From: Prevotella sp.
GTDB taxonomy: Bacteria; Bacteroidota; Bacteroidia; Bacteroidales; Bacteroidaceae
Reading direction: 5' to 3'
Length of the DNA stretch: 59,055 nt
Assembly (NCBI GenBank): GCA_017475005.1
Contig: JAFVGI010000052.1
Location: 1-59,055, forward strand
Numbering within the stretch: position 1 is the first letter of the stretch; each line of letters opens with the position of its first letter. Positions 1 through 59,055 of this stretch are shown here, one piece after another. Below the pieces are notes generated by a model. It ran no database searches. It worked only from the letters and a program-made list of their open reading frames with translations, and had not been told where the DNA came from. A program made the position numbers and the translations under genes.

Positions 1-147
1 TAGTGTAAAGTGTATGATTTAAAGTTTAATGTTTATAGTTTATAGTTTAAAGTCTGTTTTGAAGTTGAAAGTAGTAATAGTGTAAAGTGTATGATTTAAA
101 GTTTAATGTTTAGAGTTTATAGTTTAAAGTTTAGAGTTGAGAGGCAG
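1..147. repeat. Degenerate heptamer tandem array (21 units)
   Basis: The stretch divides into consecutive 7-base units such as aagttta, atgttta, tagttta and gagttta. A larger repeat of 77 bases (11 units) is superimposed: 1-35 recurs exactly at 78-112. From about 148 to 175 the pattern changes to a 9-base period (gtttaaaga-like). No gene is seen in 1-190. On the minus strand, which carries the neighbouring gene, the units contain TAA and TAG. Confidence 0.85.
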
Positions 148-181
148 TTTAAAGAGTTTAAGGAGTTTAAAGATTTTAATT

Positions 182-209
182 CTTCACTCTTCACTCTTCA
201 CTCTTCATT
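182..209. repeat. Heptamer array (cttcact x3, cttcatt) at a stop codon
   Basis: Four perfect-register 7-base units lie at the 3' end of the DUF4251-DUF3089 gene. The minus strand reads GAAGAGTGAAGAGTGAAG, so the repeat supplies the last residues and the TGA stop of that gene. Confidence 0.85.
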
Positions 210-1510
210 TTCAATCTCCGGATTCTTAGTTTGATGTTTTTTCTCAGGCATTCGCTGTATAGCCAGGGTTCACAACTGTGAATGTCTCCAACATTCAGGA
301 TGCCTAGTATGGGCTTGTATTCGGAAACGCTGTAGTTCTTGAGAACCAGGACGTTATATTCTGGTGACATCGTTACTGTTATGGTGTCCTTGATGATGGC
401 AGGAGTCGCATCTGTACGCCAGTTGACAGGATTGATGCACATAATGCCGGAACTGATGATTGGCTGAACATATTTCACATCCTTAACAGAATTATAGCAT
501 ATTGTCACACCCACATCAGCAGAGTCTTTTGCAGCAATGATATGTTTGGTGACAGTGGTGTCCTGAGCTGTTACCTTATATCCAAGGACATAGGCAGCAG
601 CAAGGTGTTTATATGTTTCGTCATTCATGTGTTTCAGCAGCTCCACAACAGCCATACCACCCTGACTGAAGCCAGCAATAACCAAGGGACGGGAGTTGTC
701 TCTGTGAGCAATGAAATAGTCGAAAGCCTTTTTGACATCACTCATAGCAAGGGTAGCACGACGATGAATGGTGTCTTCATTAAGAGTGGCCCATGTATCA
801 AGGGTGATGTGACGATAATAGGGAGCATAGAAATTATTTCCGTCAGCCATATATTCTGCTACCTTCTTCTGTTCTATAGCCATGTGGTCACGATGTTTCT
901 TATTCCACACATCAGCATAGTGGCACTTCTGACCATCAGCTGTTGTCCAGTCAAACTCCCAGGTGGAAACGACATAGAACACATCAGCACCAGTGCCATC
1001 AGTATCGTTTTGGGAAACATACCACATCGTATCATCACTGTAAACAGGAGCCTGCGGAATAACTTCCGATAGGGTAGAGGCGATATCTTCCCACTCACCG
1101 CTGTATCTGCAGTTCTGCCCATTGCTGGGCTGCATGAAGAGGTCGAATTTGGAGTCATCATATATAGTGGCAGAGAATCTGTATTCCACGATATCATGAT
1201 TAAGCTGGAACTCCATTATGGTAGCATTATTCTTCTTGTTACGCTGAGTCTTTACCTCTTTCAGGGGCACCTTGAAGCGTAATCCATCATTGCCAAATGG
1301 TACTACCTGTACCTCTCCTATATATGGCAGATAGACATCCGCAGAGTCACCCTTTACTTTAAGATAGAAATCAGATGTGACATTTCGAGAAGGATATTTC
1401 ATTGGCTGCATATAATCTATAGACGCACTGAAATCAGGATGTACTGATTGCTGGGCATCTATGCTGCAGATACCAAAGACAGAGAAAAGGATAAGGCAGA
1501 GTAATCTCAT
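191..1510 (-). CDS. Secreted DUF4251-DUF3089 fusion protein (putative alpha/beta hydrolase)
   Basis: This is a 439-residue protein with an N-terminal signal peptide (hydrophobic residues 3-16, likely cut after ADAQ-like SIDAQ near 20). Residues about 35-140 resemble DUF4251, a Bacteroidetes periplasmic domain (motif VYLPYIGE at 59-66). Residues about 155-425 resemble DUF3089, an alpha/beta-hydrolase family. The nucleophile elbow GFSQGG puts the likely catalytic Ser at 282, and His411 in the GDIHSCEPW segment is a candidate general base. The substrate is unknown. The protein is probably periplasmic. I do not know this domain pairing as a standard architecture. The last residues and the stop lie in a heptamer repeat. 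It is transcribed alone, with tRNA-Leu upstream on the same strand. Confidence 0.7.
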   Translation of the reverse strand: MRLLCLILFSVFGICSIDAQQSVHPDFSASIDYMQPMKYPSRNVTSDFYLKVKGDSADVYLPYIGEVQVVPFGNDGLRFKVPLKEVKTQRNKKNNATIMEFQLNHDIVEYRFSATIYDDSKFDLFMQPSNGQNCRYSGEWEDIASTLSEVIPQAPVYSDDTMWYVSQNDTDGTGADVFYVVSTWEFDWTTADGQKCHYADVWNKKHRDHMAIEQKKVAEYMADGNNFYAPYYRHITLDTWATLNEDTIHRRATLAMSDVKKAFDYFIAHRDNSRPLVIAGFSQGGMAVVELLKHMNDETYKHLAAAYVLGYKVTAQDTTVTKHIIAAKDSADVGVTICYNSVKDVKYVQPIISSGIMCINPVNWRTDATPAIIKDTITVTMSPEYNVLVLKNYSVSEYKPILGILNVGDIHSCEPWLYSECLRKNIKLRIRRLKMKSEE

Positions 1511-1597
1511 AGTTTACATGTTTAGGATATTATAAAAACGCACAGATGGCTAAGCCTTAATAGTAGTTAATTAAGAACTTAGCCATCTTGTTTTACG

Positions 1598-1679
1598 TGC
1601 CCAGAACGGGACTCGAACCCGTACACCGTGAAGTATTGGTGTTTGAGACCAACGCGTCTACCAATTCCGCCATCTGGGC
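1598..1679 (-). tRNA. tRNA-Leu (anticodon CAA)
   Basis: The reverse complement starts GCCCAGATGG and ends TCTGGGC plus discriminator A, giving a perfect 7-bp acceptor stem. The anticodon stem TTGGT/ACCAA encloses loop CTCAAAC, so the anticodon is CAA. A variable arm of class II type is present, and the T-loop is GGTTCGAGTCC. CCA is not encoded. Confidence 0.95.
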
Positions 1680-1690
1680 GATAACGGCTG

Positions 1691-1698
1691 CAAAGATA
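1691..1698 (-). promoter_or_regulatory. Promoter -7 element (TATCTTTG) for tRNA-Leu
   Basis: The minus strand reads TATCTTTGC 12 bases upstream of the tRNA 5' end and matches the Bacteroidetes TAnnTTTG consensus. Confidence 0.7.
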
Positions 1699-1737
1699 CA
1701 AAAAATATTATTCACCACCAAATTTTCTCGTGATTTT

Positions 1738-3063
1738 TTACCAAAGAATTTCTTGTTCGGGTGCATTTTCACTAAAAATAGCCTTGTCGGTCTTCTGTTC
1801 AGTAGGATAAAAATGCACAGCAGAATCATTAAGCTTCGGATGAGTGGTCTTCAGCAATCGTATTATCTCGGAGCCTGCCCATATCATAGGACCATATCCG
1901 TGAGCAGCCATCTTGTGTACTGGACGATAGGCATAGAAGGCAGGGTCGAAGCCCATTCCTGTTCCTACGCATGTTCCCTCTACCTGACCTTGTGCAATCA
2001 CCTTTGTCTGGCAAGCATTCCAGGCAAGCAAAGCTTGTGGGCCATAGGTCTGAGCATCTATCCATCCCTCATTGATGGCGTGTGCTATGCAGTAGCAATA
2101 GATGGCGGTACATGATGTTTCGAGATATGTATCAGGCTTGTCAAGAAGCTGATGCCAGAAACCTGTCTTATCCTGTAGCTGACATAATCCCTCGATGTGG
2201 CTTCTCAACAGTGAGAGAACCTCTTCATTTTTGCCACAAGCATCAAGCACCTCACACATTGTCAGGATAGCCCATCCGTTAGCTCGTCCCCAATGATATG
2301 CAGGATGTGTCGGCATACTCTCAACCCACCCATGACGGAACAACTTCTTTTCTGGCATCCACATCTTTTCCTTAAAGAGTTGTATCTGCTTGATGGCATC
2401 ATCCTTCCGACCAGCCCATGCTATGCAGGGAACGCCCATATACATATCATCGAGCCATACAGTGTTATAGCGAGGACGCAGGCGGGCGAAGGTGCCGTCT
2501 TTCAGACGATATTGCTTGTTGATGACAAAGTCGGTATATCTCTTTACTACATCATCTGTCAGGGAAGAACCAAAGCCTTTGTCAGCTCTGTTCAGTCGCA
2601 GGTATGCTGATGCCATTGCTCCGCAGTCATCAAGAGCTCCAGGGTATAGCACCATTCGCAACTGGGCATCATAGGTAGGAGTCTTTGCCATTATGGAAGC
2701 CTCCTTTTTTGCTTGTGTGGCAATAAGACCGAGGCGCTGTTTGGCAAATTGCAGATAGCGATTGTCACCAGTATTTGCAGCAGCACATATAACAGCAGAA
2801 TATAGAACGCCTGCTTCGTATGATGTCAGACGGAAACTCCCCTGTGGCAGTTTGTTATCAACAGCAGTTGCCGGCATAGCAGTCTCGAGATAAGTCAGAA
2901 CACGATCTATGGTGCTTTTAACATCAGCCTCAGAAGGAATGCCGTAAGGAGTAACATACTGTGGCTGCATCAGGTGCAGAGGTGTGTTCTGGTCATTTAT
3001 GTCGTCAGCAGAAATACTGAGGGAAAAAGAAGCAAATAATGCTATGAAAAGATGCTTGTACAT
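1738..3063 (-). CDS. Glycoside hydrolase family 105, unsaturated rhamnogalacturonyl hydrolase-like
   Basis: A 441-residue secreted protein (signal peptide 1-19, cleavage after SISA). It has the (alpha/alpha)6 fold signature of GH105/GH88: an Asp pair at GALDDCG (145-146), VWLDDMYMG around 202-210, WGRANGW at 258-264, LETSCTA near 314-320 and HGYGPMIWAGSE near 388-399. In the family, Asp146 and Asp206 would be the acid and its partner that hydrate the terminal unsaturated uronate of pectin fragments made by lyases. No pectin utilisation locus is visible next to it, so the exact substrate is inferred from the family. A heptamer array alone separates its start codon from the trxB stop upstream. 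Confidence 0.85.
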   Translation of the reverse strand: MYKHLFIALFASFSLSISADDINDQNTPLHLMQPQYVTPYGIPSEADVKSTIDRVLTYLETAMPATAVDNKLPQGSFRLTSYEAGVLYSAVICAAANTGDNRYLQFAKQRLGLIATQAKKEASIMAKTPTYDAQLRMVLYPGALDDCGAMASAYLRLNRADKGFGSSLTDDVVKRYTDFVINKQYRLKDGTFARLRPRYNTVWLDDMYMGVPCIAWAGRKDDAIKQIQLFKEKMWMPEKKLFRHGWVESMPTHPAYHWGRANGWAILTMCEVLDACGKNEEVLSLLRSHIEGLCQLQDKTGFWHQLLDKPDTYLETSCTAIYCYCIAHAINEGWIDAQTYGPQALLAWNACQTKVIAQGQVEGTCVGTGMGFDPAFYAYRPVHKMAAHGYGPMIWAGSEIIRLLKTTHPKLNDSAVHFYPTEQKTDKAIFSENAPEQEILW

Positions 3064-3126
3064 TAATGGTTATTGGTTAATGGTTATTGGTTATTGACTT
3101 GAAACCTGAATCTTGAAACCTGAAAC
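3064..3126. repeat. Heptamer array filling the trxB-GH105 spacer
   Basis: Nine consecutive 7-base units (taatggt, tattggt, taatggt, tattggt, tattgac, ttgaaac, ctgaatc, ttgaaac, ctgaaac) run exactly from the base after the GH105 start codon to the trxB stop codon. Nothing else is present in the spacer. Confidence 0.85.
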
Positions 3127-4073
3127 TAAATAGTCTGTACGTATTTCTCTGCTTCGAGGGCTGCCTTACATCCTGTTCCGGCTGCTACGATAGCCTGACG
3201 ATAGACAGGGTCGCAGACATCTCCCGCAGCAAAGACACCAGGAAGGATATTTCCATTCTTATCATATACCTGCTGTGTGTTGCCAACAGTCTTTATATAT
3301 CCCATCTCGTCGAGAGCCAGAGAATCCTTGAAGATATCTGTTGCAGGCTTGTGACCAATAGCAAGGAAGAAGCCATCGATGGCAACATCATAGTGCTCTT
3401 CATCAGCCTCACCCTTACGTTTTACCACATGCATACCCTCAACTCCATTTTCGCCATAAAGACCTGTAGCATTATGCTCAAAGAGGATCTCGATATTTTC
3501 TGCATCACGCACTCTCTGCTGCATTATTTCAGATGCACGAAGATAGTTCTTTCTTACAACAAGATAAACCTTCTGACAAAGGCTGGAGAGATACAAAGCA
3601 TCTTCGCAGGCAGTATCACCACCACCAACTACAGCAGTAACCTTTTTACGATAGAAGAATCCGTCGCAGGTAGCACAAGCGCTGACTCCCATACCATTAT
3701 ATTTCTCTTCGTCAGGAAGACCGAGATACTTTGCCTTTGCTCCTGTTGCAATAATGATGCTGTCAGTTTCTATGACAGTATTATCATCAGTAGTAGCCTT
3801 ATATGGTTTTGAGGAGAAGTCGATATTTACGATTTCTCCATCACGAATGTCAGCACCAAAGCGTTCTGCCTGTTCACGAATCTCCATCATCATCTGGTTG
3901 GCATCAACTCCCTGAGGATATCCTGGGAAATTTTCCACGATGGTAGTTTGTGTAAGTTGTCCTCCCATCTGTGGTCCAACATATTCTACTGGTGAGAGAT
4001 TAGCACGTCCAGCATATATTGCTGCTGTATATCCGGCAGGTCCGCTGCCTATAATTAAGCACTTGGTTTTCAT
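3126..4073 (-). CDS. trxB: Thioredoxin-disulfide reductase
   Basis: A 315-residue cytoplasmic flavoenzyme that passes electrons from NADPH to thioredoxin. The FAD-binding motif IIGSGPAG is at 7-14. The redox-active pair is ACATC (Cys133, Cys136). The NADPH-binding GGGDTA follows, and the C-terminal FAD motif is FAAGDVCD. Length and motif order are typical. It starts at ATG 4073. The next gene on the strand, GH105, is 62 bases away across a heptamer array. There is no functional link between the two beyond position. Confidence 0.95.
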   Translation of the reverse strand: MKTKCLIIGSGPAGYTAAIYAGRANLSPVEYVGPQMGGQLTQTTIVENFPGYPQGVDANQMMMEIREQAERFGADIRDGEIVNIDFSSKPYKATTDDNTVIETDSIIIATGAKAKYLGLPDEEKYNGMGVSACATCDGFFYRKKVTAVVGGGDTACEDALYLSSLCQKVYLVVRKNYLRASEIMQQRVRDAENIEILFEHNATGLYGENGVEGMHVVKRKGEADEEHYDVAIDGFFLAIGHKPATDIFKDSLALDEMGYIKTVGNTQQVYDKNGNILPGVFAAGDVCDPVYRQAIVAAGTGCKAALEAEKYVQTI

Positions 4074-4108
4074 AGATATTGTTTGTTGTTATGTTTGATT
4101 AATTGTTT

Positions 4109-4474
4109 TTATTGATTTGTCTGAGTTTCCGTATTGTTATTGTTATTGTTACTGCTTCTGTCATTCCTTGTAGAATTTTCTCTTTTTTTTGGAGAATTCC
4201 TGTTTCCGGAAAAACTGCTAGTGAAACCACTTCGCATACCACCTGTAATACCAGATCTGTACATATTACCAACAGAAGAACGTGTCGGATCATTGCTTCT
4301 GGCGTTGTTATTGTTGCGTGAATTATTGGTGTTATTCACTGTAGAGCGAGTGCTGCTTGAACGCATATTAGAGGTTCTGTCATTATACTGGCAATCATTA
4401 TCAGTTATGTCATGACAATATCCCCCTGTCAGCATGCAGAGAATCATTATTGTTGTGGTGATAATCTTTTTCAT
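4109..4474 (-). CDS. Small secreted Asn/Ser/Arg-rich protein of unknown function
   Basis: I set the start at ATG 4474 rather than 39 bases earlier. MKKIITTTIMILCMLTGG is a signal peptide, and AAGGAAG, one of the few clear Shine-Dalgarno-like sites here, lies just upstream. The resulting 121-residue protein is low complexity: runs of Asn, Ser and Arg, and motifs MRSSST and GGMRSGF. The GGMRS motif recurs in the larger secreted protein at 11168-12118. A promoter-like TATTTTTG (4501-4508) precedes it. No known domain was recognised; a surface or periplasmic disordered protein is the best guess. Confidence 0.6.
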   Translation of the reverse strand: MKKIITTTIMILCMLTGGYCHDITDNDCQYNDRTSNMRSSSTRSTVNNTNNSRNNNNARSNDPTRSSVGNMYRSGITGGMRSGFTSSFSGNRNSPKKRENSTRNDRSSNNNNNNTETQTNQ

Positions 4475-4500
4475 AATTTCTTCCTTAATATTATTTTTTG

Positions 4501-4508
4501 CAAAAATA
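4501..4508 (-). promoter_or_regulatory. Promoter -7 element (TATTTTTG)
   Basis: TAnnTTTG match 26 bases upstream of the ATG at 4474, giving a leader of about 20 bases. Confidence 0.5.
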
Positions 4509-4566
4509 ACCACTTCTCATTATTCAGGAAAACATTTTTCCCTATAATAATGGAGGAAATTCCCTA

Positions 4567-6591
4567 TCATGCTTTTAAGCTGCCTCCGATTTTCTTTGCT
4601 ATTGCTGTCAGAATCTTTTCTGTCTCTTGCAGTTCGACAATGAGTTCCATTTGTCTTTCGGGGTCAGTGGTAGTCTTTATTTCGTTACGTATCTGGGTTA
4701 GTTTGTCTGTTATGTATTCACGTCGGAATTCGTAGAGCAGATGTTCTATCTTATCGCGAAGCTGTTCTATGGACAGTTTTACTTCCAAGCTCTTTGACAG
4801 TGTCAGAGCATCAGATGTCAGTTTTATTGCAAGACTTGAAATCTCGTAGTCATGGTGGCTGGTGAAGTAGTGTTCGCATGAGAAATTCTCTTCTCCAGTA
4901 TGTTCAACAGCTTCCTGCAGGATATCGTTATACATAGGATTAGCGAACCTCAGATTGTCACCTTCGAGGTTATAATGTATAAACTGTGCTACTGTCAGGG
5001 AGAAAATGTTTCCGTCATCATCTGTGATGTTTTCATACAATATCTCATCTCCATGCTGTATAATCATCTTCATCAGCAGGTCAGCAGATGTTTCCCTCTT
5101 CCTTATGTATTGCTGTGGAGCAGGAATTGTCTGCGTTGTAGTCGAAGCAGGAGTAGAAGTTGAAGTTGATGGAGTAGGATTCTTAGCATTATCCAGCAAC
5201 CCATGTTTTGGATACTCCTGGTATTCCTTGGCACGTTGCAGTTCACGCAATTCATTCTTTCGTTCCTCTTCTCTGTAGGCACGAATCTCCTCATTCATCT
5301 TGGCAGTAAGAGTCTGCTCGCTGAATCCTAAGCGTGCTGAGCAATCCTGTATGTATGCATCCCTGACAATAGGGTCACCAATCACACTGACACTCTTTAT
5401 GATGCTGCTGATAGCTTCAGAACGTTCATGAGGATCTGTGACGCCATCAAGCAACACCTTTGTCTTGAATGCTATAAAGTCCATCTGGTGGTCCTTGATG
5501 TATGCCCTGAATTCCTCTGCTGTATTCTTCTTTGCAAATTCGTCAGGGTCCTGTCCGTCAGGCAGTAGCATCACCTTTACATTCATACCCTCTTTCAGCA
5601 ACATATCAGTACCTCGCAATGCAGCCTTAATGCCTGCAGCATCACCATCATAGAGAAGTACAATGTTAGAGGTGAAACGATGAAGTATATGTATCTGGTG
5701 TTCAGAGAGTGCTGTTCCGCTATTGGCCACGACATTCTCTATGCCACATTGGTGCATAGAGATAACATCAGTATATCCCTCCACCATATAGACGAGGTTC
5801 TCCTTGGCGATAGCTTTCTTTGCCTGGAAAATGCCATATAGTTCATGGTCCTTATGGAATATCTCGGAATCAGGGGAGTTGACATATTTCTGGTTTATGC
5901 CCTTTGTGCGTGAGTCGAGCACTCGTCCTCCAAAAGCCACCACTTTTCCTGATATTCCTATCCAAGGGAATATAGCGCGTCCTGAGAAACGATCGAAGGG
6001 GATTTTGGAATTGGAATTCTCGATGTTATAGCACAATCCCACTTTTACCAGGTACTCCTCCTTGTATCCCTGCTTTAAGGCTGTCTCAGCCATTGCATGT
6101 CTGTCGTTCAGACAGAAACCCAGTCGGAATTTCTCTATGATATCATCCCTTATTCCCCTTGAACGGAAATACTGCAATCCTATAGCTCTGCCATCGATAT
6201 TGTTTTGCAGAATATCCTTGAAATAGTTTGCTGCCCATTCATTCACGATAAACATCGCTTCGCGTTCTGACTGTTCCTTCTTCTGTTCGTCAGTAAGCTC
6301 TGTTTCCCGAATCTCTATATGGTATTTGTTTGCCAGCCAACGCAGAGCCTCCGGATATGTCAGCTGCTCATGCTTCATGATAAAGCTTACGCTGTCGCCA
6401 CCTTCTCCACAGACGAAGCAATGGCAGGAGCGTCGGGTGGGAGAGACATAGAAAGAAGGGGTGTGGTCATTGTGGAAAGGACATAAGCCACGATAGTTTA
6501 TTCCCACTTTCTTCAGGGATACGAAATCGGATACTACATCAACAATGTCTGCAGTATCTTTTATGCGTTCTATGGTGGCTCGGTCAATCAA
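4567..6591 (-). CDS. dnaG: DNA primase, TTG start
   Basis: A 674-residue primase that makes RNA primers for replication. The N-terminal CHC2 zinc finger uses Cys37, His40, Cys58 and Cys61. The TOPRIM core follows (MVEGYTDVISMHQ near residue 270, then LYDGDAAG with the acidic metal ligands). The C-terminal DnaB-interacting part is preceded by a Thr/Pro-rich linker with repeated STSTP-type residues. The family N-terminus MIDRATIERI begins at codon TTG (6591-6589); no in-frame ATG lies upstream before a stop and none is near downstream. The spacer to rsmD is four heptamer units. Confidence 0.95.
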   Translation of the reverse strand: MIDRATIERIKDTADIVDVVSDFVSLKKVGINYRGLCPFHNDHTPSFYVSPTRRSCHCFVCGEGGDSVSFIMKHEQLTYPEALRWLANKYHIEIRETELTDEQKKEQSEREAMFIVNEWAANYFKDILQNNIDGRAIGLQYFRSRGIRDDIIEKFRLGFCLNDRHAMAETALKQGYKEEYLVKVGLCYNIENSNSKIPFDRFSGRAIFPWIGISGKVVAFGGRVLDSRTKGINQKYVNSPDSEIFHKDHELYGIFQAKKAIAKENLVYMVEGYTDVISMHQCGIENVVANSGTALSEHQIHILHRFTSNIVLLYDGDAAGIKAALRGTDMLLKEGMNVKVMLLPDGQDPDEFAKKNTAEEFRAYIKDHQMDFIAFKTKVLLDGVTDPHERSEAISSIIKSVSVIGDPIVRDAYIQDCSARLGFSEQTLTAKMNEEIRAYREEERKNELRELQRAKEYQEYPKHGLLDNAKNPTPSTSTSTPASTTTQTIPAPQQYIRKRETSADLLMKMIIQHGDEILYENITDDDGNIFSLTVAQFIHYNLEGDNLRFANPMYNDILQEAVEHTGEENFSCEHYFTSHHDYEISSLAIKLTSDALTLSKSLEVKLSIEQLRDKIEHLLYEFRREYITDKLTQIRNEIKTTTDPERQMELIVELQETEKILTAIAKKIGGSLKA

Positions 6592-6619
6592 GTTAAGAGT
6601 TAAGAATTAAGAGTTAAGA
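6592..6619. repeat. Heptamer array in the rsmD-dnaG spacer
   Basis: Four units (gttaaga, gttaaga, attaaga, gttaaga) occupy the whole spacer between the dnaG TTG start and the rsmD TAA stop. The pattern continues into the stop codon. Confidence 0.85.
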
Positions 6620-6620
6620 G

Positions 6621-7169
6621 TTACCTTTTAAATATGCTAAAGTTCACGCTTCCATATGAGCGGTGTTCAACAAATCGTGGATGAGATGAGAAATCATTCT
6701 GCTTTCCATGTTCGAAGACAAAGACGCCACCTTCTTTCAACAGAGGCAATGCCTTGTCCGGTATCTGTGCAAGAGTGGGGAGAGCATATGGCGGGTCAGC
6801 AAAGATGAAGTCAAACTGCTTCTTGCATGTCTTCAGGAACTTAAACACATCGCCCCTGATGAGGGTATGGTTCAGGAGAGCATCAGAATTAGAGTTTGTT
6901 GACAGTTTGTCAATACACTGTTGTATAAACCTTGCGTGGTCACGATCCAGTTCTACACTGACGACGCTGCTACATCCACGGGACAACAGTTCCAGGGAAA
7001 TGCTTCCTGTGCCAGCAAAGAGGTCGAGGGCAGAGGTGTCTTCAAAGTCAATATAACCCTGAAGGACATTAAAGATGTTCTCCTTGGCAAAGTCTGTCGT
7101 GGGACGAGCCTTGAAGCTTCGAGGAATGTCAAAATGACGCCCTTTGTATGTGCCTGTTACAATACGCAC
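6621..7169 (-). CDS. rsmD: 16S rRNA (guanine966-N2)-methyltransferase, GTG start
   Basis: A 182-residue SAM-dependent methyltransferase. The SAM-binding loop is LDLFAGTGS (49-56) and the catalytic N6/N2-MTase motif is ADPPY (124-128). The family N-terminus MRIVTGTYKG begins at GTG 7169-7167, which overlaps the end of the DUF3822 gene by 13 bases. This suggests translational coupling. The pair DUF3822-rsmD is a recurrent Bacteroidetes arrangement as I recall it, and dnaG is the third gene of this probable operon. Confidence 0.9.
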   Translation of the reverse strand: MRIVTGTYKGRHFDIPRSFKARPTTDFAKENIFNVLQGYIDFEDTSALDLFAGTGSISLELLSRGCSSVVSVELDRDHARFIQQCIDKLSTNSNSDALLNHTLIRGDVFKFLKTCKKQFDFIFADPPYALPTLAQIPDKALPLLKEGGVFVFEHGKQNDFSSHPRFVEHRSYGSVNFSIFKR

Positions 7170-7879
7170 TCTCTTACCTCCTCAATGAATTTGCTTAATT
7201 TCTCATATATTCCCTCAGGTATCTCTCCACATAAAGACAGAATGTCTGTGTCCTTGTTCATGCCGAGCTGCTTCCATACATATAATATATAGTAGAGCAT
7301 ATCGTCATTATTCGTAATCTTGAAGGAATTGGCATATCTGAATCTGTGCTGCTCAAAATAGCAGATGTTCATAACCCCATTATAGAAGTATATGAAGAGA
7401 TTTCTGTTTTGGGTACCCTTGAAGTAATTCTTATATAAAGTTTGCCAAACCTGTATGATGTTGTTTGACACCTCTATCTCTGAGCAGTTATCTTCCACCA
7501 CCATCTTAAGGTCTCTGTTCAAGGGAAAGATTGCTGTGGCATCAAGCAGAGGAATCTCCTTGACACACTTCTCATCATATTTATATCCTGTAATGGCAGT
7601 GTTGTATGATGCTTCAGGGTCATACTCCTCTTCAATAGGAATAAGGACCACAGGAGTTGAAACCTTTAGTACAGCATGTATGCATGGAATACCTTCGGGA
7701 GTTGTCTTTGCGGCCTTCATGTATGACTGCTCACGAAATACCTCGCGCAGGTTTGCTGCAACAGACATCTTCTTGTTGATGGCATACTCATGCTCTGCTT
7801 GAGAACCATCGGTCTCGGTTATCGAAAACAGGAATTTGTCGTTAAGGATATTTATTATGATTTTCTTTATTTCAGTCAT
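7157..7879 (-). CDS. DUF3822 family protein
   Basis: A 240-residue cytoplasmic protein that matches the Bacteroidetes DUF3822 family by its overall pattern and by its position directly before rsmD. No catalytic motif is evident. The family is thought to have an actin/hexokinase-like fold, but the function is unknown. A promoter element TACCTTTG ends only five bases before the ATG (7879-7877), so the mRNA for this operon probably starts at or within a few bases of the start codon. Confidence 0.75.
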   Translation of the reverse strand: MTEIKKIIINILNDKFLFSITETDGSQAEHEYAINKKMSVAANLREVFREQSYMKAAKTTPEGIPCIHAVLKVSTPVVLIPIEEEYDPEASYNTAITGYKYDEKCVKEIPLLDATAIFPLNRDLKMVVEDNCSEIEVSNNIIQVWQTLYKNYFKGTQNRNLFIYFYNGVMNICYFEQHRFRYANSFKITNNDDMLYYILYVWKQLGMNKDTDILSLCGEIPEGIYEKLSKFIEEVRECVL

Positions 7880-7884
7880 GGGTG

Positions 7885-7892
7885 CAAAGGTA
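7885..7892 (-). promoter_or_regulatory. Promoter -7 element placed for a leaderless mRNA
   Basis: TACCTTTG on the minus strand is followed by only five bases before the ATG of the DUF3822 gene. The expected start point coincides with the start codon. Confidence 0.65.
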
Positions 7893-7980
7893 AGAAAAAA
7901 TAATCAATTTCCCAAGAATTTTTATAAAATAAAAAATAGCTTACGACGTTTTTATAATAAAGATTCTATCTTCTATCTGC

Positions 7981-9411
7981 ATGACTACCGATTCCTTTAA
8001 GCAAATAATCCTAGAGCACCTGCATTTTCCTCCTACCGCTGACCAGCGAGGAGCGATGGATGTGTTTACCCGTTTCATTGCCCAAAGGGATGGTATGCCT
8101 GCTATGCTGATGCGTGGTTCTGCAGGAACAGGTAAGACATCTCTTGTAGCAGCAATTGTGAAAACCCTTCAGCAGCTGAAGCAAAAAGTCATCCTGATGG
8201 CTCCAACTGGTCGTGCTGCAAAGGTGCTGGCATTAAGCAGTGATACTCCTGCTACAACTATTCACAGAAAGATATATCGCCAAAAGAGTCTTGGAGGAGA
8301 TTTTAGTCTTGACATAAACCTGCATACAGACACTCTGTTTATTGTTGACGAGGCATCTATGATAAGTACCGAACCTCAGTTAGCAACAGCCGGTATGCCA
8401 ATGTTTCTGGGTAATGGTGGTGGTTTGATAGATGACCTTATCACTTATGTTTATTCTGGCAAGAATTGTCGTCTGATGCTTATAGGAGACACAGCACAGT
8501 TGCCGCCAGTAGGAGAGGACGAGGCTCCAGCCCTACAGAAGGGTGTTATAGAATGTTATGGGTTGAATGTCTTTGAGTATGACATCATGGAGGTGGTGCG
8601 TCAGAAGTCTGTTTCCGGCATACTATGGAATGCTAACCAGATACGTTTCCTCATTACCCACGACTCTGCAACAGAACTTCCCAAGATAAAGTTCTCCGGC
8701 TTTGCAGACATCCAGGTTGTTAATGGCAGCGAACTGATAGAGACTCTTGAAGACAGCTACTATAGGATGGGTATTGACGATACTGTTGTCATTACCCGCA
8801 GCAATAAGCGTGCTACTATATATAATAATGGTATAAGAGTCAGAGTTCTTGACCATGAAGATGCTCTTACTTCTGGTGACAGAATAATGATTGTAAAGAA
8901 CTATTATTTTGATGAGGAAAATCCTCCGATGCCATTTATCGCCAATGGTGACCTTGCTGTTGTACAGAGAGTCACAAACACAAGAGAGTTGTATGGATTG
9001 AACTTTGCAGACCTTACATTAAGTTTTCCTGATTATGATGATGTGGAACTCACTATGACTACAATTCTCGATTGTCTGCAGACAGATTCGCCAGCCCTTA
9101 CAACAGAACAGCAGAAACAACTTTATGATGGCGTGATGGAAGACTATTCAGACCTGCCTCGTAAGGAAGACAGGCTAAAGGCTCTGAAGAAGGATATCTA
9201 TTATACCGCTTTACAAGTGAAATTTGCTTATGCTGTAACATGTCACAAGGCACAGGGTGGACAATGGGGACATGTTTATATTGATCAGGGATATATGACA
9301 GACGATATGCTGACTCCTGATTATATCCATTGGCTTTATACAGCCTTCACCCGAGCAACAGAAAAGCTGTATTTAGTAAACTGGCCAAAGGAACAAACAA
9401 AAGAAGATTGA
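7981..9411 (+). CDS. RecD/Dda-like superfamily 1B DNA helicase
   Basis: A 476-residue ATP-dependent helicase. Walker A is GSAGTGKT (46-53), Walker B is FIVDEASM (near 118), and motif III is LIGDTAQLPPVG. The UvrD-like C-terminal part contains the VTCHKAQGGQW motif and the TAFTRATEKL motif near the end. This is the compact form common in Bacteroidetes and annotated as an AAA ATPase or exodeoxyribonuclease V-like helicase. It lacks the N-terminal domain of full RecD. It likely acts on 5' single-stranded ends in repair or replication. It stands alone on the plus strand, convergent with the FadL-like gene. Confidence 0.85.
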   Translation: MTTDSFKQIILEHLHFPPTADQRGAMDVFTRFIAQRDGMPAMLMRGSAGTGKTSLVAAIVKTLQQLKQKVILMAPTGRAAKVLALSSDTPATTIHRKIYRQKSLGGDFSLDINLHTDTLFIVDEASMISTEPQLATAGMPMFLGNGGGLIDDLITYVYSGKNCRLMLIGDTAQLPPVGEDEAPALQKGVIECYGLNVFEYDIMEVVRQKSVSGILWNANQIRFLITHDSATELPKIKFSGFADIQVVNGSELIETLEDSYYRMGIDDTVVITRSNKRATIYNNGIRVRVLDHEDALTSGDRIMIVKNYYFDEENPPMPFIANGDLAVVQRVTNTRELYGLNFADLTLSFPDYDDVELTMTTILDCLQTDSPALTTEQQKQLYDGVMEDYSDLPRKEDRLKALKKDIYYTALQVKFAYAVTCHKAQGGQWGHVYIDQGYMTDDMLTPDYIHWLYTAFTRATEKLYLVNWPKEQTKED

Positions 9412-9433
9412 AGCAAGTTGCCTCAATCTTCTT
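9401..9433. terminator. Perfect 11-bp stem at the helicase stop codon
   Basis: The last codons of the helicase form AAGAAGATTGA, which pairs with TCAATCTTCTT across an 11-base loop. The stem spans the stop codon, and a second small stem (AGTCC/GGACT) follows near 9450-9463. It lies between two convergent genes and is probably a shared terminator. Confidence 0.7.
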
Positions 9434-9473
9434 GTTTCCTATAGGTCCTATTAGTCCTATTGGACTTATAAGA

Positions 9474-11108
9474 TTAAAATTTATAGCTTAGAGTGCAGTT
9501 AATCTGATGGCGGTTGTTCTTGACTTCCTGCATCACAGTACCATTTTCCTTTATGTCGCCTGTTGGAGTGTCTTTGTCACCAGGATTATACATCTGTCCG
9601 CTTGTTGTAGAGAATGGATGATATTCTCCCTTCTGGCCAATATACTGATAAGCGAGGTCGATGTTGAAATTTTTTGCTACTGTGAATCCAAGACCGAATG
9701 TCAAACGGTTTGTACCTCCCCAGTTGGTGTAGTCATTAGAAGTGAAGTTTGAACTACATTCATAATTTCCATGAGTATGATCATTATAGTCCTTATAGCC
9801 CTCTGCTTTGTCATACATAGGGCTGACATAGTTATAACCCACACGAATGGCAACCTCTGGCACAGGCTTTATTTCAGCACCAAGTTTTAAGGTGTGAACA
9901 CTCTTGAGGGAAGCCTTTGTGTTTGCATTGACAATATAATCGTCACTCCAGCTATCAAATTTTGCATTGATAGCGCTATACTTTGCATAATCGTATGTTA
10001 AACCTAATGCTACGATATTGCCGATGGTGTGACCAAAGGAAACACCGAACTTCCAAGGAGTAGAGATTCTGTAATCAAAACCTATAGGATTTAGAAATTC
10101 GTAATTACTATATCCATTACCTTCTTTTACGAATGTTTTTGTGGCATTTGGATTTGAATCAGTGTAAGTAATAGGCCAAAAATCTTGTGTCAGACGATAC
10201 CATGTTGGGGTATGGATATAAAGACCAATACGAAATGGAGAAGTCTCGATTGGACGCCAGATAGCACCAAATTTTACATTTACGCCAGAACCTGTTATCT
10301 TTCTTTCGTTGACAGTCTCCAAAGCATAAGGATAATTTGCTGTTATAGCATCATAGTCTCCACCAGCATCACCTGTAGGATCAAAATTCAATCCTCTGGC
10401 AATGTTATAGTTGACATACTCATAGTAGTTTGCTCTGCTGCTGTAGTCAACACTCTTTGCACCAATGGTAAGACCGAGGAACCATCTGTTATTGATGTTT
10501 CCGCTGATATTGAAGTCGAACTCGCTGATGTATCCTTCGCTGTCATTCATACCAAAGAACTGAGTACCATAAGGCATGTGCTTAACACCTTGAACATTAT
10601 AGTTGTCATACACCAGGTAATCCATGTTGTTTAATTGCCAAGTGTTAGAATTTATGGCAAGCACAGCCTTTTCGCTAACACTGGAATTACCCAGTTCTCC
10701 CATAGCATTCAAGATCTGGTTGAAGTTTCTGCTCTTTTGGAAGTTAAAACCGAAGTTCAGGTATGAATTCTGGTTTGTCTGCATTGAGAATACTACACCA
10801 GCCTGATTAAGGTCGGCATTAGTCTTACCATCATCGGTATATACACTATTGCTGTACGAGTCCCCTTTCTGTATTGTAGCACCAGCAGAAACACCTATCC
10901 ATGATCTGCGGAACAATCCGACTCCGGCTGGGTTAGTACCCATAGTAGAGATATCAGCACCGAGGGCTTCCATAGCACCACCCATACCAACATATCTTGC
11001 TGTACCATTGAGGTCTTCAGTAGCAAGCTCTGCAGCCTCGTATGTTTCCTGTGCCTGCATGCTGACAGTAATTATGCCCAGACATGCGGTAAAGAATAAT
11101 TTTTTCAT
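9474..11108 (-). CDS. FadL/OmpP1-like outer membrane protein
   Basis: A 544-residue outer membrane beta-barrel with a signal peptide (1-19, ending SMQA). The N-terminal region has YVGMGGAMEALGADISTMG followed by NPAG, the hallmark of the Bacteroidetes OmpP1/FadL-type transporters, often mislabelled hemin receptors. Many alternating strand segments follow, and the last residues INCTLSYKF end in an aromatic as barrel proteins do. The likely role is uptake of hydrophobic compounds; the ligand is unknown. It stands downstream of the secreted Gly/Ser/Arg-rich protein, separated by a heptamer array. Confidence 0.8.
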   Translation of the reverse strand: MKKLFFTACLGIITVSMQAQETYEAAELATEDLNGTARYVGMGGAMEALGADISTMGTNPAGVGLFRRSWIGVSAGATIQKGDSYSNSVYTDDGKTNADLNQAGVVFSMQTNQNSYLNFGFNFQKSRNFNQILNAMGELGNSSVSEKAVLAINSNTWQLNNMDYLVYDNYNVQGVKHMPYGTQFFGMNDSEGYISEFDFNISGNINNRWFLGLTIGAKSVDYSSRANYYEYVNYNIARGLNFDPTGDAGGDYDAITANYPYALETVNERKITGSGVNVKFGAIWRPIETSPFRIGLYIHTPTWYRLTQDFWPITYTDSNPNATKTFVKEGNGYSNYEFLNPIGFDYRISTPWKFGVSFGHTIGNIVALGLTYDYAKYSAINAKFDSWSDDYIVNANTKASLKSVHTLKLGAEIKPVPEVAIRVGYNYVSPMYDKAEGYKDYNDHTHGNYECSSNFTSNDYTNWGGTNRLTFGLGFTVAKNFNIDLAYQYIGQKGEYHPFSTTSGQMYNPGDKDTPTGDIKENGTVMQEVKNNRHQINCTLSYKF

Positions 11109-11122
11109 AGGATATATTTTTT

Positions 11123-11171
11123 ACTTTAAACTCTAAACTATAAACTCTACACTCTGAACTTCACACTTTAC
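11123..11171. repeat. Heptamer array before the FadL-like gene
   Basis: Seven units in register (actttaa, actctaa, actataa, actctac, actctga, acttcac, actttac) run into the stop codon of the gene at 11168-12118. Each unit read on the minus strand begins with TAA, TAG, TGA or a near match. Confidence 0.85.
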
Positions 11172-12118
11172 CTGCGTCTTCCTCCTCCACCAGAGAATCC
11201 ACCTCCGCTGCTGCGCATTCCGCCTCCGCCAGAGAAACCTCCGCTGCTACGCATGCTTCCACCGCCAGAGAATCCACCTCCGCTGCTTCGTGTTGTACCA
11301 ACATTACTGCTTCCGCTTCTGCGCATGCTGCTGGTTGATGTCGTGTTACTGCTGCTGCGTTGGTATGTTGATCCTCCGCTACTTCTCATACCACCTGTTC
11401 CACTATTGATGTTTCCGCTTCTGCGACCATAGCTTGTAGAGCCATTAGAAGAAGGCCTGTTATAAGAACGTCTGCCAGCATCGTTTGTGGTGATCCATCC
11501 ACTTCTGCGACTAGAGCTTGGTGTAACATATCCTCCTCTGTAGCTTCTGTAGCTTCTGTGGTGAACTGGAGTATGTCCCCAATATCTTCCATGCCAGCCT
11601 CTTCCATACCAGCCCCAGCTGCTGTAGTAATATGGCCTCCAGTAATAGCCTGAGTACCAAGGATAGTAGGAATAGCCCCAACGCCAAGACCATGAACCAT
11701 AGTTCCAAGGATCATAATACCAGGAGTCATACCAAGGATAGTAATAATACGGGTCGTTGACCACAACAACTGTAGAGCGATAGCCGTCCCATCGCTTCAT
11801 TTGCATATAGTTCTCAAAGTCATTCATAGATATTGTCACAGAATCCTTATTATAATATGGATCATTTTCTGTACGATATCTGCGATTGTACTCATCAACA
11901 TCACGATCCGAACCGCAATAGTCATTCGGATTGTAAGAATAGTTGTCATCATATGGCTGATAATTCTTATATCCGCCAGAACTATTTGAAGATGATACGG
12001 AATTGCCAACTTTCTGAGCTTTCTGTGAGCCGTCAGATGCAAAATACATATCATCGTCTTGTGCCATTACTTGGCAAGCGACAACTGACAACAGATAACT
12101 GACAATTAACTTTTTCAT
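11168..12118 (-). CDS. Secreted Trp/Tyr-rich and Gly/Ser/Arg-rich protein of unknown function
   Basis: A 316-residue protein with signal peptide 1-20 (VMAQ end). Residues 43-115 are polar and Tyr-rich. Residues 123-182 are extraordinarily rich in Trp and Tyr (YYYPWYDSWYYDPW and more). Residues 200-316 are a Gly/Ser/Arg tail with the repeated unit MRSSGGGFSGGGG (copies near 243, 289 and 301) and an RRR end. No enzyme motif is present. The composition suggests a disordered or surface-adhesive exported protein. It shares the GGMRS motif with the small protein at 4109-4474. A promoter lies at 12147-12154. Confidence 0.7.
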   Translation of the reverse strand: MKKLIVSYLLSVVACQVMAQDDDMYFASDGSQKAQKVGNSVSSSNSSGGYKNYQPYDDNYSYNPNDYCGSDRDVDEYNRRYRTENDPYYNKDSVTISMNDFENYMQMKRWDGYRSTVVVVNDPYYYYPWYDSWYYDPWNYGSWSWRWGYSYYPWYSGYYWRPYYYSSWGWYGRGWHGRYWGHTPVHHRSYRSYRGGYVTPSSSRRSGWITTNDAGRRSYNRPSSNGSTSYGRRSGNINSGTGGMRSSGGSTYQRSSSNTTSTSSMRRSGSSNVGTTRSSGGGFSGGGSMRSSGGFSGGGGMRSSGGGFSGGGGRRR

Positions 12119-12146
12119 AATTACTTGTTTTGTTTGGTTTACGGTG

Positions 12147-12154
12147 CAAAGATA
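12147..12154 (-). promoter_or_regulatory. Promoter -7 element (TATCTTTG)
   Basis: TAnnTTTG match 28 bases before the ATG of the secreted Trp/Tyr-rich protein. Confidence 0.65.
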
Positions 12155-12209
12155 CGATGCTTATCTTGTTTTCAAGAAGAAAATTCCCTAATTCGCTTTA
12201 GGATTTTCC

Positions 12210-13094
12210 CTACAGGCTGTTAGTAAGGTTCAAAACGAGGGAGCACCATTCATTGTCCGTTTTCCTTGATATTTCCTTCATTCCTAAGGTTTCTGCTTTC
12301 TCTAACAACATGGGGACATCCTCTTCATAGAATCCGCTGATAATTAATTTCCCATCCATTGCGAGTACATTATGCAGATGCTCCATATCTTCCAGCAGGA
12401 TGTTTCTGTTGATATTGGCAACTATCACATCGAAGATACCTTCCACATGTGTCAGGATGTTGATATCTCCATGCAACACATCCATCTCCATATTGACACC
12501 ATTCAGCTCTGCATTGTATTTGGTGTTCTCAGCGCTCCATTCATCAATGTCATAGCTCACCACATGTTTCGCTCCACATTTCAGTGCCAGTATTCCCAGT
12601 ATTCCTGTTCCACATCCGCAGTCGAGCACTCTCTTGTCTGTCAGCGGTTGCTCCAGCATTGTTTCTACCATCATGCGAGTTGTCTCGTGGGTTCCTGTTC
12701 CGAAGGCGTTTGTGGCATGTATTCCGATACTGATAGGGGTTGAGAAAGTGGTGCAATCTTCTGTATGTCTGGCATCATATATTGTCACCATATTTTTCAC
12801 ATTGATAGGCTTAAAGCCTTCTTCCTCTTCCCATGTGGCATTCCAGTCCTGATTCTCTATTTCCTCAGTAGAGTAGGAGATGCTCACATCCGGCATCAGC
12901 TGATTCTTTATTACCTCATTAACGACAGCTTCATGATAGTTGTCCTGCTGTATATATCCTATCAGTTGCTTGTCGTTGTATTCGAAGGCATCATAGCCAT
13001 ATTCTCCCAACTCGTCAGCAAGTAAGTCACGAGCTGTCTCTTCTGATTCATGGTCTTTTGCCTCTATGGTAAAAATGGTCTTTAGGTATATCAT
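12210..13094 (-). CDS. prmA: Ribosomal protein L11 methyltransferase
   Basis: A 294-residue SAM-dependent methyltransferase that trimethylates L11. Signature residues are GTGTHETT (near 132) and [12 protein letters not shown] (near 157), followed by [10 protein letters not shown], the NxNR-type substrate motif. Its ATG overlaps the hisC TGA (ATGA at 13091-13094), so it is translationally coupled to the histidine gene although the two are functionally unrelated. Confidence 0.95.
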
Positions 13095-14131
13095 TTCATA
13101 TCTCTTAATGCTCCAATCAGCTCATTGTTCTCTTCACGTGTTCCAATGGTTATTCGGAGACAGTTATTGCATAGTGAAATTCTTGTTCTGTTACGTACAA
13201 TGATACCTTTATCTACGAGGTAGTCATAAGCCTTCTGTGCATCCTTTACCTTTGCCAGGAAGAAGTTTGCATCTGTAGGATATATCTTCTCGCATATAGG
13301 CAGTTCACCAAAAGCTTCCATAGTCCTTCCTCTTTCCTGCAGCAGTATGTTTATCCACTGTTCTACAGGTTGTGTGTCCTTGAGGCGTTTCATGGCCTGC
13401 TCTTGGGTAAGCATATTTACGTTGTAAGGATATTTCACTTTGTTGAAGATGCCGATAATCTCTTTCTTTGCAAATGCCATTCCCAGTCTTATTGCTGCAG
13501 AACCCCAGGCCTTGCTCATTGTCTGCAATACTATGACATTAGAAGTCTCTGAGTTGATATATCTGCTGAAAGTCTTTTGCTTTGAGAAGTCAATGTAAGC
13601 TTCATCTACTACCACAATGCCATCAAAGTTCTCTATCACCTTTTCTATCTCATCATTATTGATGTTATTTCCTGATGGGTTGTTAGGTGAACAAATCCAG
13701 ATAGCCTTTGTGTTGGCATCACATGCTGCGAGGAGTTTCTCTGCTGTAATCTGGTAGTCCTCATCAAGCATTACATTTCTGTATTCCACATCATTGATGT
13801 TTGCACACACCTCATACATTCCGTATGTAGGGCAGATGGCTACCACATTATCCTTCTTTGGTTCACAGAAACATCTGTAAACCAAGTCTATGGCCTCATC
13901 ACTGCCATTGCCGAGGAAGATATTCTCAGCAGGCACATTCTTCACCTCGCTGAGTTTTTCCTTCAGGTTTTCCTGCAATGGATCAGGATAGCGGTTATAG
14001 GGACCATTGAAGGGATTCTCGTTAGCATCGAGAAACACATGTGCCACATGTCCGCTATACTCATTGCGAGCACTCGAATATGGTGCCAATGACCATATAT
14101 TGGGCCTTACTAATTCTTTAATTGTTCTCAT
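13091..14131 (-). CDS. hisC: Histidinol-phosphate aminotransferase
   Basis: A 346-residue PLP enzyme of histidine biosynthesis that transaminates imidazole-acetol phosphate. It begins with the HisC-type [23 protein letters not shown]-site motifs are [17 protein letters not shown] and [14 protein letters not shown], where the Lys binds PLP. The usual Bacteroidetes neighbour hisB is absent; prmA follows with an ATGA overlap, and hisD is separated from it by three unrelated genes. Confidence 0.9.
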
Positions 14132-14201
14132 ATCTTAACTTTTAATTTTTCTCTTTTCACTCTTTGACTTTGTCGATACTCTCAAGTTCTCCCTATAGCG
14201 A

Positions 14202-15395
14202 CTAAGCCTTTCCGCAGGAGCAACCTTGGCTTGTCGCAATTCGGTCGCTTTGGGTGCATTCACTCTTAATTCTCCTCAACGCTTCTTCCAAGCGCTTTCT
14301 TTGTGTGGCGAGGTTTATTCTTATGCATCTGCTGTCACCATACATGGAGCCGCTGTTCACATAAATGTTTTCCTCCTTCAACAGATGATGTGTCATTTTT
14401 ATGCCACTCATTCCTGTCTTTTCCACATTCACCCACATCAGATATGTTCCCTCCAGAGGATAAACCTCCCAGTCGGGTAGGTGGGTTTCGATATATTCTT
14501 TGGCAAAGGCATAGTTGTCATAGATATATCTGTTCAACTGTGTCAGCCATTCTTCTCCTTCTTCGCTGTAGGCAGCCTGCAGTGCTATTACTCCGAAAGG
14601 ATTTACGTCACAAACCTCATTGATGTTTATTGCCTTGTCTATCCTTGTGCGGATATCTTTGTCAGGAGCTATGATATTTGCTATCTGCAGCCCTGCTATA
14701 TTGAAAGCCTTTGAGGGTGATATGCAGGTGGCATAGTTGTTATCTACGGCCACTGTGGCAAAGGGTGTGTATTTTACGTCGATGTCAGGATTTATGAATT
14801 CGCAATGTATCTCGTCAGCAATAACAAATACTCCATGCTTGTGACATATCTCTGCCATTGTTCTCAGTTCTTCCTTACGCCATACATGTCCAGTAGGGTT
14901 ATGAGGATTGCAGAGCAGGAAAACCTTCACCTTTGGGTCTGCACAATGTTTCTCGAAGTCGTCAAGGTTTGCTGGCATTTCTTCTGTTATGCAGTCATTA
15001 TTCCTTATGCTTGAGAAGAAACAGTTATATACAGGAGTCTGTATCAACACCTTGTCGCCTGGCTGTGTCATAGCCTTTATGATAGCAGAAATGGCAGGCA
15101 CCACTCCAGAGGTGTATATAAACCAGTCTCTCTCCATCTTCCATCCATGTCTGCGGGCAAACCAGTTGATGGAGGCTTGGTAATAGGATTCAGGCACCAG
15201 GGTATATCCGAAGCATCCATGCTCCAAACGCTTCTTCAGCGCCTCCATTATGCATGGTGCTGTTTCGAAGTCCATATCAGCCACCCATAGTGCAATACCT
15301 TCTTTACCGTCTTTGGTGGAGGCATCCCAATTGTCCCATTTGTAGCTGTTGGTACCTATGCGGTTTACAATTCTATCGAAGTTGTATTTTTGCAT
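14202..15395 (-). CDS. PatB/MalY-type PLP-dependent C-S lyase
   Basis: A 397-residue fold-type I PLP enzyme of the MalY/PatB family (cystathionine beta-lyase-like). Evidence is WVADMDFETAP near 37-47, NPHNPTGHVW, ADEIHCEF and SPSKAFNIAGLQ, with the PLP-binding Lys. The family cleaves cystathionine or cysteine C-S bonds. The native fold probably ends near EEALRRI. The last 20 residues (KSECTQSDRIATSQGCSCGK) come from spacer-like DNA with heptamer-like units and hairpins, and look like an acquired tail. Its start overlaps the DUF3737 gene by 23 bases. Confidence 0.85.
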   Translation of the reverse strand: MQKYNFDRIVNRIGTNSYKWDNWDASTKDGKEGIALWVADMDFETAPCIMEALKKRLEHGCFGYTLVPESYYQASINWFARRHGWKMERDWFIYTSGVVPAISAIIKAMTQPGDKVLIQTPVYNCFFSSIRNNDCITEEMPANLDDFEKHCADPKVKVFLLCNPHNPTGHVWRKEELRTMAEICHKHGVFVIADEIHCEFINPDIDVKYTPFATVAVDNNYATCISPSKAFNIAGLQIANIIAPDKDIRTRIDKAININEVCDVNPFGVIALQAAYSEEGEEWLTQLNRYIYDNYAFAKEYIETHLPDWEVYPLEGTYLMWVNVEKTGMSGIKMTHHLLKEENIYVNSGSMYGDSRCIRINLATQRKRLEEALRRIKSECTQSDRIATSQGCSCGKA

Positions 15396-16224
15396 TCGCT
15401 GGTTGTTTCTGATTCTCGTCGAAAATTATTTCGCCTACCTTTCCCTCTACTATTATCTCTCCTGATGTCGGGTTCTTGATGCTGTGAACATCGCCTTTGA
15501 TGTTTCCATTTACTGTGGAGTATTCAAACAACAGATTGGCATCATTTCCAAAGGTGCAGTCTTCCATTGTCAAACCATCCACATAGCACAACAACTGTTC
15601 GCCTGTCATGTGACATCTTACGAGTTTTATGTTCTTTGCATACCAGGCAAAGTATTCTCCATTTATCTCGCTGTCATAGATGGTAACATTCTCTGCCTCC
15701 CAGAAGGCATCTTTTGAATTGAGTATGGCATTGTGTATCTCTACATTCTTGGCATACTGGAAGCTGTAGTTTCCGTCTTGGTGATAGTTTTCTATCTTGA
15801 CGTTCTCACAGTGCATTCCCAGATAGTCGCATTCCTTTATCGTGGTATCTTTGATAGTGATGTCCTTGCAGTCCCACAGAGTCTCCAGCCCATGATTAAA
15901 GGTGCAGTGGTCTATCTCTATTCCCTCCATTCGTCGGAACATCTTTGGAGCATCCACGATGCAGTTCTTTATGGTGCAGTCCTTGGAATACCACAGTGAA
16001 GAGCGGGCACTTTCATTGAAGTAGCAGTCATTAATGCGGAAGCCATTATTCTCCCAGAAAACATACTTTCCTTCAAAAGTACATTTCTCGGCTTCGATGT
16101 TGCTGCTCTCCTTGATGCTAGATTCTCCGACGTGGATTGTTACATTCTCCAGTCGCAGATTATGTGAAGCATAGAGCGGCCTTTCACCTCCGTATTCCTT
16201 ATCTTTTATTAATTCATAATGCAT
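15373..16224 (-). CDS. DUF3737 family protein (parallel beta-helix)
   Basis: A 283-residue protein matching DUF3737: YGGERPLYASHNLRLENVTI near the start, then about nine rungs of the kind 'xxIxNCxxD..', each with regularly spaced Ile/Val/Cys, as in a right-handed parallel beta-helix. It has no signal peptide. The function is unknown. The first codons (MHYELIK) and the ATG itself lie within a heptamer array, so the start may have been created or moved by the repeat. It is co-oriented between the MATE transporter and the PatB-type lyase. Confidence 0.8.
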   Translation of the reverse strand: MHYELIKDKEYGGERPLYASHNLRLENVTIHVGESSIKESSNIEAEKCTFEGKYVFWENNGFRINDCYFNESARSSLWYSKDCTIKNCIVDAPKMFRRMEGIEIDHCTFNHGLETLWDCKDITIKDTTIKECDYLGMHCENVKIENYHQDGNYSFQYAKNVEIHNAILNSKDAFWEAENVTIYDSEINGEYFAWYAKNIKLVRCHMTGEQLLCYVDGLTMEDCTFGNDANLLFEYSTVNGNIKGDVHSIKNPTSGEIIVEGKVGEIIFDENQKQPANAKIQLR

Positions 16225-16281
16225 AATGCATAATTCATAATTTCTTAATTCTTAACTCTTAACTCTTAACTCTTAACTCCT
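16212..16281. repeat. Heptamer array spanning the DUF3737 start and the MATE stop
   Basis: Ten consecutive units (attcata, atgcata x2, attcata, atttctt, aattctt, aactctt x3, aactcct) stay in one register. They cover the DUF3737 ATG (16224-16222) and the last codons of the MATE gene (LGVKS and stop). Confidence 0.9.
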
Positions 16282-17666
16282 AATTCCCTTTCGTTTCTGT
16301 CATTTATGTATGACCATCCTCTGGTGCTTAGTCTCAATGTCATTATTAGTCCTCTGAAGCACAGCTCTATTGCCATAGCCAACCAAACGCCTTTCAGGCC
16401 ATATTGTGGCGCCAGAGCCATTGCCAATGAAACGCGTACAATCCAGATGCTGCCAAAGTTCATTATGCTTGGTATGAGAGTCTTTCCTGCTCCTACGAAT
16501 ACTGATGTTGCTATTATTGCAGCAGCGAAGCCCGGTTCAGCCCATGCCTCTATGCGAAGCACATCTGTTCCTAAGGCTATTACCTCTTCGTCAGGAGTTA
16601 TGACACTCATCATCTCTGGAGCGAAAATCCACATCAGCAGTCCCATAAAACCCATTATGCTGACTCCCAGTACCATCGAAATCCAGGCGAAGGAATGCAT
16701 AAAGTCCCTGCGTTCTGCTCCCTTGCTTTGTCCTACGAGGGTGGTGGCAGCTTCTGCAATACCATGACCAGGCATATAGCATAACGACTCTACGTTTATT
16801 CCAAAGGTGTTTGCTGCTATTGCAACTGTTCCGAGAGGGGCTATGATAGAACTTATCATCACCTGTGCCGAACACATCATGCCACGCTCCAGTCCTATTG
16901 GTGCTCCTATTCTGCCAGCTTTCTTCAGTATCTTTATTGTTGGGCGATAAGACGAAGTGGCATCTTGCGTAAAACGCAGATTCTTGTCTATCATCGTCAT
17001 GTTGTATGTCATGCATGTCATAGTGACGAGGTAAGCCATCATCGTTCCGAAGGCAGCTCCTGATATACCCATTCCGCAAGTGAAGATAAAGAGGTAGTTG
17101 AATACCACATCGAGGAAGCACATCTGCACCATCAGCATGCTTGGTGTCTTGACGTTCCCGGAACAGCGCAGGCTTCCCGCTGCGAGGCTGTTGAGCACTA
17201 TCAGCGGCATGCCACAACAGAAGATTGAGAAGTAACGCGTTGACATCTCACATATTCTCTCTGTTGCTCCCAGCCAGTGGGGTAGGAAGGGTGCGATGCT
17301 CAGTCCTATTGCCATCAGCATCATCGAGAAGAGCAGTCCTGATGTCAGTCCTTGTCTTATCACACCTCTGGCGCCTACCACATCGCCTGCTCCTATTCTG
17401 TGGGCCACCTGTACAGAGAATCCTGCAGCAAAGGCAGAGTTAAGACCTCCGAAGAGCCATATTGTTGTTGAAACAAGACCTACTGCTGCTGCTTCGTCTG
17501 TGCTCAGATGTCCCAGCATGGCAGCATCAATAATCTGCATTGCTATGAAAGAGAACTGTGCTATGATAGAAGGAATAGCCAAAAGAACAGTGAGATGTAC
17601 TTTCTGATATAAAGTCATCTCACGTTGCTTATCCCTAACCAGAGCTAACAGTTCGTCCTTCGTCAT
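16266..17666 (-). CDS. MATE family efflux transporter
   Basis: A 466-residue inner membrane protein with about twelve hydrophobic segments in two bundles, typical of MATE/NorM exporters that use H+ or Na+ gradients to expel drugs or cations. Supporting motifs are GLVSTTIWLFGGLNSAF in TM2 and the matching second-half segment with EAATTLVGQSKGAERRD. The substrate cannot be read from the sequence. It is inserted in the his cluster between hisD and hisC with very short spacers, so it is probably co-transcribed. Confidence 0.9.
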   Translation of the reverse strand: MTKDELLALVRDKQREMTLYQKVHLTVLLAIPSIIAQFSFIAMQIIDAAMLGHLSTDEAAAVGLVSTTIWLFGGLNSAFAAGFSVQVAHRIGAGDVVGARGVIRQGLTSGLLFSMMLMAIGLSIAPFLPHWLGATERICEMSTRYFSIFCCGMPLIVLNSLAAGSLRCSGNVKTPSMLMVQMCFLDVVFNYLFIFTCGMGISGAAFGTMMAYLVTMTCMTYNMTMIDKNLRFTQDATSSYRPTIKILKKAGRIGAPIGLERGMMCSAQVMISSIIAPLGTVAIAANTFGINVESLCYMPGHGIAEAATTLVGQSKGAERRDFMHSFAWISMVLGVSIMGFMGLLMWIFAPEMMSVITPDEEVIALGTDVLRIEAWAEPGFAAAIIATSVFVGAGKTLIPSIMNFGSIWIVRVSLAMALAPQYGLKGVWLAMAIELCFRGLIMTLRLSTRGWSYINDRNERELGVKS

Positions 17667-17701
17667 TCAATTATCAATTGTCAATTATCAATTGTCAATT
17701 A
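17667..17701. repeat. Heptamer array filling the hisD-MATE spacer
   Basis: Five units alternate tcaatta and tcaattg, from the base after the MATE ATG to beyond the hisD stop. The final Asn and TGA of hisD are part of the repeat. Confidence 0.9.
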
Positions 17702-18987
17702 TCCACTTCCTCCACTCTCAGCCTCATCGCGTTGGCGTGGGCTTCAAGCTGTTCATTCTCTGCCATGCAGACAACAGCATTACCGATGCTCTTTATGCCT
17801 TCTTTTGTGAGGTGTTGGTAGGTTACCTTCCTGTTATAAGAGTCGAGGTTTACACCATTATATGCCACAGCATATCCGTGTGTTGGCAATGTATGGTTGG
17901 TGCCAGAAGCATAGTCGCCAGCACTCTCGCAAGCATAGGTTCCGAGGAATACCGAACCGGCATTTATCACCTTCTCTGCCAGTTCCTCATAGTCACTGGT
18001 AGCAATGATGAGGTGCTCTGGTGCATAGGCATTGCTGAGTGCCATAGCCTCTTCCTTGTCCTTCACCAGGACATATTGCGAATTGTTCAGCGATTTCTCA
18101 GCCATCTCTGAGCGTGGGAGCAGAGCGAGTTGTCTTTCTACCTCCTTGCTCACTTTTTCTATCATCTCTTCTGATGTAGAAATCAGTATCACCTGTGAGT
18201 CTGCTCCATGTTCTGCCTGTGACAGCAGGTCAGCAGCCACGAAGGCAGCATTGCTTGTCTCGTCGGCTATAACACATACCTCTGATGGTCCTGCAGGCAT
18301 ATCGATAGCTACATCATGCAGAGACACCTGTTGCTTGGCAGCCATAACGAACTGGTTTCCTGGGCCAAAAATCTTATACACCTTTGGTACAGATTCTGTT
18401 CCATAAGCCATTGCTCCAATGGCCTGTACTCCACCAGCCTTGAATATCTTGCTTACTCCAGCCACCTTTGCAGCCATCAGTATGGCAGGATTCACCTTGC
18501 CGTCTTTTCCTGGAGGGGTGCAGAGTACTATCTCCCTGCATCCTGCTATCTTGGCAGGAGTGGCGAGCATCAGTACTGTAGAAAAGAGTGGGGCAGTGCC
18601 GCCAGGGATGTATAGTCCTACCTTCTCTATGGCTACACTCTTCTGCCAGCATACCACACCAGGTGCTGTCTCTACCTTTGTGCCAGCAAACTGCTGTGCC
18701 TCGTGAAAGGCTGCTATGTTCTTGTGGGCCAGTATGAGGGCATCCTTCAGTTCTGATGATATTAACTTTTCTGCTTCTGCTATCTCTGCTTCTGTAACAG
18801 CAAGTGACTCCAGCTGCACCTTGTCAAACTTCTCCTCATAGGCCTTCACAGCCTTGTCGCCATTCGCCTTGATGTCTGCCAGCACACCAGCCACAATGCT
18901 GTTGAGCTGTGACACATCCATCTGCGGACGCTCACATATCTTGGCATACTCAGCCTCCGACGGATATTTTATATAGTTAATCTTCAC
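17695..18987 (-). CDS. hisD: Histidinol dehydrogenase, GTG start
   Basis: A 430-residue zinc enzyme for the last two oxidations of histidine synthesis. Motifs are FGPGNQFVMAAKQQ, DMPAGPSEVCVIAD, QAEHGADSQ (zinc ligand region) and GTNHTLPTHGYA (catalytic His). The conserved N-terminus (KINYIKYPS) starts with GTG at 18987; no in-frame ATG precedes it. Repeat element A (18998-19145) lies between it and hisG, and one promoter upstream of hisG probably serves both. Confidence 0.95.
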   Translation of the reverse strand: MKINYIKYPSEAEYAKICERPQMDVSQLNSIVAGVLADIKANGDKAVKAYEEKFDKVQLESLAVTEAEIAEAEKLISSELKDALILAHKNIAAFHEAQQFAGTKVETAPGVVCWQKSVAIEKVGLYIPGGTAPLFSTVLMLATPAKIAGCREIVLCTPPGKDGKVNPAILMAAKVAGVSKIFKAGGVQAIGAMAYGTESVPKVYKIFGPGNQFVMAAKQQVSLHDVAIDMPAGPSEVCVIADETSNAAFVAADLLSQAEHGADSQVILISTSEEMIEKVSKEVERQLALLPRSEMAEKSLNNSQYVLVKDKEEAMALSNAYAPEHLIIATSDYEELAEKVINAGSVFLGTYACESAGDYASGTNHTLPTHGYAVAYNGVNLDSYNRKVTYQHLTKEGIKSIGNAVVCMAENEQLEAHANAMRLRVEEVDN

Positions 18988-18997
18988 TCTTTTAATT

Positions 18998-19145
18998 ATG
19001 AATTTTGAATTACGAATTACGATGTTTTCTCGCTTTGCTGCGAGTTAGAGGTTTGAGGTTGAACGTTTAATATAACTTAGTACTTTATCCTTCGTACTCG
19101 CGTCAGCGACACATCGTACTTCTTACCTCTTACTTCTTACTTCTT
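18998..19145. repeat. Repeat element A: hairpin core flanked by heptamer arrays (hisG-hisD spacer)
   Basis: Four heptamers (atgaatt, ttgaatt, acgaatt, acgatgt) lie at one end and five (acatcgt, acttctt, acctctt, acttctt x2) at the other. The core carries CTCGC/GCGAG and CGCGTCAGCG stems. acgatgt at one end can pair with acatcgt at the other. Blocks such as GTGTCGCT, ACGCGAGTA, TCAACCTC and GCAAAGC are shared in the same order and orientation with element B at 27533-27672. Confidence 0.7.
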
Positions 19146-19995
19146 ACAGTATCATCTTCTCAATTGGCAGCACGAGGATTCCTTCAGCACCTTTTTCCTT
19201 CAGCTGTCCTACAATCTCCCAGAAATGCTTCTGGTCGATTACTGCATGAACACTGGTCCATCCCTCAGTAGCCAAAGGCAATACCGTAGGCGACTTGATG
19301 CCTGGCAGTATGCTGCATATCTCCTTTACCTTGTCTGTAGGAGCATTCATCAGCACATACTTCTTGTCGTCAGCCACAAGGACACTCTGTATGCGGAATA
19401 GGAATTCATCGAGGGTAGCCTGCTTCTCAGGTGTCAGCTCTTTATTGCCAATGAGCAGTGCCTCACTCTTCATTACTGTCTCTACCTCACGCAGCTTGTT
19501 GCTTACCAATGTAGAACCGGATGATACGATGTCGAATATACCGTCAGAGAGTCCTATGCCAGGAGCTATCTCTACACTTCCCTGTATCACATGCACCTCG
19601 ATGTTGATGCCCTGTTCCTGTGCAAATTTCTTCAGGATGTTAGGGTAGGAGGTAGCAATCTTCTTGCCATCAAACCATTTCACCCCATTATACTCCTCTG
19701 CCTCAGGAATGGCGAGCGACAGGCGACACTTTGAGAATCCCAAGCGCTTTACGACGTTAGCGTCCTTACCACGCTCTACGAACTCGTTCTCGCCTACAAT
19801 TCCGATGTCGGCAATGCCGCTGGCTACACACTCAGGAATATCATCATCCCTCATGTAAAGCACCTCGATAGGGAAGTTACTTGACTGTACCAACAGAGTT
19901 CTTCTGGCACTGTTGATTTTTATGCCTGTCTCTTTCAGAAGATCCATTGTGTCTTCATACAGGCGACCCTTTGATTGTACTGCAATTCTAAGCAT
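19144..19995 (-). CDS. hisG: ATP phosphoribosyltransferase, long form
   Basis: A 283-residue enzyme for the first committed step of histidine synthesis (ATP plus PRPP). Motifs: MLRIAVQSKGRL start, IADIGIVGENE, and the PRPP-binding DIVSSGSTL. The length and the extra C-terminal domain (about residues 210-283) mark the long HisG form, which is feedback-inhibited by histidine and does not need HisZ. Promoter TACCTTTG at 20035-20042 gives a leader of about 33 bases. No attenuator leader peptide was seen. Confidence 0.95.
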   Translation of the reverse strand: MLRIAVQSKGRLYEDTMDLLKETGIKINSARRTLLVQSSNFPIEVLYMRDDDIPECVASGIADIGIVGENEFVERGKDANVVKRLGFSKCRLSLAIPEAEEYNGVKWFDGKKIATSYPNILKKFAQEQGINIEVHVIQGSVEIAPGIGLSDGIFDIVSSGSTLVSNKLREVETVMKSEALLIGNKELTPEKQATLDEFLFRIQSVLVADDKKYVLMNAPTDKVKEICSILPGIKSPTVLPLATEGWTSVHAVIDQKHFWEIVGQLKEKGAEGILVLPIEKMIL

Positions 19996-20034
19996 ATCTT
20001 TGTTGTTTTTACTTTATAATCAAATAAGCGCGTA

Positions 20035-20042
20035 CAAAGGTA
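20035..20042 (-). promoter_or_regulatory. Promoter -7 element of hisG
   Basis: TACCTTTG on the minus strand, 39 bases before the hisG ATG. An 18-bp perfect palindrome lies about 50 bases further upstream. Confidence 0.7.
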
Positions 20043-20090
20043 CGATTAAATTATGAGAAATGCAAGAAAAACTACACTTTTTGAAAAAAT

Positions 20091-20108
20091 ACTTAATATA
20101 TATTAAGT
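20091..20108. promoter_or_regulatory. Perfect 18-bp palindrome upstream of the hisG promoter
   Basis: ACTTAATATATATTAAGT equals its own reverse complement. It lies between the hisG promoter and the terminator of the YbjQ gene. It could be a regulator site, but AT-rich palindromes also arise by chance. Confidence 0.35.
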
Positions 20109-20122
20109 GTGACAAAAATATA

Positions 20123-20153
20123 GGGCTTGCATGTTTTCAAAACACACAAGCCC
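20123..20153 (-). terminator. Intrinsic terminator of the YbjQ-like gene
   Basis: GGGCTTG...CAAGCCC hairpin followed on the minus strand by TATATTTTTG. A close relative of this hairpin occurs in the opposite orientation at 22972-23002. Confidence 0.75.
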
Positions 20154-20176
20154 AAATCTATAACCTTTAAACTCAA

Positions 20177-20494
20177 TTAGATGACTACAGCAGTGCCGCT
20201 GGTAGCTACCATCAGCATAGAGTTGTTTGCACCGATTGTCTCATAATCAATGTCGATGCCAACAATAGCATTAGCACCTAATTCTTCAGCTCGCTGCATC
20301 ATCTCTTCCATAGAGGTATCCTTAGCCTCCCGAAGCACCTTCTCATAACTTCCGGAACGTCCGCCTACGACGTCTCGAATACTAGCAAAAAAGTCCTTTA
20401 CGAAGTTTGCTCCGATAATAGTTTCGCCTGTCACCACTCCTTTATATTCACGGATGGGACGACCTTCAATCTGTGGGGTTGTTGAGAGTATCAT
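20177..20494 (-). CDS. YbjQ/UPF0145 family protein
   Basis: A 105-residue cytoplasmic protein of the YbjQ (DUF74) family, sometimes labelled heavy-metal-binding. Features are the start [19 protein letters not shown] and the conserved GEAILGANFVKD-like segment (here [19 protein letters not shown]). RSGSYEKVL and [20 protein letters not shown] follow. These proteins form pentameric rings; the role is unknown. It is monocistronic with its own promoter (20530-20537) and terminator (20123-20153). Confidence 0.85.
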
Positions 20495-20529
20495 AATTAA
20501 ATATATTTTTAATCTGTTTCTTATGGGTG

Positions 20530-20537
20530 CAAAAGTA
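20530..20537 (-). promoter_or_regulatory. Promoter -7 element of the YbjQ-like gene
   Basis: TACTTTTG on the minus strand 35 bases before the ATG at 20494. The 381-base gap 20495-20875 otherwise holds repeat copy A, an orphan terminator and the deiminase promoter. Confidence 0.6.
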
Positions 20538-20609
20538 AGAATTTAATTCCTAACCACCAAATTTTTTAAGAAATAAGTTGTAAAAATTAAACTTACTTTT
20601 AACTCTCAG

Positions 20610-20652
20610 CAAAACAAATTACCCCATTGTCATCATTGTCAGCTGTCAGCGG
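20610..20652 (+). repeat. Repeat copy A of a 43-bp family (left border of the deiminase pair)
   Basis: This 43-base block recurs exactly at 23022-23064. It begins caaaacaaattacccc and ends gctgtcagcgg, with TGTCA repeated at 9- and 7-base spacing. Similarity ends at both edges. Diverged copies lie at 23688-23734 and, inverted, at 23880-23914. Confidence 0.9.
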
Positions 20653-20716
20653 TGTGTAAAAAAAATGTAAAAGGCGATTTTGAGCTTTTTCTTTTATTAT
20701 AATTATTATATTTTTA

Positions 20717-20738
20717 ACAGGGTTTACCCTGTATTTTT
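20717..20738 (+). terminator. Orphan intrinsic terminator-like hairpin
   Basis: ACAGGG, loop TTTA, CCCTGT, then ATTTTTG: a textbook hairpin plus T-run on the plus strand. No plus-strand gene ends here, and the deiminase promoter is downstream of it. It may insulate the pair from readthrough. Confidence 0.6.
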
Positions 20739-20842
20739 GTATATAAAATTATAATATAATTAATTGGTAATGAATGTGTTAAAGTTTGTTTTCGCAGCTA
20801 TAAATTTTCCATCAAAAGTTTGGTTTAAATGTAGAATCACCT

Positions 20843-20850
20843 TACCTTTG
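20843..20850 (+). promoter_or_regulatory. Promoter of the deiminase-like gene (-33 TTTG, -7 TACCTTTG)
   Basis: TACCTTTG is preceded by TTTG at 20819-20822 with exactly 20 bases between, the ideal Bacteroidetes spacing. The ATG at 20876 gives a leader of about 20 bases. Confidence 0.8.
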
Positions 20851-20875
20851 CAAACGAATTCAAATCTAGTTAAGT

Positions 20876-22174
20876 ATGGAAAAATTTCTATTAAACCCCA
20901 AAGATCCCAATGCATTTACCTCAGAAGTAATGCATAAAGTTGTGTTAAACGATATTGATTTTGAACTTCCAGAACATATCTGGGATGCCATTGATGATGC
21001 CTTTGGTAATTATTGGAACGTTGAAGTAGGCTATGGTGGATGGCCTGATCTTAATTCTGCCGTTACTTCTATCTCAAATTGGTTGCAAAACAAGAACATT
21101 ATCTTTTCAATTGATAAGATAACAACTATAGTAAATGTGATGTTTGACTGGATAGAGCAAGTTCCTGGAGCCACTCTCGACGATGATGTTGTAGTTATTC
21201 CTCATAAAGATGCAGATTTTGAGAAAGAGCGACAAGCTCTAAAAAAAATGATGAAAGAACTTGATATAGAAAAGGATGATGGAAATTATGATGAGTCTTT
21301 TCCTGAAGACTCTTCTGATTCTGATGATGATCATTTTGATTCGGTTTATATCTCAGACAAACTGAAGGAATATTTTCCTTCAACTTATTCTCGCCTGACG
21401 AAGCTATTCGATGAGATGAAAATAGATTGGGGTGAAATTAATGGTACTAAAGATGTATGGATTCGCGACTATATGCCAATCCAAATTGCTGAAGACAGAT
21501 ATTTGGTATATAATTATGATCCTGACTACCTAAAAGATACAGGAAAAGAATATCTGACAGATTCTCATGTTTTTTACAAACAGGTATTACCTCTTTCCGA
21601 TTGTATAGATATAAAAATCACATTGGATGGTGGGAATTTTGTTACGAGTGCAAAACATAGGTTTCTCACCGATAAAGTTTTTAAGGAAAACGGGAAGCCT
21701 TTGTATGATTCGGAATTTTGCAACTATCTAAAAAAGGTGTTTGATTCTGATATTATTTTTCTTCCTTGGCACTGTGATACTTCCCAAGAACCTTATGCAG
21801 ATTTTTATGGACATGCAGATGGTATATTAAAATGGACAGGAGGCAATCATATTTTGATGTCTAATCATCGAGAATCCCATCCAGAAGAAGCAGATGAGAT
21901 AAGACGTCGATTAGAAGAAGCAGGATATGAAGTAATAGAAATGCTTTTTGATGTTCCAAATCCAAATAAAGAATTCAATTGGGCCTATATTAATTACCTG
22001 GAGGTTGGCAACAAGATTATTGTGCCCACATTCGGCATACCTGAAGATAAACAAGCCCTTAAGTATATCCGTGAGGCTAATCCATTAAGTATTGTGAAAG
22101 GTTTCCGTATGAGGGATATCGCCAGAAATGGAGGAGCCCTTCATTGCATAACATGGAACATTAGATTATGGTAA
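20876..22174 (+). CDS. Peptidylarginine/agmatine deiminase-like enzyme with N-terminal extension
   Basis: A 432-residue protein. Residues about 165-432 form a PAD_porph-type guanidino-group-modifying catalytic domain: WIRDYMP (Asp198), LDGGNF (250-255), GHADG (His313, Asp315), WAYINYLEVG, IIVPTFGIPED, and the C-terminal GGALHCIT with nucleophile Cys424. All four family catalytic residues are present. It has no signal peptide, unlike the secreted Porphyromonas enzyme, so it should act in the cytoplasm on agmatine, free arginine or a protein. Residues 1-165 are an unassigned acidic region containing an Asp/Ser-rich stretch (SDSDDDHFDS near 147-156). AT-rich base use sets it apart from its neighbours. 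It is bounded, with the next gene, by 43-bp direct repeats. Confidence 0.75.
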   Translation: MEKFLLNPKDPNAFTSEVMHKVVLNDIDFELPEHIWDAIDDAFGNYWNVEVGYGGWPDLNSAVTSISNWLQNKNIIFSIDKITTIVNVMFDWIEQVPGATLDDDVVVIPHKDADFEKERQALKKMMKELDIEKDDGNYDESFPEDSSDSDDDHFDSVYISDKLKEYFPSTYSRLTKLFDEMKIDWGEINGTKDVWIRDYMPIQIAEDRYLVYNYDPDYLKDTGKEYLTDSHVFYKQVLPLSDCIDIKITLDGGNFVTSAKHRFLTDKVFKENGKPLYDSEFCNYLKKVFDSDIIFLPWHCDTSQEPYADFYGHADGILKWTGGNHILMSNHRESHPEEADEIRRRLEEAGYEVIEMLFDVPNPNKEFNWAYINYLEVGNKIIVPTFGIPEDKQALKYIREANPLSIVKGFRMRDIARNGGALHCITWNIRLW

Positions 22175-22199
22175 AATTGTATATATAAGGATATTTTTG

Positions 22200-22207
22200 T
22201 AATTTTG
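22200..22207 (+). promoter_or_regulatory. Promoter -7 element of the glycosylase-like gene
   Basis: TAATTTTG lies in the 80-base spacer after the deiminase gene, with ATTG (22176-22179) 20 bases upstream. The second gene can therefore be expressed separately, 48 bases before its ATG. Confidence 0.6.
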
Positions 22208-22254
22208 CAGCAGAAAACCATATAGTAATTAAAACTAACAAAAATATACAAAGT

Positions 22255-22956
22255 ATGGAAGGAATAAAAAAGATTACAGATTTAAAAGCTATATTAGAAA
22301 ATCCGTTAAGTTTTATAAATTCTAATGATAAGGAGGGAATTATCAGATTAGTTCCTAATCTTTATAACGATATAGCTCAATTGCTATTTGAAAAATATGA
22401 TATTAGAATATATGATTACAAAGGTAAAGAACACCTGTATTCTTTTGCGGAAATTGAGTTCTATTATCATAAAGAGAAAAGTTTGGATAGAGATGTTGAC
22501 AACTGTGTTTATCCACGTACATGTGATGCGGGGAAATTCTTGTGGCATGATACTGGTGTAGATATTTGTTTTAAAAGTGATGCTGATATTGATGATTTTT
22601 ATTTTGGCGGAATACTTATAAGAAGTCTTATTGATAAAGAAAGTGGATGTATCATTTGTGGACCTGGACGTTGCGCAAATGAATTAGCGTTTACTCTTAA
22701 AGCCGGAGATACGCCTAAATTGTGCTTAAAAAGAGAAGAAGTAAAAGTTGAATTTGATTCAACAATCAGACAAGGCATTAAATGTGATGTTGACGAAGAA
22801 GGAAATGCAAAAGTTAAATATTGCTTTTATATCCCTCAAGAGAAATGGACTCGAGAGAAATTAACACTAATAAAGAGCAGTGATTTTAGTGGATATGTTA
22901 GGAAAAAGGTAACTGAGTCTTACAATGCCCAACCAGATAAAAGATATAAAGAATAA
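22255..22956 (+). CDS. Uncharacterised protein resembling the 3-methyladenine DNA glycosylase (MPG/AAG) fold
   Basis: A 233-residue cytoplasmic protein not firmly recognised. Reading its motifs in order gives FAEIEFYYH (64-72), RTCDAGKFLWHDTGVDICF (88-106), FGGILIRSL (117-125) and GCIICGPGR (131-139). This order parallels MPG/AAG enzymes, which have an ETEAY catalytic-Glu motif, a G-xx-Y-V/C strand, AVLIRA and GPG. Glu66 or Glu68 would then match the catalytic Glu. The similarity is by eye and weak. The gene is AT-rich, follows the deiminase with its own promoter, and is followed by a terminator and repeat copy B. It could be a non-enzymatic relative. Confidence 0.4.
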   Translation: MEGIKKITDLKAILENPLSFINSNDKEGIIRLVPNLYNDIAQLLFEKYDIRIYDYKGKEHLYSFAEIEFYYHKEKSLDRDVDNCVYPRTCDAGKFLWHDTGVDICFKSDADIDDFYFGGILIRSLIDKESGCIICGPGRCANELAFTLKAGDTPKLCLKREEVKVEFDSTIRQGIKCDVDEEGNAKVKYCFYIPQEKWTREKLTLIKSSDFSGYVRKKVTESYNAQPDKRYKE

Positions 22957-22971
22957 ATAATGTTCATATCT

Positions 22972-23006
22972 GGGCTTGTTTGTTTTCATAACATTCAAGC
23001 CCTATT
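22972..23006 (+). terminator. Terminator after the glycosylase-like gene
   Basis: GGGCTTG...CAAGCCC hairpin followed by TATTTATAT. The stem and much of the loop match the terminator at 20123-20153 in inverted orientation. Confidence 0.65.
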
Positions 23007-23021
23007 TATATGAAATGATTT

Positions 23022-23064
23022 CAAAACAAATTACCCCATTGTCATCATTGTCAGCTGTCAGCGG
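23022..23064 (+). repeat. Repeat copy B of the 43-bp family (right border of the deiminase pair)
   Basis: Exact 43-base match to 20610-20652 in the same orientation, 2,412 bases away. The stop codon and the last few codons of the minus-strand gene at 23051-23311 fall within it. Confidence 0.9.
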
Positions 23065-23311
23065 GGGAAAAACACTGATTGCTGTTTAAGACAGTTCTTA
23101 TGATATCAATTACAATACTCAGGTCATAAACGGCTGCACCAATATCTTCAGCATTTCTTACCGTCAAATCAGCAAGTTCTGTATCTGATTTATTGTCAGG
23201 TATGTTGTTAAAATCATAGTCTTCCTCTTCAGAAATCACTATCAAGTCTTTGTAGGCGCCTTGTAATGTGTTCAAGGCCAGTTCGAGACGATGTAATCTT
23301 TCTTTGTTCAT
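23051..23311 (-). CDS. Small helical acidic protein of unknown function
   Basis: I prefer ATG 23311 over a GTG three bases earlier, giving 86 residues. The protein is acidic and predicted helical: MNKERLHRLELALNTL, an Asp/Glu-rich middle (EEEDYDFNN), then helix AEDIGAAVYDLSIVIDI. No domain was recognised. The last residues (FSPADS) and the stop are encoded by repeat copy B, so the original C-terminus may have been replaced. Upstream on the same strand lies a folded RNA of about 220 bases with a good promoter, which may be its leader. Confidence 0.5.
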   Translation of the reverse strand: MNKERLHRLELALNTLQGAYKDLIVISEEEDYDFNNIPDNKSDTELADLTVRNAEDIGAAVYDLSIVIDIIRTVLNSNQCFSPADS

Positions 23312-23389
23312 CACAGGATTGTTTAGTTAATAGTATTAATACGCTAAGCTACTAAACAATATGTTCCTACAAATACATGTATGGACATA

Positions 23390-23603
23390 AAAAACGTGGA
23401 CGAATCCCCATTTGATGTCCCAGGTACTTGCAGGAAACCTATACAAAGAAACAGGAAAACGCCCACTATAATAAGTAGGCGTCACCATTATTACCTTGTA
23501 TGTTCTTTCTACCTGCAAGTTTCGGAACATCGTGAATAATAGCCAACGCTAGAATTTTAATAAAATCATGCAGATCCTCCGCTGAGGTTTGTGTCTGCAT
23601 TCG
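23390..23603 (-). ncRNA. Candidate structured RNA (independent sRNA or long 5' leader)
   Basis: On the minus strand, from 5' to 3': a 7-bp hairpin ATGCAGA/TCTGCAT enclosing CCTC/GAGG (about 23600-23568); then a rod closed by GATGTTCC/GGGACATC (23531-23524 with 23421-23414); ACTTGCAGG with CCTGCAAGT; ATACAAG with CTTTGTAT; and an apical stem ACGCCTAC/GTGGGCGT. Two pairs are G-U on this strand but C-A mismatches on the other, which fixes the orientation. A run of six T follows at about 23394-23389. The rod with central bulges recalls 6S RNA, but I cannot assign a family. A further hairpin (ATTGTTTAGT/ACTAAACAAT, 23321-23360) sits just before the small protein's ATG. Confidence 0.55.
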
Positions 23604-23607
23604 CTTG

Positions 23608-23615
23608 CAAAGGTA
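23608..23615 (-). promoter_or_regulatory. Promoter of the candidate structured RNA (-7 TACCTTTG, -33 TTTG)
   Basis: TACCTTTGC on the minus strand with TTTG 20 bases upstream (about 23636-23639). The expected start is just before the first hairpin, near 23603. Confidence 0.75.
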
Positions 23616-23687
23616 CGATTAAGTGAGCAAAATACCAAACAAATAGAAAAGTTTTTTTATTTTCTCTCGCATTTTCTAATAAATATG

Positions 23688-23734
23688 ACAAAACAAATTG
23701 GGTGGCTGTCATCGTTGTCAGCTGTCAGCGGGGG
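23688..23734 (+). repeat. Repeat copy C (diverged)
   Basis: Related to copies A and B: same start caaaacaaatt and same end gttgtcagctgtcagcgg, with a changed middle. It faces the inverted copy D at 23880-23914. Confidence 0.75.
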
Positions 23735-23787
23735 TGATTTTGCTTGTGGCGTTTTTCTTGGAATATGCTTATATAGGGGCGTTTTTT

Positions 23788-23829
23788 ATTTCCCTCGGGA
23801 GGGAAAAAATTTTTCTCCCCGAGGGAAAT
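23788..23829. repeat. Strong hairpin between repeat copies C and D
   Basis: ATTTCCCTCGGG pairs perfectly with CCCGAGGGAAAT, and the loop contains further pairing (GGGAAAAAA/TTTTTCTCC). Together with the facing copies C and D it resembles a small non-coding mobile element or a terminator upstream of gltD. Confidence 0.6.
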
Positions 23830-23879
23830 AATTTTACCCTTAGGAGCAGTTTTTTATCACTCATCACATAATTGGCATC

Positions 23880-23914
23880 GATGACGATGACAGTGATGAC
23901 AGTGGGGTGATTTA
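23880..23914 (-). repeat. Repeat copy D (inverted, diverged)
   Basis: Its reverse complement (AAATCACCCCACTGTCATCA...) differs from the matching part of copies A and B at about four of 27 positions. Confidence 0.65.
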
Positions 23915-23955
23915 TTTTTTTTACACTATATTTTGTAGAGAGCAATTTTTTTTAT

Positions 23956-23963
23956 TACCTTTG
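23956..23963 (+). promoter_or_regulatory. Promoter -7 element of the gltD-like gene
   Basis: TACCTTTG followed by CATCGG, 30 bases before the ATG at 23994. Confidence 0.75.
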
Positions 23964-23993
23964 CATCGGAAAAAATAAACAACTAACTATAAT

Positions 23994-25367
23994 ATGAAGT
24001 TTAAGGAAGAAATAAACGAAAGCTATACGATGGCGGAGGCCATCAAGGAGGCTCAACGCTGCCTTCATTGTAAGGTGCCACAATGTAAGAAAGGATGTCC
24101 TATCAGCAATGATATCCCTGACTGGATTCATGAACTGAAGAAGGGTAATCTGGGCAATGCCATCAGCATCATTCGTGCCAAGAGTAACCTGCCTGCTGTG
24201 TGTGGCAGAGTATGTGCCCACGAGAAGCAATGTGAGGGAAATTGCGTTCTGGGCAAGAAGGGTTCTCCTGTAAATATCGGTAAGTTGGAGCGCTTTGTAG
24301 CCGACTTTGACTCTGATAATGACTTGACACACGAAGACATAGCAGAAAAGACTCGTGGAAAAATAGCTGTCATTGGAGCAGGTCCTTCAGGTATCACAGT
24401 GGCTGGTGACCTCTCTCGTATGGGCTTTGCTGTAGAGATATTTGAGATGGAAGCACAGTGTGGCGGTGTTCTGCGCTATGGTATTCCTGAATATCGTCTG
24501 CCAAAAGAGGTTGTGGCACGCGAGATACGATATATCGAGAAGATGGGAGTGGTGATTCATCGCAATACTCATGTCGGAGAAAACATCACTATCGAAAGCC
24601 TCTTCGCACAAGGCTTTGATGCTATCTTCATTGGCACAGGACTCAGTAAGCCAAAGTCGCTGGAGATACCTATTTGGCAGAATGGTCGTTGCATCTCTGA
24701 AGGAGAGGGAGCCGTAAAGTGTGGTGACCTGCAGCGCATTCGTCTGGCAACCCATTTCCTGAGGCGTGTGGAACTGATTTCCGAAGGCTTTATGAATCGT
24801 GAAGAGCTGCCTGTTGATGTGGGAGCAAAGGTGTTTGTCATAGGTTGTGGAAACACTGCTATGGATGCTTCCAGAACAGCCTTGCGAATAGGAGCCTCTT
24901 CTGTGGATGTGATATACAACAAGGGTATCGACACTATGTCTGCCCTGCATGCCGAATATGATGATGCTGTCAAAGAAGGGGTGCAGTTCAGGTGGTGGAG
25001 CAACATAACTGAAATACATGTTGATGACAAGCTGGATATAACGGAGATAGTGCTTGAGACGAAAGAACCTGATAAAGAGGCTGTTCGTCAGGTGTTGCCA
25101 GCCAACAACATCATCTTTGCTATTGGAGCGATACCTGCCACAAGAATTGTTCGTTCTACATCAGGATTGGAGAATGATGACCATAACTTCCTCATCACAC
25201 GCGATGTGCCTTATGGTATGACAACCCGAAAGGGTGTCTTCGCAGGCGGCGATGTAGTAGGCAGACAGGCAACTGTGGTACATGCTATGCAGGATGCAAA
25301 ACAAGTAGCCCAAGGCATAGCACAGTATGTTGATGCAGTAAAACTCCTGAAGATAATAAATGAGTAG
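23994..25367 (+). CDS. gltD: Glutamate synthase small subunit-like NAD(P)H oxidoreductase
   Basis: A 457-residue flavoprotein of the GltD/NfnB type. The N-terminal [4Fe-4S] region has CLHCKVPQCKKGC (Cys23, 26, 31, 35) and CGRVCAHEKQCEGNC near 70-84. Next come an FAD site VIGAGPSG (near 125) and an NADPH site VIGCGNTAMD (near 285). FAGGDVVGRQATVVHAMQDAK follows near the C-terminus. It would deliver electrons from NADPH to a partner such as the glutamate synthase large subunit or NfnA. Neither partner is in the window, so the physiological partner is unknown. Confidence 0.8.
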   Translation: MKFKEEINESYTMAEAIKEAQRCLHCKVPQCKKGCPISNDIPDWIHELKKGNLGNAISIIRAKSNLPAVCGRVCAHEKQCEGNCVLGKKGSPVNIGKLERFVADFDSDNDLTHEDIAEKTRGKIAVIGAGPSGITVAGDLSRMGFAVEIFEMEAQCGGVLRYGIPEYRLPKEVVAREIRYIEKMGVVIHRNTHVGENITIESLFAQGFDAIFIGTGLSKPKSLEIPIWQNGRCISEGEGAVKCGDLQRIRLATHFLRRVELISEGFMNREELPVDVGAKVFVIGCGNTAMDASRTALRIGASSVDVIYNKGIDTMSALHAEYDDAVKEGVQFRWWSNITEIHVDDKLDITEIVLETKEPDKEAVRQVLPANNIIFAIGAIPATRIVRSTSGLENDDHNFLITRDVPYGMTTRKGVFAGGDVVGRQATVVHAMQDAKQVAQGIAQYVDAVKLLKIINE

Positions 25368-25390
25368 TTAAGAATGTTTAAGAGTCTAAG

Positions 25391-27523
25391 ATGTTTAAGT
25401 CATTGAGAAGAGTTCTATTTTATATTGCAATATTTGTCACACTTGGTGTGCAGGGCGCTCCCATAGACAGGAGGGCTTTGGTAGAGAGGAATAATCCTAT
25501 TGTGACGAGTGTTGACACCTTGGCGTCGCTGAGTGTTGGAAATGGACATTTTGCCTTTACGACAGACGTGACAGGATTGCAGACATTCCCAGAATATTAC
25601 CATAATGGTGTGCCCCTCGGAACACAGAGCGAATGGGGCTGGCACAGCTTTGACAATCCACAGAATCTGAGGATTGAGGAGTCGTATAAGATGGAGGACT
25701 TCGGACACGGACACAGAGAACTCTATGCTACAGAATTCAAGGAGCAGGGAAGAGCTCGCGATGCAGCAAACTGGTATCGAAGCAATCCTCACAGAATGCA
25801 CCTGGGATGCATAGGACTGGAGATAGAAGGACTTAATCCACACGATATAAAAGATGCTAAGCAGAAGCTGGATATGTGGAATGGCATGATAGCTGCTGAC
25901 TTCAAGGCGAAGGGTGCGAGATACTCGGTAAAGACGGTGTGCCACCCAGAGAGGGATATAGTGGCTGGAAAGGTGACAACAGACAAGGGTAAAGCTGCCA
26001 TAAACCTGCGCTTCCCTTACCCCACAGGAAAGCATAGCGACGATGCCTGCGACTGGAAGCAGAATGACAAACACCAGACAGAATTGGTAAGCGTTACTCC
26101 TGGACATGCTGTGCTGAAAAGAATCCTCGACAAGACTACATACTTCGTCTCTATCAGATGGGAGGAGAATGCAGAGCTGAAGGAGAAAGAAAAGAACTAT
26201 TGGGTATTAGTGGCCAATGGCAAACAACTGACATTCTCTTGCGAGTTTCTGAAAGAACAGAAGAATCAAGAGGCTGAGACATTCGCCTCTGTTACAAAGA
26301 AGGCAGCAGACAACTGGCAGAAATTCTGGAAAGAAGGAGCTGCAGTAGATTTCTCACTTTGCAAAGACAAGAGAGCCAAAGAACTGGAGCGCAGAGTGGT
26401 GTTGAGCCAGTATCTGCTTGCTATACAATGCTGCGGAAACACTCCACCACAAGAGACAGGACTGACATATAATTCCTGGTTCGGAAAATTCCACATGGAG
26501 ATGATATGGTGGCATCAGTCATGGTTACCTCTGTGGGGACATGAAAAGATGTTGGAACGCACCTTGAACTGGTATATCAGCGCTGAACCAAAAGCACGAG
26601 AAATCGCTATGCGACAGGGCTTTAAAGGCATCAGATGGATGAAGATGACAGACCCCAGCGGAGAAGAGGCTCCATCAAGGGTCGGCAGCTACCTGATATG
26701 GCAACAGCCACACCTGATATATCTTGCAGAAATGGTATATAGAAACCTGTCTGCAGAAGATAAGGAAAAGATGTTGCAGAAGTATGGAAGGCTTATAGAT
26801 GAGACAGCGGAATTCATGGCTGATATGGCAACATACGACGAAGCAAACAATCGCTATATATTAAAAGGTATAATACCAGCACAAGAGACTCTGAAGGCTT
26901 CTGTGACATATAATCCTCCATTTGAATTGGCTTATTGGTATCAAGGCTTGAAGATAGCAAACCAATGGAGAGAAAGAAGAGGCTTGGGACGGAACACGAA
27001 ATGGGACAATGTGATAAACAAACTGTCACCACTTGCTGCTGGAACAGGAGAGAATGGAGAAGAGTTTTATCTGGCTGCAGAATCGGCTCCAGAGACTTAT
27101 AGCACCCTGGCTCTCATCAGTGATCATCCTGCCGTTTTGGGAGCTGTCGGCATACTGCCAAAGAGCAGACTTGTGGATGATAAAATAATGAAGCAGACCA
27201 GCGACTGGATATGGAAAGGTTGGAACTGGGACAAGACATGGGGATGGGATTACCCAATGGTAGCAATGAATGCTGCACGCCTGGGGGAACCATCTAAAGC
27301 TGTCGATGCACTATTGATGGACAAACGCACCAATACATACCTGAAGAATGGACATAACTACCAAGATGGTCGCCTGAGATGTTACCTGCCTGGTAATGGA
27401 GGATTGCTTACAGCAGTGGCTATGATGTGTGCAGGATGGGATGGGTGCACAGAAATAAATCCAGGCTTCCCAAAAGACGGAAAATGGAATGTTCGCTGGG
27501 AAGGGCTGAAGAGAATGCCGTAA
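25391..27523 (+). CDS. Secreted six-hairpin glycosidase-like protein
   Basis: A 710-residue protein with a signal peptide (1-22, GVQGAP). Early residues SLSVGNGHFAFTTDVTGLQTFP resemble the N-terminal beta-sandwich of GH65/GH95-type (alpha/alpha)6 enzymes. The second half has conserved aromatic helices (WFGKFHMEMIWWHQSWLPLW; WKGWNWDKTWGWDYPMVAMN). Candidate acids include Glu375 in the HMEM segment and the Asp residues of the last motif. The substrate is unknown and no CAZy family can be assigned by eye. No lipobox or type IX C-terminal domain is visible, so it is probably periplasmic. It begins 23 bases after gltD, but the functions look unrelated. Confidence 0.6.
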   Translation: MFKSLRRVLFYIAIFVTLGVQGAPIDRRALVERNNPIVTSVDTLASLSVGNGHFAFTTDVTGLQTFPEYYHNGVPLGTQSEWGWHSFDNPQNLRIEESYKMEDFGHGHRELYATEFKEQGRARDAANWYRSNPHRMHLGCIGLEIEGLNPHDIKDAKQKLDMWNGMIAADFKAKGARYSVKTVCHPERDIVAGKVTTDKGKAAINLRFPYPTGKHSDDACDWKQNDKHQTELVSVTPGHAVLKRILDKTTYFVSIRWEENAELKEKEKNYWVLVANGKQLTFSCEFLKEQKNQEAETFASVTKKAADNWQKFWKEGAAVDFSLCKDKRAKELERRVVLSQYLLAIQCCGNTPPQETGLTYNSWFGKFHMEMIWWHQSWLPLWGHEKMLERTLNWYISAEPKAREIAMRQGFKGIRWMKMTDPSGEEAPSRVGSYLIWQQPHLIYLAEMVYRNLSAEDKEKMLQKYGRLIDETAEFMADMATYDEANNRYILKGIIPAQETLKASVTYNPPFELAYWYQGLKIANQWRERRGLGRNTKWDNVINKLSPLAAGTGENGEEFYLAAESAPETYSTLALISDHPAVLGAVGILPKSRLVDDKIMKQTSDWIWKGWNWDKTWGWDYPMVAMNAARLGEPSKAVDALLMDKRTNTYLKNGHNYQDGRLRCYLPGNGGLLTAVAMMCAGWDGCTEINPGFPKDGKWNVRWEGLKRMP

Positions 27524-27532
27524 GTAAATTAC

Positions 27533-27672
27533 AATTAGGAATTAGGAATTACGATGTATCGGCTTTGCCGAGGTTGATGTTTGAAGGTAGAAGTTACTTC
27601 CTGCATTGTACTTCCTACTCGCGTAGCGACACATCGTACATCGTACATCGTACTTCTTACTTCGTAATTGCA
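27533..27672. repeat. Repeat element B: hairpin core flanked by heptamers, coding for the PBP4 tail
   Basis: Heptamers aattagg x2 and aattacg at one end; acatcgt x3, acttctt, acttcgt and aattgca at the other. The core has a CGGC/GCCG stem, and acgatgt/acatcgt and gaattacga/tcgtaatt can pair across the element. The order of shared blocks matches element A (18998-19145). The dacB reading frame runs through it. Confidence 0.75.
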
Positions 27673-28854
27673 TAGGATATTGCAGATTTTGTCTTGTAGG
27701 TTGCGTGTTTTGTCTGCATTAAGACAACCATTGACAATGATAGAGAAGGCAAGGTTGTGACCTTCTTTTGTAGTACAATATCCTGCAAGACTTATGACTC
27801 CTGTCAGTGTGCCTGTTTTTGCTCGCACATTATTCTGTGCCTCAGTATCCTTCATGCGCTTTTCGAGAGTACCATCAACGCCTGCTATTGGCAAAGCCTC
27901 GCGCAGATGACGATAGATATTCTCATGGGTAAAGGCATAACGCAAGAAAGCCACCTCTATCTCTGGGGAGAGATAGTTATATAGTGAGAGTCCTGAACCA
28001 TCAGCAAAACGATGGGAGGGAGCAGAGGTCCTGTCATGTGTGAGCTGTGAGGGAGATTCAGCATAAATTTTCTTCAGCAATGCTTCTTCTAAAGCAATAC
28101 CTTTCTTGGCAGTAGAAGGTTTGCCTTGGGTAGCACCAAGATGATAGAGTAGGGTTTCGGCATAGGTGTTGTTGCTGTTCTTCATCACCTTCTCAAGAAT
28201 TTCAGAAATTGAATGGTTGCAAGATGTGAGCCACTGGGCAGACGAAGGACATGCCCACTCAAAGACATTTCCGAGAATCACTATGCCGGCTTTTTGAAGC
28301 GCCTTTGCAAAATTCTGTAGCAGTCCCTCCTTGCGTCCAAAGAGCAGAGAGCAGAGTTCTGGGTTATCATCATCCCAACACCAACCCTGACCATACTTGT
28401 TATCGTTCATAAAGGTGGCATCACCACAGAGGCTGCCAGTGATAGTATCAATACCCATTTTGTATATCTCATCAGCAAGGATGTCAAGGTCACCAGCATT
28501 GAGCTTTGGATCCATTACACCAGTGATGTAGAGATTGCCCTGCAGGCTGCCACGACGTAGCTTATAGACGGAGTCTTCGAGACAGAAGACATAAGAGGTA
28601 TCAATGCGTCCTGTATAGCTGACAGAAGTGGTATAATGATAACAGTCACCAAGTTCGTTGAGTGCAGTAATGCCTGTTATCAGCTTCTGTGTGGAAGCAG
28701 GTCGCATCGTTTGACGGGCATTCCTCTCATAAAGACAGGAGTCGATATCGAGGTCATAAACCATAATGCCGACACTGGAGGTGTTAGCGACTGAAGATGC
28801 TGCCAACAGAGAGTCGAGAGCAAGGGCAAGGCTTACTAAGAGATTACTTATCAT
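27535..28854 (-). CDS. dacB: D-alanyl-D-alanine carboxypeptidase/endopeptidase (PBP4, S13 family)
   Basis: A 439-residue periplasmic enzyme that trims or cleaves peptidoglycan cross-links. N-terminal signal segment (residues 1-22). Active-site motifs are all present: STQK (Ser54, Lys57), SNN (Ser227, Asn229) and KTG (346-348). The enzyme domain ends near residue 394. Residues 395-439 (CNYEVRSTMYDVRC and on) are encoded by repeat element B and have no place in the family, so they look like a tail gained when the repeat took over the old stop codon. The start overlaps nadB by 11 bases. Confidence 0.9.
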   Translation of the reverse strand: MISNLLVSLALALDSLLAASSVANTSSVGIMVYDLDIDSCLYERNARQTMRPASTQKLITGITALNELGDCYHYTTSVSYTGRIDTSYVFCLEDSVYKLRRGSLQGNLYITGVMDPKLNAGDLDILADEIYKMGIDTITGSLCGDATFMNDNKYGQGWCWDDDNPELCSLLFGRKEGLLQNFAKALQKAGIVILGNVFEWACPSSAQWLTSCNHSISEILEKVMKNSNNTYAETLLYHLGATQGKPSTAKKGIALEEALLKKIYAESPSQLTHDRTSAPSHRFADGSGLSLYNYLSPEIEVAFLRYAFTHENIYRHLREALPIAGVDGTLEKRMKDTEAQNNVRAKTGTLTGVISLAGYCTTKEGHNLAFSIIVNGCLNADKTRNLQDKICNILCNYEVRSTMYDVRCVATRVGSTMQEVTSTFKHQPRQSRYIVIPNS

Positions 28855-30430
28855 AAGCGTGAAGAGGGTAGTCGGTAGTGAAATGCAGACCTCTGCATTC
28901 TTTGCGTTCTATAGCCCAACGAGTGATGAGATATCCCACATTAATCATATTACGCAGTTCACAGATATCCCTGCTTGCATAAACACGTTTGAAGAGCGCT
29001 TCTGTCTCTTCATACAGTGTGTCGAGACGCACCCAGGCACGCTTCAGACGAAGGTCGGAACGAAGAATGCCAACATAGTGTGCCATGATAGTGCCAACCT
29101 CATGAACACTCTGGGTAATGAGCACTTTCTCCTCATTAGAAAGAGTACCCTCATCATTCCATTCTGGAACAAGGGTGTTGAAATCATATTCGTCAATGTG
29201 TTCCAGAGAGTGTCGTGACGCTGTCTCTGCATATACCACAGCCTCGATGAGAGAATTTGAAGCAAGACGATTGCCACCATGCAGACCTGTGCAAGAGCAT
29301 TCGCCAAGAGCGTATAGACGCTTGATAGAAGAACAACCGTTAAGATCCACCTTGATGCCTCCACACATGTAATGTGCAGCAGGACGAACAGGAATATATT
29401 CCTTGGTGATGTCGATGCCGATAGAGAGACATTTCTGGTAGATATTTGGGAAGTGATGCTTTGTCTCCTCTGGGTCTTTATGGGTGACATCAAGACATAC
29501 ATGGTCGATGCCATGAATCTTCATCTCCTTATCAATAGCACGAGCCACGATATCACGTGGTGCGAGAGAGAGACGTTCGTCATACTTCTCCATGAAGGTC
29601 TCGCCAGTAGGCAGTTTCAATATGCCACCATAGCCACGCATAGCCTCTGTGATAAGGTAAGCAGGATGTGTCTCAGATGGGTTGTAGAGTGAGGTAGGGT
29701 GGAACTGCACAAATTCCATATCAGCCACTGTTCCCTTAGCACGATATACCATTGCCTCACCATCACCAGTAGCAATGACAGGATTGGTGGTGGTTTGATA
29801 TACTGCACCACAACCGCCAGTACACATTACTGTAACCTTTGACAGATAGGTATCTACCTTCTGTGTGTCAGGGTTGAGGACATAGGCTCCGAAACACTCA
29901 ATATCAGGGGTGCGACGAGTTACCTCAACACCAAGATGGTGCTGGGTGATAATCTCGACAGCAAAATGATTTTCCTTTATCTCGATATCAGGATTTCTGC
30001 GCACAGCCTCCATCAGCCCTCGCTGTATCTCGAAACCAGTATCATCAGCATGGTGCAGAATACGGAATTCAGAATGACCACCTTCTCTGTGCAGGTCGAA
30101 TTCACCTTCTTCATTTTTATCGAAGTTGACACCCCATGAAACTAGTTCCTTAATCTGTGACGGTCCCATGCGCACCACTTGTTCTACAGCGGCTCTGTCG
30201 GAGATAAAATCACCAGCTATCATAGTGTCTTCGATGTGCTTCTCGAAGTTATCCTTTATGATATTGGTAACTGAAGCAATACCACCTTGTGCACGAGCAG
30301 TATTTGCTTCGTCCAGAGTTGTCTTACAGATGAGACAGATGCGTCCTTTATGGGCTTTTGCCACCTTCAGGGCATAGCTCATACCGGCGACGCCGGAACC
30401 GATGATAAGAAAATCGTACTTGTATATCAT
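28844..30430 (-). CDS. nadB: L-aspartate oxidase
   Basis: A 528-residue FAD enzyme for the first step of de novo NAD synthesis (aspartate to iminoaspartate). FAD motif FLIIGSGVAGMSYAL (7-21). Also ARAQGGIASV, QFHPTSLYNP and the catalytic region with RPAAHYMCGGI and GECSCTGLHGGNRLASNSL. The C-terminal helical domain is complete. It follows sprA by one base and overlaps dacB, so it lies in the ruvA-sprA-nadB-dacB unit. nadA and nadC are not here. Confidence 0.95.
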   Translation of the reverse strand: MIYKYDFLIIGSGVAGMSYALKVAKAHKGRICLICKTTLDEANTARAQGGIASVTNIIKDNFEKHIEDTMIAGDFISDRAAVEQVVRMGPSQIKELVSWGVNFDKNEEGEFDLHREGGHSEFRILHHADDTGFEIQRGLMEAVRRNPDIEIKENHFAVEIITQHHLGVEVTRRTPDIECFGAYVLNPDTQKVDTYLSKVTVMCTGGCGAVYQTTTNPVIATGDGEAMVYRAKGTVADMEFVQFHPTSLYNPSETHPAYLITEAMRGYGGILKLPTGETFMEKYDERLSLAPRDIVARAIDKEMKIHGIDHVCLDVTHKDPEETKHHFPNIYQKCLSIGIDITKEYIPVRPAAHYMCGGIKVDLNGCSSIKRLYALGECSCTGLHGGNRLASNSLIEAVVYAETASRHSLEHIDEYDFNTLVPEWNDEGTLSNEEKVLITQSVHEVGTIMAHYVGILRSDLRLKRAWVRLDTLYEETEALFKRVYASRDICELRNMINVGYLITRWAIERKECRGLHFTTDYPLHAYDK

Positions 30431-30431
30431 A

Positions 30432-33400
30432 TTATCTGGTTAAAGAGAATTTCATTGATAGTCCGAAATCTTGTGTTACTGTTGGATATGATGATGCAGA
30501 CAGCAATGGAGTATTGCTCTGTCTGTCATAATAAAAACTCATAGTAAGCAAGCGAGAAAGACTGTAGTCAGCAGTGAAGGCAAGCTTAAAGGCATTGTTG
30601 CCTGATGTTGCCTGAGATGATACTGATGCAATATCTCGCGTGATGGCAGCCTGCTTGCGCAAAGAGACATCAAGACGCAGGTTCAAATCGTGGGCAAAGC
30701 CCTTACTCTTATTGTTCTGTGCAGAAGTTCTCTTAGTGTTAGGCTTGTTAGTGCTATCATCATCGCCACGATTGTTTCTGCTGTTCTTAGCAGCCATCAT
30801 CTTTGCCTTGCTACGAATGAAGCGGAAATCGGCAATCTTGTATCCTACACCAAATACCCAGTCTTTTGAAAGGGTCTCATTGAGCTGTACAGATGTCATT
30901 GAGAGTGTCATCACACGAGTGGTGCGATATTCTGCCTTGAAGGTGAGGTTGTTTGGCAATGTGAAGTCTAATCCCAACAATGGAGAGAATGCCTCATTGA
31001 TGCTGACAGTTGAGATATTGAACATTGAATTAGGAACAGGATTGCCAGTTGTGGTACTGGTGACAAATCCAATATCGTCACCCATGAATGACTTATAGGT
31101 AGAATAAGAACTATAGGCACCAACAGCATAGATGCTCTTGTAGCCATGATTGATATTAACACTCTTGAAGTGATCCCTAATCCATGGGAGATTTCCAAGT
31201 CCACTATATTTCAGTGACCAGTTAGGGAGCATGCGGGCAATAGTAGGGAACAGCTTAAGGCTCTTATAGCCAGTATAAGCATTTAGGAATGCTGGTACCA
31301 TGACATCAGCAGAATAGAGTTCTACAGGTGTCTTGTCAGCACTGAATTTTGTACCAGAATATGTCGTTCCTGCTGGATAGACAGTGTTTTCATATTGTGC
31401 CTGAACACGTTGGCGATATCCCTCAAGAGAGCCACAGAATTTCTCGAAGGCAGCAGAATGGTAACCATTATTAGCATCTCCCATACCTGCTAGGGCAGAA
31501 GAGATGGAAATGGTTGTCATTGAGAATGAACCGCTGTGGGTGGTAGGATTGCCGTCATACATATATTGGACAGACTTTGAGCGAGTATGGGTGTGTGCCA
31601 TATTCATGTCTATCTTGAAATTCTTGAATGGTTCGAGGGTGAACTTTATCTGCAGGTCTTCTGTCTTGCTGATTGTTGCTGGAGAAGCATAATCAGAAGA
31701 ACTGAGCAACCATCCTCTGCTGCGTGCTTTCTCGATATAGTCATCATCTATGAAACCAAAGGCAAAGTCAAGGCCTGGTGACATAGCATCAGAAACATTC
31801 TTCTGGCCAAAGACATCACCTACATTATTCATGAAGCCTGGCAGGGTGAGAGAATACTGATTCTTGTATGAAGCGCTGATATTGCGTACCATCATGGCAA
31901 AGCGTGATACATACTCCAGAGCTTTATACCAACCCTTATCCTCAAGCGGTTCCAGAGCAAGGACAGAAACCTTCATCTTCACTGCGGAGTCAGCCTTGTT
32001 GAAGACCATAATCTTGTTCTCGTCAACCTTCTTGAACTTAATAGGTAAAGACTTGCCATCTTCATCTTTTGCAGAGACAATGATGCGCTTGGTCTTCTTT
32101 CCGTGAGTAATAACCATTGAGGTGTCGGCCGGAATGGTAACAAGTTTTGAGAAGGTATTCTTCTTCTGTTGTGCCAACAGATTTGCTTGTTTCTCTTCTG
32201 CAGTAGGTTGGGCAATCTTCTTCTTAGCATCTTCTGGAGACTGCTCTTCGCCTTCTGCTGCCAGTTCTGTCTTGGATTTCTTCTTAGGAGTTTCTTTCTT
32301 TGTTGTATTGGACTTATTACCACTCTTATTAAACTTATCATTTACCTTCTTCAGGAATGGTATATGGTTATAGAGTTTCTCCATAGCCATAGAAGAGTTG
32401 ATGTTTATGGTGCGATTGCTGGTTATGGTGTGTCCATACTTTATCACACCAAATTCATCAGCAGAACCGCGTGCCCAATGGTATGTTGAAGAATATGTTC
32501 CATCAGCATTGAGCCAATCGAAGATAGGCATCATATTGAGAGGCAACTTGTATGAAGCACTGAAATTCTGATTGTAGTCGAGAGGAGAACCCATGTGCTT
32601 GATGCTCTGCCATACAGAGTCCTTCCATACTGCATAATCATCAGGGGCAAGGTCTTTGTTGATCTGACGGATATTCTTTGGCTCTTCTATTTCTGCACGT
32701 GTAGCACTCTGGAAGGAGAGGTGGAGATTCTTGGTGAGATCCCAACGTATTGAGAGGTCTCTGTTCCACAGGAATTGTGAAGAATAGGTGACAAGAGAAT
32801 CGTTTACATTCTCAAGGTTTTCGAGGTCTCGTTCCAGAGTCTCTGAATAGCTTCTTGTCATCTCTGTGTTGGCAGAGATATTCTGAGGCATATAGTTGAA
32901 GGCCCACTTCTTCAGGATTTCTGCATATTTAGACTTTGTCTTCCATTTCTTGAATGGCTCAAAAGGCTTATAGACAGGAACCCATGAATAGTTGATAGCA
33001 CCACGCCAGTTGTCTTCATTATCATATACCAGTGTCTGTCCGTCAGAGTGCTTGCTTGAGTGGCTGTATGAGAATGAGAAGTTTGCTGGGTCATAAGGCA
33101 TAGGATGCCTCTTTGTAGCAATGCCGAAACGTACTCCTGAGAGGGAGAGATTCTTGTTGACAGTCCTTGCTACAGCAATGCTTTCGATAGAGTCTTTCTC
33201 ATGTTTGTCAGTAGCACTCTCAAGGGCATCCTCAAGCAACATATCAGTATCAAGAGGATTGAACTTAGGAGATGTGCGTTCCTTAGTATAACTATAGTAG
33301 AATGGTATTGTTGCCTTCGCCTTTTCAGGGAAGAACTTACCCAATTCCAAACTTGTGGTTATAGAATAGGTACTATACTTGTCCTGTGTGCGCTCTGTCA

Positions 33401-36400
33401 CCTTCTGTTCCAAGCCACCAAAGCCATCACTGATATACTTTCCGGAAGCCTGCACACTACCCAAATCAGAGAGTTGGACATTGAGGTTTGCAGCAGCAGC
33501 CCAACCTCCTTCGCTTTCTGGTTCGAGAAGACGCAACTCATTAACCCATATCTCACCATCCTTAACCTCAGAAGAAAGGTTTCGGACACCAATCATCATC
33601 GTAGAAATATTGCCGAGAGAAGGGTTACCCTTGACACTAATCCTGTTTGCCTGATTGTCTGAGTCATATTCAGAGTATAGCTGGTTAAGTGTTATCTTAC
33701 CCTGTGCCTTCAACAGGTTTCGTGCCTTCTTTAACTGGGTGAGCTTCTTGAAGTCTAAGTCGAGCATATTTTCCTGTGGCCATACAGCAGCACAATCGGC
33801 ACCAACATACCCATTGTATTTTCCTGGAGGAGTCAACTTCAAAGGTATCTCGTACTCATAATAGTTGTTGTTATAGTCGGAACCAAGACGTACGAAGAGT
33901 GCCAGCTGGTTGTTCTGCAGATTTGTGGTATTTACCTCAAGGGCATTAGCATGTGCAAACATCTGCAGCCTGTTGTAGTAGCGCATGTCATAGTTAGTGT
34001 TCTTATACACTGCTACAGCAGCTCTATGTCCCATCTGGAAGACGTCAAGTCTCATAGCCTGCTCGTTGTTCTCTGTGAGTTGTGGCTGTGATGGGTCAAC
34101 AACACGTGAGATACCTGGAGGCAGGACATAGTTAACTGGTTTCTTTTCATTATTAGCCTCAATACCAACTACTGATGCAGAGAATTTCTCAGCACCCTTT
34201 GTAGCAGCATCGCTGATTTGCTGGTCATAAACGCGCCAATCACCACGAACTAATGAGAAGTCAGCAAGACGAAGGATTGTCTCCTCTTCAAAGCCTTCCA
34301 TATAGACACGCATAAAGCGAATAGAAGAGAAATCGCTGATGCTACCAATACGAGTACCACTGTTGATAGGAATGCGTACCTGATACCATCTAACTGTCTC
34401 ACGATTACCATTTCTCAGTCCGACAGAAGCATCTCTTGTATCTACAATATAATTACCAGAAGAAACAGACATCTTTGAAGGATCTATCTCCATAACATAA
34501 TCATAGTAGTTTTCTGATTCGTTAAGGGTATAGTCTTGGTTGATATCTTCTACATCAGGTGTTGTCTTGTATGATGTATCATAAGACTCTGTTCTGTTCT
34601 CAGAATCAGGAGAGTTGCCTTGTGGGTTGTTAATGTATTTATAACGATCAAGGATAGATGCTTTCATGTCATCCCAATCGCTGCCACGGAAGTAATGGTA
34701 GTCATCACCAGCAGGATCCTTCTGTATTGCAGTGCGAGCTTCCTCATTCATTGTGGAAACACGATTGAGAAAGGCTGAATATGCTGGCCAACTTAACTCT
34801 TCGGTATCATTAAGACCATTAAAACCTAAGTCCTGAAGAGAGCGAGAACCTGATGTAGTAGCAAAGGCATAGGTAACAGTATTCTCAACAGGAATCTTAC
34901 CCCATGCGGTAGAATCAGTTCTTGTTGCAGAAGAATTGCTGACAGGGAGTCCGCTCTCATAGAACTTCCTACCATCGAGAAGGATATCCTCACTGAGGTC
35001 ACCAAGGTTGAAGTGCAGACGACCAGTATGCTTGGCACTGGTGCCATCCTGGTTGTGATAGATGAATGGATCCATCATCCAGAACTCTATATATTCGATG
35101 TTTGATTCCTCGAAATTGTTCTGGTCGAGTTTTCTCATCATACCACCCCAGGTGTAGTCCTTATCCTGCTCTTTAAACTTACCGTTTTCGTCGAGGTCAG
35201 TGTTGAAGTTATAAGGACCACGTTCCTTTGGATAATATGCAAGGTTGAGGATATTCAGGGTTGTTGTTGCTCCACTGTATGTGCTCTGACTGCGGTTAGG
35301 ATACAACTCGCTGACATACACCTCACGAACATAGTGGTTAGACAGCTGTTCAAGATCATTCTTGATGTGCGCAGGAGTCAGGGTAGAGGAGCGACGAGTG
35401 AAAAGTGGATCAACATAATACCATGCAAGACGTGCTCTGTACTTACCTGATTCCAGAGTTCCCTTGTTAAGGTTTAAGCCATTCCAGGCCAAGTCCTTGC
35501 TCCTTGTTGGCACACTACTCAGCGTCCATGCTGTAGGGGTAGCAATATCAATGTTATTTGTGCTGCTCTCGAAGTCATCAATATAAGAAGCGTTGTCCTG
35601 TGTGCCGCTGCTAATCTTTGAGAACAGCTTTGCAAATTCAGCATTAAACTGTATCTGTGAGGGTTCTTTTACATGCAGGAAAGGTATTTTGTCAAGCACA
35701 TTGGTGAGCCACTGGCTTTCCTTCTTCCAGTTGATGTTGAAGCCTACCAAGGTATTGCTCATAGGCTCATTACCAGTTGTCACCTTTGTCGTTAGGCTCT
35801 GCTCAGAGAGGTGTTGCAATGTACCACTCAACTGGAAATCTTTTGAGAAGTCATATTCCCAGTTGACACCAAACATCGTCTTTCTCTGCATGCCATAATC
35901 GGTGTCACTTTCCAAAGAAACATTAATGGAGGTACCAGCATCTATGATGCTCTGATTGAGAATTGTCACCTCACCAGCGCTATAGTCAACAGAATAGTCG
36001 GAACCCTCGGTAAGTGTTACACCACCTGCTGTTACAACAACACTTCCCTGTGGTACATTGTATGCACCCAGAGAAATAACATTGGCAGAAGAACCTTTAT
36101 ACTGTCCCACAAGTTTGTACCTATTCTTTTCTGCCATTGTCTTTGCGGCAGTCTTTGTGGTATCGTAAAGCTCCTGGTATATGTATTTGTCTTTGTATGC
36201 ACCCCTTGAATTCAGTTCATTCGCCAATGCCGAACCGAAAGGCTCTGTCTTGGGCATGAATACACGACCGTTGGAAACTGTATATCCTTCAACAAAGTCA
36301 AAGTAACCATTACTCTTTATTCTGTTGTTGGCATCAAGTCGGTCAGCACCCAGCAGTTTTATCAACGTGGTGGATTTTACTGTTGGTTCCGGAATATAGT

Positions 36401-38012
36401 TGACATATACTCCAATAGAGTCACTCTGGTACTTGATGTCGAGTTTGAATTTCTCCTTTTGGATAGATGATGCAAGGTAGTAAACGTTACGCATCATCAG
36501 TGACCAGTTTGGTTGTGAAGGAGTATTGTTGGAATTCTTCAGCGACTTAACAAAGATTGCACTTGAGACATCTGTATTGTCTGAAGAGAATTCACCTACC
36601 TGATAAGTTAAACCATTGTAGGTATATTCGTATGCTATTGCCAGCACCTGATCTGTCTGCAGCTGGGTCTTCAGAGAGATATATCCCATTGCATTGTTGA
36701 CAGTATATTCTGACGATGACAGAAGGCGTGCTTTTTCTATTTTCTCATAATTCAATCCGCTGTTTGCCAGTACCTCACTAGCCATGCTGACATTACGAGC
36801 TTCTGCATATTGACCTGTCAACTGGCTATAAAGTCCACTGGAAGAATTTTGAGGATTACTGCTGGTGCCAACGACTCTTCCTCTGTTAGGATTTGTAGAG
36901 CTGGCACTCTCACCTAAATCAGCGAATGCTACGATATCACGAGTATTAGAGGATGATCCTGTCTTGTTTGTTACCCAAACCTCAACACGATTGATGGTGA
37001 TACCAGTTGTTGGGGTAGGGAGGGTTGCCATCCACCTGTCATAGTTCTCACGGAAAAACATACTCATGAAGAAGTGACGGTTTTCTTCGTAGTTGGCAAC
37101 ATTTATCTCAAATGGGGTGGTCTGTGTGCCACCTTTTGTGCTGACACTTGATGAAGTGGATTTCTTCTGTGATACAACAGTCTGCAGTTTCAGTTTTCCG
37201 AACTGCATATCTGTTCTTATACCAAAGAGTGACTGTGCTCCCTGAATGAGTGAAGAGTTGCTTGGGAAGGAGACATTACCTGCTTCAACAAGCTTTATGA
37301 TTTCATCCTCCTTGCCTTCATATTTCAGTTTCAGGTTCTGGGCATCATAGTCGAAAGTAGCATCTGTATTGTAGTTCAGATTCATCTTCATCTTGTCACC
37401 GATGCTACCAGTGACATTGACGTTTATCTTCTCGTCAAAGTCTATTGTTGTCGTCTTGCGGTTGCGGATTGGGAGTGACGGATTATCAATGTTTTTTATT
37501 GTTGCTCCCAGTTTTATTTCTGCTGTTCCCTGAGTCTTTATCCTGATACCTCCAGGGCCGAAAATCTTTTCTGCAGGACCGAGGTCAAAATGCATGTCGG
37601 TAAAGTCGAACTTCTCCTTACCTTTCTTCTCGAAAATCTCAGAGTTCTTTTGACGGAAGTAATCTGAGAAGAGATGTTTCTCTGTCCATTTGGTAAATTC
37701 ATGCTGGTCCATCATGATGGGAGCTGCCACCCATGTGTTTCCCATCTTTGTGCCAATGACATAACGCTCCAAAGTGTCGTTATATATTATCTCCTGTTTC
37801 AGGTTCTCAGGATTTTCCAAATCTGCAGTTTTTGGCTGCAGGTCGTCATAGGTTACAGGTGTTGTCTTCTGTACTTTCCAACGTGGTTTTACCTCTTCTG
37901 TCTTCTCTTTGTCATCCTTCTTTGACTCGTCATCAGGTGCTATGCGTGAGTAGGTCATAGCAGAACCTGCGATGACCAGCATAAGCATCATTATGAGAGT
38001 CCATTTCTTCAT
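30432..38012 (-). CDS. sprA: SprA (Sov-type) type IX secretion outer membrane translocon
   Basis: A 2,526-residue, intact giant beta-barrel with a signal peptide (1-22). SprA forms the 36-strand pore of the type IX secretion system through which proteins with C-terminal sorting domains leave the cell; it works with PorV, SprE/PorW and other components not found in this window. Features are SprA-specific segments ([16 protein letters not shown] near the start; [19 protein letters not shown] plug-region motif; [18 protein letters not shown] in the middle) and a low-complexity Lys/Glu stretch near residue 1900. The ATG overlaps the ruvA stop (ATGA, 38009-38012). ruvA-sprA linkage is common in Bacteroidetes. 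Confidence 0.95.
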
Positions 38013-38641
38013 TTAATGAGTTTCAGGGCTTGTTTGATGACTTGTTCTACAGGCATATCTGGGTTGCCACGCAGAATTTCCGTAACAACCTTGCTGCTTG
38101 GCGCCTGTGCAAATCCCAGCATAGTGAGTGCTCCAACAGCTTCTTCCTTTGTCTGGCTGTTGATGTTGGCATCCTGTTTTCCTGTTTCGTTCATATTGCC
38201 AGCCTCAAATGTATCGGCAATAAGTCCACTCTGGGTCATCTTGTCACGAAGGTCAACAATGATGCGCTGTGCTGTCTTCAGACCGATGCCCTTGACACCC
38301 TTCAGAGCCTTCTCATTGCCAGAAGCAATGATGTTGACCAGTTCTGTAGCACTTGTGGCACTGAGTATCATGCGGGCAGTATTGCTGCCAACACCGCTAA
38401 CTGTTATCAGCATACGATATATCTCACGCTCCTGTTTGTTGTAGAAACCATAGAGGGTATAGCTGTCATCACGACCTCCTGTTACGAGAGATTCGTCAAC
38501 ATAAAGCTTCACTTCTTTCTTGCCCTGTATGGCACTAAATGTGTTGAGGGATATGTTTAAAAGATATCCGATACCATTAACTTCTACGACTGCTTCCGTA
38601 GGATTTATCTCTGTCAGTTCGCCTTTAATGTATTCTATCAT
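38009..38641 (-). CDS. ruvA: Holliday junction branch migration protein RuvA
   Basis: A 210-residue protein; the start is the ATG at 38641 ([12 protein letters not shown], the family N-terminus), not 48 bases upstream. RuvA tetramers bind four-way junctions and load RuvB helicase. The OB-fold domain is residues 1-64, the HhH motifs are [13 protein letters not shown] and [13 protein letters not shown], and the C-terminal RuvB-binding domain is [10 protein letters not shown]. It is coupled to sprA by a 4-base overlap. The bases before the ATG hold mutually exclusive hairpins (see terminator at 38672-38709). Confidence 0.95.
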
Positions 38642-38671
38642 ATGCGTGTGTGCGTGATTATGCGCACTAAT

Positions 38672-38709
38672 AAAAAAACGCACGCACACAAAATATATTG
38701 TGTACGTGC
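38672..38709 (-). terminator. Terminator of the DUF349 gene with competing antiterminator arm
   Basis: The minus strand reads GCACGTACACAA, loop TATATT, TTGTGTGCGTGC, then G and seven T: an intrinsic terminator with one mismatch in 12. Its 3' arm can alternatively pair with CACGCACAC (38656-38648) immediately before the ruvA ATG. Confidence 0.75.
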
Positions 38710-38734
38710 AGATTTTAATCTATTATTTTTTAAA

Positions 38735-40399
38735 TCAAAGCTCTTCTTTCAGTTCTTCGAGTTCTTCCTTGAGTCGCTCTATCTTCTGCTTCATGGTGTC
38801 AATAAGGCTGTTACCCTTCTTGCTTGAAGCAGTCAGGAACAGGAGGTTATTCTCCATTGTAGCAAGTTCCTCCTTCTTTTCGTTATATCTCTTCTGAGCA
38901 GACATCGGATGACTACCACTCTGAGAAAAATGATTTGCTTTTGCAGCATTTCTACGCATCTTGCGCATCTTGCCATAAGCCTCATCCAGAGCCTCACGAT
39001 AAGCATCATAAAGATGGTCTTTCTCTTTGAATGGCACATGACCGATAGCAGCATATTCGTCCTGCAGAGCCTTGATTGCTTCCTGAGTGCATTCTTCGTC
39101 ATTTTCTGCAAGAGTCTTAATCTTTGCTACCACTTCCTGCTTCTTTTGCAGATTCTCCTGCTGCTCAGAGCGAGCGCCAGCCATTGCTGCATTACGAGCC
39201 TCAAAGAATTTATTGCAGGCAGCAAGGAAATCATTCCACAACTGGTCGCCAATCTTTCTTGGCACCATACCAATAGTCTTCCATTCCTTCTGCAATTCCA
39301 TCATCTTGTCGGCTGTTGCCTTCCATTCTGTAGAGTCTTGTAGAGCTTGTGCAGCCTTTACTAATTCCTCCTTCTTTGTGATGTTCTCCTGGAAGCTTTC
39401 CTTCAGTTGTACAAAGAATTCATTCTTGGCAGAGAAGAATCTGTCACAAGCAGCACGGAAACGTTCAAAAATCTTTACATTCATAGACTTTGGAGCGAAG
39501 CCAATCTTCTTCCAATCTGCCTGAATATCAACGATTTCTTTTGTCTTCGCTTCCCAGTCGTTGCTGTTTTTCAGTTCCTCAATATTTATCAATTCAACCT
39601 TCTCACACAGTTCTGCCTTCTTCTCGAGGTTTTCTTCTTCTTGTTTGCGAATATTGTCGAAATGCTCTGCGTGACGTTTGTTGACGATGCTGCTGGCAGC
39701 CTTGAAACGTTGCCATATCTCTTCACGTAATTCCTTTGCAACTGGACCGATTTCGCGGAATTGGTTATGCAACTCCTGAAGGCTGTGGAAGGCGCTGATG
39801 ACATCCTCTTCATTGCCCAGTTTTTCTGCTGCTTCGCAGAGTGCTGTCTTTGCCTCAAGATTTTTCTTGAAGTCATATTCGCGAGCCTCGAAATTCAGCT
39901 TTAGAAGGTCATAGAATTGCTCCAAACACAGCTTATAACTATTCCATAGTTCTGCAGCATTCTCTGGTGGTACAGACTTTATTTCGTGCCATTCATCCTG
40001 AAGACTCTTCACCTCTTTATATGCCTCATGAATATCCTCAGCTTCTGTGAGGGACTTGATGCGTTCTATTATCTCCTGTTTGCGTTTCAGGTTGGCCTGT
40101 CTTTCCTCTTCACGCTGCTTGAACAGTAACTGACGCTTGTCCTTTATCAGTGCCATTTCAGCCTTGTATTCTTCTTCGATAGGGTCTTGTTCTACCACAT
40201 ATTCTGCGGCATCGCCACCACCATCGAGAAAGGCCTTCATTGCGGCTTCACGCTCTTGGTTCAGCAGAAAATAGAATGCTGTCTTCAGATGATCCAGTTC
40301 TGCTTTTGTTATTTCTTCTTCTCCGTGAGCAAGTGCCTTAACACGTTCCAGAACTTCTTCTTTGGTTGCATAAAGATGCTTTTCTTGAGAGTCTTCCAT
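38735..40399 (-). CDS. DUF349 repeat protein
   Basis: A 554-residue, highly charged, helical cytoplasmic protein with about five DUF349 repeats, each with a pattern like W-xx-I/L-G-xxP-xxxxxxLW-xx-F-xxxxxxF (for example DEWHEIKSVPPENAAELWNSY, split here by position about 118-138). Coiled-coil ends flank the repeats. The family occurs widely and is of unknown molecular role. The gene has its own promoter (40473-40480) and ends in a strong terminator before ruvA. Confidence 0.8.
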   Translation of the reverse strand: MEDSQEKHLYATKEEVLERVKALAHGEEEITKAELDHLKTAFYFLLNQEREAAMKAFLDGGGDAAEYVVEQDPIEEEYKAEMALIKDKRQLLFKQREEERQANLKRKQEIIERIKSLTEAEDIHEAYKEVKSLQDEWHEIKSVPPENAAELWNSYKLCLEQFYDLLKLNFEAREYDFKKNLEAKTALCEAAEKLGNEEDVISAFHSLQELHNQFREIGPVAKELREEIWQRFKAASSIVNKRHAEHFDNIRKQEEENLEKKAELCEKVELINIEELKNSNDWEAKTKEIVDIQADWKKIGFAPKSMNVKIFERFRAACDRFFSAKNEFFVQLKESFQENITKKEELVKAAQALQDSTEWKATADKMMELQKEWKTIGMVPRKIGDQLWNDFLAACNKFFEARNAAMAGARSEQQENLQKKQEVVAKIKTLAENDEECTQEAIKALQDEYAAIGHVPFKEKDHLYDAYREALDEAYGKMRKMRRNAAKANHFSQSGSHPMSAQKRYNEKKEELATMENNLLFLTASSKKGNSLIDTMKQKIERLKEELEELKEEL

Positions 40400-40472
40400 G
40401 TTGTTGTTTTATTGCGGAATTGTTTTTTCTAATGTTAGTATTTATGCAATGTGTAGTACACAAAATGCTGTG

Positions 40473-40480
40473 CAAAAGTA
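40473..40480 (-). promoter_or_regulatory. Promoter -7 element of the DUF349 gene
   Basis: TACTTTTG on the minus strand, about 73 bases before the ATG. Confidence 0.5.
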
Positions 40481-40555
40481 TGCAAAAGATTCCAATCATG
40501 CAAATTTTTCCCTAAAAAAGTTTATTTTCTTCCTTATTGTACCACATATTATTAT

Positions 40556-40563
40556 TATCTTTG
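40556..40563 (+). promoter_or_regulatory. Promoter -7 element of the zinc-ribbon gene
   Basis: TATCTTTG with only nine bases to the ATG at 40573, so the mRNA leader should be about three bases. Confidence 0.65.
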
Positions 40564-40572
40564 CATCAAAAT

Positions 40573-40866
40573 ATGGCTTGGAAACATACATATCGTTGTA
40601 AAAACTGTGGATATACAGCAGAGATATATGAGGGTAGGGGACACTTTCGTCAGAAGATAAGTGCCATATATTGCTCCGAATGTAGAAGTGTCCAAAATAT
40701 AGTTGTTGGTGGCATCATAGCTGATGTCGCTCCCTCGTTCAGCAGCGAGGTCGGAAGGCTCTGCCCAAAGTGTGGAAATGATAATATTAGATTGTGGGAT
40801 ATGCACACATGTCCCAAATGCCAAAGCCAAATGGAAAAAACAGACGAAAAAGAATTCTGGACATGA
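40573..40866 (+). CDS. Small zinc-ribbon protein
   Basis: I set the start at ATG 40573 (MAWKHTYRCKNCGY) because the promoter lies inside the longer reading frame; the protein has 97 residues. It has four CxxC-type knuckles (CKNC, CSEC, CPKC, CPKC), enough for two zinc sites, joined by a segment with no other motif. It may bind nucleic acid or protein; the function is unknown. Rubrerythrin follows on the same strand but has its own promoter. Confidence 0.7.
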   Translation: MAWKHTYRCKNCGYTAEIYEGRGHFRQKISAIYCSECRSVQNIVVGGIIADVAPSFSSEVGRLCPKCGNDNIRLWDMHTCPKCQSQMEKTDEKEFWT

Positions 40867-40926
40867 GAATACCAAATAAAAATAGTTAAAATTGTCCGAT
40901 AAATTTTGTAGAATAAAAATTTTTCG

Positions 40927-40934
40927 TACCTTCG
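40927..40934 (+). promoter_or_regulatory. Promoter -7 element of rubrerythrin (TACCTTCG)
   Basis: One mismatch to TAnnTTTG, with TTTG at 40905-40908 upstream. The ATG is at 40971. Confidence 0.55.
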
Positions 40935-40970
40935 CACACAGAATCTGTTTAACCCAAAACAATTAAAACT

Positions 40971-41513
40971 ATGAAAGAACTTAAAGGAACAAAGACTGAG
41001 CAGAACCTCAAAGAGGCTTTTGCTGGTGAGAGTATGGCACGTAACAAATATAGTTATTTTGCTTCCAAGGCAAAGAAGGATGGTTATGTGCAGATTGCAG
41101 CTATCTTTGAAGAAACAGCAGCAAATGAGAAGGAACATGCCAAGATGTGGTATAAATATTTAAATGGAGGTAGTGTCAGTGATACCGCTACAAACCTTGC
41201 TGATGCTGCTAATGGTGAGAACTTTGAGTGGACAGATATGTATGCCCGCATGGCTAAAGAGGCTCGCGAAGAGGGATTTGATGAGATTGCGGAGAAGTTT
41301 GAACAGGTAGGTGCTATTGAGAAACATCATGAGGAACGTTATCGTAAGTTGTTGAAGAATATACAAGATGCAATTGTATTCTCTCGTGATGGTGATGTTA
41401 TATGGCAATGTGCTAACTGCGGACATATCGTTATCGGCAAGAAAGCACCAGAAGTATGTCCTGTTTGTGACCATCCACAGAGCTACTTCCAGATAAAAGC
41501 GGAGAATTATTGA
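40971..41513 (+). CDS. rbr: Rubrerythrin
   Basis: A 180-residue non-haem diiron peroxidase of anaerobes. The ferritin-like domain carries Glu20, Glu53-xx-His56 and Glu117-xx-His120. The C-terminal rubredoxin-like domain has CANC (147-150) and CPVC (163-166). It reduces hydrogen peroxide to water using electrons from rubredoxin or NADH systems. bcp follows after 16 bases, making an oxidative-defence pair. Confidence 0.95.
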
Positions 41514-41529
41514 TAATAATTAGATTATA

Positions 41530-41988
41530 ATGAACATAGGAGACAGAGCACCCGAGATTTTGGGTGTGGATGAGCAGGGACGGGAGATTCGTCTGAGTGA
41601 CTATAAGGGCAGGAAACTGGTGTTGTACTTCTATCCGAAGGATAACACCAGTGGCTGCACCGCTGAAGCTTGTAGCCTTCGTGACCATTACGGAGAACTG
41701 CAGGGCAGGGGGTATGAGGTAGTTGGTGTGAGCAAGGATTCTGCTGCATCGCATGTGAAATTCAAGGAGAAATACAACTTGCCTTTCCCATTGATTGCAG
41801 ATATCAATCACGAACTCTTAGAGGCTATGGGCGCTTGGGGTGAAAAGAATATGTATGGCAAGAAGACTATGGGCACTATACGCACCACCTTTATCATTAA
41901 CGAAGAAGGCATCATTGAACAGATATTTGCTGGCAAACAGGTAAAGACAAAAGAGCATGCGGAGCAGATTCTGACAATTGACAATTGA
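41530..41988 (+). CDS. bcp: Thioredoxin-dependent thiol peroxidase (Bcp-type peroxiredoxin)
   Basis: A 152-residue peroxiredoxin. Peroxidatic Cys43 lies in DNTSGCTAEACSLRD, and resolving Cys48 is five residues on, as in the Bcp type with both Cys in one helix. It starts with ATG 41530, 16 bases after rubrerythrin, and is probably co-transcribed. It reduces hydrogen peroxide and organic peroxides with thioredoxin, which ties to trxB at 3126-4073. The final Asp-Asn and stop lie in a short heptamer run. Confidence 0.9.
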   Translation: MNIGDRAPEILGVDEQGREIRLSDYKGRKLVLYFYPKDNTSGCTAEACSLRDHYGELQGRGYEVVGVSKDSAASHVKFKEKYNLPFPLIADINHELLEAMGAWGEKNMYGKKTMGTIRTTFIINEEGIIEQIFAGKQVKTKEHAEQILTIDN

Positions 41989-41993
41989 TAAAT
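41973..41993. repeat. Short heptamer run at the bcp stop
   Basis: gacaatt, gacaatt, gataaat in register. The bcp TGA is inside the second unit. This is the one clear case at the end of a plus-strand gene. Confidence 0.6.
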
Positions 41994-42051
41994 TTATAGT
42001 TTGTCGTAGAAATAAAAATAAAAAAAATTTGTTTATTTCATTTTTTTTGTG

Positions 42052-42059
42052 TACCTTTG
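42052..42059 (+). promoter_or_regulatory. Promoter of initiator tRNA (-33 TTTG, -7 TACCTTTG)
   Basis: TACCTTTG with TTTG at 42028-42031 exactly 20 bases upstream; the tRNA begins 42 bases downstream. Confidence 0.8.
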
Positions 42060-42101
42060 CACCCGCAAATGAGAAACAAGGCTCATTTAGCTAAGTAATA
42101 T

Positions 42102-42174
42102 CGCGGAGTGGAGCAGTTGGTAGCTCGCCAGGCTCATAACCTGGAGGTCGCATGTTCGAGTCCTGCCTCCGCAA
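42102..42174 (+). tRNA. Initiator tRNA-fMet (anticodon CAT)
   Basis: The anticodon loop is CTCATAA. Initiator marks are the unpaired C1 x A72 end and the A11-U24 pair. Acceptor pairs 2-71 to 7-66 are perfect and the discriminator is A; CCA is not encoded. Oddities: the anticodon stem is CCAGG/CCTGG, so A29-U41 replaces one of the usual three G-C pairs, and the T-stem has a U52 x C62 mismatch. Confidence 0.9.
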
Positions 42175-42185
42175 CTAAAATAAAA

Positions 42186-42216
42186 TCCCGACAGATATTT
42201 TCTGCCGGGACTTTTT
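42186..42216 (+). terminator. Intrinsic terminator after tRNA-fMet
   Basis: TCCCG-A-CAG pairs with CTG-C-CGGGA around a 7-base loop and is followed by CTTTTTATT. The rnz stop codon lies immediately downstream on the other strand. Confidence 0.8.
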
Positions 42217-42217
42217 A

Positions 42218-43063
42218 TTATACATCATAGACTTCTCCTTCTTGTGAGAGGAGAGTGGGGGAGAATACCTCCTGAGCCTCCTTGAGGAGTACTGTCTCAT
42301 CTACGTATCTGTGGCTGTAATGGCCTAGAAGGAGTTGGTGGGCTTCAGCACTCTTGGCTACCATTGCTGCCTCACGGGCAGTAGAATGCATGTATTTTCC
42401 GGCATTATCTTTTTTGTCGTCTGCATAGGTGGCTTCATGGTATATAGTAAGGCCGGTACACATGCTGCGAAGCATTTCTCCAAGGGTGGGGATATAACGT
42501 GTATCGGAGCAATAGGCATAGGCCCTGACTGGGGTAGGGGGAGCCGGAATCAGCGGTCGTGGTATAGAGGTATTACGTATGAAATGCTCACGTGTAGGCT
42601 TCTCCTTGAAAAGGAAACCGCAACAGGGTACACGATGCTGAAGAGGAATTGTCTCGACAGTGAGAGAGCGGTCTTCATAGATGACCTGTGAGAGAGTAGT
42701 ATCAAGGGGATGGAAAATGATGTCATAGTCCATTGTGGAAAGGAACATCTTCTTTTCCATCATAAAAAGAGCCTCATAATGTGCTGGGGCATAGACATGA
42801 AAGGGTGCGGTCCGTCCCTGCAAACCAAAGGTTGAGAGCATTCCCATGAGTCCAAAGATATGGTCACCATGGATATGGCTGATAAAGACAGCATAGAGCT
42901 TTGAGAAACTGACATGGGAACGACGTATCTGTACCTGTGTGCCTTCGCCACAATCTACCATGAAGTATTTTCCTCGTATCTCGACAATCTGAGAGGAGGG
43001 ATTATGGCTCTTTGAAGGCAAGGCACTGCCACAGCCAAGGATATGAACCTTGAAGGGATTCAT
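42218..43063 (-). CDS. rnz: Ribonuclease Z, shortened exosite region
   Basis: A 281-residue metallo-beta-lactamase fold endonuclease that trims tRNA 3' trailers; both tRNAs here lack an encoded CCA, which fits RNase Z processing. Metal motif HIHGDH (63-68), YCSDTRY, HEATY, HSTAREAA and GHYSHRY are all present. The loop between KEKPTREHF and AYAYCSDT is only about 20 residues and Pro-rich (IPRPLIPAPPTPVR), shorter than I recall for Bacteroidales homologues, so a deletion is likely. The ATG overlaps the lolA stop (ATGA). Confidence 0.9.
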   Translation of the reverse strand: MNPFKVHILGCGSALPSKSHNPSSQIVEIRGKYFMVDCGEGTQVQIRRSHVSFSKLYAVFISHIHGDHIFGLMGMLSTFGLQGRTAPFHVYAPAHYEALFMMEKKMFLSTMDYDIIFHPLDTTLSQVIYEDRSLTVETIPLQHRVPCCGFLFKEKPTREHFIRNTSIPRPLIPAPPTPVRAYAYCSDTRYIPTLGEMLRSMCTGLTIYHEATYADDKKDNAGKYMHSTAREAAMVAKSAEAHQLLLGHYSHRYVDETVLLKEAQEVFSPTLLSQEGEVYDV

Positions 43064-43668
43064 CGCATATCAATAATCTCAGCCTGTGGGAATTCCTTAG
43101 CATTAAATGTAAATGTGGAATTATCCAGCGCCTGATTCTTCAGATTGCTGATATGAATAGTTACCCATGTACCTTTCTGGAGGAATTTAACCTCCTTTAT
43201 ATTATATGTCTTATCGACAAGGATATACATCTCACTGATAGGTTTCCCCTTACCGACAAGATGTACCTGCGTGCCGCTGGCAATATTAGCAGAGGTGATG
43301 GTATAGCCCTTTTTATAGAGGGTGAGGAAGTTGTAGGGGTTCATGCTCTGCTGGGCAGATGCTTTGGGATGAGAGACATTTACCTCGTCGGACTTCTTGT
43401 TATACACCCATTGTGTCTTGCCGTCATACCACATTATGGCATTAGAGACGCGAGCGCAGAATTTGTCACCTTTAACAGAGATAGTACCTGAGTTGTTGAG
43501 CTTTCCGCCAGAGATAGTGAAATTGGCGGTGAAGCCTTTTGAGATGGCTATCTTGTCAGCTACCTTATCGAGTATCTTCTTGCCATTATCTGCTGCCATA
43601 ACTGTTGTGGTGCAGAACAGCATTAACATTGTAAATGCAAATAAAGAAATTCTTCTCATCTTTTTCAT
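43060..43668 (-). CDS. LolA-like periplasmic lipoprotein carrier
   Basis: A 202-residue protein with signal peptide 1-25 (VMAADN). The LolA/LolB-type half-barrel pattern is visible: KGFTANFTISGG, KGDKFCARVSNAIMWYDGKTQWVY, then FLTLYKKGYTI. It probably ferries lipoproteins across the periplasm. It lies between ftsK and rnz, the same order I know from other Bacteroidales. A LolC/E-like permease occurs 12 kb upstream. Confidence 0.8.
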   Translation of the reverse strand: MKKMRRISLFAFTMLMLFCTTTVMAADNGKKILDKVADKIAISKGFTANFTISGGKLNNSGTISVKGDKFCARVSNAIMWYDGKTQWVYNKKSDEVNVSHPKASAQQSMNPYNFLTLYKKGYTITSANIASGTQVHLVGKGKPISEMYILVDKTYNIKEVKFLQKGTWVTIHISNLKNQALDNSTFTFNAKEFPQAEIIDMR

Positions 43669-43677
43669 GATTTTATT

Positions 43678-46167
43678 CTATATTACTCCAAGGGTATTGA
43701 TGAGCGACTGCAGTGTCTCTTCATCCTGAATAAGCACATCACGAGGCTTTGAGCCGTGTGCGGCACCTACTACGCCAGCTTTCTCCAGTTGATCCATGAG
43801 ACGTCCTGCACGGTTGTAACCAATTGAGAACTTACGCTGGATAAGAGATGTGGAGCCCTGCTGGGTATTGATAATGACACGAGCTGCCTCACCAAACAGA
43901 GGATCAAGATTACCGATATCCTCGGCACTACCGCCACCACCTTCTTCAGTATTGATTGGCTCTGGCAACTCAAGTGGTCCGTTATAGCCTTGTTGCTCAG
44001 CAATAAACTTATTAATAGCGATAACTTCTGGGGTATCTACGAAAGCACATTGTACACGCACTGGAGTACCTTTGTCGAGAATAAGCATATCACCACGTCC
44101 TATAAGCTGGTTGGCACCAGTTCCGTCAAGGATAGTCTTAGAATCGACAGATGACATTACTTTGAATGCCATACGCCCAGGGAAGTTGGCCTTGATGGTA
44201 CCAGTGATGATATTCACGGTTGGACGTTGTGTTGCTATAATCATATGGATGCCGACAGCACGAGCCTTCTGAGCAATACGTGCTATAGGCAACTCTATCT
44301 CCTTACCAGCTGTCATGATGAGATCACCATACTCATCGATGATGACAACAATATATGGAAGATAACGGTGACCATGCTCTGGATTAAGTTGGCGATTGGT
44401 GAACTTTTCGTTATACTCTTCCAGTTTACGTACATTTGCAAGTTTCAGGAGGTTATAACGGTCGTCCATCTCCTGACAAACAGAGTTGAGGGTCTTGACA
44501 ACCTTCTTCACATCTGTGATGATTGGTTCGTCAGCATCACTCTCTGGTGGTATCTGTGCTAGGAAGTGGTTGAGCAGTGGTTTATAGATAGAGAATTCCA
44601 CCATCTTTGGATCAACAAGGACGAATTTCAACTCTGCTGGATGTTTCTTATAGAGTAGGGAAGTGATGATGGCATTAAGGCCTACTGACTTACCCTGTCC
44701 TGTAGCACCAGCAACGAGAAGATGTGGTATCTTTGCCAAGTCTACCATGTATATCTCATTAGATATTGTCTTACCAAGAGCCAATGGAAGTGCCATAGTT
44801 GTCTCCTGAAATTTCTTTGAAGACAGAATGCTTTCCATGCTGACAACACGCGGATTGGCATTTGGTACTTCAATACCTATAGTACCTCGTCCTGGAATAG
44901 GAGCAATGATACGTATGCCGAGAGCAGCAAGAGACAATGCTATATCGTCTTCCAAAGAGCGTACCTTTGAAATCTTGATACCAGGGGCAAGGGTTATCTC
45001 ATAAAGAGTAATGGTAGGTCCTACGGTAGCCTTGATACTGTCTACCGTAACACCGAAATTCCTGAGAACCTGCACGATACGATCTTTATTCTGACGCTGT
45101 TCGTCCATATCGATGAATGACTTACCATCATCCTCGTATTTCTTGAGCAGGTCTAGGGTAGGGTACTTATATCGTGACAATTCAGCCTTAGGATCGTAAG
45201 GGGATAGGTCTTCTGGATTACGGGGTGTATGATTTGAAGAAGAAGTCTCTTCTATAGCTCCCGTCTCAACCTCAAAGCCAACGTCAGAGCTGTCTGTCTG
45301 CTTTGTTGTTACAGGTTCAAAGGAAGCAGGTTGATGTAATTCTTCCTCAGCATCTTCTTCTGTAGAACCATCAATATAACCATTATCGACAACCTCTGTC
45401 TTATCAGTTTCAAGATCGAAATTCACAATCTGAGAAGACGGATCATCATAGACGCCATTAAAGCCATCTTCAGGATTTACACCATCTGTTTTTCCATCTT
45501 CTTTTCCAAAATTAGTAATGGTAAAGTTAACCTTATCTGTAACCAATTTGAGGGGATTGAAGATTTTGCGGATAAAATATATCGTTTCCGATGTAAGATA
45601 AACAAGGAAGAATATCGCAACCAATATTAGTATTGCTGTGAGTCCTGGCATACCAATGATATTCTCAGCCATCATGGCAATGAAAGCACCGTGTTCTCCG
45701 CCAGCATTAAAGACATTCTCAAGCATCATAGGATTGATATATGCAGCGAAACTTACGCTGCACCATATCATTACCAACATCAGGCAAAAGAACCATTTCA
45801 AAAGGTTTAGCCTATAAACACCAATCATCTTGAATGATACCATCATCAAGAAAATCGGTATTAGAATTGCCGGATAACCAAAACAGCGTGCTATAAAGAA
45901 ATATGAAGTGTATGCTCCCCAGGAACCGCAAATATTCTGGAAGACACGTTCCTTGTTGATAAAATCGCCAGACATTGGATGTTCAAGCAAACTCTGGTCA
46001 GCATCAGCTGTTGAGAAATATGAGATAAAACAAATAATCATTACGATTGACAAAATAAATAATGTAATGCCAACGGTAAAGTTTGTTTTCTCGCCAGTGA
46101 AGTGATCAAATCCAAGAGCAACCTTAAAAGATGTCTTGCTGTTTTTCTTAATTTTTCCTTTAGACAT
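43678..46167 (-). CDS. ftsK: FtsK/SpoIIIE DNA translocase
   Basis: An 829-residue membrane-anchored motor that clears chromosome ends from the division septum and activates XerCD at dif. N-terminal membrane segments lie at about residues 25-195. An acidic linker follows (about 225-320). The motor domain has Walker A VAGATGQGKSVG and Walker B YIVVIIDEYGDL. The C-terminal gamma winged helix has RKFSIGYNRAGRLMDQLEKAG, which reads polar DNA sequences. It starts the ftsK-lolA-rnz segment. Confidence 0.95.
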   Translation of the reverse strand: MSKGKIKKNSKTSFKVALGFDHFTGEKTNFTVGITLFILSIVMIICFISYFSTADADQSLLEHPMSGDFINKERVFQNICGSWGAYTSYFFIARCFGYPAILIPIFLMMVSFKMIGVYRLNLLKWFFCLMLVMIWCSVSFAAYINPMMLENVFNAGGEHGAFIAMMAENIIGMPGLTAILILVAIFFLVYLTSETIYFIRKIFNPLKLVTDKVNFTITNFGKEDGKTDGVNPEDGFNGVYDDPSSQIVNFDLETDKTEVVDNGYIDGSTEEDAEEELHQPASFEPVTTKQTDSSDVGFEVETGAIEETSSSNHTPRNPEDLSPYDPKAELSRYKYPTLDLLKKYEDDGKSFIDMDEQRQNKDRIVQVLRNFGVTVDSIKATVGPTITLYEITLAPGIKISKVRSLEDDIALSLAALGIRIIAPIPGRGTIGIEVPNANPRVVSMESILSSKKFQETTMALPLALGKTISNEIYMVDLAKIPHLLVAGATGQGKSVGLNAIITSLLYKKHPAELKFVLVDPKMVEFSIYKPLLNHFLAQIPPESDADEPIITDVKKVVKTLNSVCQEMDDRYNLLKLANVRKLEEYNEKFTNRQLNPEHGHRYLPYIVVIIDEYGDLIMTAGKEIELPIARIAQKARAVGIHMIIATQRPTVNIITGTIKANFPGRMAFKVMSSVDSKTILDGTGANQLIGRGDMLILDKGTPVRVQCAFVDTPEVIAINKFIAEQQGYNGPLELPEPINTEEGGGGSAEDIGNLDPLFGEAARVIINTQQGSTSLIQRKFSIGYNRAGRLMDQLEKAGVVGAAHGSKPRDVLIQDEETLQSLINTLGVI

Positions 46168-46211
46168 TATTATAATAATATTTTAAGAGATTTCAATTTG
46201 AAAGGGTAAAC

Positions 46212-46226
46212 TATATATATATATAT
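46212..46226. repeat. (TA)n microsatellite
   Basis: Fifteen bases of perfect TA alternation in the 94-base spacer between ftsK and rluA; length variation by slippage is possible. Confidence 0.8.
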
Positions 46227-46261
46227 CAACAAACCCTATTTATCATAATCATCATTCCAGT

Positions 46262-46942
46262 CTAAGAAGTGTAAATCTCCGAGAATAGTCTTGGTAATGG
46301 TGATTCTACTGATATTCTTTCATGAGAAACGGGATGTTCAAATTCTATTTTACGTGCTAATAACGAAATGCTTCCGTCGGGATTAGAGCGTTTAGCTCCA
46401 TATTTCAAGTCGCCTTTGATTGGACAACCGATGTGTGCCAACTGACATCTTATTTGATGATGTCGTCCTGTTTGCAGTTTTACTTCAAGCAAATGATATT
46501 TTTTTCCTGATGCCAATATTCTGTATTCCAGAATAGCTTCTTTTGAATTCGCTCTCTCTAAATCATACGCATAACTTTTGTTTTGTTTTTCGTTACGTAC
46601 AAGCCAATTACGCAGGAAATGAAAATTTCCGTCAGAATTATCTTCTTGTGGCAAATTCTCTGTTAATACCCAATAAGTCTTGTGTATTTCTTGGTTAGCA
46701 AACATTTTATTCAGCCTTGCCAGAGCCTTGGATGTTTTTGCAAAGACAACGATACCTTGTGCTGGTCTGTCAAGACGATGCACAACGCCCAGGAATACAT
46801 TCGAGGGCTTGTTGTGAGTCATCTTGATCCATGCTTTCACTGTATCAGAGAGAGGGATATCACCGGTTTTGTCTCCCTGAACGATTTCCCCGCTCTCCTT
46901 ATATACAATGATAATATGGTTGTCTTCGTAGAGAACTTCCAT
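46262..46942 (-). CDS. RluA-family RNA pseudouridine synthase
   Basis: A 226-residue enzyme that converts uridine to pseudouridine in rRNA or tRNA. The catalytic Asp58 lies in GVVHRLDRPAQGIVVFAKT. The RluA C-terminal motifs TGRHHQIRCQLAHIG and GDLKYGA follow. There is no S4 domain at the N-terminus, so it is a short member. Target site not predictable. It starts two bases after the fabG stop. Confidence 0.9.
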   Translation of the reverse strand: MEVLYEDNHIIIVYKESGEIVQGDKTGDIPLSDTVKAWIKMTHNKPSNVFLGVVHRLDRPAQGIVVFAKTSKALARLNKMFANQEIHKTYWVLTENLPQEDNSDGNFHFLRNWLVRNEKQNKSYAYDLERANSKEAILEYRILASGKKYHLLEVKLQTGRHHQIRCQLAHIGCPIKGDLKYGAKRSNPDGSISLLARKIEFEHPVSHERISVESPLPRLFSEIYTS

Positions 46943-46944
46943 TT

Positions 46945-47703
46945 TTACATATTCATACCACCATCTGTTTGAATCACCTGTCCAGATACATAGCTAGACA
47001 TATCAGAAGCCAGGAAGAGACATACATTTGCAATATCCTCAACTTGTCCACCACGACGCAGCGGAATCTTCTTCATCCAGTCGGCACGTACTTCTTCAGG
47101 CAGTTGTGCTGTCATAGCTGTTTCAATGAAACCTGGTGCTACAGCATTGGCACGAATACCTTTAGGACCAAGTTCCTGAGCGATAGACTTTGCAAGACCT
47201 ATCATACCAGCCTTTGATGCTGAATAGTTACACTGTCCTGCATTACCGTGTACACCGACAACAGAAGACATATTGATGATAGAGCCACCACGTTGACGTA
47301 GCATTATTGGAGCACAAGCATGGATGAAATTGAATGCAGACTTTAGGTTTACGTTGAGAACAGCATCCCACTGAGCTTCTGACATACGGAGCATCAAACC
47401 ATCCTTTGTAATACCTGCGTTGTTAACGAGTACATCGATAGTACCAAAATCCTCTTTTATCTTTGCTACAACAGCCTCTGTCTCTGCAAAATCAGCAGCA
47501 TTTCCTGCGTAGCCCTTACACTTCACACCAATAGATTCAATCTCTTTGCATGTAGCTTCGAGAGTTGCAGCCATATCGTCGTTAAGAACCAAGTCAGTGA
47601 TTGCAATGTTAGCACCTTCTTGAGCAAACTTCGTAGCAACGGCCTTGCCAATACCACGTGCAGCACCTGTAATGAGGGCTGTTTTACCTGTGAGTAATCC
47701 CAT
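46945..47703 (-). CDS. fabG: 3-oxoacyl-ACP reductase
   Basis: A 252-residue short-chain dehydrogenase. Cofactor motif TGAARGIGKAVA (14-25), NNAG, catalytic Ser in NMSSVVG and the YSASK catalytic Tyr/Lys. C-terminal YVSGQVIQTDGGMNM is typical of FabG, which reduces beta-ketoacyl-ACP with NADPH in fatty acid synthesis. It is placed between a TetR regulator and rluA; no other fab genes are near. Confidence 0.9.
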   Translation of the reverse strand: MGLLTGKTALITGAARGIGKAVATKFAQEGANIAITDLVLNDDMAATLEATCKEIESIGVKCKGYAGNAADFAETEAVVAKIKEDFGTIDVLVNNAGITKDGLMLRMSEAQWDAVLNVNLKSAFNFIHACAPIMLRQRGGSIINMSSVVGVHGNAGQCNYSASKAGMIGLAKSIAQELGPKGIRANAVAPGFIETAMTAQLPEEVRADWMKKIPLRRGGQVEDIANVCLFLASDMSSYVSGQVIQTDGGMNM

Positions 47704-47729
47704 AATATTATACCTTAGTTAATTATTAA

Positions 47730-48398
47730 TTAAAAATTATTCTTTTCATTATTTCCAAAATCATCCATACCTTCCAACTTATCAAAATCATCTAAAGACT
47801 TTTTATTGACATCGTTGGAACGGCATAATGCACCATATACGAATTTCGCCACCAATGGTCGAGAGGAATCAAGTGTAAGTCCCCTACCCAATCGTCCATA
47901 GATATATGGAACCTCAAGACCTTTGATACAGTAGTGTGTTATATCTGCCACAATATCAATGTTTTCGATATCAAATTCACCACTTGCCTTGCCTTCAGCA
48001 TATACTTTACGGAACAAAGCTATCTCGTCTGCATCGAATTTCTTACGCACCTTTTCTACCATCCATATATTACGGAAGAACTCGGCACGCAGATTACCAT
48101 TACGAACTACTGTCTCACGAATCTGTGTTAGGTGAGTATAAATCACCTCAATTATCTTTTCCTGAGGGCGCATTTTCTTCTCGGCTACCTCATCAAGTTT
48201 ATCAGACAAACGTTCCAATTCAGACTCTATGACAGCCGCATATACCTCCTCTTTACTATTAAAGTAGGTATAAAGAGTACGCCTTCCCTTACCAGAGGCA
48301 ATGGCTATGTCATTCATTGTGGTGCGCTCTACCCCATTCTTAGCGAACAGTTGTCGAGCGACATCTACGAGGACATGTCGAGTTTTACTTATGCTCAT
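47730..48398 (-). CDS. TetR/AcrR family transcriptional regulator
   Basis: A 222-residue protein with an N-terminal helix-turn-helix (about residues 8-55; [20 protein letters not shown], then [17 protein letters not shown]). The C-terminal ligand domain is divergent. The C-terminus is acidic ([17 protein letters not shown]). It may act on fabG directly downstream (26-base gap), but no operator palindrome is obvious in that gap. The ATG overlaps the rho stop by four bases. Confidence 0.85.
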
Positions 48399-49975
48399 TT
48401 ATTCATTCCCATTAAGAATTCGTCATTATCATGTGTACGTTGCATGAGATTATGGATTTCATTCATTGCCTCTATGGCATTCATATCAGCAATATGCTTG
48501 CGAAGTATCCACATTCTATTTCGTGTAGTCTCATCCTGGAGTAAGTCATCACGACGAGTACTTGACTGTACAAGATTAACAGCAGGATAGATTCGCTTAT
48601 TAGCCAACTGACGGTCAAGTTGTAATTCGGAGTTACCTGTTCCCTTGAACTCTTCGAATATCACCTCATCCATCTTTGAACCAGTATCCGTCAATGCTGT
48701 TGCTATGATAGTCAGTGAACCACCATTCTCAATGTTACGTGCAGCACCAAAGAAACGCTTAGGTTTCTGGAGTGCGTTAGAGTCAACACCTCCAGTGAGA
48801 ATCTTTCCGGAAGCTGGTGCAACAGTATTGTAAGCTCGTGCAAGACGAGTTATAGAGTCTAGGAATATCACAACGTCGTGTCCACATTCTGTCAGACGCT
48901 TTGCTTTTTCAAGAACCAGACCAGCAATCTTAACATGTCTGTCAGCAGGTTCATCGAAGGTTGATGCTATAACCTCTGCATTTACGGTGCGTGCCATATC
49001 AGTTACTTCTTCAGGACGCTCGTCGATAAGGAGTATCATGATATATGCTTCAGGATGATTTGCAGCAATAGCATTAGCGATGTCCTTCAGCAGTATTGTC
49101 TTACCAGTCTTTGGCTGTGCCACAATAAGAGAACGCTGTCCCTTACCAATAGGTGCAAAGAGATCAACAATACGTGTAGAGATATTTCTTGTTTTAGCAT
49201 CGCTTGTAAGGTCAAACTTCTCTTCAGGGAAGAGAGGCGTAAGATTCTCAAAAGAGATACGCTCACGTACCTCATGGGGATCACGACCGTTGATAGACTT
49301 CACTGATGTTAGGATAAAATACTTCTTATTGCTCTTTGGTGGGCGTACGAAGCATTCTACTACATCGCCAGTCTTCAGCGTATAGCGCTTTATCTGCTGT
49401 GCTGTTACATAGATATCATCAGGTGAAGCGAGATAGTTATAATCGCTAGAACGCAGGAAGCCATATCCCTCGGATGTTATCTCGAGAACACCGCTGGCAG
49501 GAATGAGATCTTTGAATTCGAAGTTGTTGCTATTGGAATTAGCGTTGCCCTTACCTTCATAATCATAGTTCTCCCCTGTCTGAGCATTATCGAACATATC
49601 ATAATAAGGTATAGCACCATTATCTTCCACTGGGATATCCTGTATAATGATGAAATCTGTTCCATCACCTGGATCGCCTTCCCAGAAACCGAATTCATCC
49701 TGTGGATTATCTATCATATCAGATTCTGGCATCATTTCAGCTTCAGAAGGTGTAATAGCAGAATCTACTGGAGCCTCTGCAACCACCATCTCTTCAGATA
49801 CAGACGCTTCTGGAGCAGGTTGTTCCTGCTTTGCAGCCTTTGCTTCTTCCTCACGTGCAGCAAGTTCTGCCTTGCTTGGTCTGCCACGTTTTTTCTTTGG
49901 TGGTTCAACAGCTGCTACATCTTCTTTTACAGGTGTTTCAAACAAATCTTGTGTTACTTCTTTTTTCTTTGCCAT
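48395..49975 (-). CDS. rho: Transcription termination factor Rho (extended)
   Basis: A 526-residue hexameric RNA helicase. Residues about 1-155 form an acidic, Pro/Ala/Gln-rich extension that begins with an AT-hook-like [19 protein letters not shown]. Then comes the RNA-binding OB domain ([23 protein letters not shown]). The ATPase has Walker [10 protein letters not shown], Walker [16 protein letters not shown] and the Q/R loops. Extended Rho N-termini are common in Bacteroidetes. A heptamer array lies between it and the DUF4296 gene. Confidence 0.95.
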
Positions 49976-49984
49976 GTTTTTTTG

Positions 49985-50012
49985 TATGTTTACCGTTTAC
50001 GGTTTACTATTT
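49985..50012. repeat. Degenerate heptamer array before rho
   Basis: Units tatgttt, accgttt, acggttt and actattt. On the minus strand each carries TAA or TAG. The array ends in the stop codon of the DUF4296 gene. Confidence 0.7.
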
Positions 50013-50889
50013 ATGGTTGAGGGCTAGGTTTATTGTCCTGCTGTGGTGGTGGAACGGAGTCAGTCTTTGCACTGTCTGTTGGTTCTGGAGCAGGTGGCGG
50101 TGGCGGAGTAGTATGCAGGTGCAGCAGTTTTATGTTCCTAATGGAAACGAGCCTCAATGTTGTTGATGTTGGCTTTGTTGTTACTGCATCAAGGTTTCTG
50201 CCCAGCATAAAGAAGCCCTTTATATTCTTTATGTGCAACCTATCCTTCTCATTATTGAGTGTTACTATTCCATGTCCGTCATGATTTATATTTGTCATCA
50301 TTGTGGAAATGCTATCATTACTGAATGTAACCACCATTATGATTGACAATGTTTTGTATCCATCCTGGAAGATGAATTTTGTATCGCATTGCAGTGAAAT
50401 ATTATCACCATCCTGGAATGTGGAGTCAGGAGTTATGTCATACGACCATACATTATATGGTGGCTGTTGCATTAGCAAGATGTCAGGACTACTCTTCCAA
50501 ACATTTGCTGTATCAGCCTCTTCTCCCTGCATTCCTTCTGACTTGCCACCCAAAGCTATGACGTTTCTCTCTACCCTATCAACAAGGTTTAAGTATATCT
50601 TATGCAGATCATCAGCATGCTGACAATAGTATGACATTGAATTGTCCCATTCCTGTTGTGTCAGTCCGTGTTTCTTAAGGACATTAGCGCGCAAGGCTAC
50701 GATGTCAGACTCTGAAGAATGAAACTCTCGTGTTTCATATAATGCCTGTGCTATATGAAGGTCGAAGAGAACATCTTCCATCTCTTTACTCGACAACACA
50801 CCAGCAGGTAGCGATGGAGCACATGATGTCATCACGGACAACAATGCTGTCAGCATGCAAAGAGTTAGAGTATGAAATAGTCTCTTCAT
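50011..50889 (-). CDS. DUF4296 lipoprotein
   Basis: A 292-residue predicted lipoprotein: the signal peptide ends in VMTSC, with lipidated Cys23. Residues about 35-115 carry the DUF4296 pattern (MEDVLFDLHIAQALYE; LKKHGLTQQEWDNSMSYY), a Bacteroidetes domain of unknown role. The C-terminus is Pro-rich (TTPPPPPAPEPTD). It directly follows lspA, the peptidase that would process it, with a 13-base gap; that order is recurrent in Bacteroidales. Confidence 0.8.
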   Translation of the reverse strand: MKRLFHTLTLCMLTALLSVMTSCAPSLPAGVLSSKEMEDVLFDLHIAQALYETREFHSSESDIVALRANVLKKHGLTQQEWDNSMSYYCQHADDLHKIYLNLVDRVERNVIALGGKSEGMQGEEADTANVWKSSPDILLMQQPPYNVWSYDITPDSTFQDGDNISLQCDTKFIFQDGYKTLSIIMVVTFSNDSISTMMTNINHDGHGIVTLNNEKDRLHIKNIKGFFMLGRNLDAVTTKPTSTTLRLVSIRNIKLLHLHTTPPPPPAPEPTDSAKTDSVPPPQQDNKPSPQP

Positions 50890-50902
50890 TCAGAGTTGTT
50901 AT

Positions 50903-51472
50903 TTATTTTCTCAACTTTTCAATCTCCGGACGACAGAACAATATGAGCAGTACTACTGCTACAGATATGCAGGCATCTGCGAAGTTGAATATTGGTGAAA
51001 AGAATATGAAGGGCTCCCCACCCCATAAAGGAAACCATTCTGGGTATGTTGATACGATGAGTGGGAAATAAAACATGTCCACTACCCTACCCTGCATAAA
51101 CGGTGCCTCGTGGAAGTACATTCCGTAGAACATACAATCGATAAGATTGCCTACTGCTCCTGCCAGTATCATAGAGAGGCATATAAGCCATACTGTCCTG
51201 GCATTACGATATATCTCGCGTCCTAAATAATATATAATGTATAGGCTTGCGACTAATCGAAACAATGTCAATGCATATTTCGGAATAAAGGTCATACCGA
51301 ATGCCATACCATTGTTTTCGATGTATGATATAAAGAACCAATCTGTTATGCGTATGCTCTCATGCAGACACATATTATTCTTGACCCATAGCTTTATTGC
51401 TTGGTCAATCAGGAGAAGTAGTGCAACGAAAAGTGCGTATAGGAGCCCTTTTCTTATGATTTTTACATTCAA
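50903..51472 (-). CDS. lspA: Lipoprotein signal peptidase, TTG start
   Basis: A 189-residue inner membrane aspartyl protease that cuts prolipoproteins at the lipobox. Four membrane segments; signatures NNGMAFG, GAVGNLIDCMFYG and FNFADACISV, with the two catalytic Asp. The frame opens with TTG at 51472-51470, which overlaps the DksA-like TGA stop as TTGA, so it is probably translated by coupling. Later in-frame ATGs would remove the first membrane segment. Confidence 0.9.
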   Translation of the reverse strand: MNVKIIRKGLLYALFVALLLLIDQAIKLWVKNNMCLHESIRITDWFFISYIENNGMAFGMTFIPKYALTLFRLVASLYIIYYLGREIYRNARTVWLICLSMILAGAVGNLIDCMFYGMYFHEAPFMQGRVVDMFYFPLIVSTYPEWFPLWGGEPFIFFSPIFNFADACISVAVVLLILFCRPEIEKLRK

Positions 51473-51858
51473 TGGTTTCTCTTATTCTTCTCTTTTGATT
51501 CTACTGAGAGAGTAGCATGCGGTACCAAGCGGAGACGCTCCTTTGGAATCAATTCACCTGTCATGCGGTCGATGCCGTATGTCTTGTTCTGAATGCGTAC
51601 CAATGCCTGTTCCAAGCCTTTGATGAACTTCTGCTGACGCTGTGCCAGGACAAGCAGTTCCTGTTTATTCTGGGTTATAGCGCCTTCCTCAAGGATTTTA
51701 TATGTAGGAGATGTGTCTGCGACATCATTTCCTTCATCATTACGTAATGCACGCATCATGTCCTGATAGTCCTTGTTTGCGCGCTCTAGTTTCTCATTGA
51801 TGATTTGCTTGAACTCCTCAAGTTCTTCATCGCTGTAACGTTTCTTAATCTCAGCCAT
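51469..51858 (-). CDS. TraR/DksA-family protein lacking zinc-finger cysteines
   Basis: A 129-residue protein with the DksA-type helical hairpin (about residues 10-90) and the vestige of the zinc-finger region YGIDRMTGELIPKERLRLVP. There is no Cys anywhere in the protein, so it cannot bind zinc in the DksA manner. The RLRLVPHA part is conserved. It probably still binds RNA polymerase through the secondary channel. It sits between ileS and lspA, with overlaps that imply co-translation. Confidence 0.85.
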   Translation of the reverse strand: MAEIKKRYSDEELEEFKQIINEKLERANKDYQDMMRALRNDEGNDVADTSPTYKILEEGAITQNKQELLVLAQRQQKFIKGLEQALVRIQNKTYGIDRMTGELIPKERLRLVPHATLSVESKEKNKRNH

Positions 51859-51894
51859 AGTTATTATGATTAATTTTTATGGTTAATAAATAAT

Positions 51895-54800
51895 TTAATT
51901 CTTTTTTATAAATATCTTTGCTTTAAATTCTCCGAAGTCTTGTTCAGAGCCCTCACATGCATCACCAATGACGAGACTATTGGCAAGCACTTGAGAAGCA
52001 ATGTGTTCCTTGAAGGTGTCAACAGCCTTTTTCAGGTCGTCATTATCTTCAATCACTACATCTATTCTGTCAGTTATCTCGAACTGAGAATCTTTTCTCA
52101 TAGCCTGAATGCGCTTGATGATAAGACGTGCCATACCTTCATTTTTCAGCTCTGGAGTTATCTCGATGTCGAGAGCAACTGTTATAGTACCTTCTTGTGC
52201 TATGGTCCATCCTGGGATATCCTCAGAGATGATCTCCACATCTTCTTTTTCTATCGTAACATTCTCACCTGCTGCGGTAAGGGCTACAGTGCCGTTGTTT
52301 TCCAGTTCTGCGATCTGAGCCTGTGTCATTGCCATAACAGCATTATTAACGTCTTTCATCAGCTTACCGAACTTCTTACCCATAGTGCGGAAGTTACATT
52401 TCACCTTCTTCACAAGTTGTATTCCTGCACCATCCTCAATGAAGTTAAGTTCCTTCACATTTGTTTCAGCAAGTATAACAGACTTCATGCGCTCTATGGC
52501 AGCCTTGACAGCTGGGTCTGTAACAGGAATAGAGATAGTCTGCAGAGCCTGTATTACAGGAATCTTCACCTTCTTACGCAGAGAGAGCACCATAGAAGTT
52601 ACCTGCATAGCCAGCTGCATGGCCTCCTCCAATTCTGTGTCGATATACTCCTCGTTCGCCTCTGGGAATTGTGCCAGATGAACAGAGAGTGATGTATCTT
52701 TCTTTGTTACCTCGTTAAGGCTCATAAACAACTCGTCTGCATAGAATGGAGCCACAGGAGCCATAATACGAGCGAGTGTATTCAGACAGGTATAGAGAGT
52801 CTGATAAGCACTTCTCTTATCCTCACTTGCCTCATTGCCCCAGAAACGTTTCTTGTTAAGACGTATGTACCAGTTAGACAGTTTGTCGATAACAAAACTT
52901 TGTATCAAGCGTACTGCAGGTGTAACATCATAGTCCGCAAGATACTTGTCCACCTCCTTAACGAGAGAATTCAGTTCTGACAGCAACCATCTGTCGAAGT
53001 CAGGACGTTTGTTGTATTCGATATCCTCCTCTTTATACTCGAAGCCGTCAACATTAGCATAGAGTGTGAAGAATGAGTATGCCTGATAAAGTTTTATGAA
53101 GAAACTTGATGTTACCTCTTTAACACCATCAAGGTCGAAGGACAGATTATCCCAAGGAGATGAGTTACTTGTCATATACCAACGCACTGCGTCAGCACCA
53201 TAGGTATTGATACAATCGAAAGGATTAATGACATTTCCAAGACGTTTACTCATCTTGATGCCGTTCTTGTCGAGCACCAGACCATTAGAGATAACGTTCT
53301 TGAATGCTACAGAATCGAATACCATAGTACCGATGGCATGCAGTGTGAAGAACCATCCACGTGTCTGGTCCACGCCCTCAGCAATAAAGTCTGCAGGGAA
53401 AGCCTTACCATTATCTATAAGTTCCTTATTCTCGAAAGGATAATGTATTTGTGCATAAGGCATAGCACCAGAGTCAAACCATACGTCAATAAGGTCTGTC
53501 TCACGAGTGAGGACAGTACCCTTGTCAGATACCAACTTGATATAATCAACATAAGGACGGTGGATGTCAATCTTGTCGTAGTTCTCCTTTGACATGTCGC
53601 CAGGAACGAAGCCCTTATCCTTGAGGATATTTGACTCCATAACACCAGCCTTTACTGCTTTTTCTATTTCATTATAGAGTTCTTCCAACGAACCGATACA
53701 AATCTCTTCCTTGGTATCCTTATTACGCCAGATAGGTAATGGAGTACCCCAGTAACGTGAACGTGAGAGGTTCCAGTCGTTAAGGTTCTCGAGCCACTTA
53801 CCGAAACGTCCTGTTCCTGTTGACTGTGGATGCCAGTTGATAGTTTGATTAAGGTCGAACATACGATCCTTCTTTGCAGTAGAACGTATAAACCAAGAGT
53901 CAAGCGGATAATAAAGTACTGGCTTATCGGTACGCCAGCAGTGAGGATAGTTGTGTACATGCTTTTCTATCTTGAAAGCAGTACCCTCTTCCTTCATTTC
54001 GAGACACAGGATGACATTAAGGTCCATATCCTTGTTTGCAGCCTTCTCGTCATATCCGTTAACATTGTATTTAGGATCATATGCATTCTTTACATAAGCT
54101 CCTGAGTGTTTCCAGTAGGAATCGTTGACACACATATCAAGGAACTCTGGCTGTATGTCTTCCTTTACGAAATATTTTCCCTGAAAGTCCACCATAGGAC
54201 GTGTATCGCCAGCCTTATCGACGATGAAGAGTGCTGGAACGCCGGCATCTTTTGCTACTTTAGCATCATCTGCACCGAAGGTAGGAGCAATATGAACAAT
54301 ACCAGTACCATCTTCTGTTGTGACGTAGTCACCAGGTATCACACGAAAAGCCTTCTCACTCTCGTCGGTTATCTTTCCGCTTTCGTCCATACTACAAGGT
54401 TTTACCCAAGGCATCAGCTGCTGATACTTTGTGCCAACCAAATCAGCACCCTTTCCTCTCCACAAGATTTTAGGTTCCTTACCCTCTTCCTGTGTGAAGT
54501 ATGCTCCCATGCGGCTTTCTGCAATGATATATATAGCCTCCTCGTTAGTGTAAGGATTGTTTCCTTTCAGGGCAACATAATCAATCTTCGGACCCACACA
54601 GAGTGCTGTGTTAGAAGGAAGAGTCCAAGGTGTTGTGGTCCATGCTAAAATATAAATCGGAGTATTCTGATTATTCTCAATATTCAGATTAATATCGGTT
54701 ACCTTAAACTGTGCTGTTACAGTAGTATCCTTCACGTCTCGGTAGCATCCTGGCTGGTTGAGCTCATGGGAAGACAATCCTGTTCCTGCAGCAGGAGAAT

Positions 54801-55344
54801 ATGGTTGTATGGTATATCCTTTATAAAGAAGCCCCTTGTTATACAGCTGCTTCAGGAGATACCACAGAGTCTCAATATATTTTATGTCATAGGTGATATA
54901 AGGATTTTCCAAATCAACCCAGTAACCCATCTTATTTGTCAGCTGTGTCCACTCATCGGTGTACATCATGACATTCTTACGGCAGGCATCGTTATACTCG
55001 TCAACGCTAATCTTCTTACCGATATCCTCTTTTGTGATGCCGAGACTCTTTTCTACGCTCAGCTCGACAGGCAGACCATGAGTATCCCATCCAGCCTTAC
55101 GCTTCACCTGATAACCCTTCATTGTCTTATATCTCAGGAATACATCCTTGATAGTACGACCCATAACATGGTGTATTCCAGGATGTCCATTAGCTGATGG
55201 AGGTCCTTCGAAGAAGATGAAAGGCTTACAACCTTCTTTTTCGTCTATACTCTTATGGAAGATGTCATTCTTCTCCCATTCTGCAAGAATCCTTGCATTA
55301 GTCTCTGCAAGATTTAATGTTTTATATTCCTTAAATTTTGTCAT
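51895..55344 (-). CDS. ileS: Isoleucyl-tRNA synthetase
   Basis: A 1,149-residue class Ia synthetase, complete. The HIGH-type motif is NGHPGIHH (around 52-59) and the ATP motif is KMSKRLGN. The long CP1 editing domain and the C-terminal anticodon-binding region are both present; the length and the form without a C-terminal zinc site resemble the eukaryote-like, mupirocin-tolerant group usual in Bacteroidetes. It heads the ileS-dksA-lspA-DUF4296 series. Confidence 0.95.
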   Translation of the reverse strand: MTKFKEYKTLNLAETNARILAEWEKNDIFHKSIDEKEGCKPFIFFEGPPSANGHPGIHHVMGRTIKDVFLRYKTMKGYQVKRKAGWDTHGLPVELSVEKSLGITKEDIGKKISVDEYNDACRKNVMMYTDEWTQLTNKMGYWVDLENPYITYDIKYIETLWYLLKQLYNKGLLYKGYTIQPYSPAAGTGLSSHELNQPGCYRDVKDTTVTAQFKVTDINLNIENNQNTPIYILAWTTTPWTLPSNTALCVGPKIDYVALKGNNPYTNEEAIYIIAESRMGAYFTQEEGKEPKILWRGKGADLVGTKYQQLMPWVKPCSMDESGKITDESEKAFRVIPGDYVTTEDGTGIVHIAPTFGADDAKVAKDAGVPALFIVDKAGDTRPMVDFQGKYFVKEDIQPEFLDMCVNDSYWKHSGAYVKNAYDPKYNVNGYDEKAANKDMDLNVILCLEMKEEGTAFKIEKHVHNYPHCWRTDKPVLYYPLDSWFIRSTAKKDRMFDLNQTINWHPQSTGTGRFGKWLENLNDWNLSRSRYWGTPLPIWRNKDTKEEICIGSLEELYNEIEKAVKAGVMESNILKDKGFVPGDMSKENYDKIDIHRPYVDYIKLVSDKGTVLTRETDLIDVWFDSGAMPYAQIHYPFENKELIDNGKAFPADFIAEGVDQTRGWFFTLHAIGTMVFDSVAFKNVISNGLVLDKNGIKMSKRLGNVINPFDCINTYGADAVRWYMTSNSSPWDNLSFDLDGVKEVTSSFFIKLYQAYSFFTLYANVDGFEYKEEDIEYNKRPDFDRWLLSELNSLVKEVDKYLADYDVTPAVRLIQSFVIDKLSNWYIRLNKKRFWGNEASEDKRSAYQTLYTCLNTLARIMAPVAPFYADELFMSLNEVTKKDTSLSVHLAQFPEANEEYIDTELEEAMQLAMQVTSMVLSLRKKVKIPVIQALQTISIPVTDPAVKAAIERMKSVILAETNVKELNFIEDGAGIQLVKKVKCNFRTMGKKFGKLMKDVNNAVMAMTQAQIAELENNGTVALTAAGENVTIEKEDVEIISEDIPGWTIAQEGTITVALDIEITPELKNEGMARLIIKRIQAMRKDSQFEITDRIDVVIEDNDDLKKAVDTFKEHIASQVLANSLVIGDACEGSEQDFGEFKAKIFIKKN

Positions 55345-55362
55345 TTATATTAATTTTATTTA

Positions 55363-55397
55363 TCAACTTTCATCTTTAAACTTTCAACTCTAAGCCA
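55363..55397. repeat. Degenerate heptamer array before ileS
   Basis: Units tcaactt, tcatctt, taaactt, tcaactc and taagcca. The coding strand shows TAG, TGA and TAA in successive units. Confidence 0.65.
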
Positions 55398-55402
55398 TCC
55401 CC

Positions 55403-56632
55403 CTACTCCATTCTCATCGTCTTTGCCGGTCTTACTGTTCCGATAAAGAAACTTGGCACTACCAATACTGCTGTCGTTATTATGAGTGTCACAATGTTGA
55501 GCAGTGCTATTATGAGCCAGTTAATTTCTACTGGTGCTTCTCTGACATAGTATGCAGTCGGATCCAGCTTTACTATTCCGAAGTACTGTTGCAGGAGGCA
55601 TATTCCGATACCTATCACATTTCCCCAGAACATTCCTTTTATTACGATACTCAAGGCGAGCCACCTGAATGTCTTTCTTATCAGACTGTTGCGTGCTCCC
55701 AAAGCTTTCAGAAGTCCTATGGTGGCAGTACGTTCCAGAATGATGATAAGCAGCCCACTGACTATTGTAAATCCAGCCACACATATCATCAGTATGAGGA
55801 TTATCCACACATTGAGGTCGAGCAGGTCGAGCCATGCAAAGGTCTGCGGACTCATATCATATACTGTGCATGATGAGAGGGTGTGCATCTGTGAGTCGTA
55901 GGTGTTGTCTATCTTGCTTCTCACCCCTGCTGAAATGACATCCAAGCTGTCGAAGTTCGTTACCAGCATCTCGCACCCTGTTACCTGTAGAATGTCTTTT
56001 GTCATTCGCCATCCGTTCAGTTTGCTCACGGTGTATAGGTCGGTATAGCATACCACATCGTCATAGCGTGAGAAATTGGTCTGGTAAATCCCCGTGATAG
56101 TAAAAGGCCTTGCCCTTACATCGTCATCACTAAGGAAGTATGCATATACCTTGTTTCCGACCTTCAGTCTCAATTTGTCTGCCATATTCTTTGATATAAG
56201 CAGTTGCTGAGTGCTCTTATACATACTCAGCTGTGGTATCTTTCCCTCTACCAGATTTGATGCCATAAAGGTTGTGTCATAGTCTTCACCGACGCCCTTA
56301 AACATCACTCCCAGGAAATCATTGTTTGTCTTCAGTACTCCTTGCTTCTGCGAATACCGCTGTACTCGCTTCACTCCCTCTATCTTCTTTAGGCGGTCTA
56401 TCAGTTTTTCGTCTGCTGTAACAGGATTTGACTGGTCCAATGTCTGCAGCGTCATATAGTTTGAAACTACGATGTCAGAACTGAATCCCACCACTTTGTC
56501 ACGAATGGTGTGTTTAAATCCTATCACCACGCTGACACTGATAATCATCACTGCGATACCCAGTGCTACACCCAGCATCGCTATAGGTGCCTTAGGCCTA
56601 AAATGTCGTGCTATGTAAAAAGCTACGTTCAC
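55403..56632 (-). CDS. LolC/LolE-like ABC transporter permease, GTG start
   Basis: A 409-residue FtsX-type permease: one N-terminal membrane segment (about 15-40), a periplasmic MacB-like domain (about 45-260) and three C-terminal segments (about 270-400). The family extracts lipoproteins from the inner membrane with LolD and hands them to LolA; both a LolA-like gene and lspA are in this window, but no LolD ATPase is. The frame opens with GTG at 56632, which overlaps the aminotransferase TGA as GTGA. Confidence 0.8.
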   Translation of the reverse strand: MNVAFYIARHFRPKAPIAMLGVALGIAVMIISVSVVIGFKHTIRDKVVGFSSDIVVSNYMTLQTLDQSNPVTADEKLIDRLKKIEGVKRVQRYSQKQGVLKTNNDFLGVMFKGVGEDYDTTFMASNLVEGKIPQLSMYKSTQQLLISKNMADKLRLKVGNKVYAYFLSDDDVRARPFTITGIYQTNFSRYDDVVCYTDLYTVSKLNGWRMTKDILQVTGCEMLVTNFDSLDVISAGVRSKIDNTYDSQMHTLSSCTVYDMSPQTFAWLDLLDLNVWIILILMICVAGFTIVSGLLIIILERTATIGLLKALGARNSLIRKTFRWLALSIVIKGMFWGNVIGIGICLLQQYFGIVKLDPTAYYVREAPVEINWLIIALLNIVTLIITTAVLVVPSFFIGTVRPAKTMRME

Positions 56633-57828
56633 TCTGTTCGTCCCGGATATGCTTCCAGCGCTTTACGCAATACTATCAAAGCTCTTTCCAAGTCTTCTTT
56701 CTTCAGGACGTATGCTATACGCACCTGATTTGTTCCTGCTCCTGGTGTGGTATAGAATCCTGCTCCTGGAGCCATCATTACTGTCTCGCCTTCGTATTCG
56801 AATTCCTCAAGACACCATCTGCAGAACTTCTCAGCATCATCTACCGGCAACTGTGCCATAGTGTAGAATGCACCCATTGGAATTGGAGAATATACTCCAG
56901 GAATACGGTTGAGGCCATCGATAAGTACCTTACGACGTTCTACGTATTCATCATACACATCGCGATAGTATTCCTCTGGTGCATCGAGAGATGCCTCTGC
57001 TACTATCTGTCCTATCAGTGGAGGACTCAGACGAGCCTGACAGAATTTCATCACAGCCTTGCGTATCTCGTCATTCTTTGTTATCAAGCAACCGATACGT
57101 ATTCCGCACTCACTGTAACGCTTTGATACAGAATCGATGAGAACAGTATTACGCTCTATGCCATCAAGATGGAAGACAGAGATATAAGGACTGCCAGTAT
57201 AGATATATTCACGATACACCTCGTCAGAGAAGAGATACAGGTCGTATTTTTTTACGAGGTCACGTATCTGGTTCATCTCTCTGCGGGTATAGAGATATCC
57301 TGTTGGGTTGTTAGGGTTACAAATCATTATAGCCCTTGTGCGGGAATTGATAAGTTCCTCAAACTGCTCTACCTTTGGCAGCGAGAAGCCTTCATCAATA
57401 GTTGTTGCTATAGTACGTATCTTGGCACCGGCGCTGATAGCAAATGCTATGTAGTTAGCATAAGCTGGTTCTGGTACAATGATTTCGTCACCTGGATTCA
57501 GACATGCCATGAAGGCGAACAAGATAGCCTCTGAGCCACCACTAGTGATAATGATATCGTCAGGTGTTACCTTGATGTTATACTTGTCATAATATCCAAC
57601 CAGCTTTTCTCTCAACGACTGATAACCCTGTGATGGGCTGTACTCCAGAATATTCCTGTCAACATTCTTCAATGCGTCAAGTCCCACTTGAGGTGTTGGT
57701 AAGTCTGGCTGTCCTATATTTAGATGATACACCTTTGTGCCACGTTTCTTTGCAGCTGCAGCAAAGGGTACGAGTTTACGTATCGGTGACTCTGGCATTT
57801 CAACGCCACGTTTTGAAATAATAGGCAT
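56629..57828 (-). CDS. Class I/II PLP-dependent aminotransferase
   Basis: A 399-residue fold-type I aminotransferase of the aspartate aminotransferase-like group. Evidence: LNIGQPDLPTPQ (36-47), CNPNNPTGYLYTRREM, LFSDEVYREY and SVSKRYSECGIRIG with the PLP Lys. Amino-acid specificity is not clear. The gene is preceded by a promoter and a long, highly folded leader (57852-58047), which suggests post-transcriptional control or a separate small RNA. It is coupled to the LolC/E-like gene. Confidence 0.85.
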   Translation of the reverse strand: MPIISKRGVEMPESPIRKLVPFAAAAKKRGTKVYHLNIGQPDLPTPQVGLDALKNVDRNILEYSPSQGYQSLREKLVGYYDKYNIKVTPDDIIITSGGSEAILFAFMACLNPGDEIIVPEPAYANYIAFAISAGAKIRTIATTIDEGFSLPKVEQFEELINSRTRAIMICNPNNPTGYLYTRREMNQIRDLVKKYDLYLFSDEVYREYIYTGSPYISVFHLDGIERNTVLIDSVSKRYSECGIRIGCLITKNDEIRKAVMKFCQARLSPPLIGQIVAEASLDAPEEYYRDVYDEYVERRKVLIDGLNRIPGVYSPIPMGAFYTMAQLPVDDAEKFCRWCLEEFEYEGETVMMAPGAGFYTTPGAGTNQVRIAYVLKKEDLERALIVLRKALEAYPGRTE

Positions 57829-57851
57829 GTAATGTGATTTTTATTTTTGAG

Positions 57852-58047
57852 AAAAAAGGGGCGCACCAGTGATGTGATGAAAACTCCGAGTTTTGTGTTT
57901 AGAGTGCTCTCCGCTTTTGTAATCCACCGGCCCTTCGGCTAAGACTTTCGTCTATGTGGCCCGCCATAGGCAAGAGAAACGGTCTCTGAGTTTCGATTAT
58001 TTGATGAGTATCCCTATCGAACCGATACGACCCCTATATATAAATTT
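57852..58047 (-). ncRNA. Candidate structured leader or small RNA upstream of the aminotransferase
   Basis: About 195 bases of unusually GC-rich, folded sequence. The minus strand shows an AGAGA/TCTCT hairpin, AGAC-GAAA-GTCT, AGCC-GAAG-GGC(C) inside a CCAC/GTGG stem, and AAAACT/AGTTTT. AGGGG near the 5' end can pair with CCCCT just before a run of six T (57857-57852). That layout suits a terminated small RNA or attenuated leader. It matches none of the riboswitch or housekeeping RNA consensus sequences I can recall. Confidence 0.5.
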
Positions 58048-58053
58048 TGTGCG

Positions 58054-58061
58054 CAAAGGTA
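58054..58061 (-). promoter_or_regulatory. Promoter -7 element of the structured leader
   Basis: TACCTTTG on the minus strand, about 225 bases before the aminotransferase ATG and just before the folded region. Confidence 0.7.
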
Positions 58062-58124
58062 CAAAAAAGTTATGTATTATGCAAGAAAATCCAAATAATT
58101 TAACTTTTTTGCATTAAAATCGCT

Positions 58125-58152
58125 AATTGCTAACCATTAACTGCTAACCTTT
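58125..58152. repeat. Heptamer array at the metallopeptidase stop
   Basis: Units aattgct, aaccatt, aactgct and aaccttt. They include the last codons and the TAA stop of the gene at 58137-58691. Confidence 0.75.
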
Positions 58153-58691
58153 GTCATAGCTCTCATTTCTCTCCTCGCTTCCCTCCAACGTGGGAAAAAA
58201 CGGTCCATAAGGGCATGAAAACGGGCATTGTGGCTGGGTTCAATCAGATGACATAATTCGTGTACAACAACATGTTCTACACACCATTCTGGAACCAATA
58301 ATAGATACAAAGAAAAACAAACGATTTTCTCTCTTGTCTTACACGTTCCCCAACGTGATGTCATAGCCCTGAAACGTATCTCTTTTGGAGTGACACCCAT
58401 CACCTGGGAGTAATGCTCTGCCATAGGAATTACAAGGTTTTGCAGGCGGTTCCTCGCTTCCATTTTCTGTGTTGCGGTGTTCAGTGGTAACTGGTCATAG
58501 AAAGCCTGCCTGCTCTGCTGTCTGTTGAGAGCCTTTTCACGAGCCTGAATTATCCATTCGCGGTTCTTCTCAATAAATTCCTCTATTCTTGACTTTGGCA
58601 TACCGACAGGAGCAGAAATATGCACCTCTCCATTCTTGACTATCCTCATAGTCAGGCGTCGCGTTCTCCGATATGTCACATGTATTGCCAT
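58137..58691 (-). CDS. YgjP-like (M48/DUF45) metallopeptidase
   Basis: A 184-residue small zinc metalloprotease. Motif VVHELCHLIEPSHNARFH gives HExxH (His144, Glu145, His148) plus a downstream His (154 or 159) as third ligand, preceded by the family RAMTSRWGTCKTR. It is shorter than the usual 220-240 residue YgjP proteins at the N-terminus. The role is unknown, possibly protein quality control like SprT. It has its own promoter (58711-58718). Confidence 0.85.
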   Translation of the reverse strand: MAIHVTYRRTRRLTMRIVKNGEVHISAPVGMPKSRIEEFIEKNREWIIQAREKALNRQQSRQAFYDQLPLNTATQKMEARNRLQNLVIPMAEHYSQVMGVTPKEIRFRAMTSRWGTCKTREKIVCFSLYLLLVPEWCVEHVVVHELCHLIEPSHNARFHALMDRFFPRWREARREMRAMTKVSS

Positions 58692-58710
58692 CTTTTCTGT
58701 TTTACGGCTG

Positions 58711-58718
58711 CAAAGATA
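58711..58718 (-). promoter_or_regulatory. Promoter -7 element of the metallopeptidase
   Basis: TATCTTTG on the minus strand, 19 bases before the ATG. Confidence 0.65.
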
Positions 58719-58825
58719 CTATTTAGTTATTTTTCTGTCTTGATATCGTGATATTAAAATAAATAAAAAATGTTAATTCTGCCATAATCTCTAGAATGAC
58801 AGATGCTATCTTGCATTTTTATTAG

Positions 58826-58833
58826 TATATTTG
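58826..58833 (+). promoter_or_regulatory. Promoter -7 element of the RlmD-type gene
   Basis: TATATTTG followed by CAACTC, 24 bases before the ATG at 58858. Confidence 0.65.
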
Positions 58834-58857
58834 CAACTCAATATATACAAAAAATCC

Positions 58858-59055
58858 ATGAGTAGAAAGAAACCATTACCACTGCTTACTAATATAGAGA
58901 TAGAAGATTTTGCTGCTGAAGGCAAGTGTCTTTTTCATTGGAATACGGGAAATAGCGAGAGCGAAGGCAAGAACCTTGTTGTCTTCGTTCCCTTTTGTGT
59001 CCCCGGCGACATTGCAGACATACAGATACGACGCAAGAAACATTCCTTTGCTGAA
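58858..59055 (+). CDS. 23S rRNA (uracil-5-)-methyltransferase RlmD-type, 5' part only
   Basis: The first 66 codons run off the window end. MSRKKPLPLLTNIEIEDFAAEG followed by LVVFVPFCVPGDIADIQIRRKK is the N-terminal TRAM domain layout of Bacteroidetes RumA/RlmD-family enzymes, which methylate U1939 of 23S rRNA. The catalytic domain is outside the window, so the family call rests on the TRAM region alone. Confidence 0.75.
   Translation, partial: MSRKKPLPLLTNIEIEDFAAEGKCLFHWNTGNSESEGKNLVVFVPFCVPGDIADIQIRRKKHSFAE

Follow-up and report, generated by a model that had tools for sequence, protein, structure and literature searches.

The window, i.e. the whole stretch of 59,055 nucleotides of the Prevotella sp. 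contig that was analyzed, carries arrays of seven-base units at many of its gene junctions. The contig starts with degenerate TTTAAAG/TTTAGAG heptamers (1-145), followed by a TCTTCAC array (181-209) that enters the 3' end of ORF 191-1510 (-), the stop of which lies within the array. The spacer at 3064-3126 is filled by TTATTGG and then TTGAAACC heptamers, and a shorter version with the same families exists in the related species G122. A GTTAAGA array fills the spacer at 6591-6623; in G122 and G217 no array is present and both genes overlap, a length difference of 36 bp. The AAACTCT-type array at 11123-11160 is represented by the same family in G122 and by mixed families in G217 and G133, while the AATGCAT/AATTCAT units that turn into TTAATTC and TTAACTC units at 16209-16286, overlapping both gene ends, are replaced by other units in G217 and G133. 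The spacer at 17667-17703 is filled by a TCAATTA/TCAATTG array, one unit of which forms the stop of ORF 17695-18987 (-), and an AATTATG/AATTACG array follows at 18994-19022. The TACTTCT array at 19111-19147 (TAAGAAG in the sense direction) lies at the stop of ORF 19144-19995 (-), a gene end at which the units differ in G217, G122 and G133. Further arrays are AATTAGG between converging ORFs (27531-27553), ACATCGT inside ORF 27535-28854 (-) near its 3' end (27631-27672), TGACAAT at the end of ORF 41530-41988 (+), again with the ORF stop within the array (41972-41993), GTTTACC/GTTTACG filling its spacer (49985-50018), and a weaker AACTTTA-type array (55363-55397).

The seven-base period in the window and in the genome

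The sequence-only reading had named 15 ranges with a strict heptamer register. When each range was tested singly by its lag-7 identity and by comparing its best window with 500 dinucleotide shuffles, period 7 held in 14 of them (identity 0.64-0.95; best window matched by at most 3 of 500 shuffles), the weakest being 55363-55397 (0.68; 2 of 500). The array claimed at 58125-58152 did not exceed chance (0.52; 17 of 500). The word strict is too strong, because the mismatch between adjacent units amounts to 11-30% of positions, varying with the phase; as tandem 7-nt units beyond chance, the arrays qualify as heptanucleotide simple sequence repeats of the Mrazek type. Across the whole window, lag 7 gave 16 clusters with at least 12 of 14 identities and lag 14 gave 14, compared with 0, 5, 0 and 6 at lags 5, 6, 8 and 9, respectively; 20 shuffles reached 2 at most. 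In the ORF-called spacers of the window, lags 7 and 9 had 6 unbroken runs each and lag 14 had 7, and the equal values at lags 7 and 9 speak against a clean picture in the window alone.

The rest of the genome was sampled by 20 other stretches of 20 kb (400 kb, containing 191 spacers with 32 kb). These spacers contained 48 lag-7 runs of at least 8, compared with a shuffle mean of 1.6, and 1, 11, 9 and 11 such runs at lags 5, 6, 8 and 9. With 33 runs at lag 14, 20 at lag 21 and 15 at lag 11, the lag-7 peak is sharp in spacers and has harmonics at 14 and 21. In coding sequence of the same stretches, 5.1 runs per 100 kb were found at lag 7 and 0.8, 8.1, 1.1 and 6.5 at lags 5, 6, 8 and 9. The period is a common property concentrated in spacers, as had been proposed, but it is not confined to them, since arrays enter gene ends and six arrays of the own-genome sample lie deep within long ORFs.

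The existence of lag-9 and lag-11 arrays, and of TTAA or AATT in some units, would fit a model in which hairpins composed of a palindrome and a 3-nt loop drive unit formation and yield periods of 7, 9 and 11. The units contain palindromes at a frequency of 0.36 vs 0.38 in letter-permuted units, and their stems are slightly shorter (2.64 vs 2.81). This comparison refutes the hairpin model as a general rule and makes it an extremely improbable explanation.

Arrays at gene junctions and stop codons

In the stretches of the own genome and of G122, 123 of the 410 junctions of 10-400 bp carry an array, and in 55 of these 123 at least 80% of the junction is covered, in agreement with the initial impression that several arrays span complete spacers. 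A lag-7 array lies beside 140 of 733 gene stops, compared with 2, 8, 5 and 7 stops for lags 5, 6, 8 and 9. The array density per kb of spacer amounts to 2.52 in convergent, 2.00 in codirectional and 0.63 in divergent spacers, and arrays are often found right before start codons. Among 97 arrays beginning just past a stop, the stop is in the array register in 43 (11 by chance), a value that is partly definitional because an ORF ends at its first in-frame stop. Hand-read lists gave the convincing impression that arrays begin exactly at the stop codon; this is not claimed here, because an unbiased edge test yielded only 19 of 87 vs 12.4 expected. Finally, one array substitutes in frame for a loop of a GH127 protein. 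Stop placement, register, the gain of arrays without a precursor and the in-frame loop replacement represent the less expected part of the observations.

When a 7-nt unit carries a stop codon, each of the three frames meets a stop within 21 nt, and arrays behind a gene could therefore act as a selected translation backstop that catches read-through and shifted ribosomes. In line with such a role, a stop is present on one or both strands in 66 of the 68 distinct units that the clade has in its spacers (permuted 0.81), the stop register is as described, downstream stop triplets show 137 changes vs 231 expected, and a stop is kept after a single change in 17 of 48 cases vs 11.3 expected. Other observations speak against it: the other 31 of the 48 single changes destroy the stop, and phase 4, which lies outside the stop triplet, is equally conserved. 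Moreover, there is no strand preference, with stops in codirectional arrays at 0.80 in sense and 0.73 in antisense direction, both above permuted, and heptamers of other taxa have no stop excess (0.75 vs 0.72). The argument for an all-frame-stop function is weak, and a selected backstop seems fairly unlikely.

Units, turnover and distribution among relatives

The view that the loci share a period rather than a unit stands, whereas the units are not private to their loci, since the same units occur at several of them. The close clade has 238 perfect arrays with 83 distinct units, the commonest being AAACTTT (17 arrays), AAACTCT (13), AAGAGCT (13, mostly from one 20-kb stretch), AACCGTT (11) and AACTCTT (10). 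Three copies of GTTAAGA occur in at least 115 stretches from many phyla, and unit sharing between taxa exceeds the letter-permuted expectation; TTTAAAGTTTAAAGTTTA had no matches in five genomes. When array zones were searched for aperiodic 18-mers that are found again at other loci, these made up 5.0% vs 1.7% of positions in the own genome and 6.8% vs 3.6% in G122, where two loci also share a composite block of 45 bp without any difference. As a general test of copying between loci, the order of units was uninformative and lent no support (3 arrays above and 5 below; 9 above and 8 below).

The comparison of orthologous spacers, made between species, revealed that unit families, lengths and presence differ at shared junctions, with other units at the same junction in G122, G217 and G133. 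Copy number changes among close relatives, with one genome per species, and units are replaced between species whose genes are approximately 90% identical. New arrays have also arisen where genes overlap or almost abut (window position 6592 and L016:8228), at sites at which relatives have no heptamer. Such precursor-free arrays, together with the common left end ATT of CTTCACT arrays (26 of 39 overall and 12 of 18 in the own genome, against a background of 3%), might point to a dedicated enzyme that actively inserts array blocks with a fixed end. But ATT may be a variant unit, because it is one transition away from ACT in the unit itself. An association with reverse transcriptases failed, as RVT_1 genes occur in one of six heptamer-rich and three of six heptamer-poor genomes, and a composite element with MITE-like inverted ends was rejected, because inversion was seen in only 4 of 99 pairs of neighbouring arrays. 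Active insertion appears quite improbable.

The lag-7 signal is strong in close relatives, while samples of G016, G024 and G026 from the same genus contained zero lag-7 arrays, i.e. the signal is patchy within the genus. As a proxy of heptamer load, the pattern TAANNNTTAANNNTTAA plus its reversed form is noisy; a 100-kb sample of G026 had 96 reversed-form matches but 0 perfect lag-7 arrays, and the candidate numbers from a first look were abandoned as a load measure. A MutS-like paralogue of 600 aa was at first found in 6 of 6 poor and 0 of 6 rich genomes, although five of the rich genomes are only 72-81% complete and no MutS_V gene of any kind was seen in G022. Among 120 genomes, it was present in 62 and absent in 55, with 3 fragment cases left out, and the median load was 24 with and 93 without it (Mann-Whitney p 5e-5, uncorrected for phylogeny). 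Counterexamples combine presence with high load (G255, G151, G102, G367) or absence with low load (G084, G149, G168, G171). The inverse link is suggestive and serves as a lead only, because shared ancestry could yield it.

Known heptamer repeats and the origin of the arrays

Heptameric STRR repeats occur in cyanobacteria. In fetched cyanobacterial loci, no period outside the seed exceeded lag 7 either (27.6 per 100 kb), and the clade has 2 distinct units in common with them vs 3.0 expected, which is not beyond chance. The sequence-only reading knew of no such description for Bacteroidales, but heptamer direct repeats are in print for five Bacteroidetes, including two sets in Paludibacter propionicigenes (PMC4679880), and Paludibacter belongs to the Bacteroidales. 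The long simple sequence repeats of Mrazek et al. 2007 have units of 5-11 nt (PMC4679880, PMC4692102), with heptanucleotides as the most abundant category in most genomes, as cited in PMC4679880. They resemble the present arrays as (near-)perfect tandem heptanucleotides beyond chance, mostly intergenic and phylogenetically scattered, but here many degenerate families are mixed per spacer, and in rich genomes one junction in three or four carries an array. The G-quadruplex heptamers GGGNATC/GGGGAYT, known from Xanthomonas and Nostoc (Rehm 2015, PMC4692102) and in Xanthomonas about 90% intergenic and on average 28 nt from the nearest upstream-side ORF, are also less frequent between divergent ORFs and vary extensively in length and sequence at conserved junctions; in contrast, a unit containing GGG or CCC occurs in only 3 of the 238 clade arrays, which comprise more than one unit family.

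TAACTGA repeats of Beggiatoaceae, some Cyanobacteria and the five Bacteroidetes (MacGregor 2015, PMC4679880) are likewise strain-specific direct repeats in spacers, sometimes with mixed heptamers, and in Beggiatoaceae they have been proposed as sites of a nucleic-acid-binding regulator on leaders. By analogy, the position before start codons and the recurrence of units between loci could indicate such sites here. However, none of the 238 clade arrays has TAACTGA as its unit, and among 337 fetched loci it turned up in 2, which both came from the scan of named genomes. The published repeat is mostly forward and just before the start codon, whereas the present units and stops occur on both strands and in convergent spacers, too. 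Dozens of unit families in both orientations and the unit replacement between species also make regulator sites very unlikely.

Beside the observed period, placement, between-species turnover and precursor-free arrays at some sites, we infer slippage, copying between loci and lack of function; the arrays would be lineage-specific, near-neutral heptanucleotide repeats that rapidly expand, contract and mutate, an explanation we consider somewhat better than even. A polymerase or the repair machinery would slip with a strong 7-nt step and thereby duplicate units in tandem, and 7-nt loops may largely escape mismatch repair; 7-nt slippage and weaker repair beyond 1-3 bp are discussed in PMC4679880 and PMC4060949. 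Template switching or gene conversion might occasionally copy array blocks from one locus to another. Coding sequence would restrict where arrays survive, tolerating them where coding allows, which would lead to junction placement, starts near stops, filled short spacers and fewer arrays per kb in divergent (promoter) spacers, and an array crossing a gene end supplies the new stop. Slippage alone accounts neither for 7 over 8, nor for precursor-free full arrays, nor for the left end that CTTCACT arrays have in common. The sharing of units between taxa and the fewer changes in stop triplets also speak against this explanation, and the unit-order test does not back its copying component. It is conceivable, albeit unlikely, that self-dispersing blocks with a fixed end are written into junctions, and now and then into genes, when a polymerase or a repair process advances in 7-nt steps, and that they become stops and leaders of the host genes. 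Their load would then be set by a lineage-variable factor, possibly the MutS-like paralogue, which many heptamer-poor relatives have retained and the rich clade lacks. If so, the same process would act in many phyla and explain the recurrence of units such as GTTAAGA.

Collectively, seven-base repeats are already known from other bacteria, while the extent and anatomy of the junction arrays look unusual here, where repeat DNA provides stop codons, leaders and, in one case, a protein loop. A polymerase-footprint idea for seven-base units is quoted from 2007, and no test of it was found in the literature covered. The genus comprises related species whose load is high, low or nil, its orthologous junctions exist both with an array and free of one, and a repair gene has emerged as a candidate, so that the question why long repeats of bacteria so often use seven-base units becomes testable.

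Seven-base periodicity of the spacers

The sequence-only reading had claimed strict 7-base periodicity at gene junctions for 15 ranges of the window, and in a range-by-range test 14 of them exceeded chance while the one at 58125-58152 did not. Across the whole window, which is contig C43 of a 2.36-Mb assembly in 72 contigs (about 81% complete), lag 7 yielded 16 clusters of identities and lag 14 yielded 14, compared with 0, 5, 0 and 6 for lags 5, 6, 8 and 9. Among 312 proteins encoded in the window and the other sampled stretches, 26 could be aligned to the 80 named loci across 150 aa or more; an uncultured Prevotellaceae (L199) gave the best matches, with 83-99% identity in three proteins, in line with the sequence-only reading. 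Beyond the window, the same genome was sampled in 20 stretches of 20 kb, whose 191 spacers (32 kb) contained 48 runs of at least eight identities at lag 7, as against 1.6 in shuffles and 1, 11, 9 and 11 at lags 5, 6, 8 and 9; the harmonics at lags 14 and 21 had 33 and 20 runs, respectively. The comparison of lags that had been proposed favours the 7-base period in spacers. In coding sequence, the 5.1 runs per 100 kb at lag 7 lie below lags 6 (8.1) and 9 (6.5) and above lags 8 (1.1) and 5 (0.8). The arrays make up 0.66% of the sample of the present genome and 1.21% of a contig of the relative G122.

In the ORF-called spacers of the window, unbroken runs were equally frequent at lags 9 and 7 (six each), hence a 9-base component is also present. 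Nine-base arrays of the GTCCTATTA and CTATAGTAC types occur at heptamer-like junctions in the window (9412-9473) and in the loci L084 and L085 of the relative G158. Three copies of GTCATCRTTGTCAGCTGTCAGCGG were found in long spacers at 20629-20652, 23041-23064 and 23708-23731, where shuffles expect none. CGCTCGGCCCAA...AAAGCGAAGCGACT, an element roughly 45 bp long, lies amid heptamers at separate loci (L019:7942 in the relative G217, L015:16468 in G122). The near-palindromic stretch L019:13640-13810 is matched in relatives at many places on both strands with 71-83% identity; no second copy was found in the samples of the present genome and G122.

Arrays at gene ends and stop codons

Among 733 gene stops in stretches of the present genome, G122, G217 and the relative G133, 140 had a lag-7 array starting between -21 and +50 nt, while lags 5, 6, 8 and 9 gave 2, 8, 5 and 7. 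Arrays were present at 28/67 convergent, 129/544 codirectional and 12/64 divergent junctions, corresponding to 2.52, 2.00 and 0.63 arrays per kb of spacer. Bacteroidota are not known to require a Shine-Dalgarno sequence, and this might render leaders tolerant. An array was present at 123 of 410 junctions measuring 10-400 bp and covered at least 80% of the spacer in 55 cases, in agreement with the earlier remark that several arrays fill the complete spacer.

When the unit was extrapolated back from the sequence behind 770 stops, the gene stop coincided with a stop in the array register 43 times in 97 cases, as against 11 expected by chance; therefore, the stop codon is often provided by the array, although this agreement is in part a matter of definition, given that the first in-frame stop terminates an ORF. 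The 19 of 87 arrays that begin exactly at the stop (12.4 expected) hint faintly at a preferred starting point. A stop on either strand is contained in 66 of 68 distinct intergenic units of the close clade, i.e. the present genome and close heptamer-rich relatives (0.97 vs 0.81 in permuted units); in other taxa no such excess over permuted units was observed, and no strand preference was found for the stops in clade units. Downstream stop triplets had 137 changes vs 231 expected, fewer than other phases, and the stop was lost in 31 of 48 single changes; phase 4 of the unit was equally conserved as the stop triplet. Collectively, stop content and conservation are at best a weak sign of selection.

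Turnover at orthologous junctions and signs of copying

The proposed comparison of orthologous spacers, here between species, revealed shared junctions with and without arrays as well as unit replacement. Of 289 junctions, 46 could be paired with G122, and arrays occurred at eight of these in the present genome, at nine in G122 and at five in both; several junctions were compared across more species. Behind one gene end at 18988-19143, the units are TAAGAAG in the present genome, TAGGAAT/TAAGAAT in G122, TAACGGT/TAAAGGT in G217 and TGATGGT/TAACGGT in G133, in the relative G395 a GC-rich insert precedes an AATTAAC-type array, and G158 bears nine-base CTATAG units. GC-rich palindromic inserts of the CCCCTCCC...GGGGAG type were noted at heptamer-bearing gene ends (junctions 11108 and 18987) in G217, G395 and G158. 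At 17667-17694, G217 contains three unit families, one of which is kept in the present genome and mainly another in G122. Junction 6592 is 36 bp longer in the present genome by a GTTAAGA array, and the genes overlap in G122 and G217; at L016:8228, G122 and G217 share an AAACTTT/AAACTCT array, the genes overlap in the present genome and lie three bases apart in G395 and G133. No heptamer was present at the empty sites of these two junctions in any array-less genome compared, unlike at L030:4480, where G122 displays a plausible short precursor. The junction of the tRNA-Leu (caa) gene (1597-1679) is array-free and well conserved in G122; a tRNA-Met gene is located at 42102-42175. Inside the GH127 gene L017:9972-12029 (minus strand), a CTTCACT array replaces a loop in frame, giving NG-QDSSLFTLHSSLKDGYA instead of the NGTQLTGEGMKLLNLDNGYA of G122 and the relative G280.

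Some evidence suggests that array sequence may be copied between loci. The left end ATT is common to 26 of 39 CTTCACT arrays (12 of 18 in the present genome; background 3%), but it is one transition away from the ACT of the unit itself. Aperiodic 18-mers of array zones recur elsewhere about 3-fold (present genome) and 2-fold (G122) as often as those of other spacers, with overlapping positions counted, and two G122 loci share one composite block of 45 identical bp. A general unit-order test was uninformative.

Distribution, possible mechanism and classification

Perfect lag-7 arrays (at least 10 identities) reach 11.5 per 100 kb in the present genome, 12.1 in G122, 17 in G022 and 10 in G158, and 44 in G217 and 28 in G133, for which the samples comprise just 18 and 21 kb. 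Lower values were obtained for the relatives G205 (5), G032 (4.0), G003 (3.1), G034 (2.9) and G001 (2.1), and none were found in the samples of G016, G024, G026 and G042, the last from another family. The exact 14-mer CTTCACTCTTCACT has 60 matches in the present genome vs none for its reversed control and occurs in 17 of 59 relatives, all within the 35 of the same genus; matches to the reversed control are roughly as many or more numerous in G007, G013, G018 and G031. No fewer than 115 stretches in the named collection contained three tandem copies of GTTAAGA, for which we estimate about 0.1 by chance at equal base frequencies. The 80 matches listed include Bacteroidales, Cyanobacteria, Acidobacteriota, Nitrospinota, Clostridiales, Gammaproteobacteria and others, and with the seed masked lag 7 was still the top period in each of four taxon groups.

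The 238 perfect arrays of the close clade comprise 83 distinct units. Judged against 500 letter permutations, it shares 14 units with other Bacteroidales loci (4.9 expected; 0/500), 8 with other phyla (3.8; 8/500), 7 with other genomes of the genus (4.0; 41/500, little excess) and 2 with Cyanobacteria (3.0, no excess). Sharing beyond letter composition is only suggestive, because the named loci were retrieved with a heptamer seed and close relatives may be among them.

Slippage in 7-nt steps is a published idea for heptamers (Mrazek 2007, as cited in parts of PMC4679880 and PMC4692102), and methyl-directed repair is described in a part of PMC4060949 as efficient on loops of 1-3 bp and declining beyond. 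A search for MutS domain V identified, besides two genes encoding 844-910 aa, a third one (604-637 aa) in 6/6 heptamer-poor genomes and in 0/6 heptamer-rich ones, including a genome of 99% completeness. Its product of about 600 aa with C-terminal domain V (L324:4942-6744 in G024; also L325, L326 and L327) scores far below the curated MutS1/MutS2 models and, as read from its sequence, has apparently hydrophobic N-terminal stretches and looks membrane-anchored. Among 120 genomes of the genus, including the present one and with minimum completeness set to 95, the gene was present in 62, absent in 55 and fragmentary in 3; the median pattern load, a noisy proxy for array abundance, was 24 with and 93 without it (p 5e-5, kinship ignored, with counterexamples). 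The commoner occurrence of this gene where the pattern load is low is a lead on heptamer load rather than a result.

In searches of open-licence papers by title and abstract, no account of arrays like these was found for Prevotella. Regarding position, the nearest published parallel is given by the heptamers of Xanthomonas, which according to parts of PMC4692102 lie near one ORF and differ in length where the junction itself is conserved. The arrays are heptanucleotide SSRs, a known kind of repeat, in an extreme, degenerate and junction-filling form.
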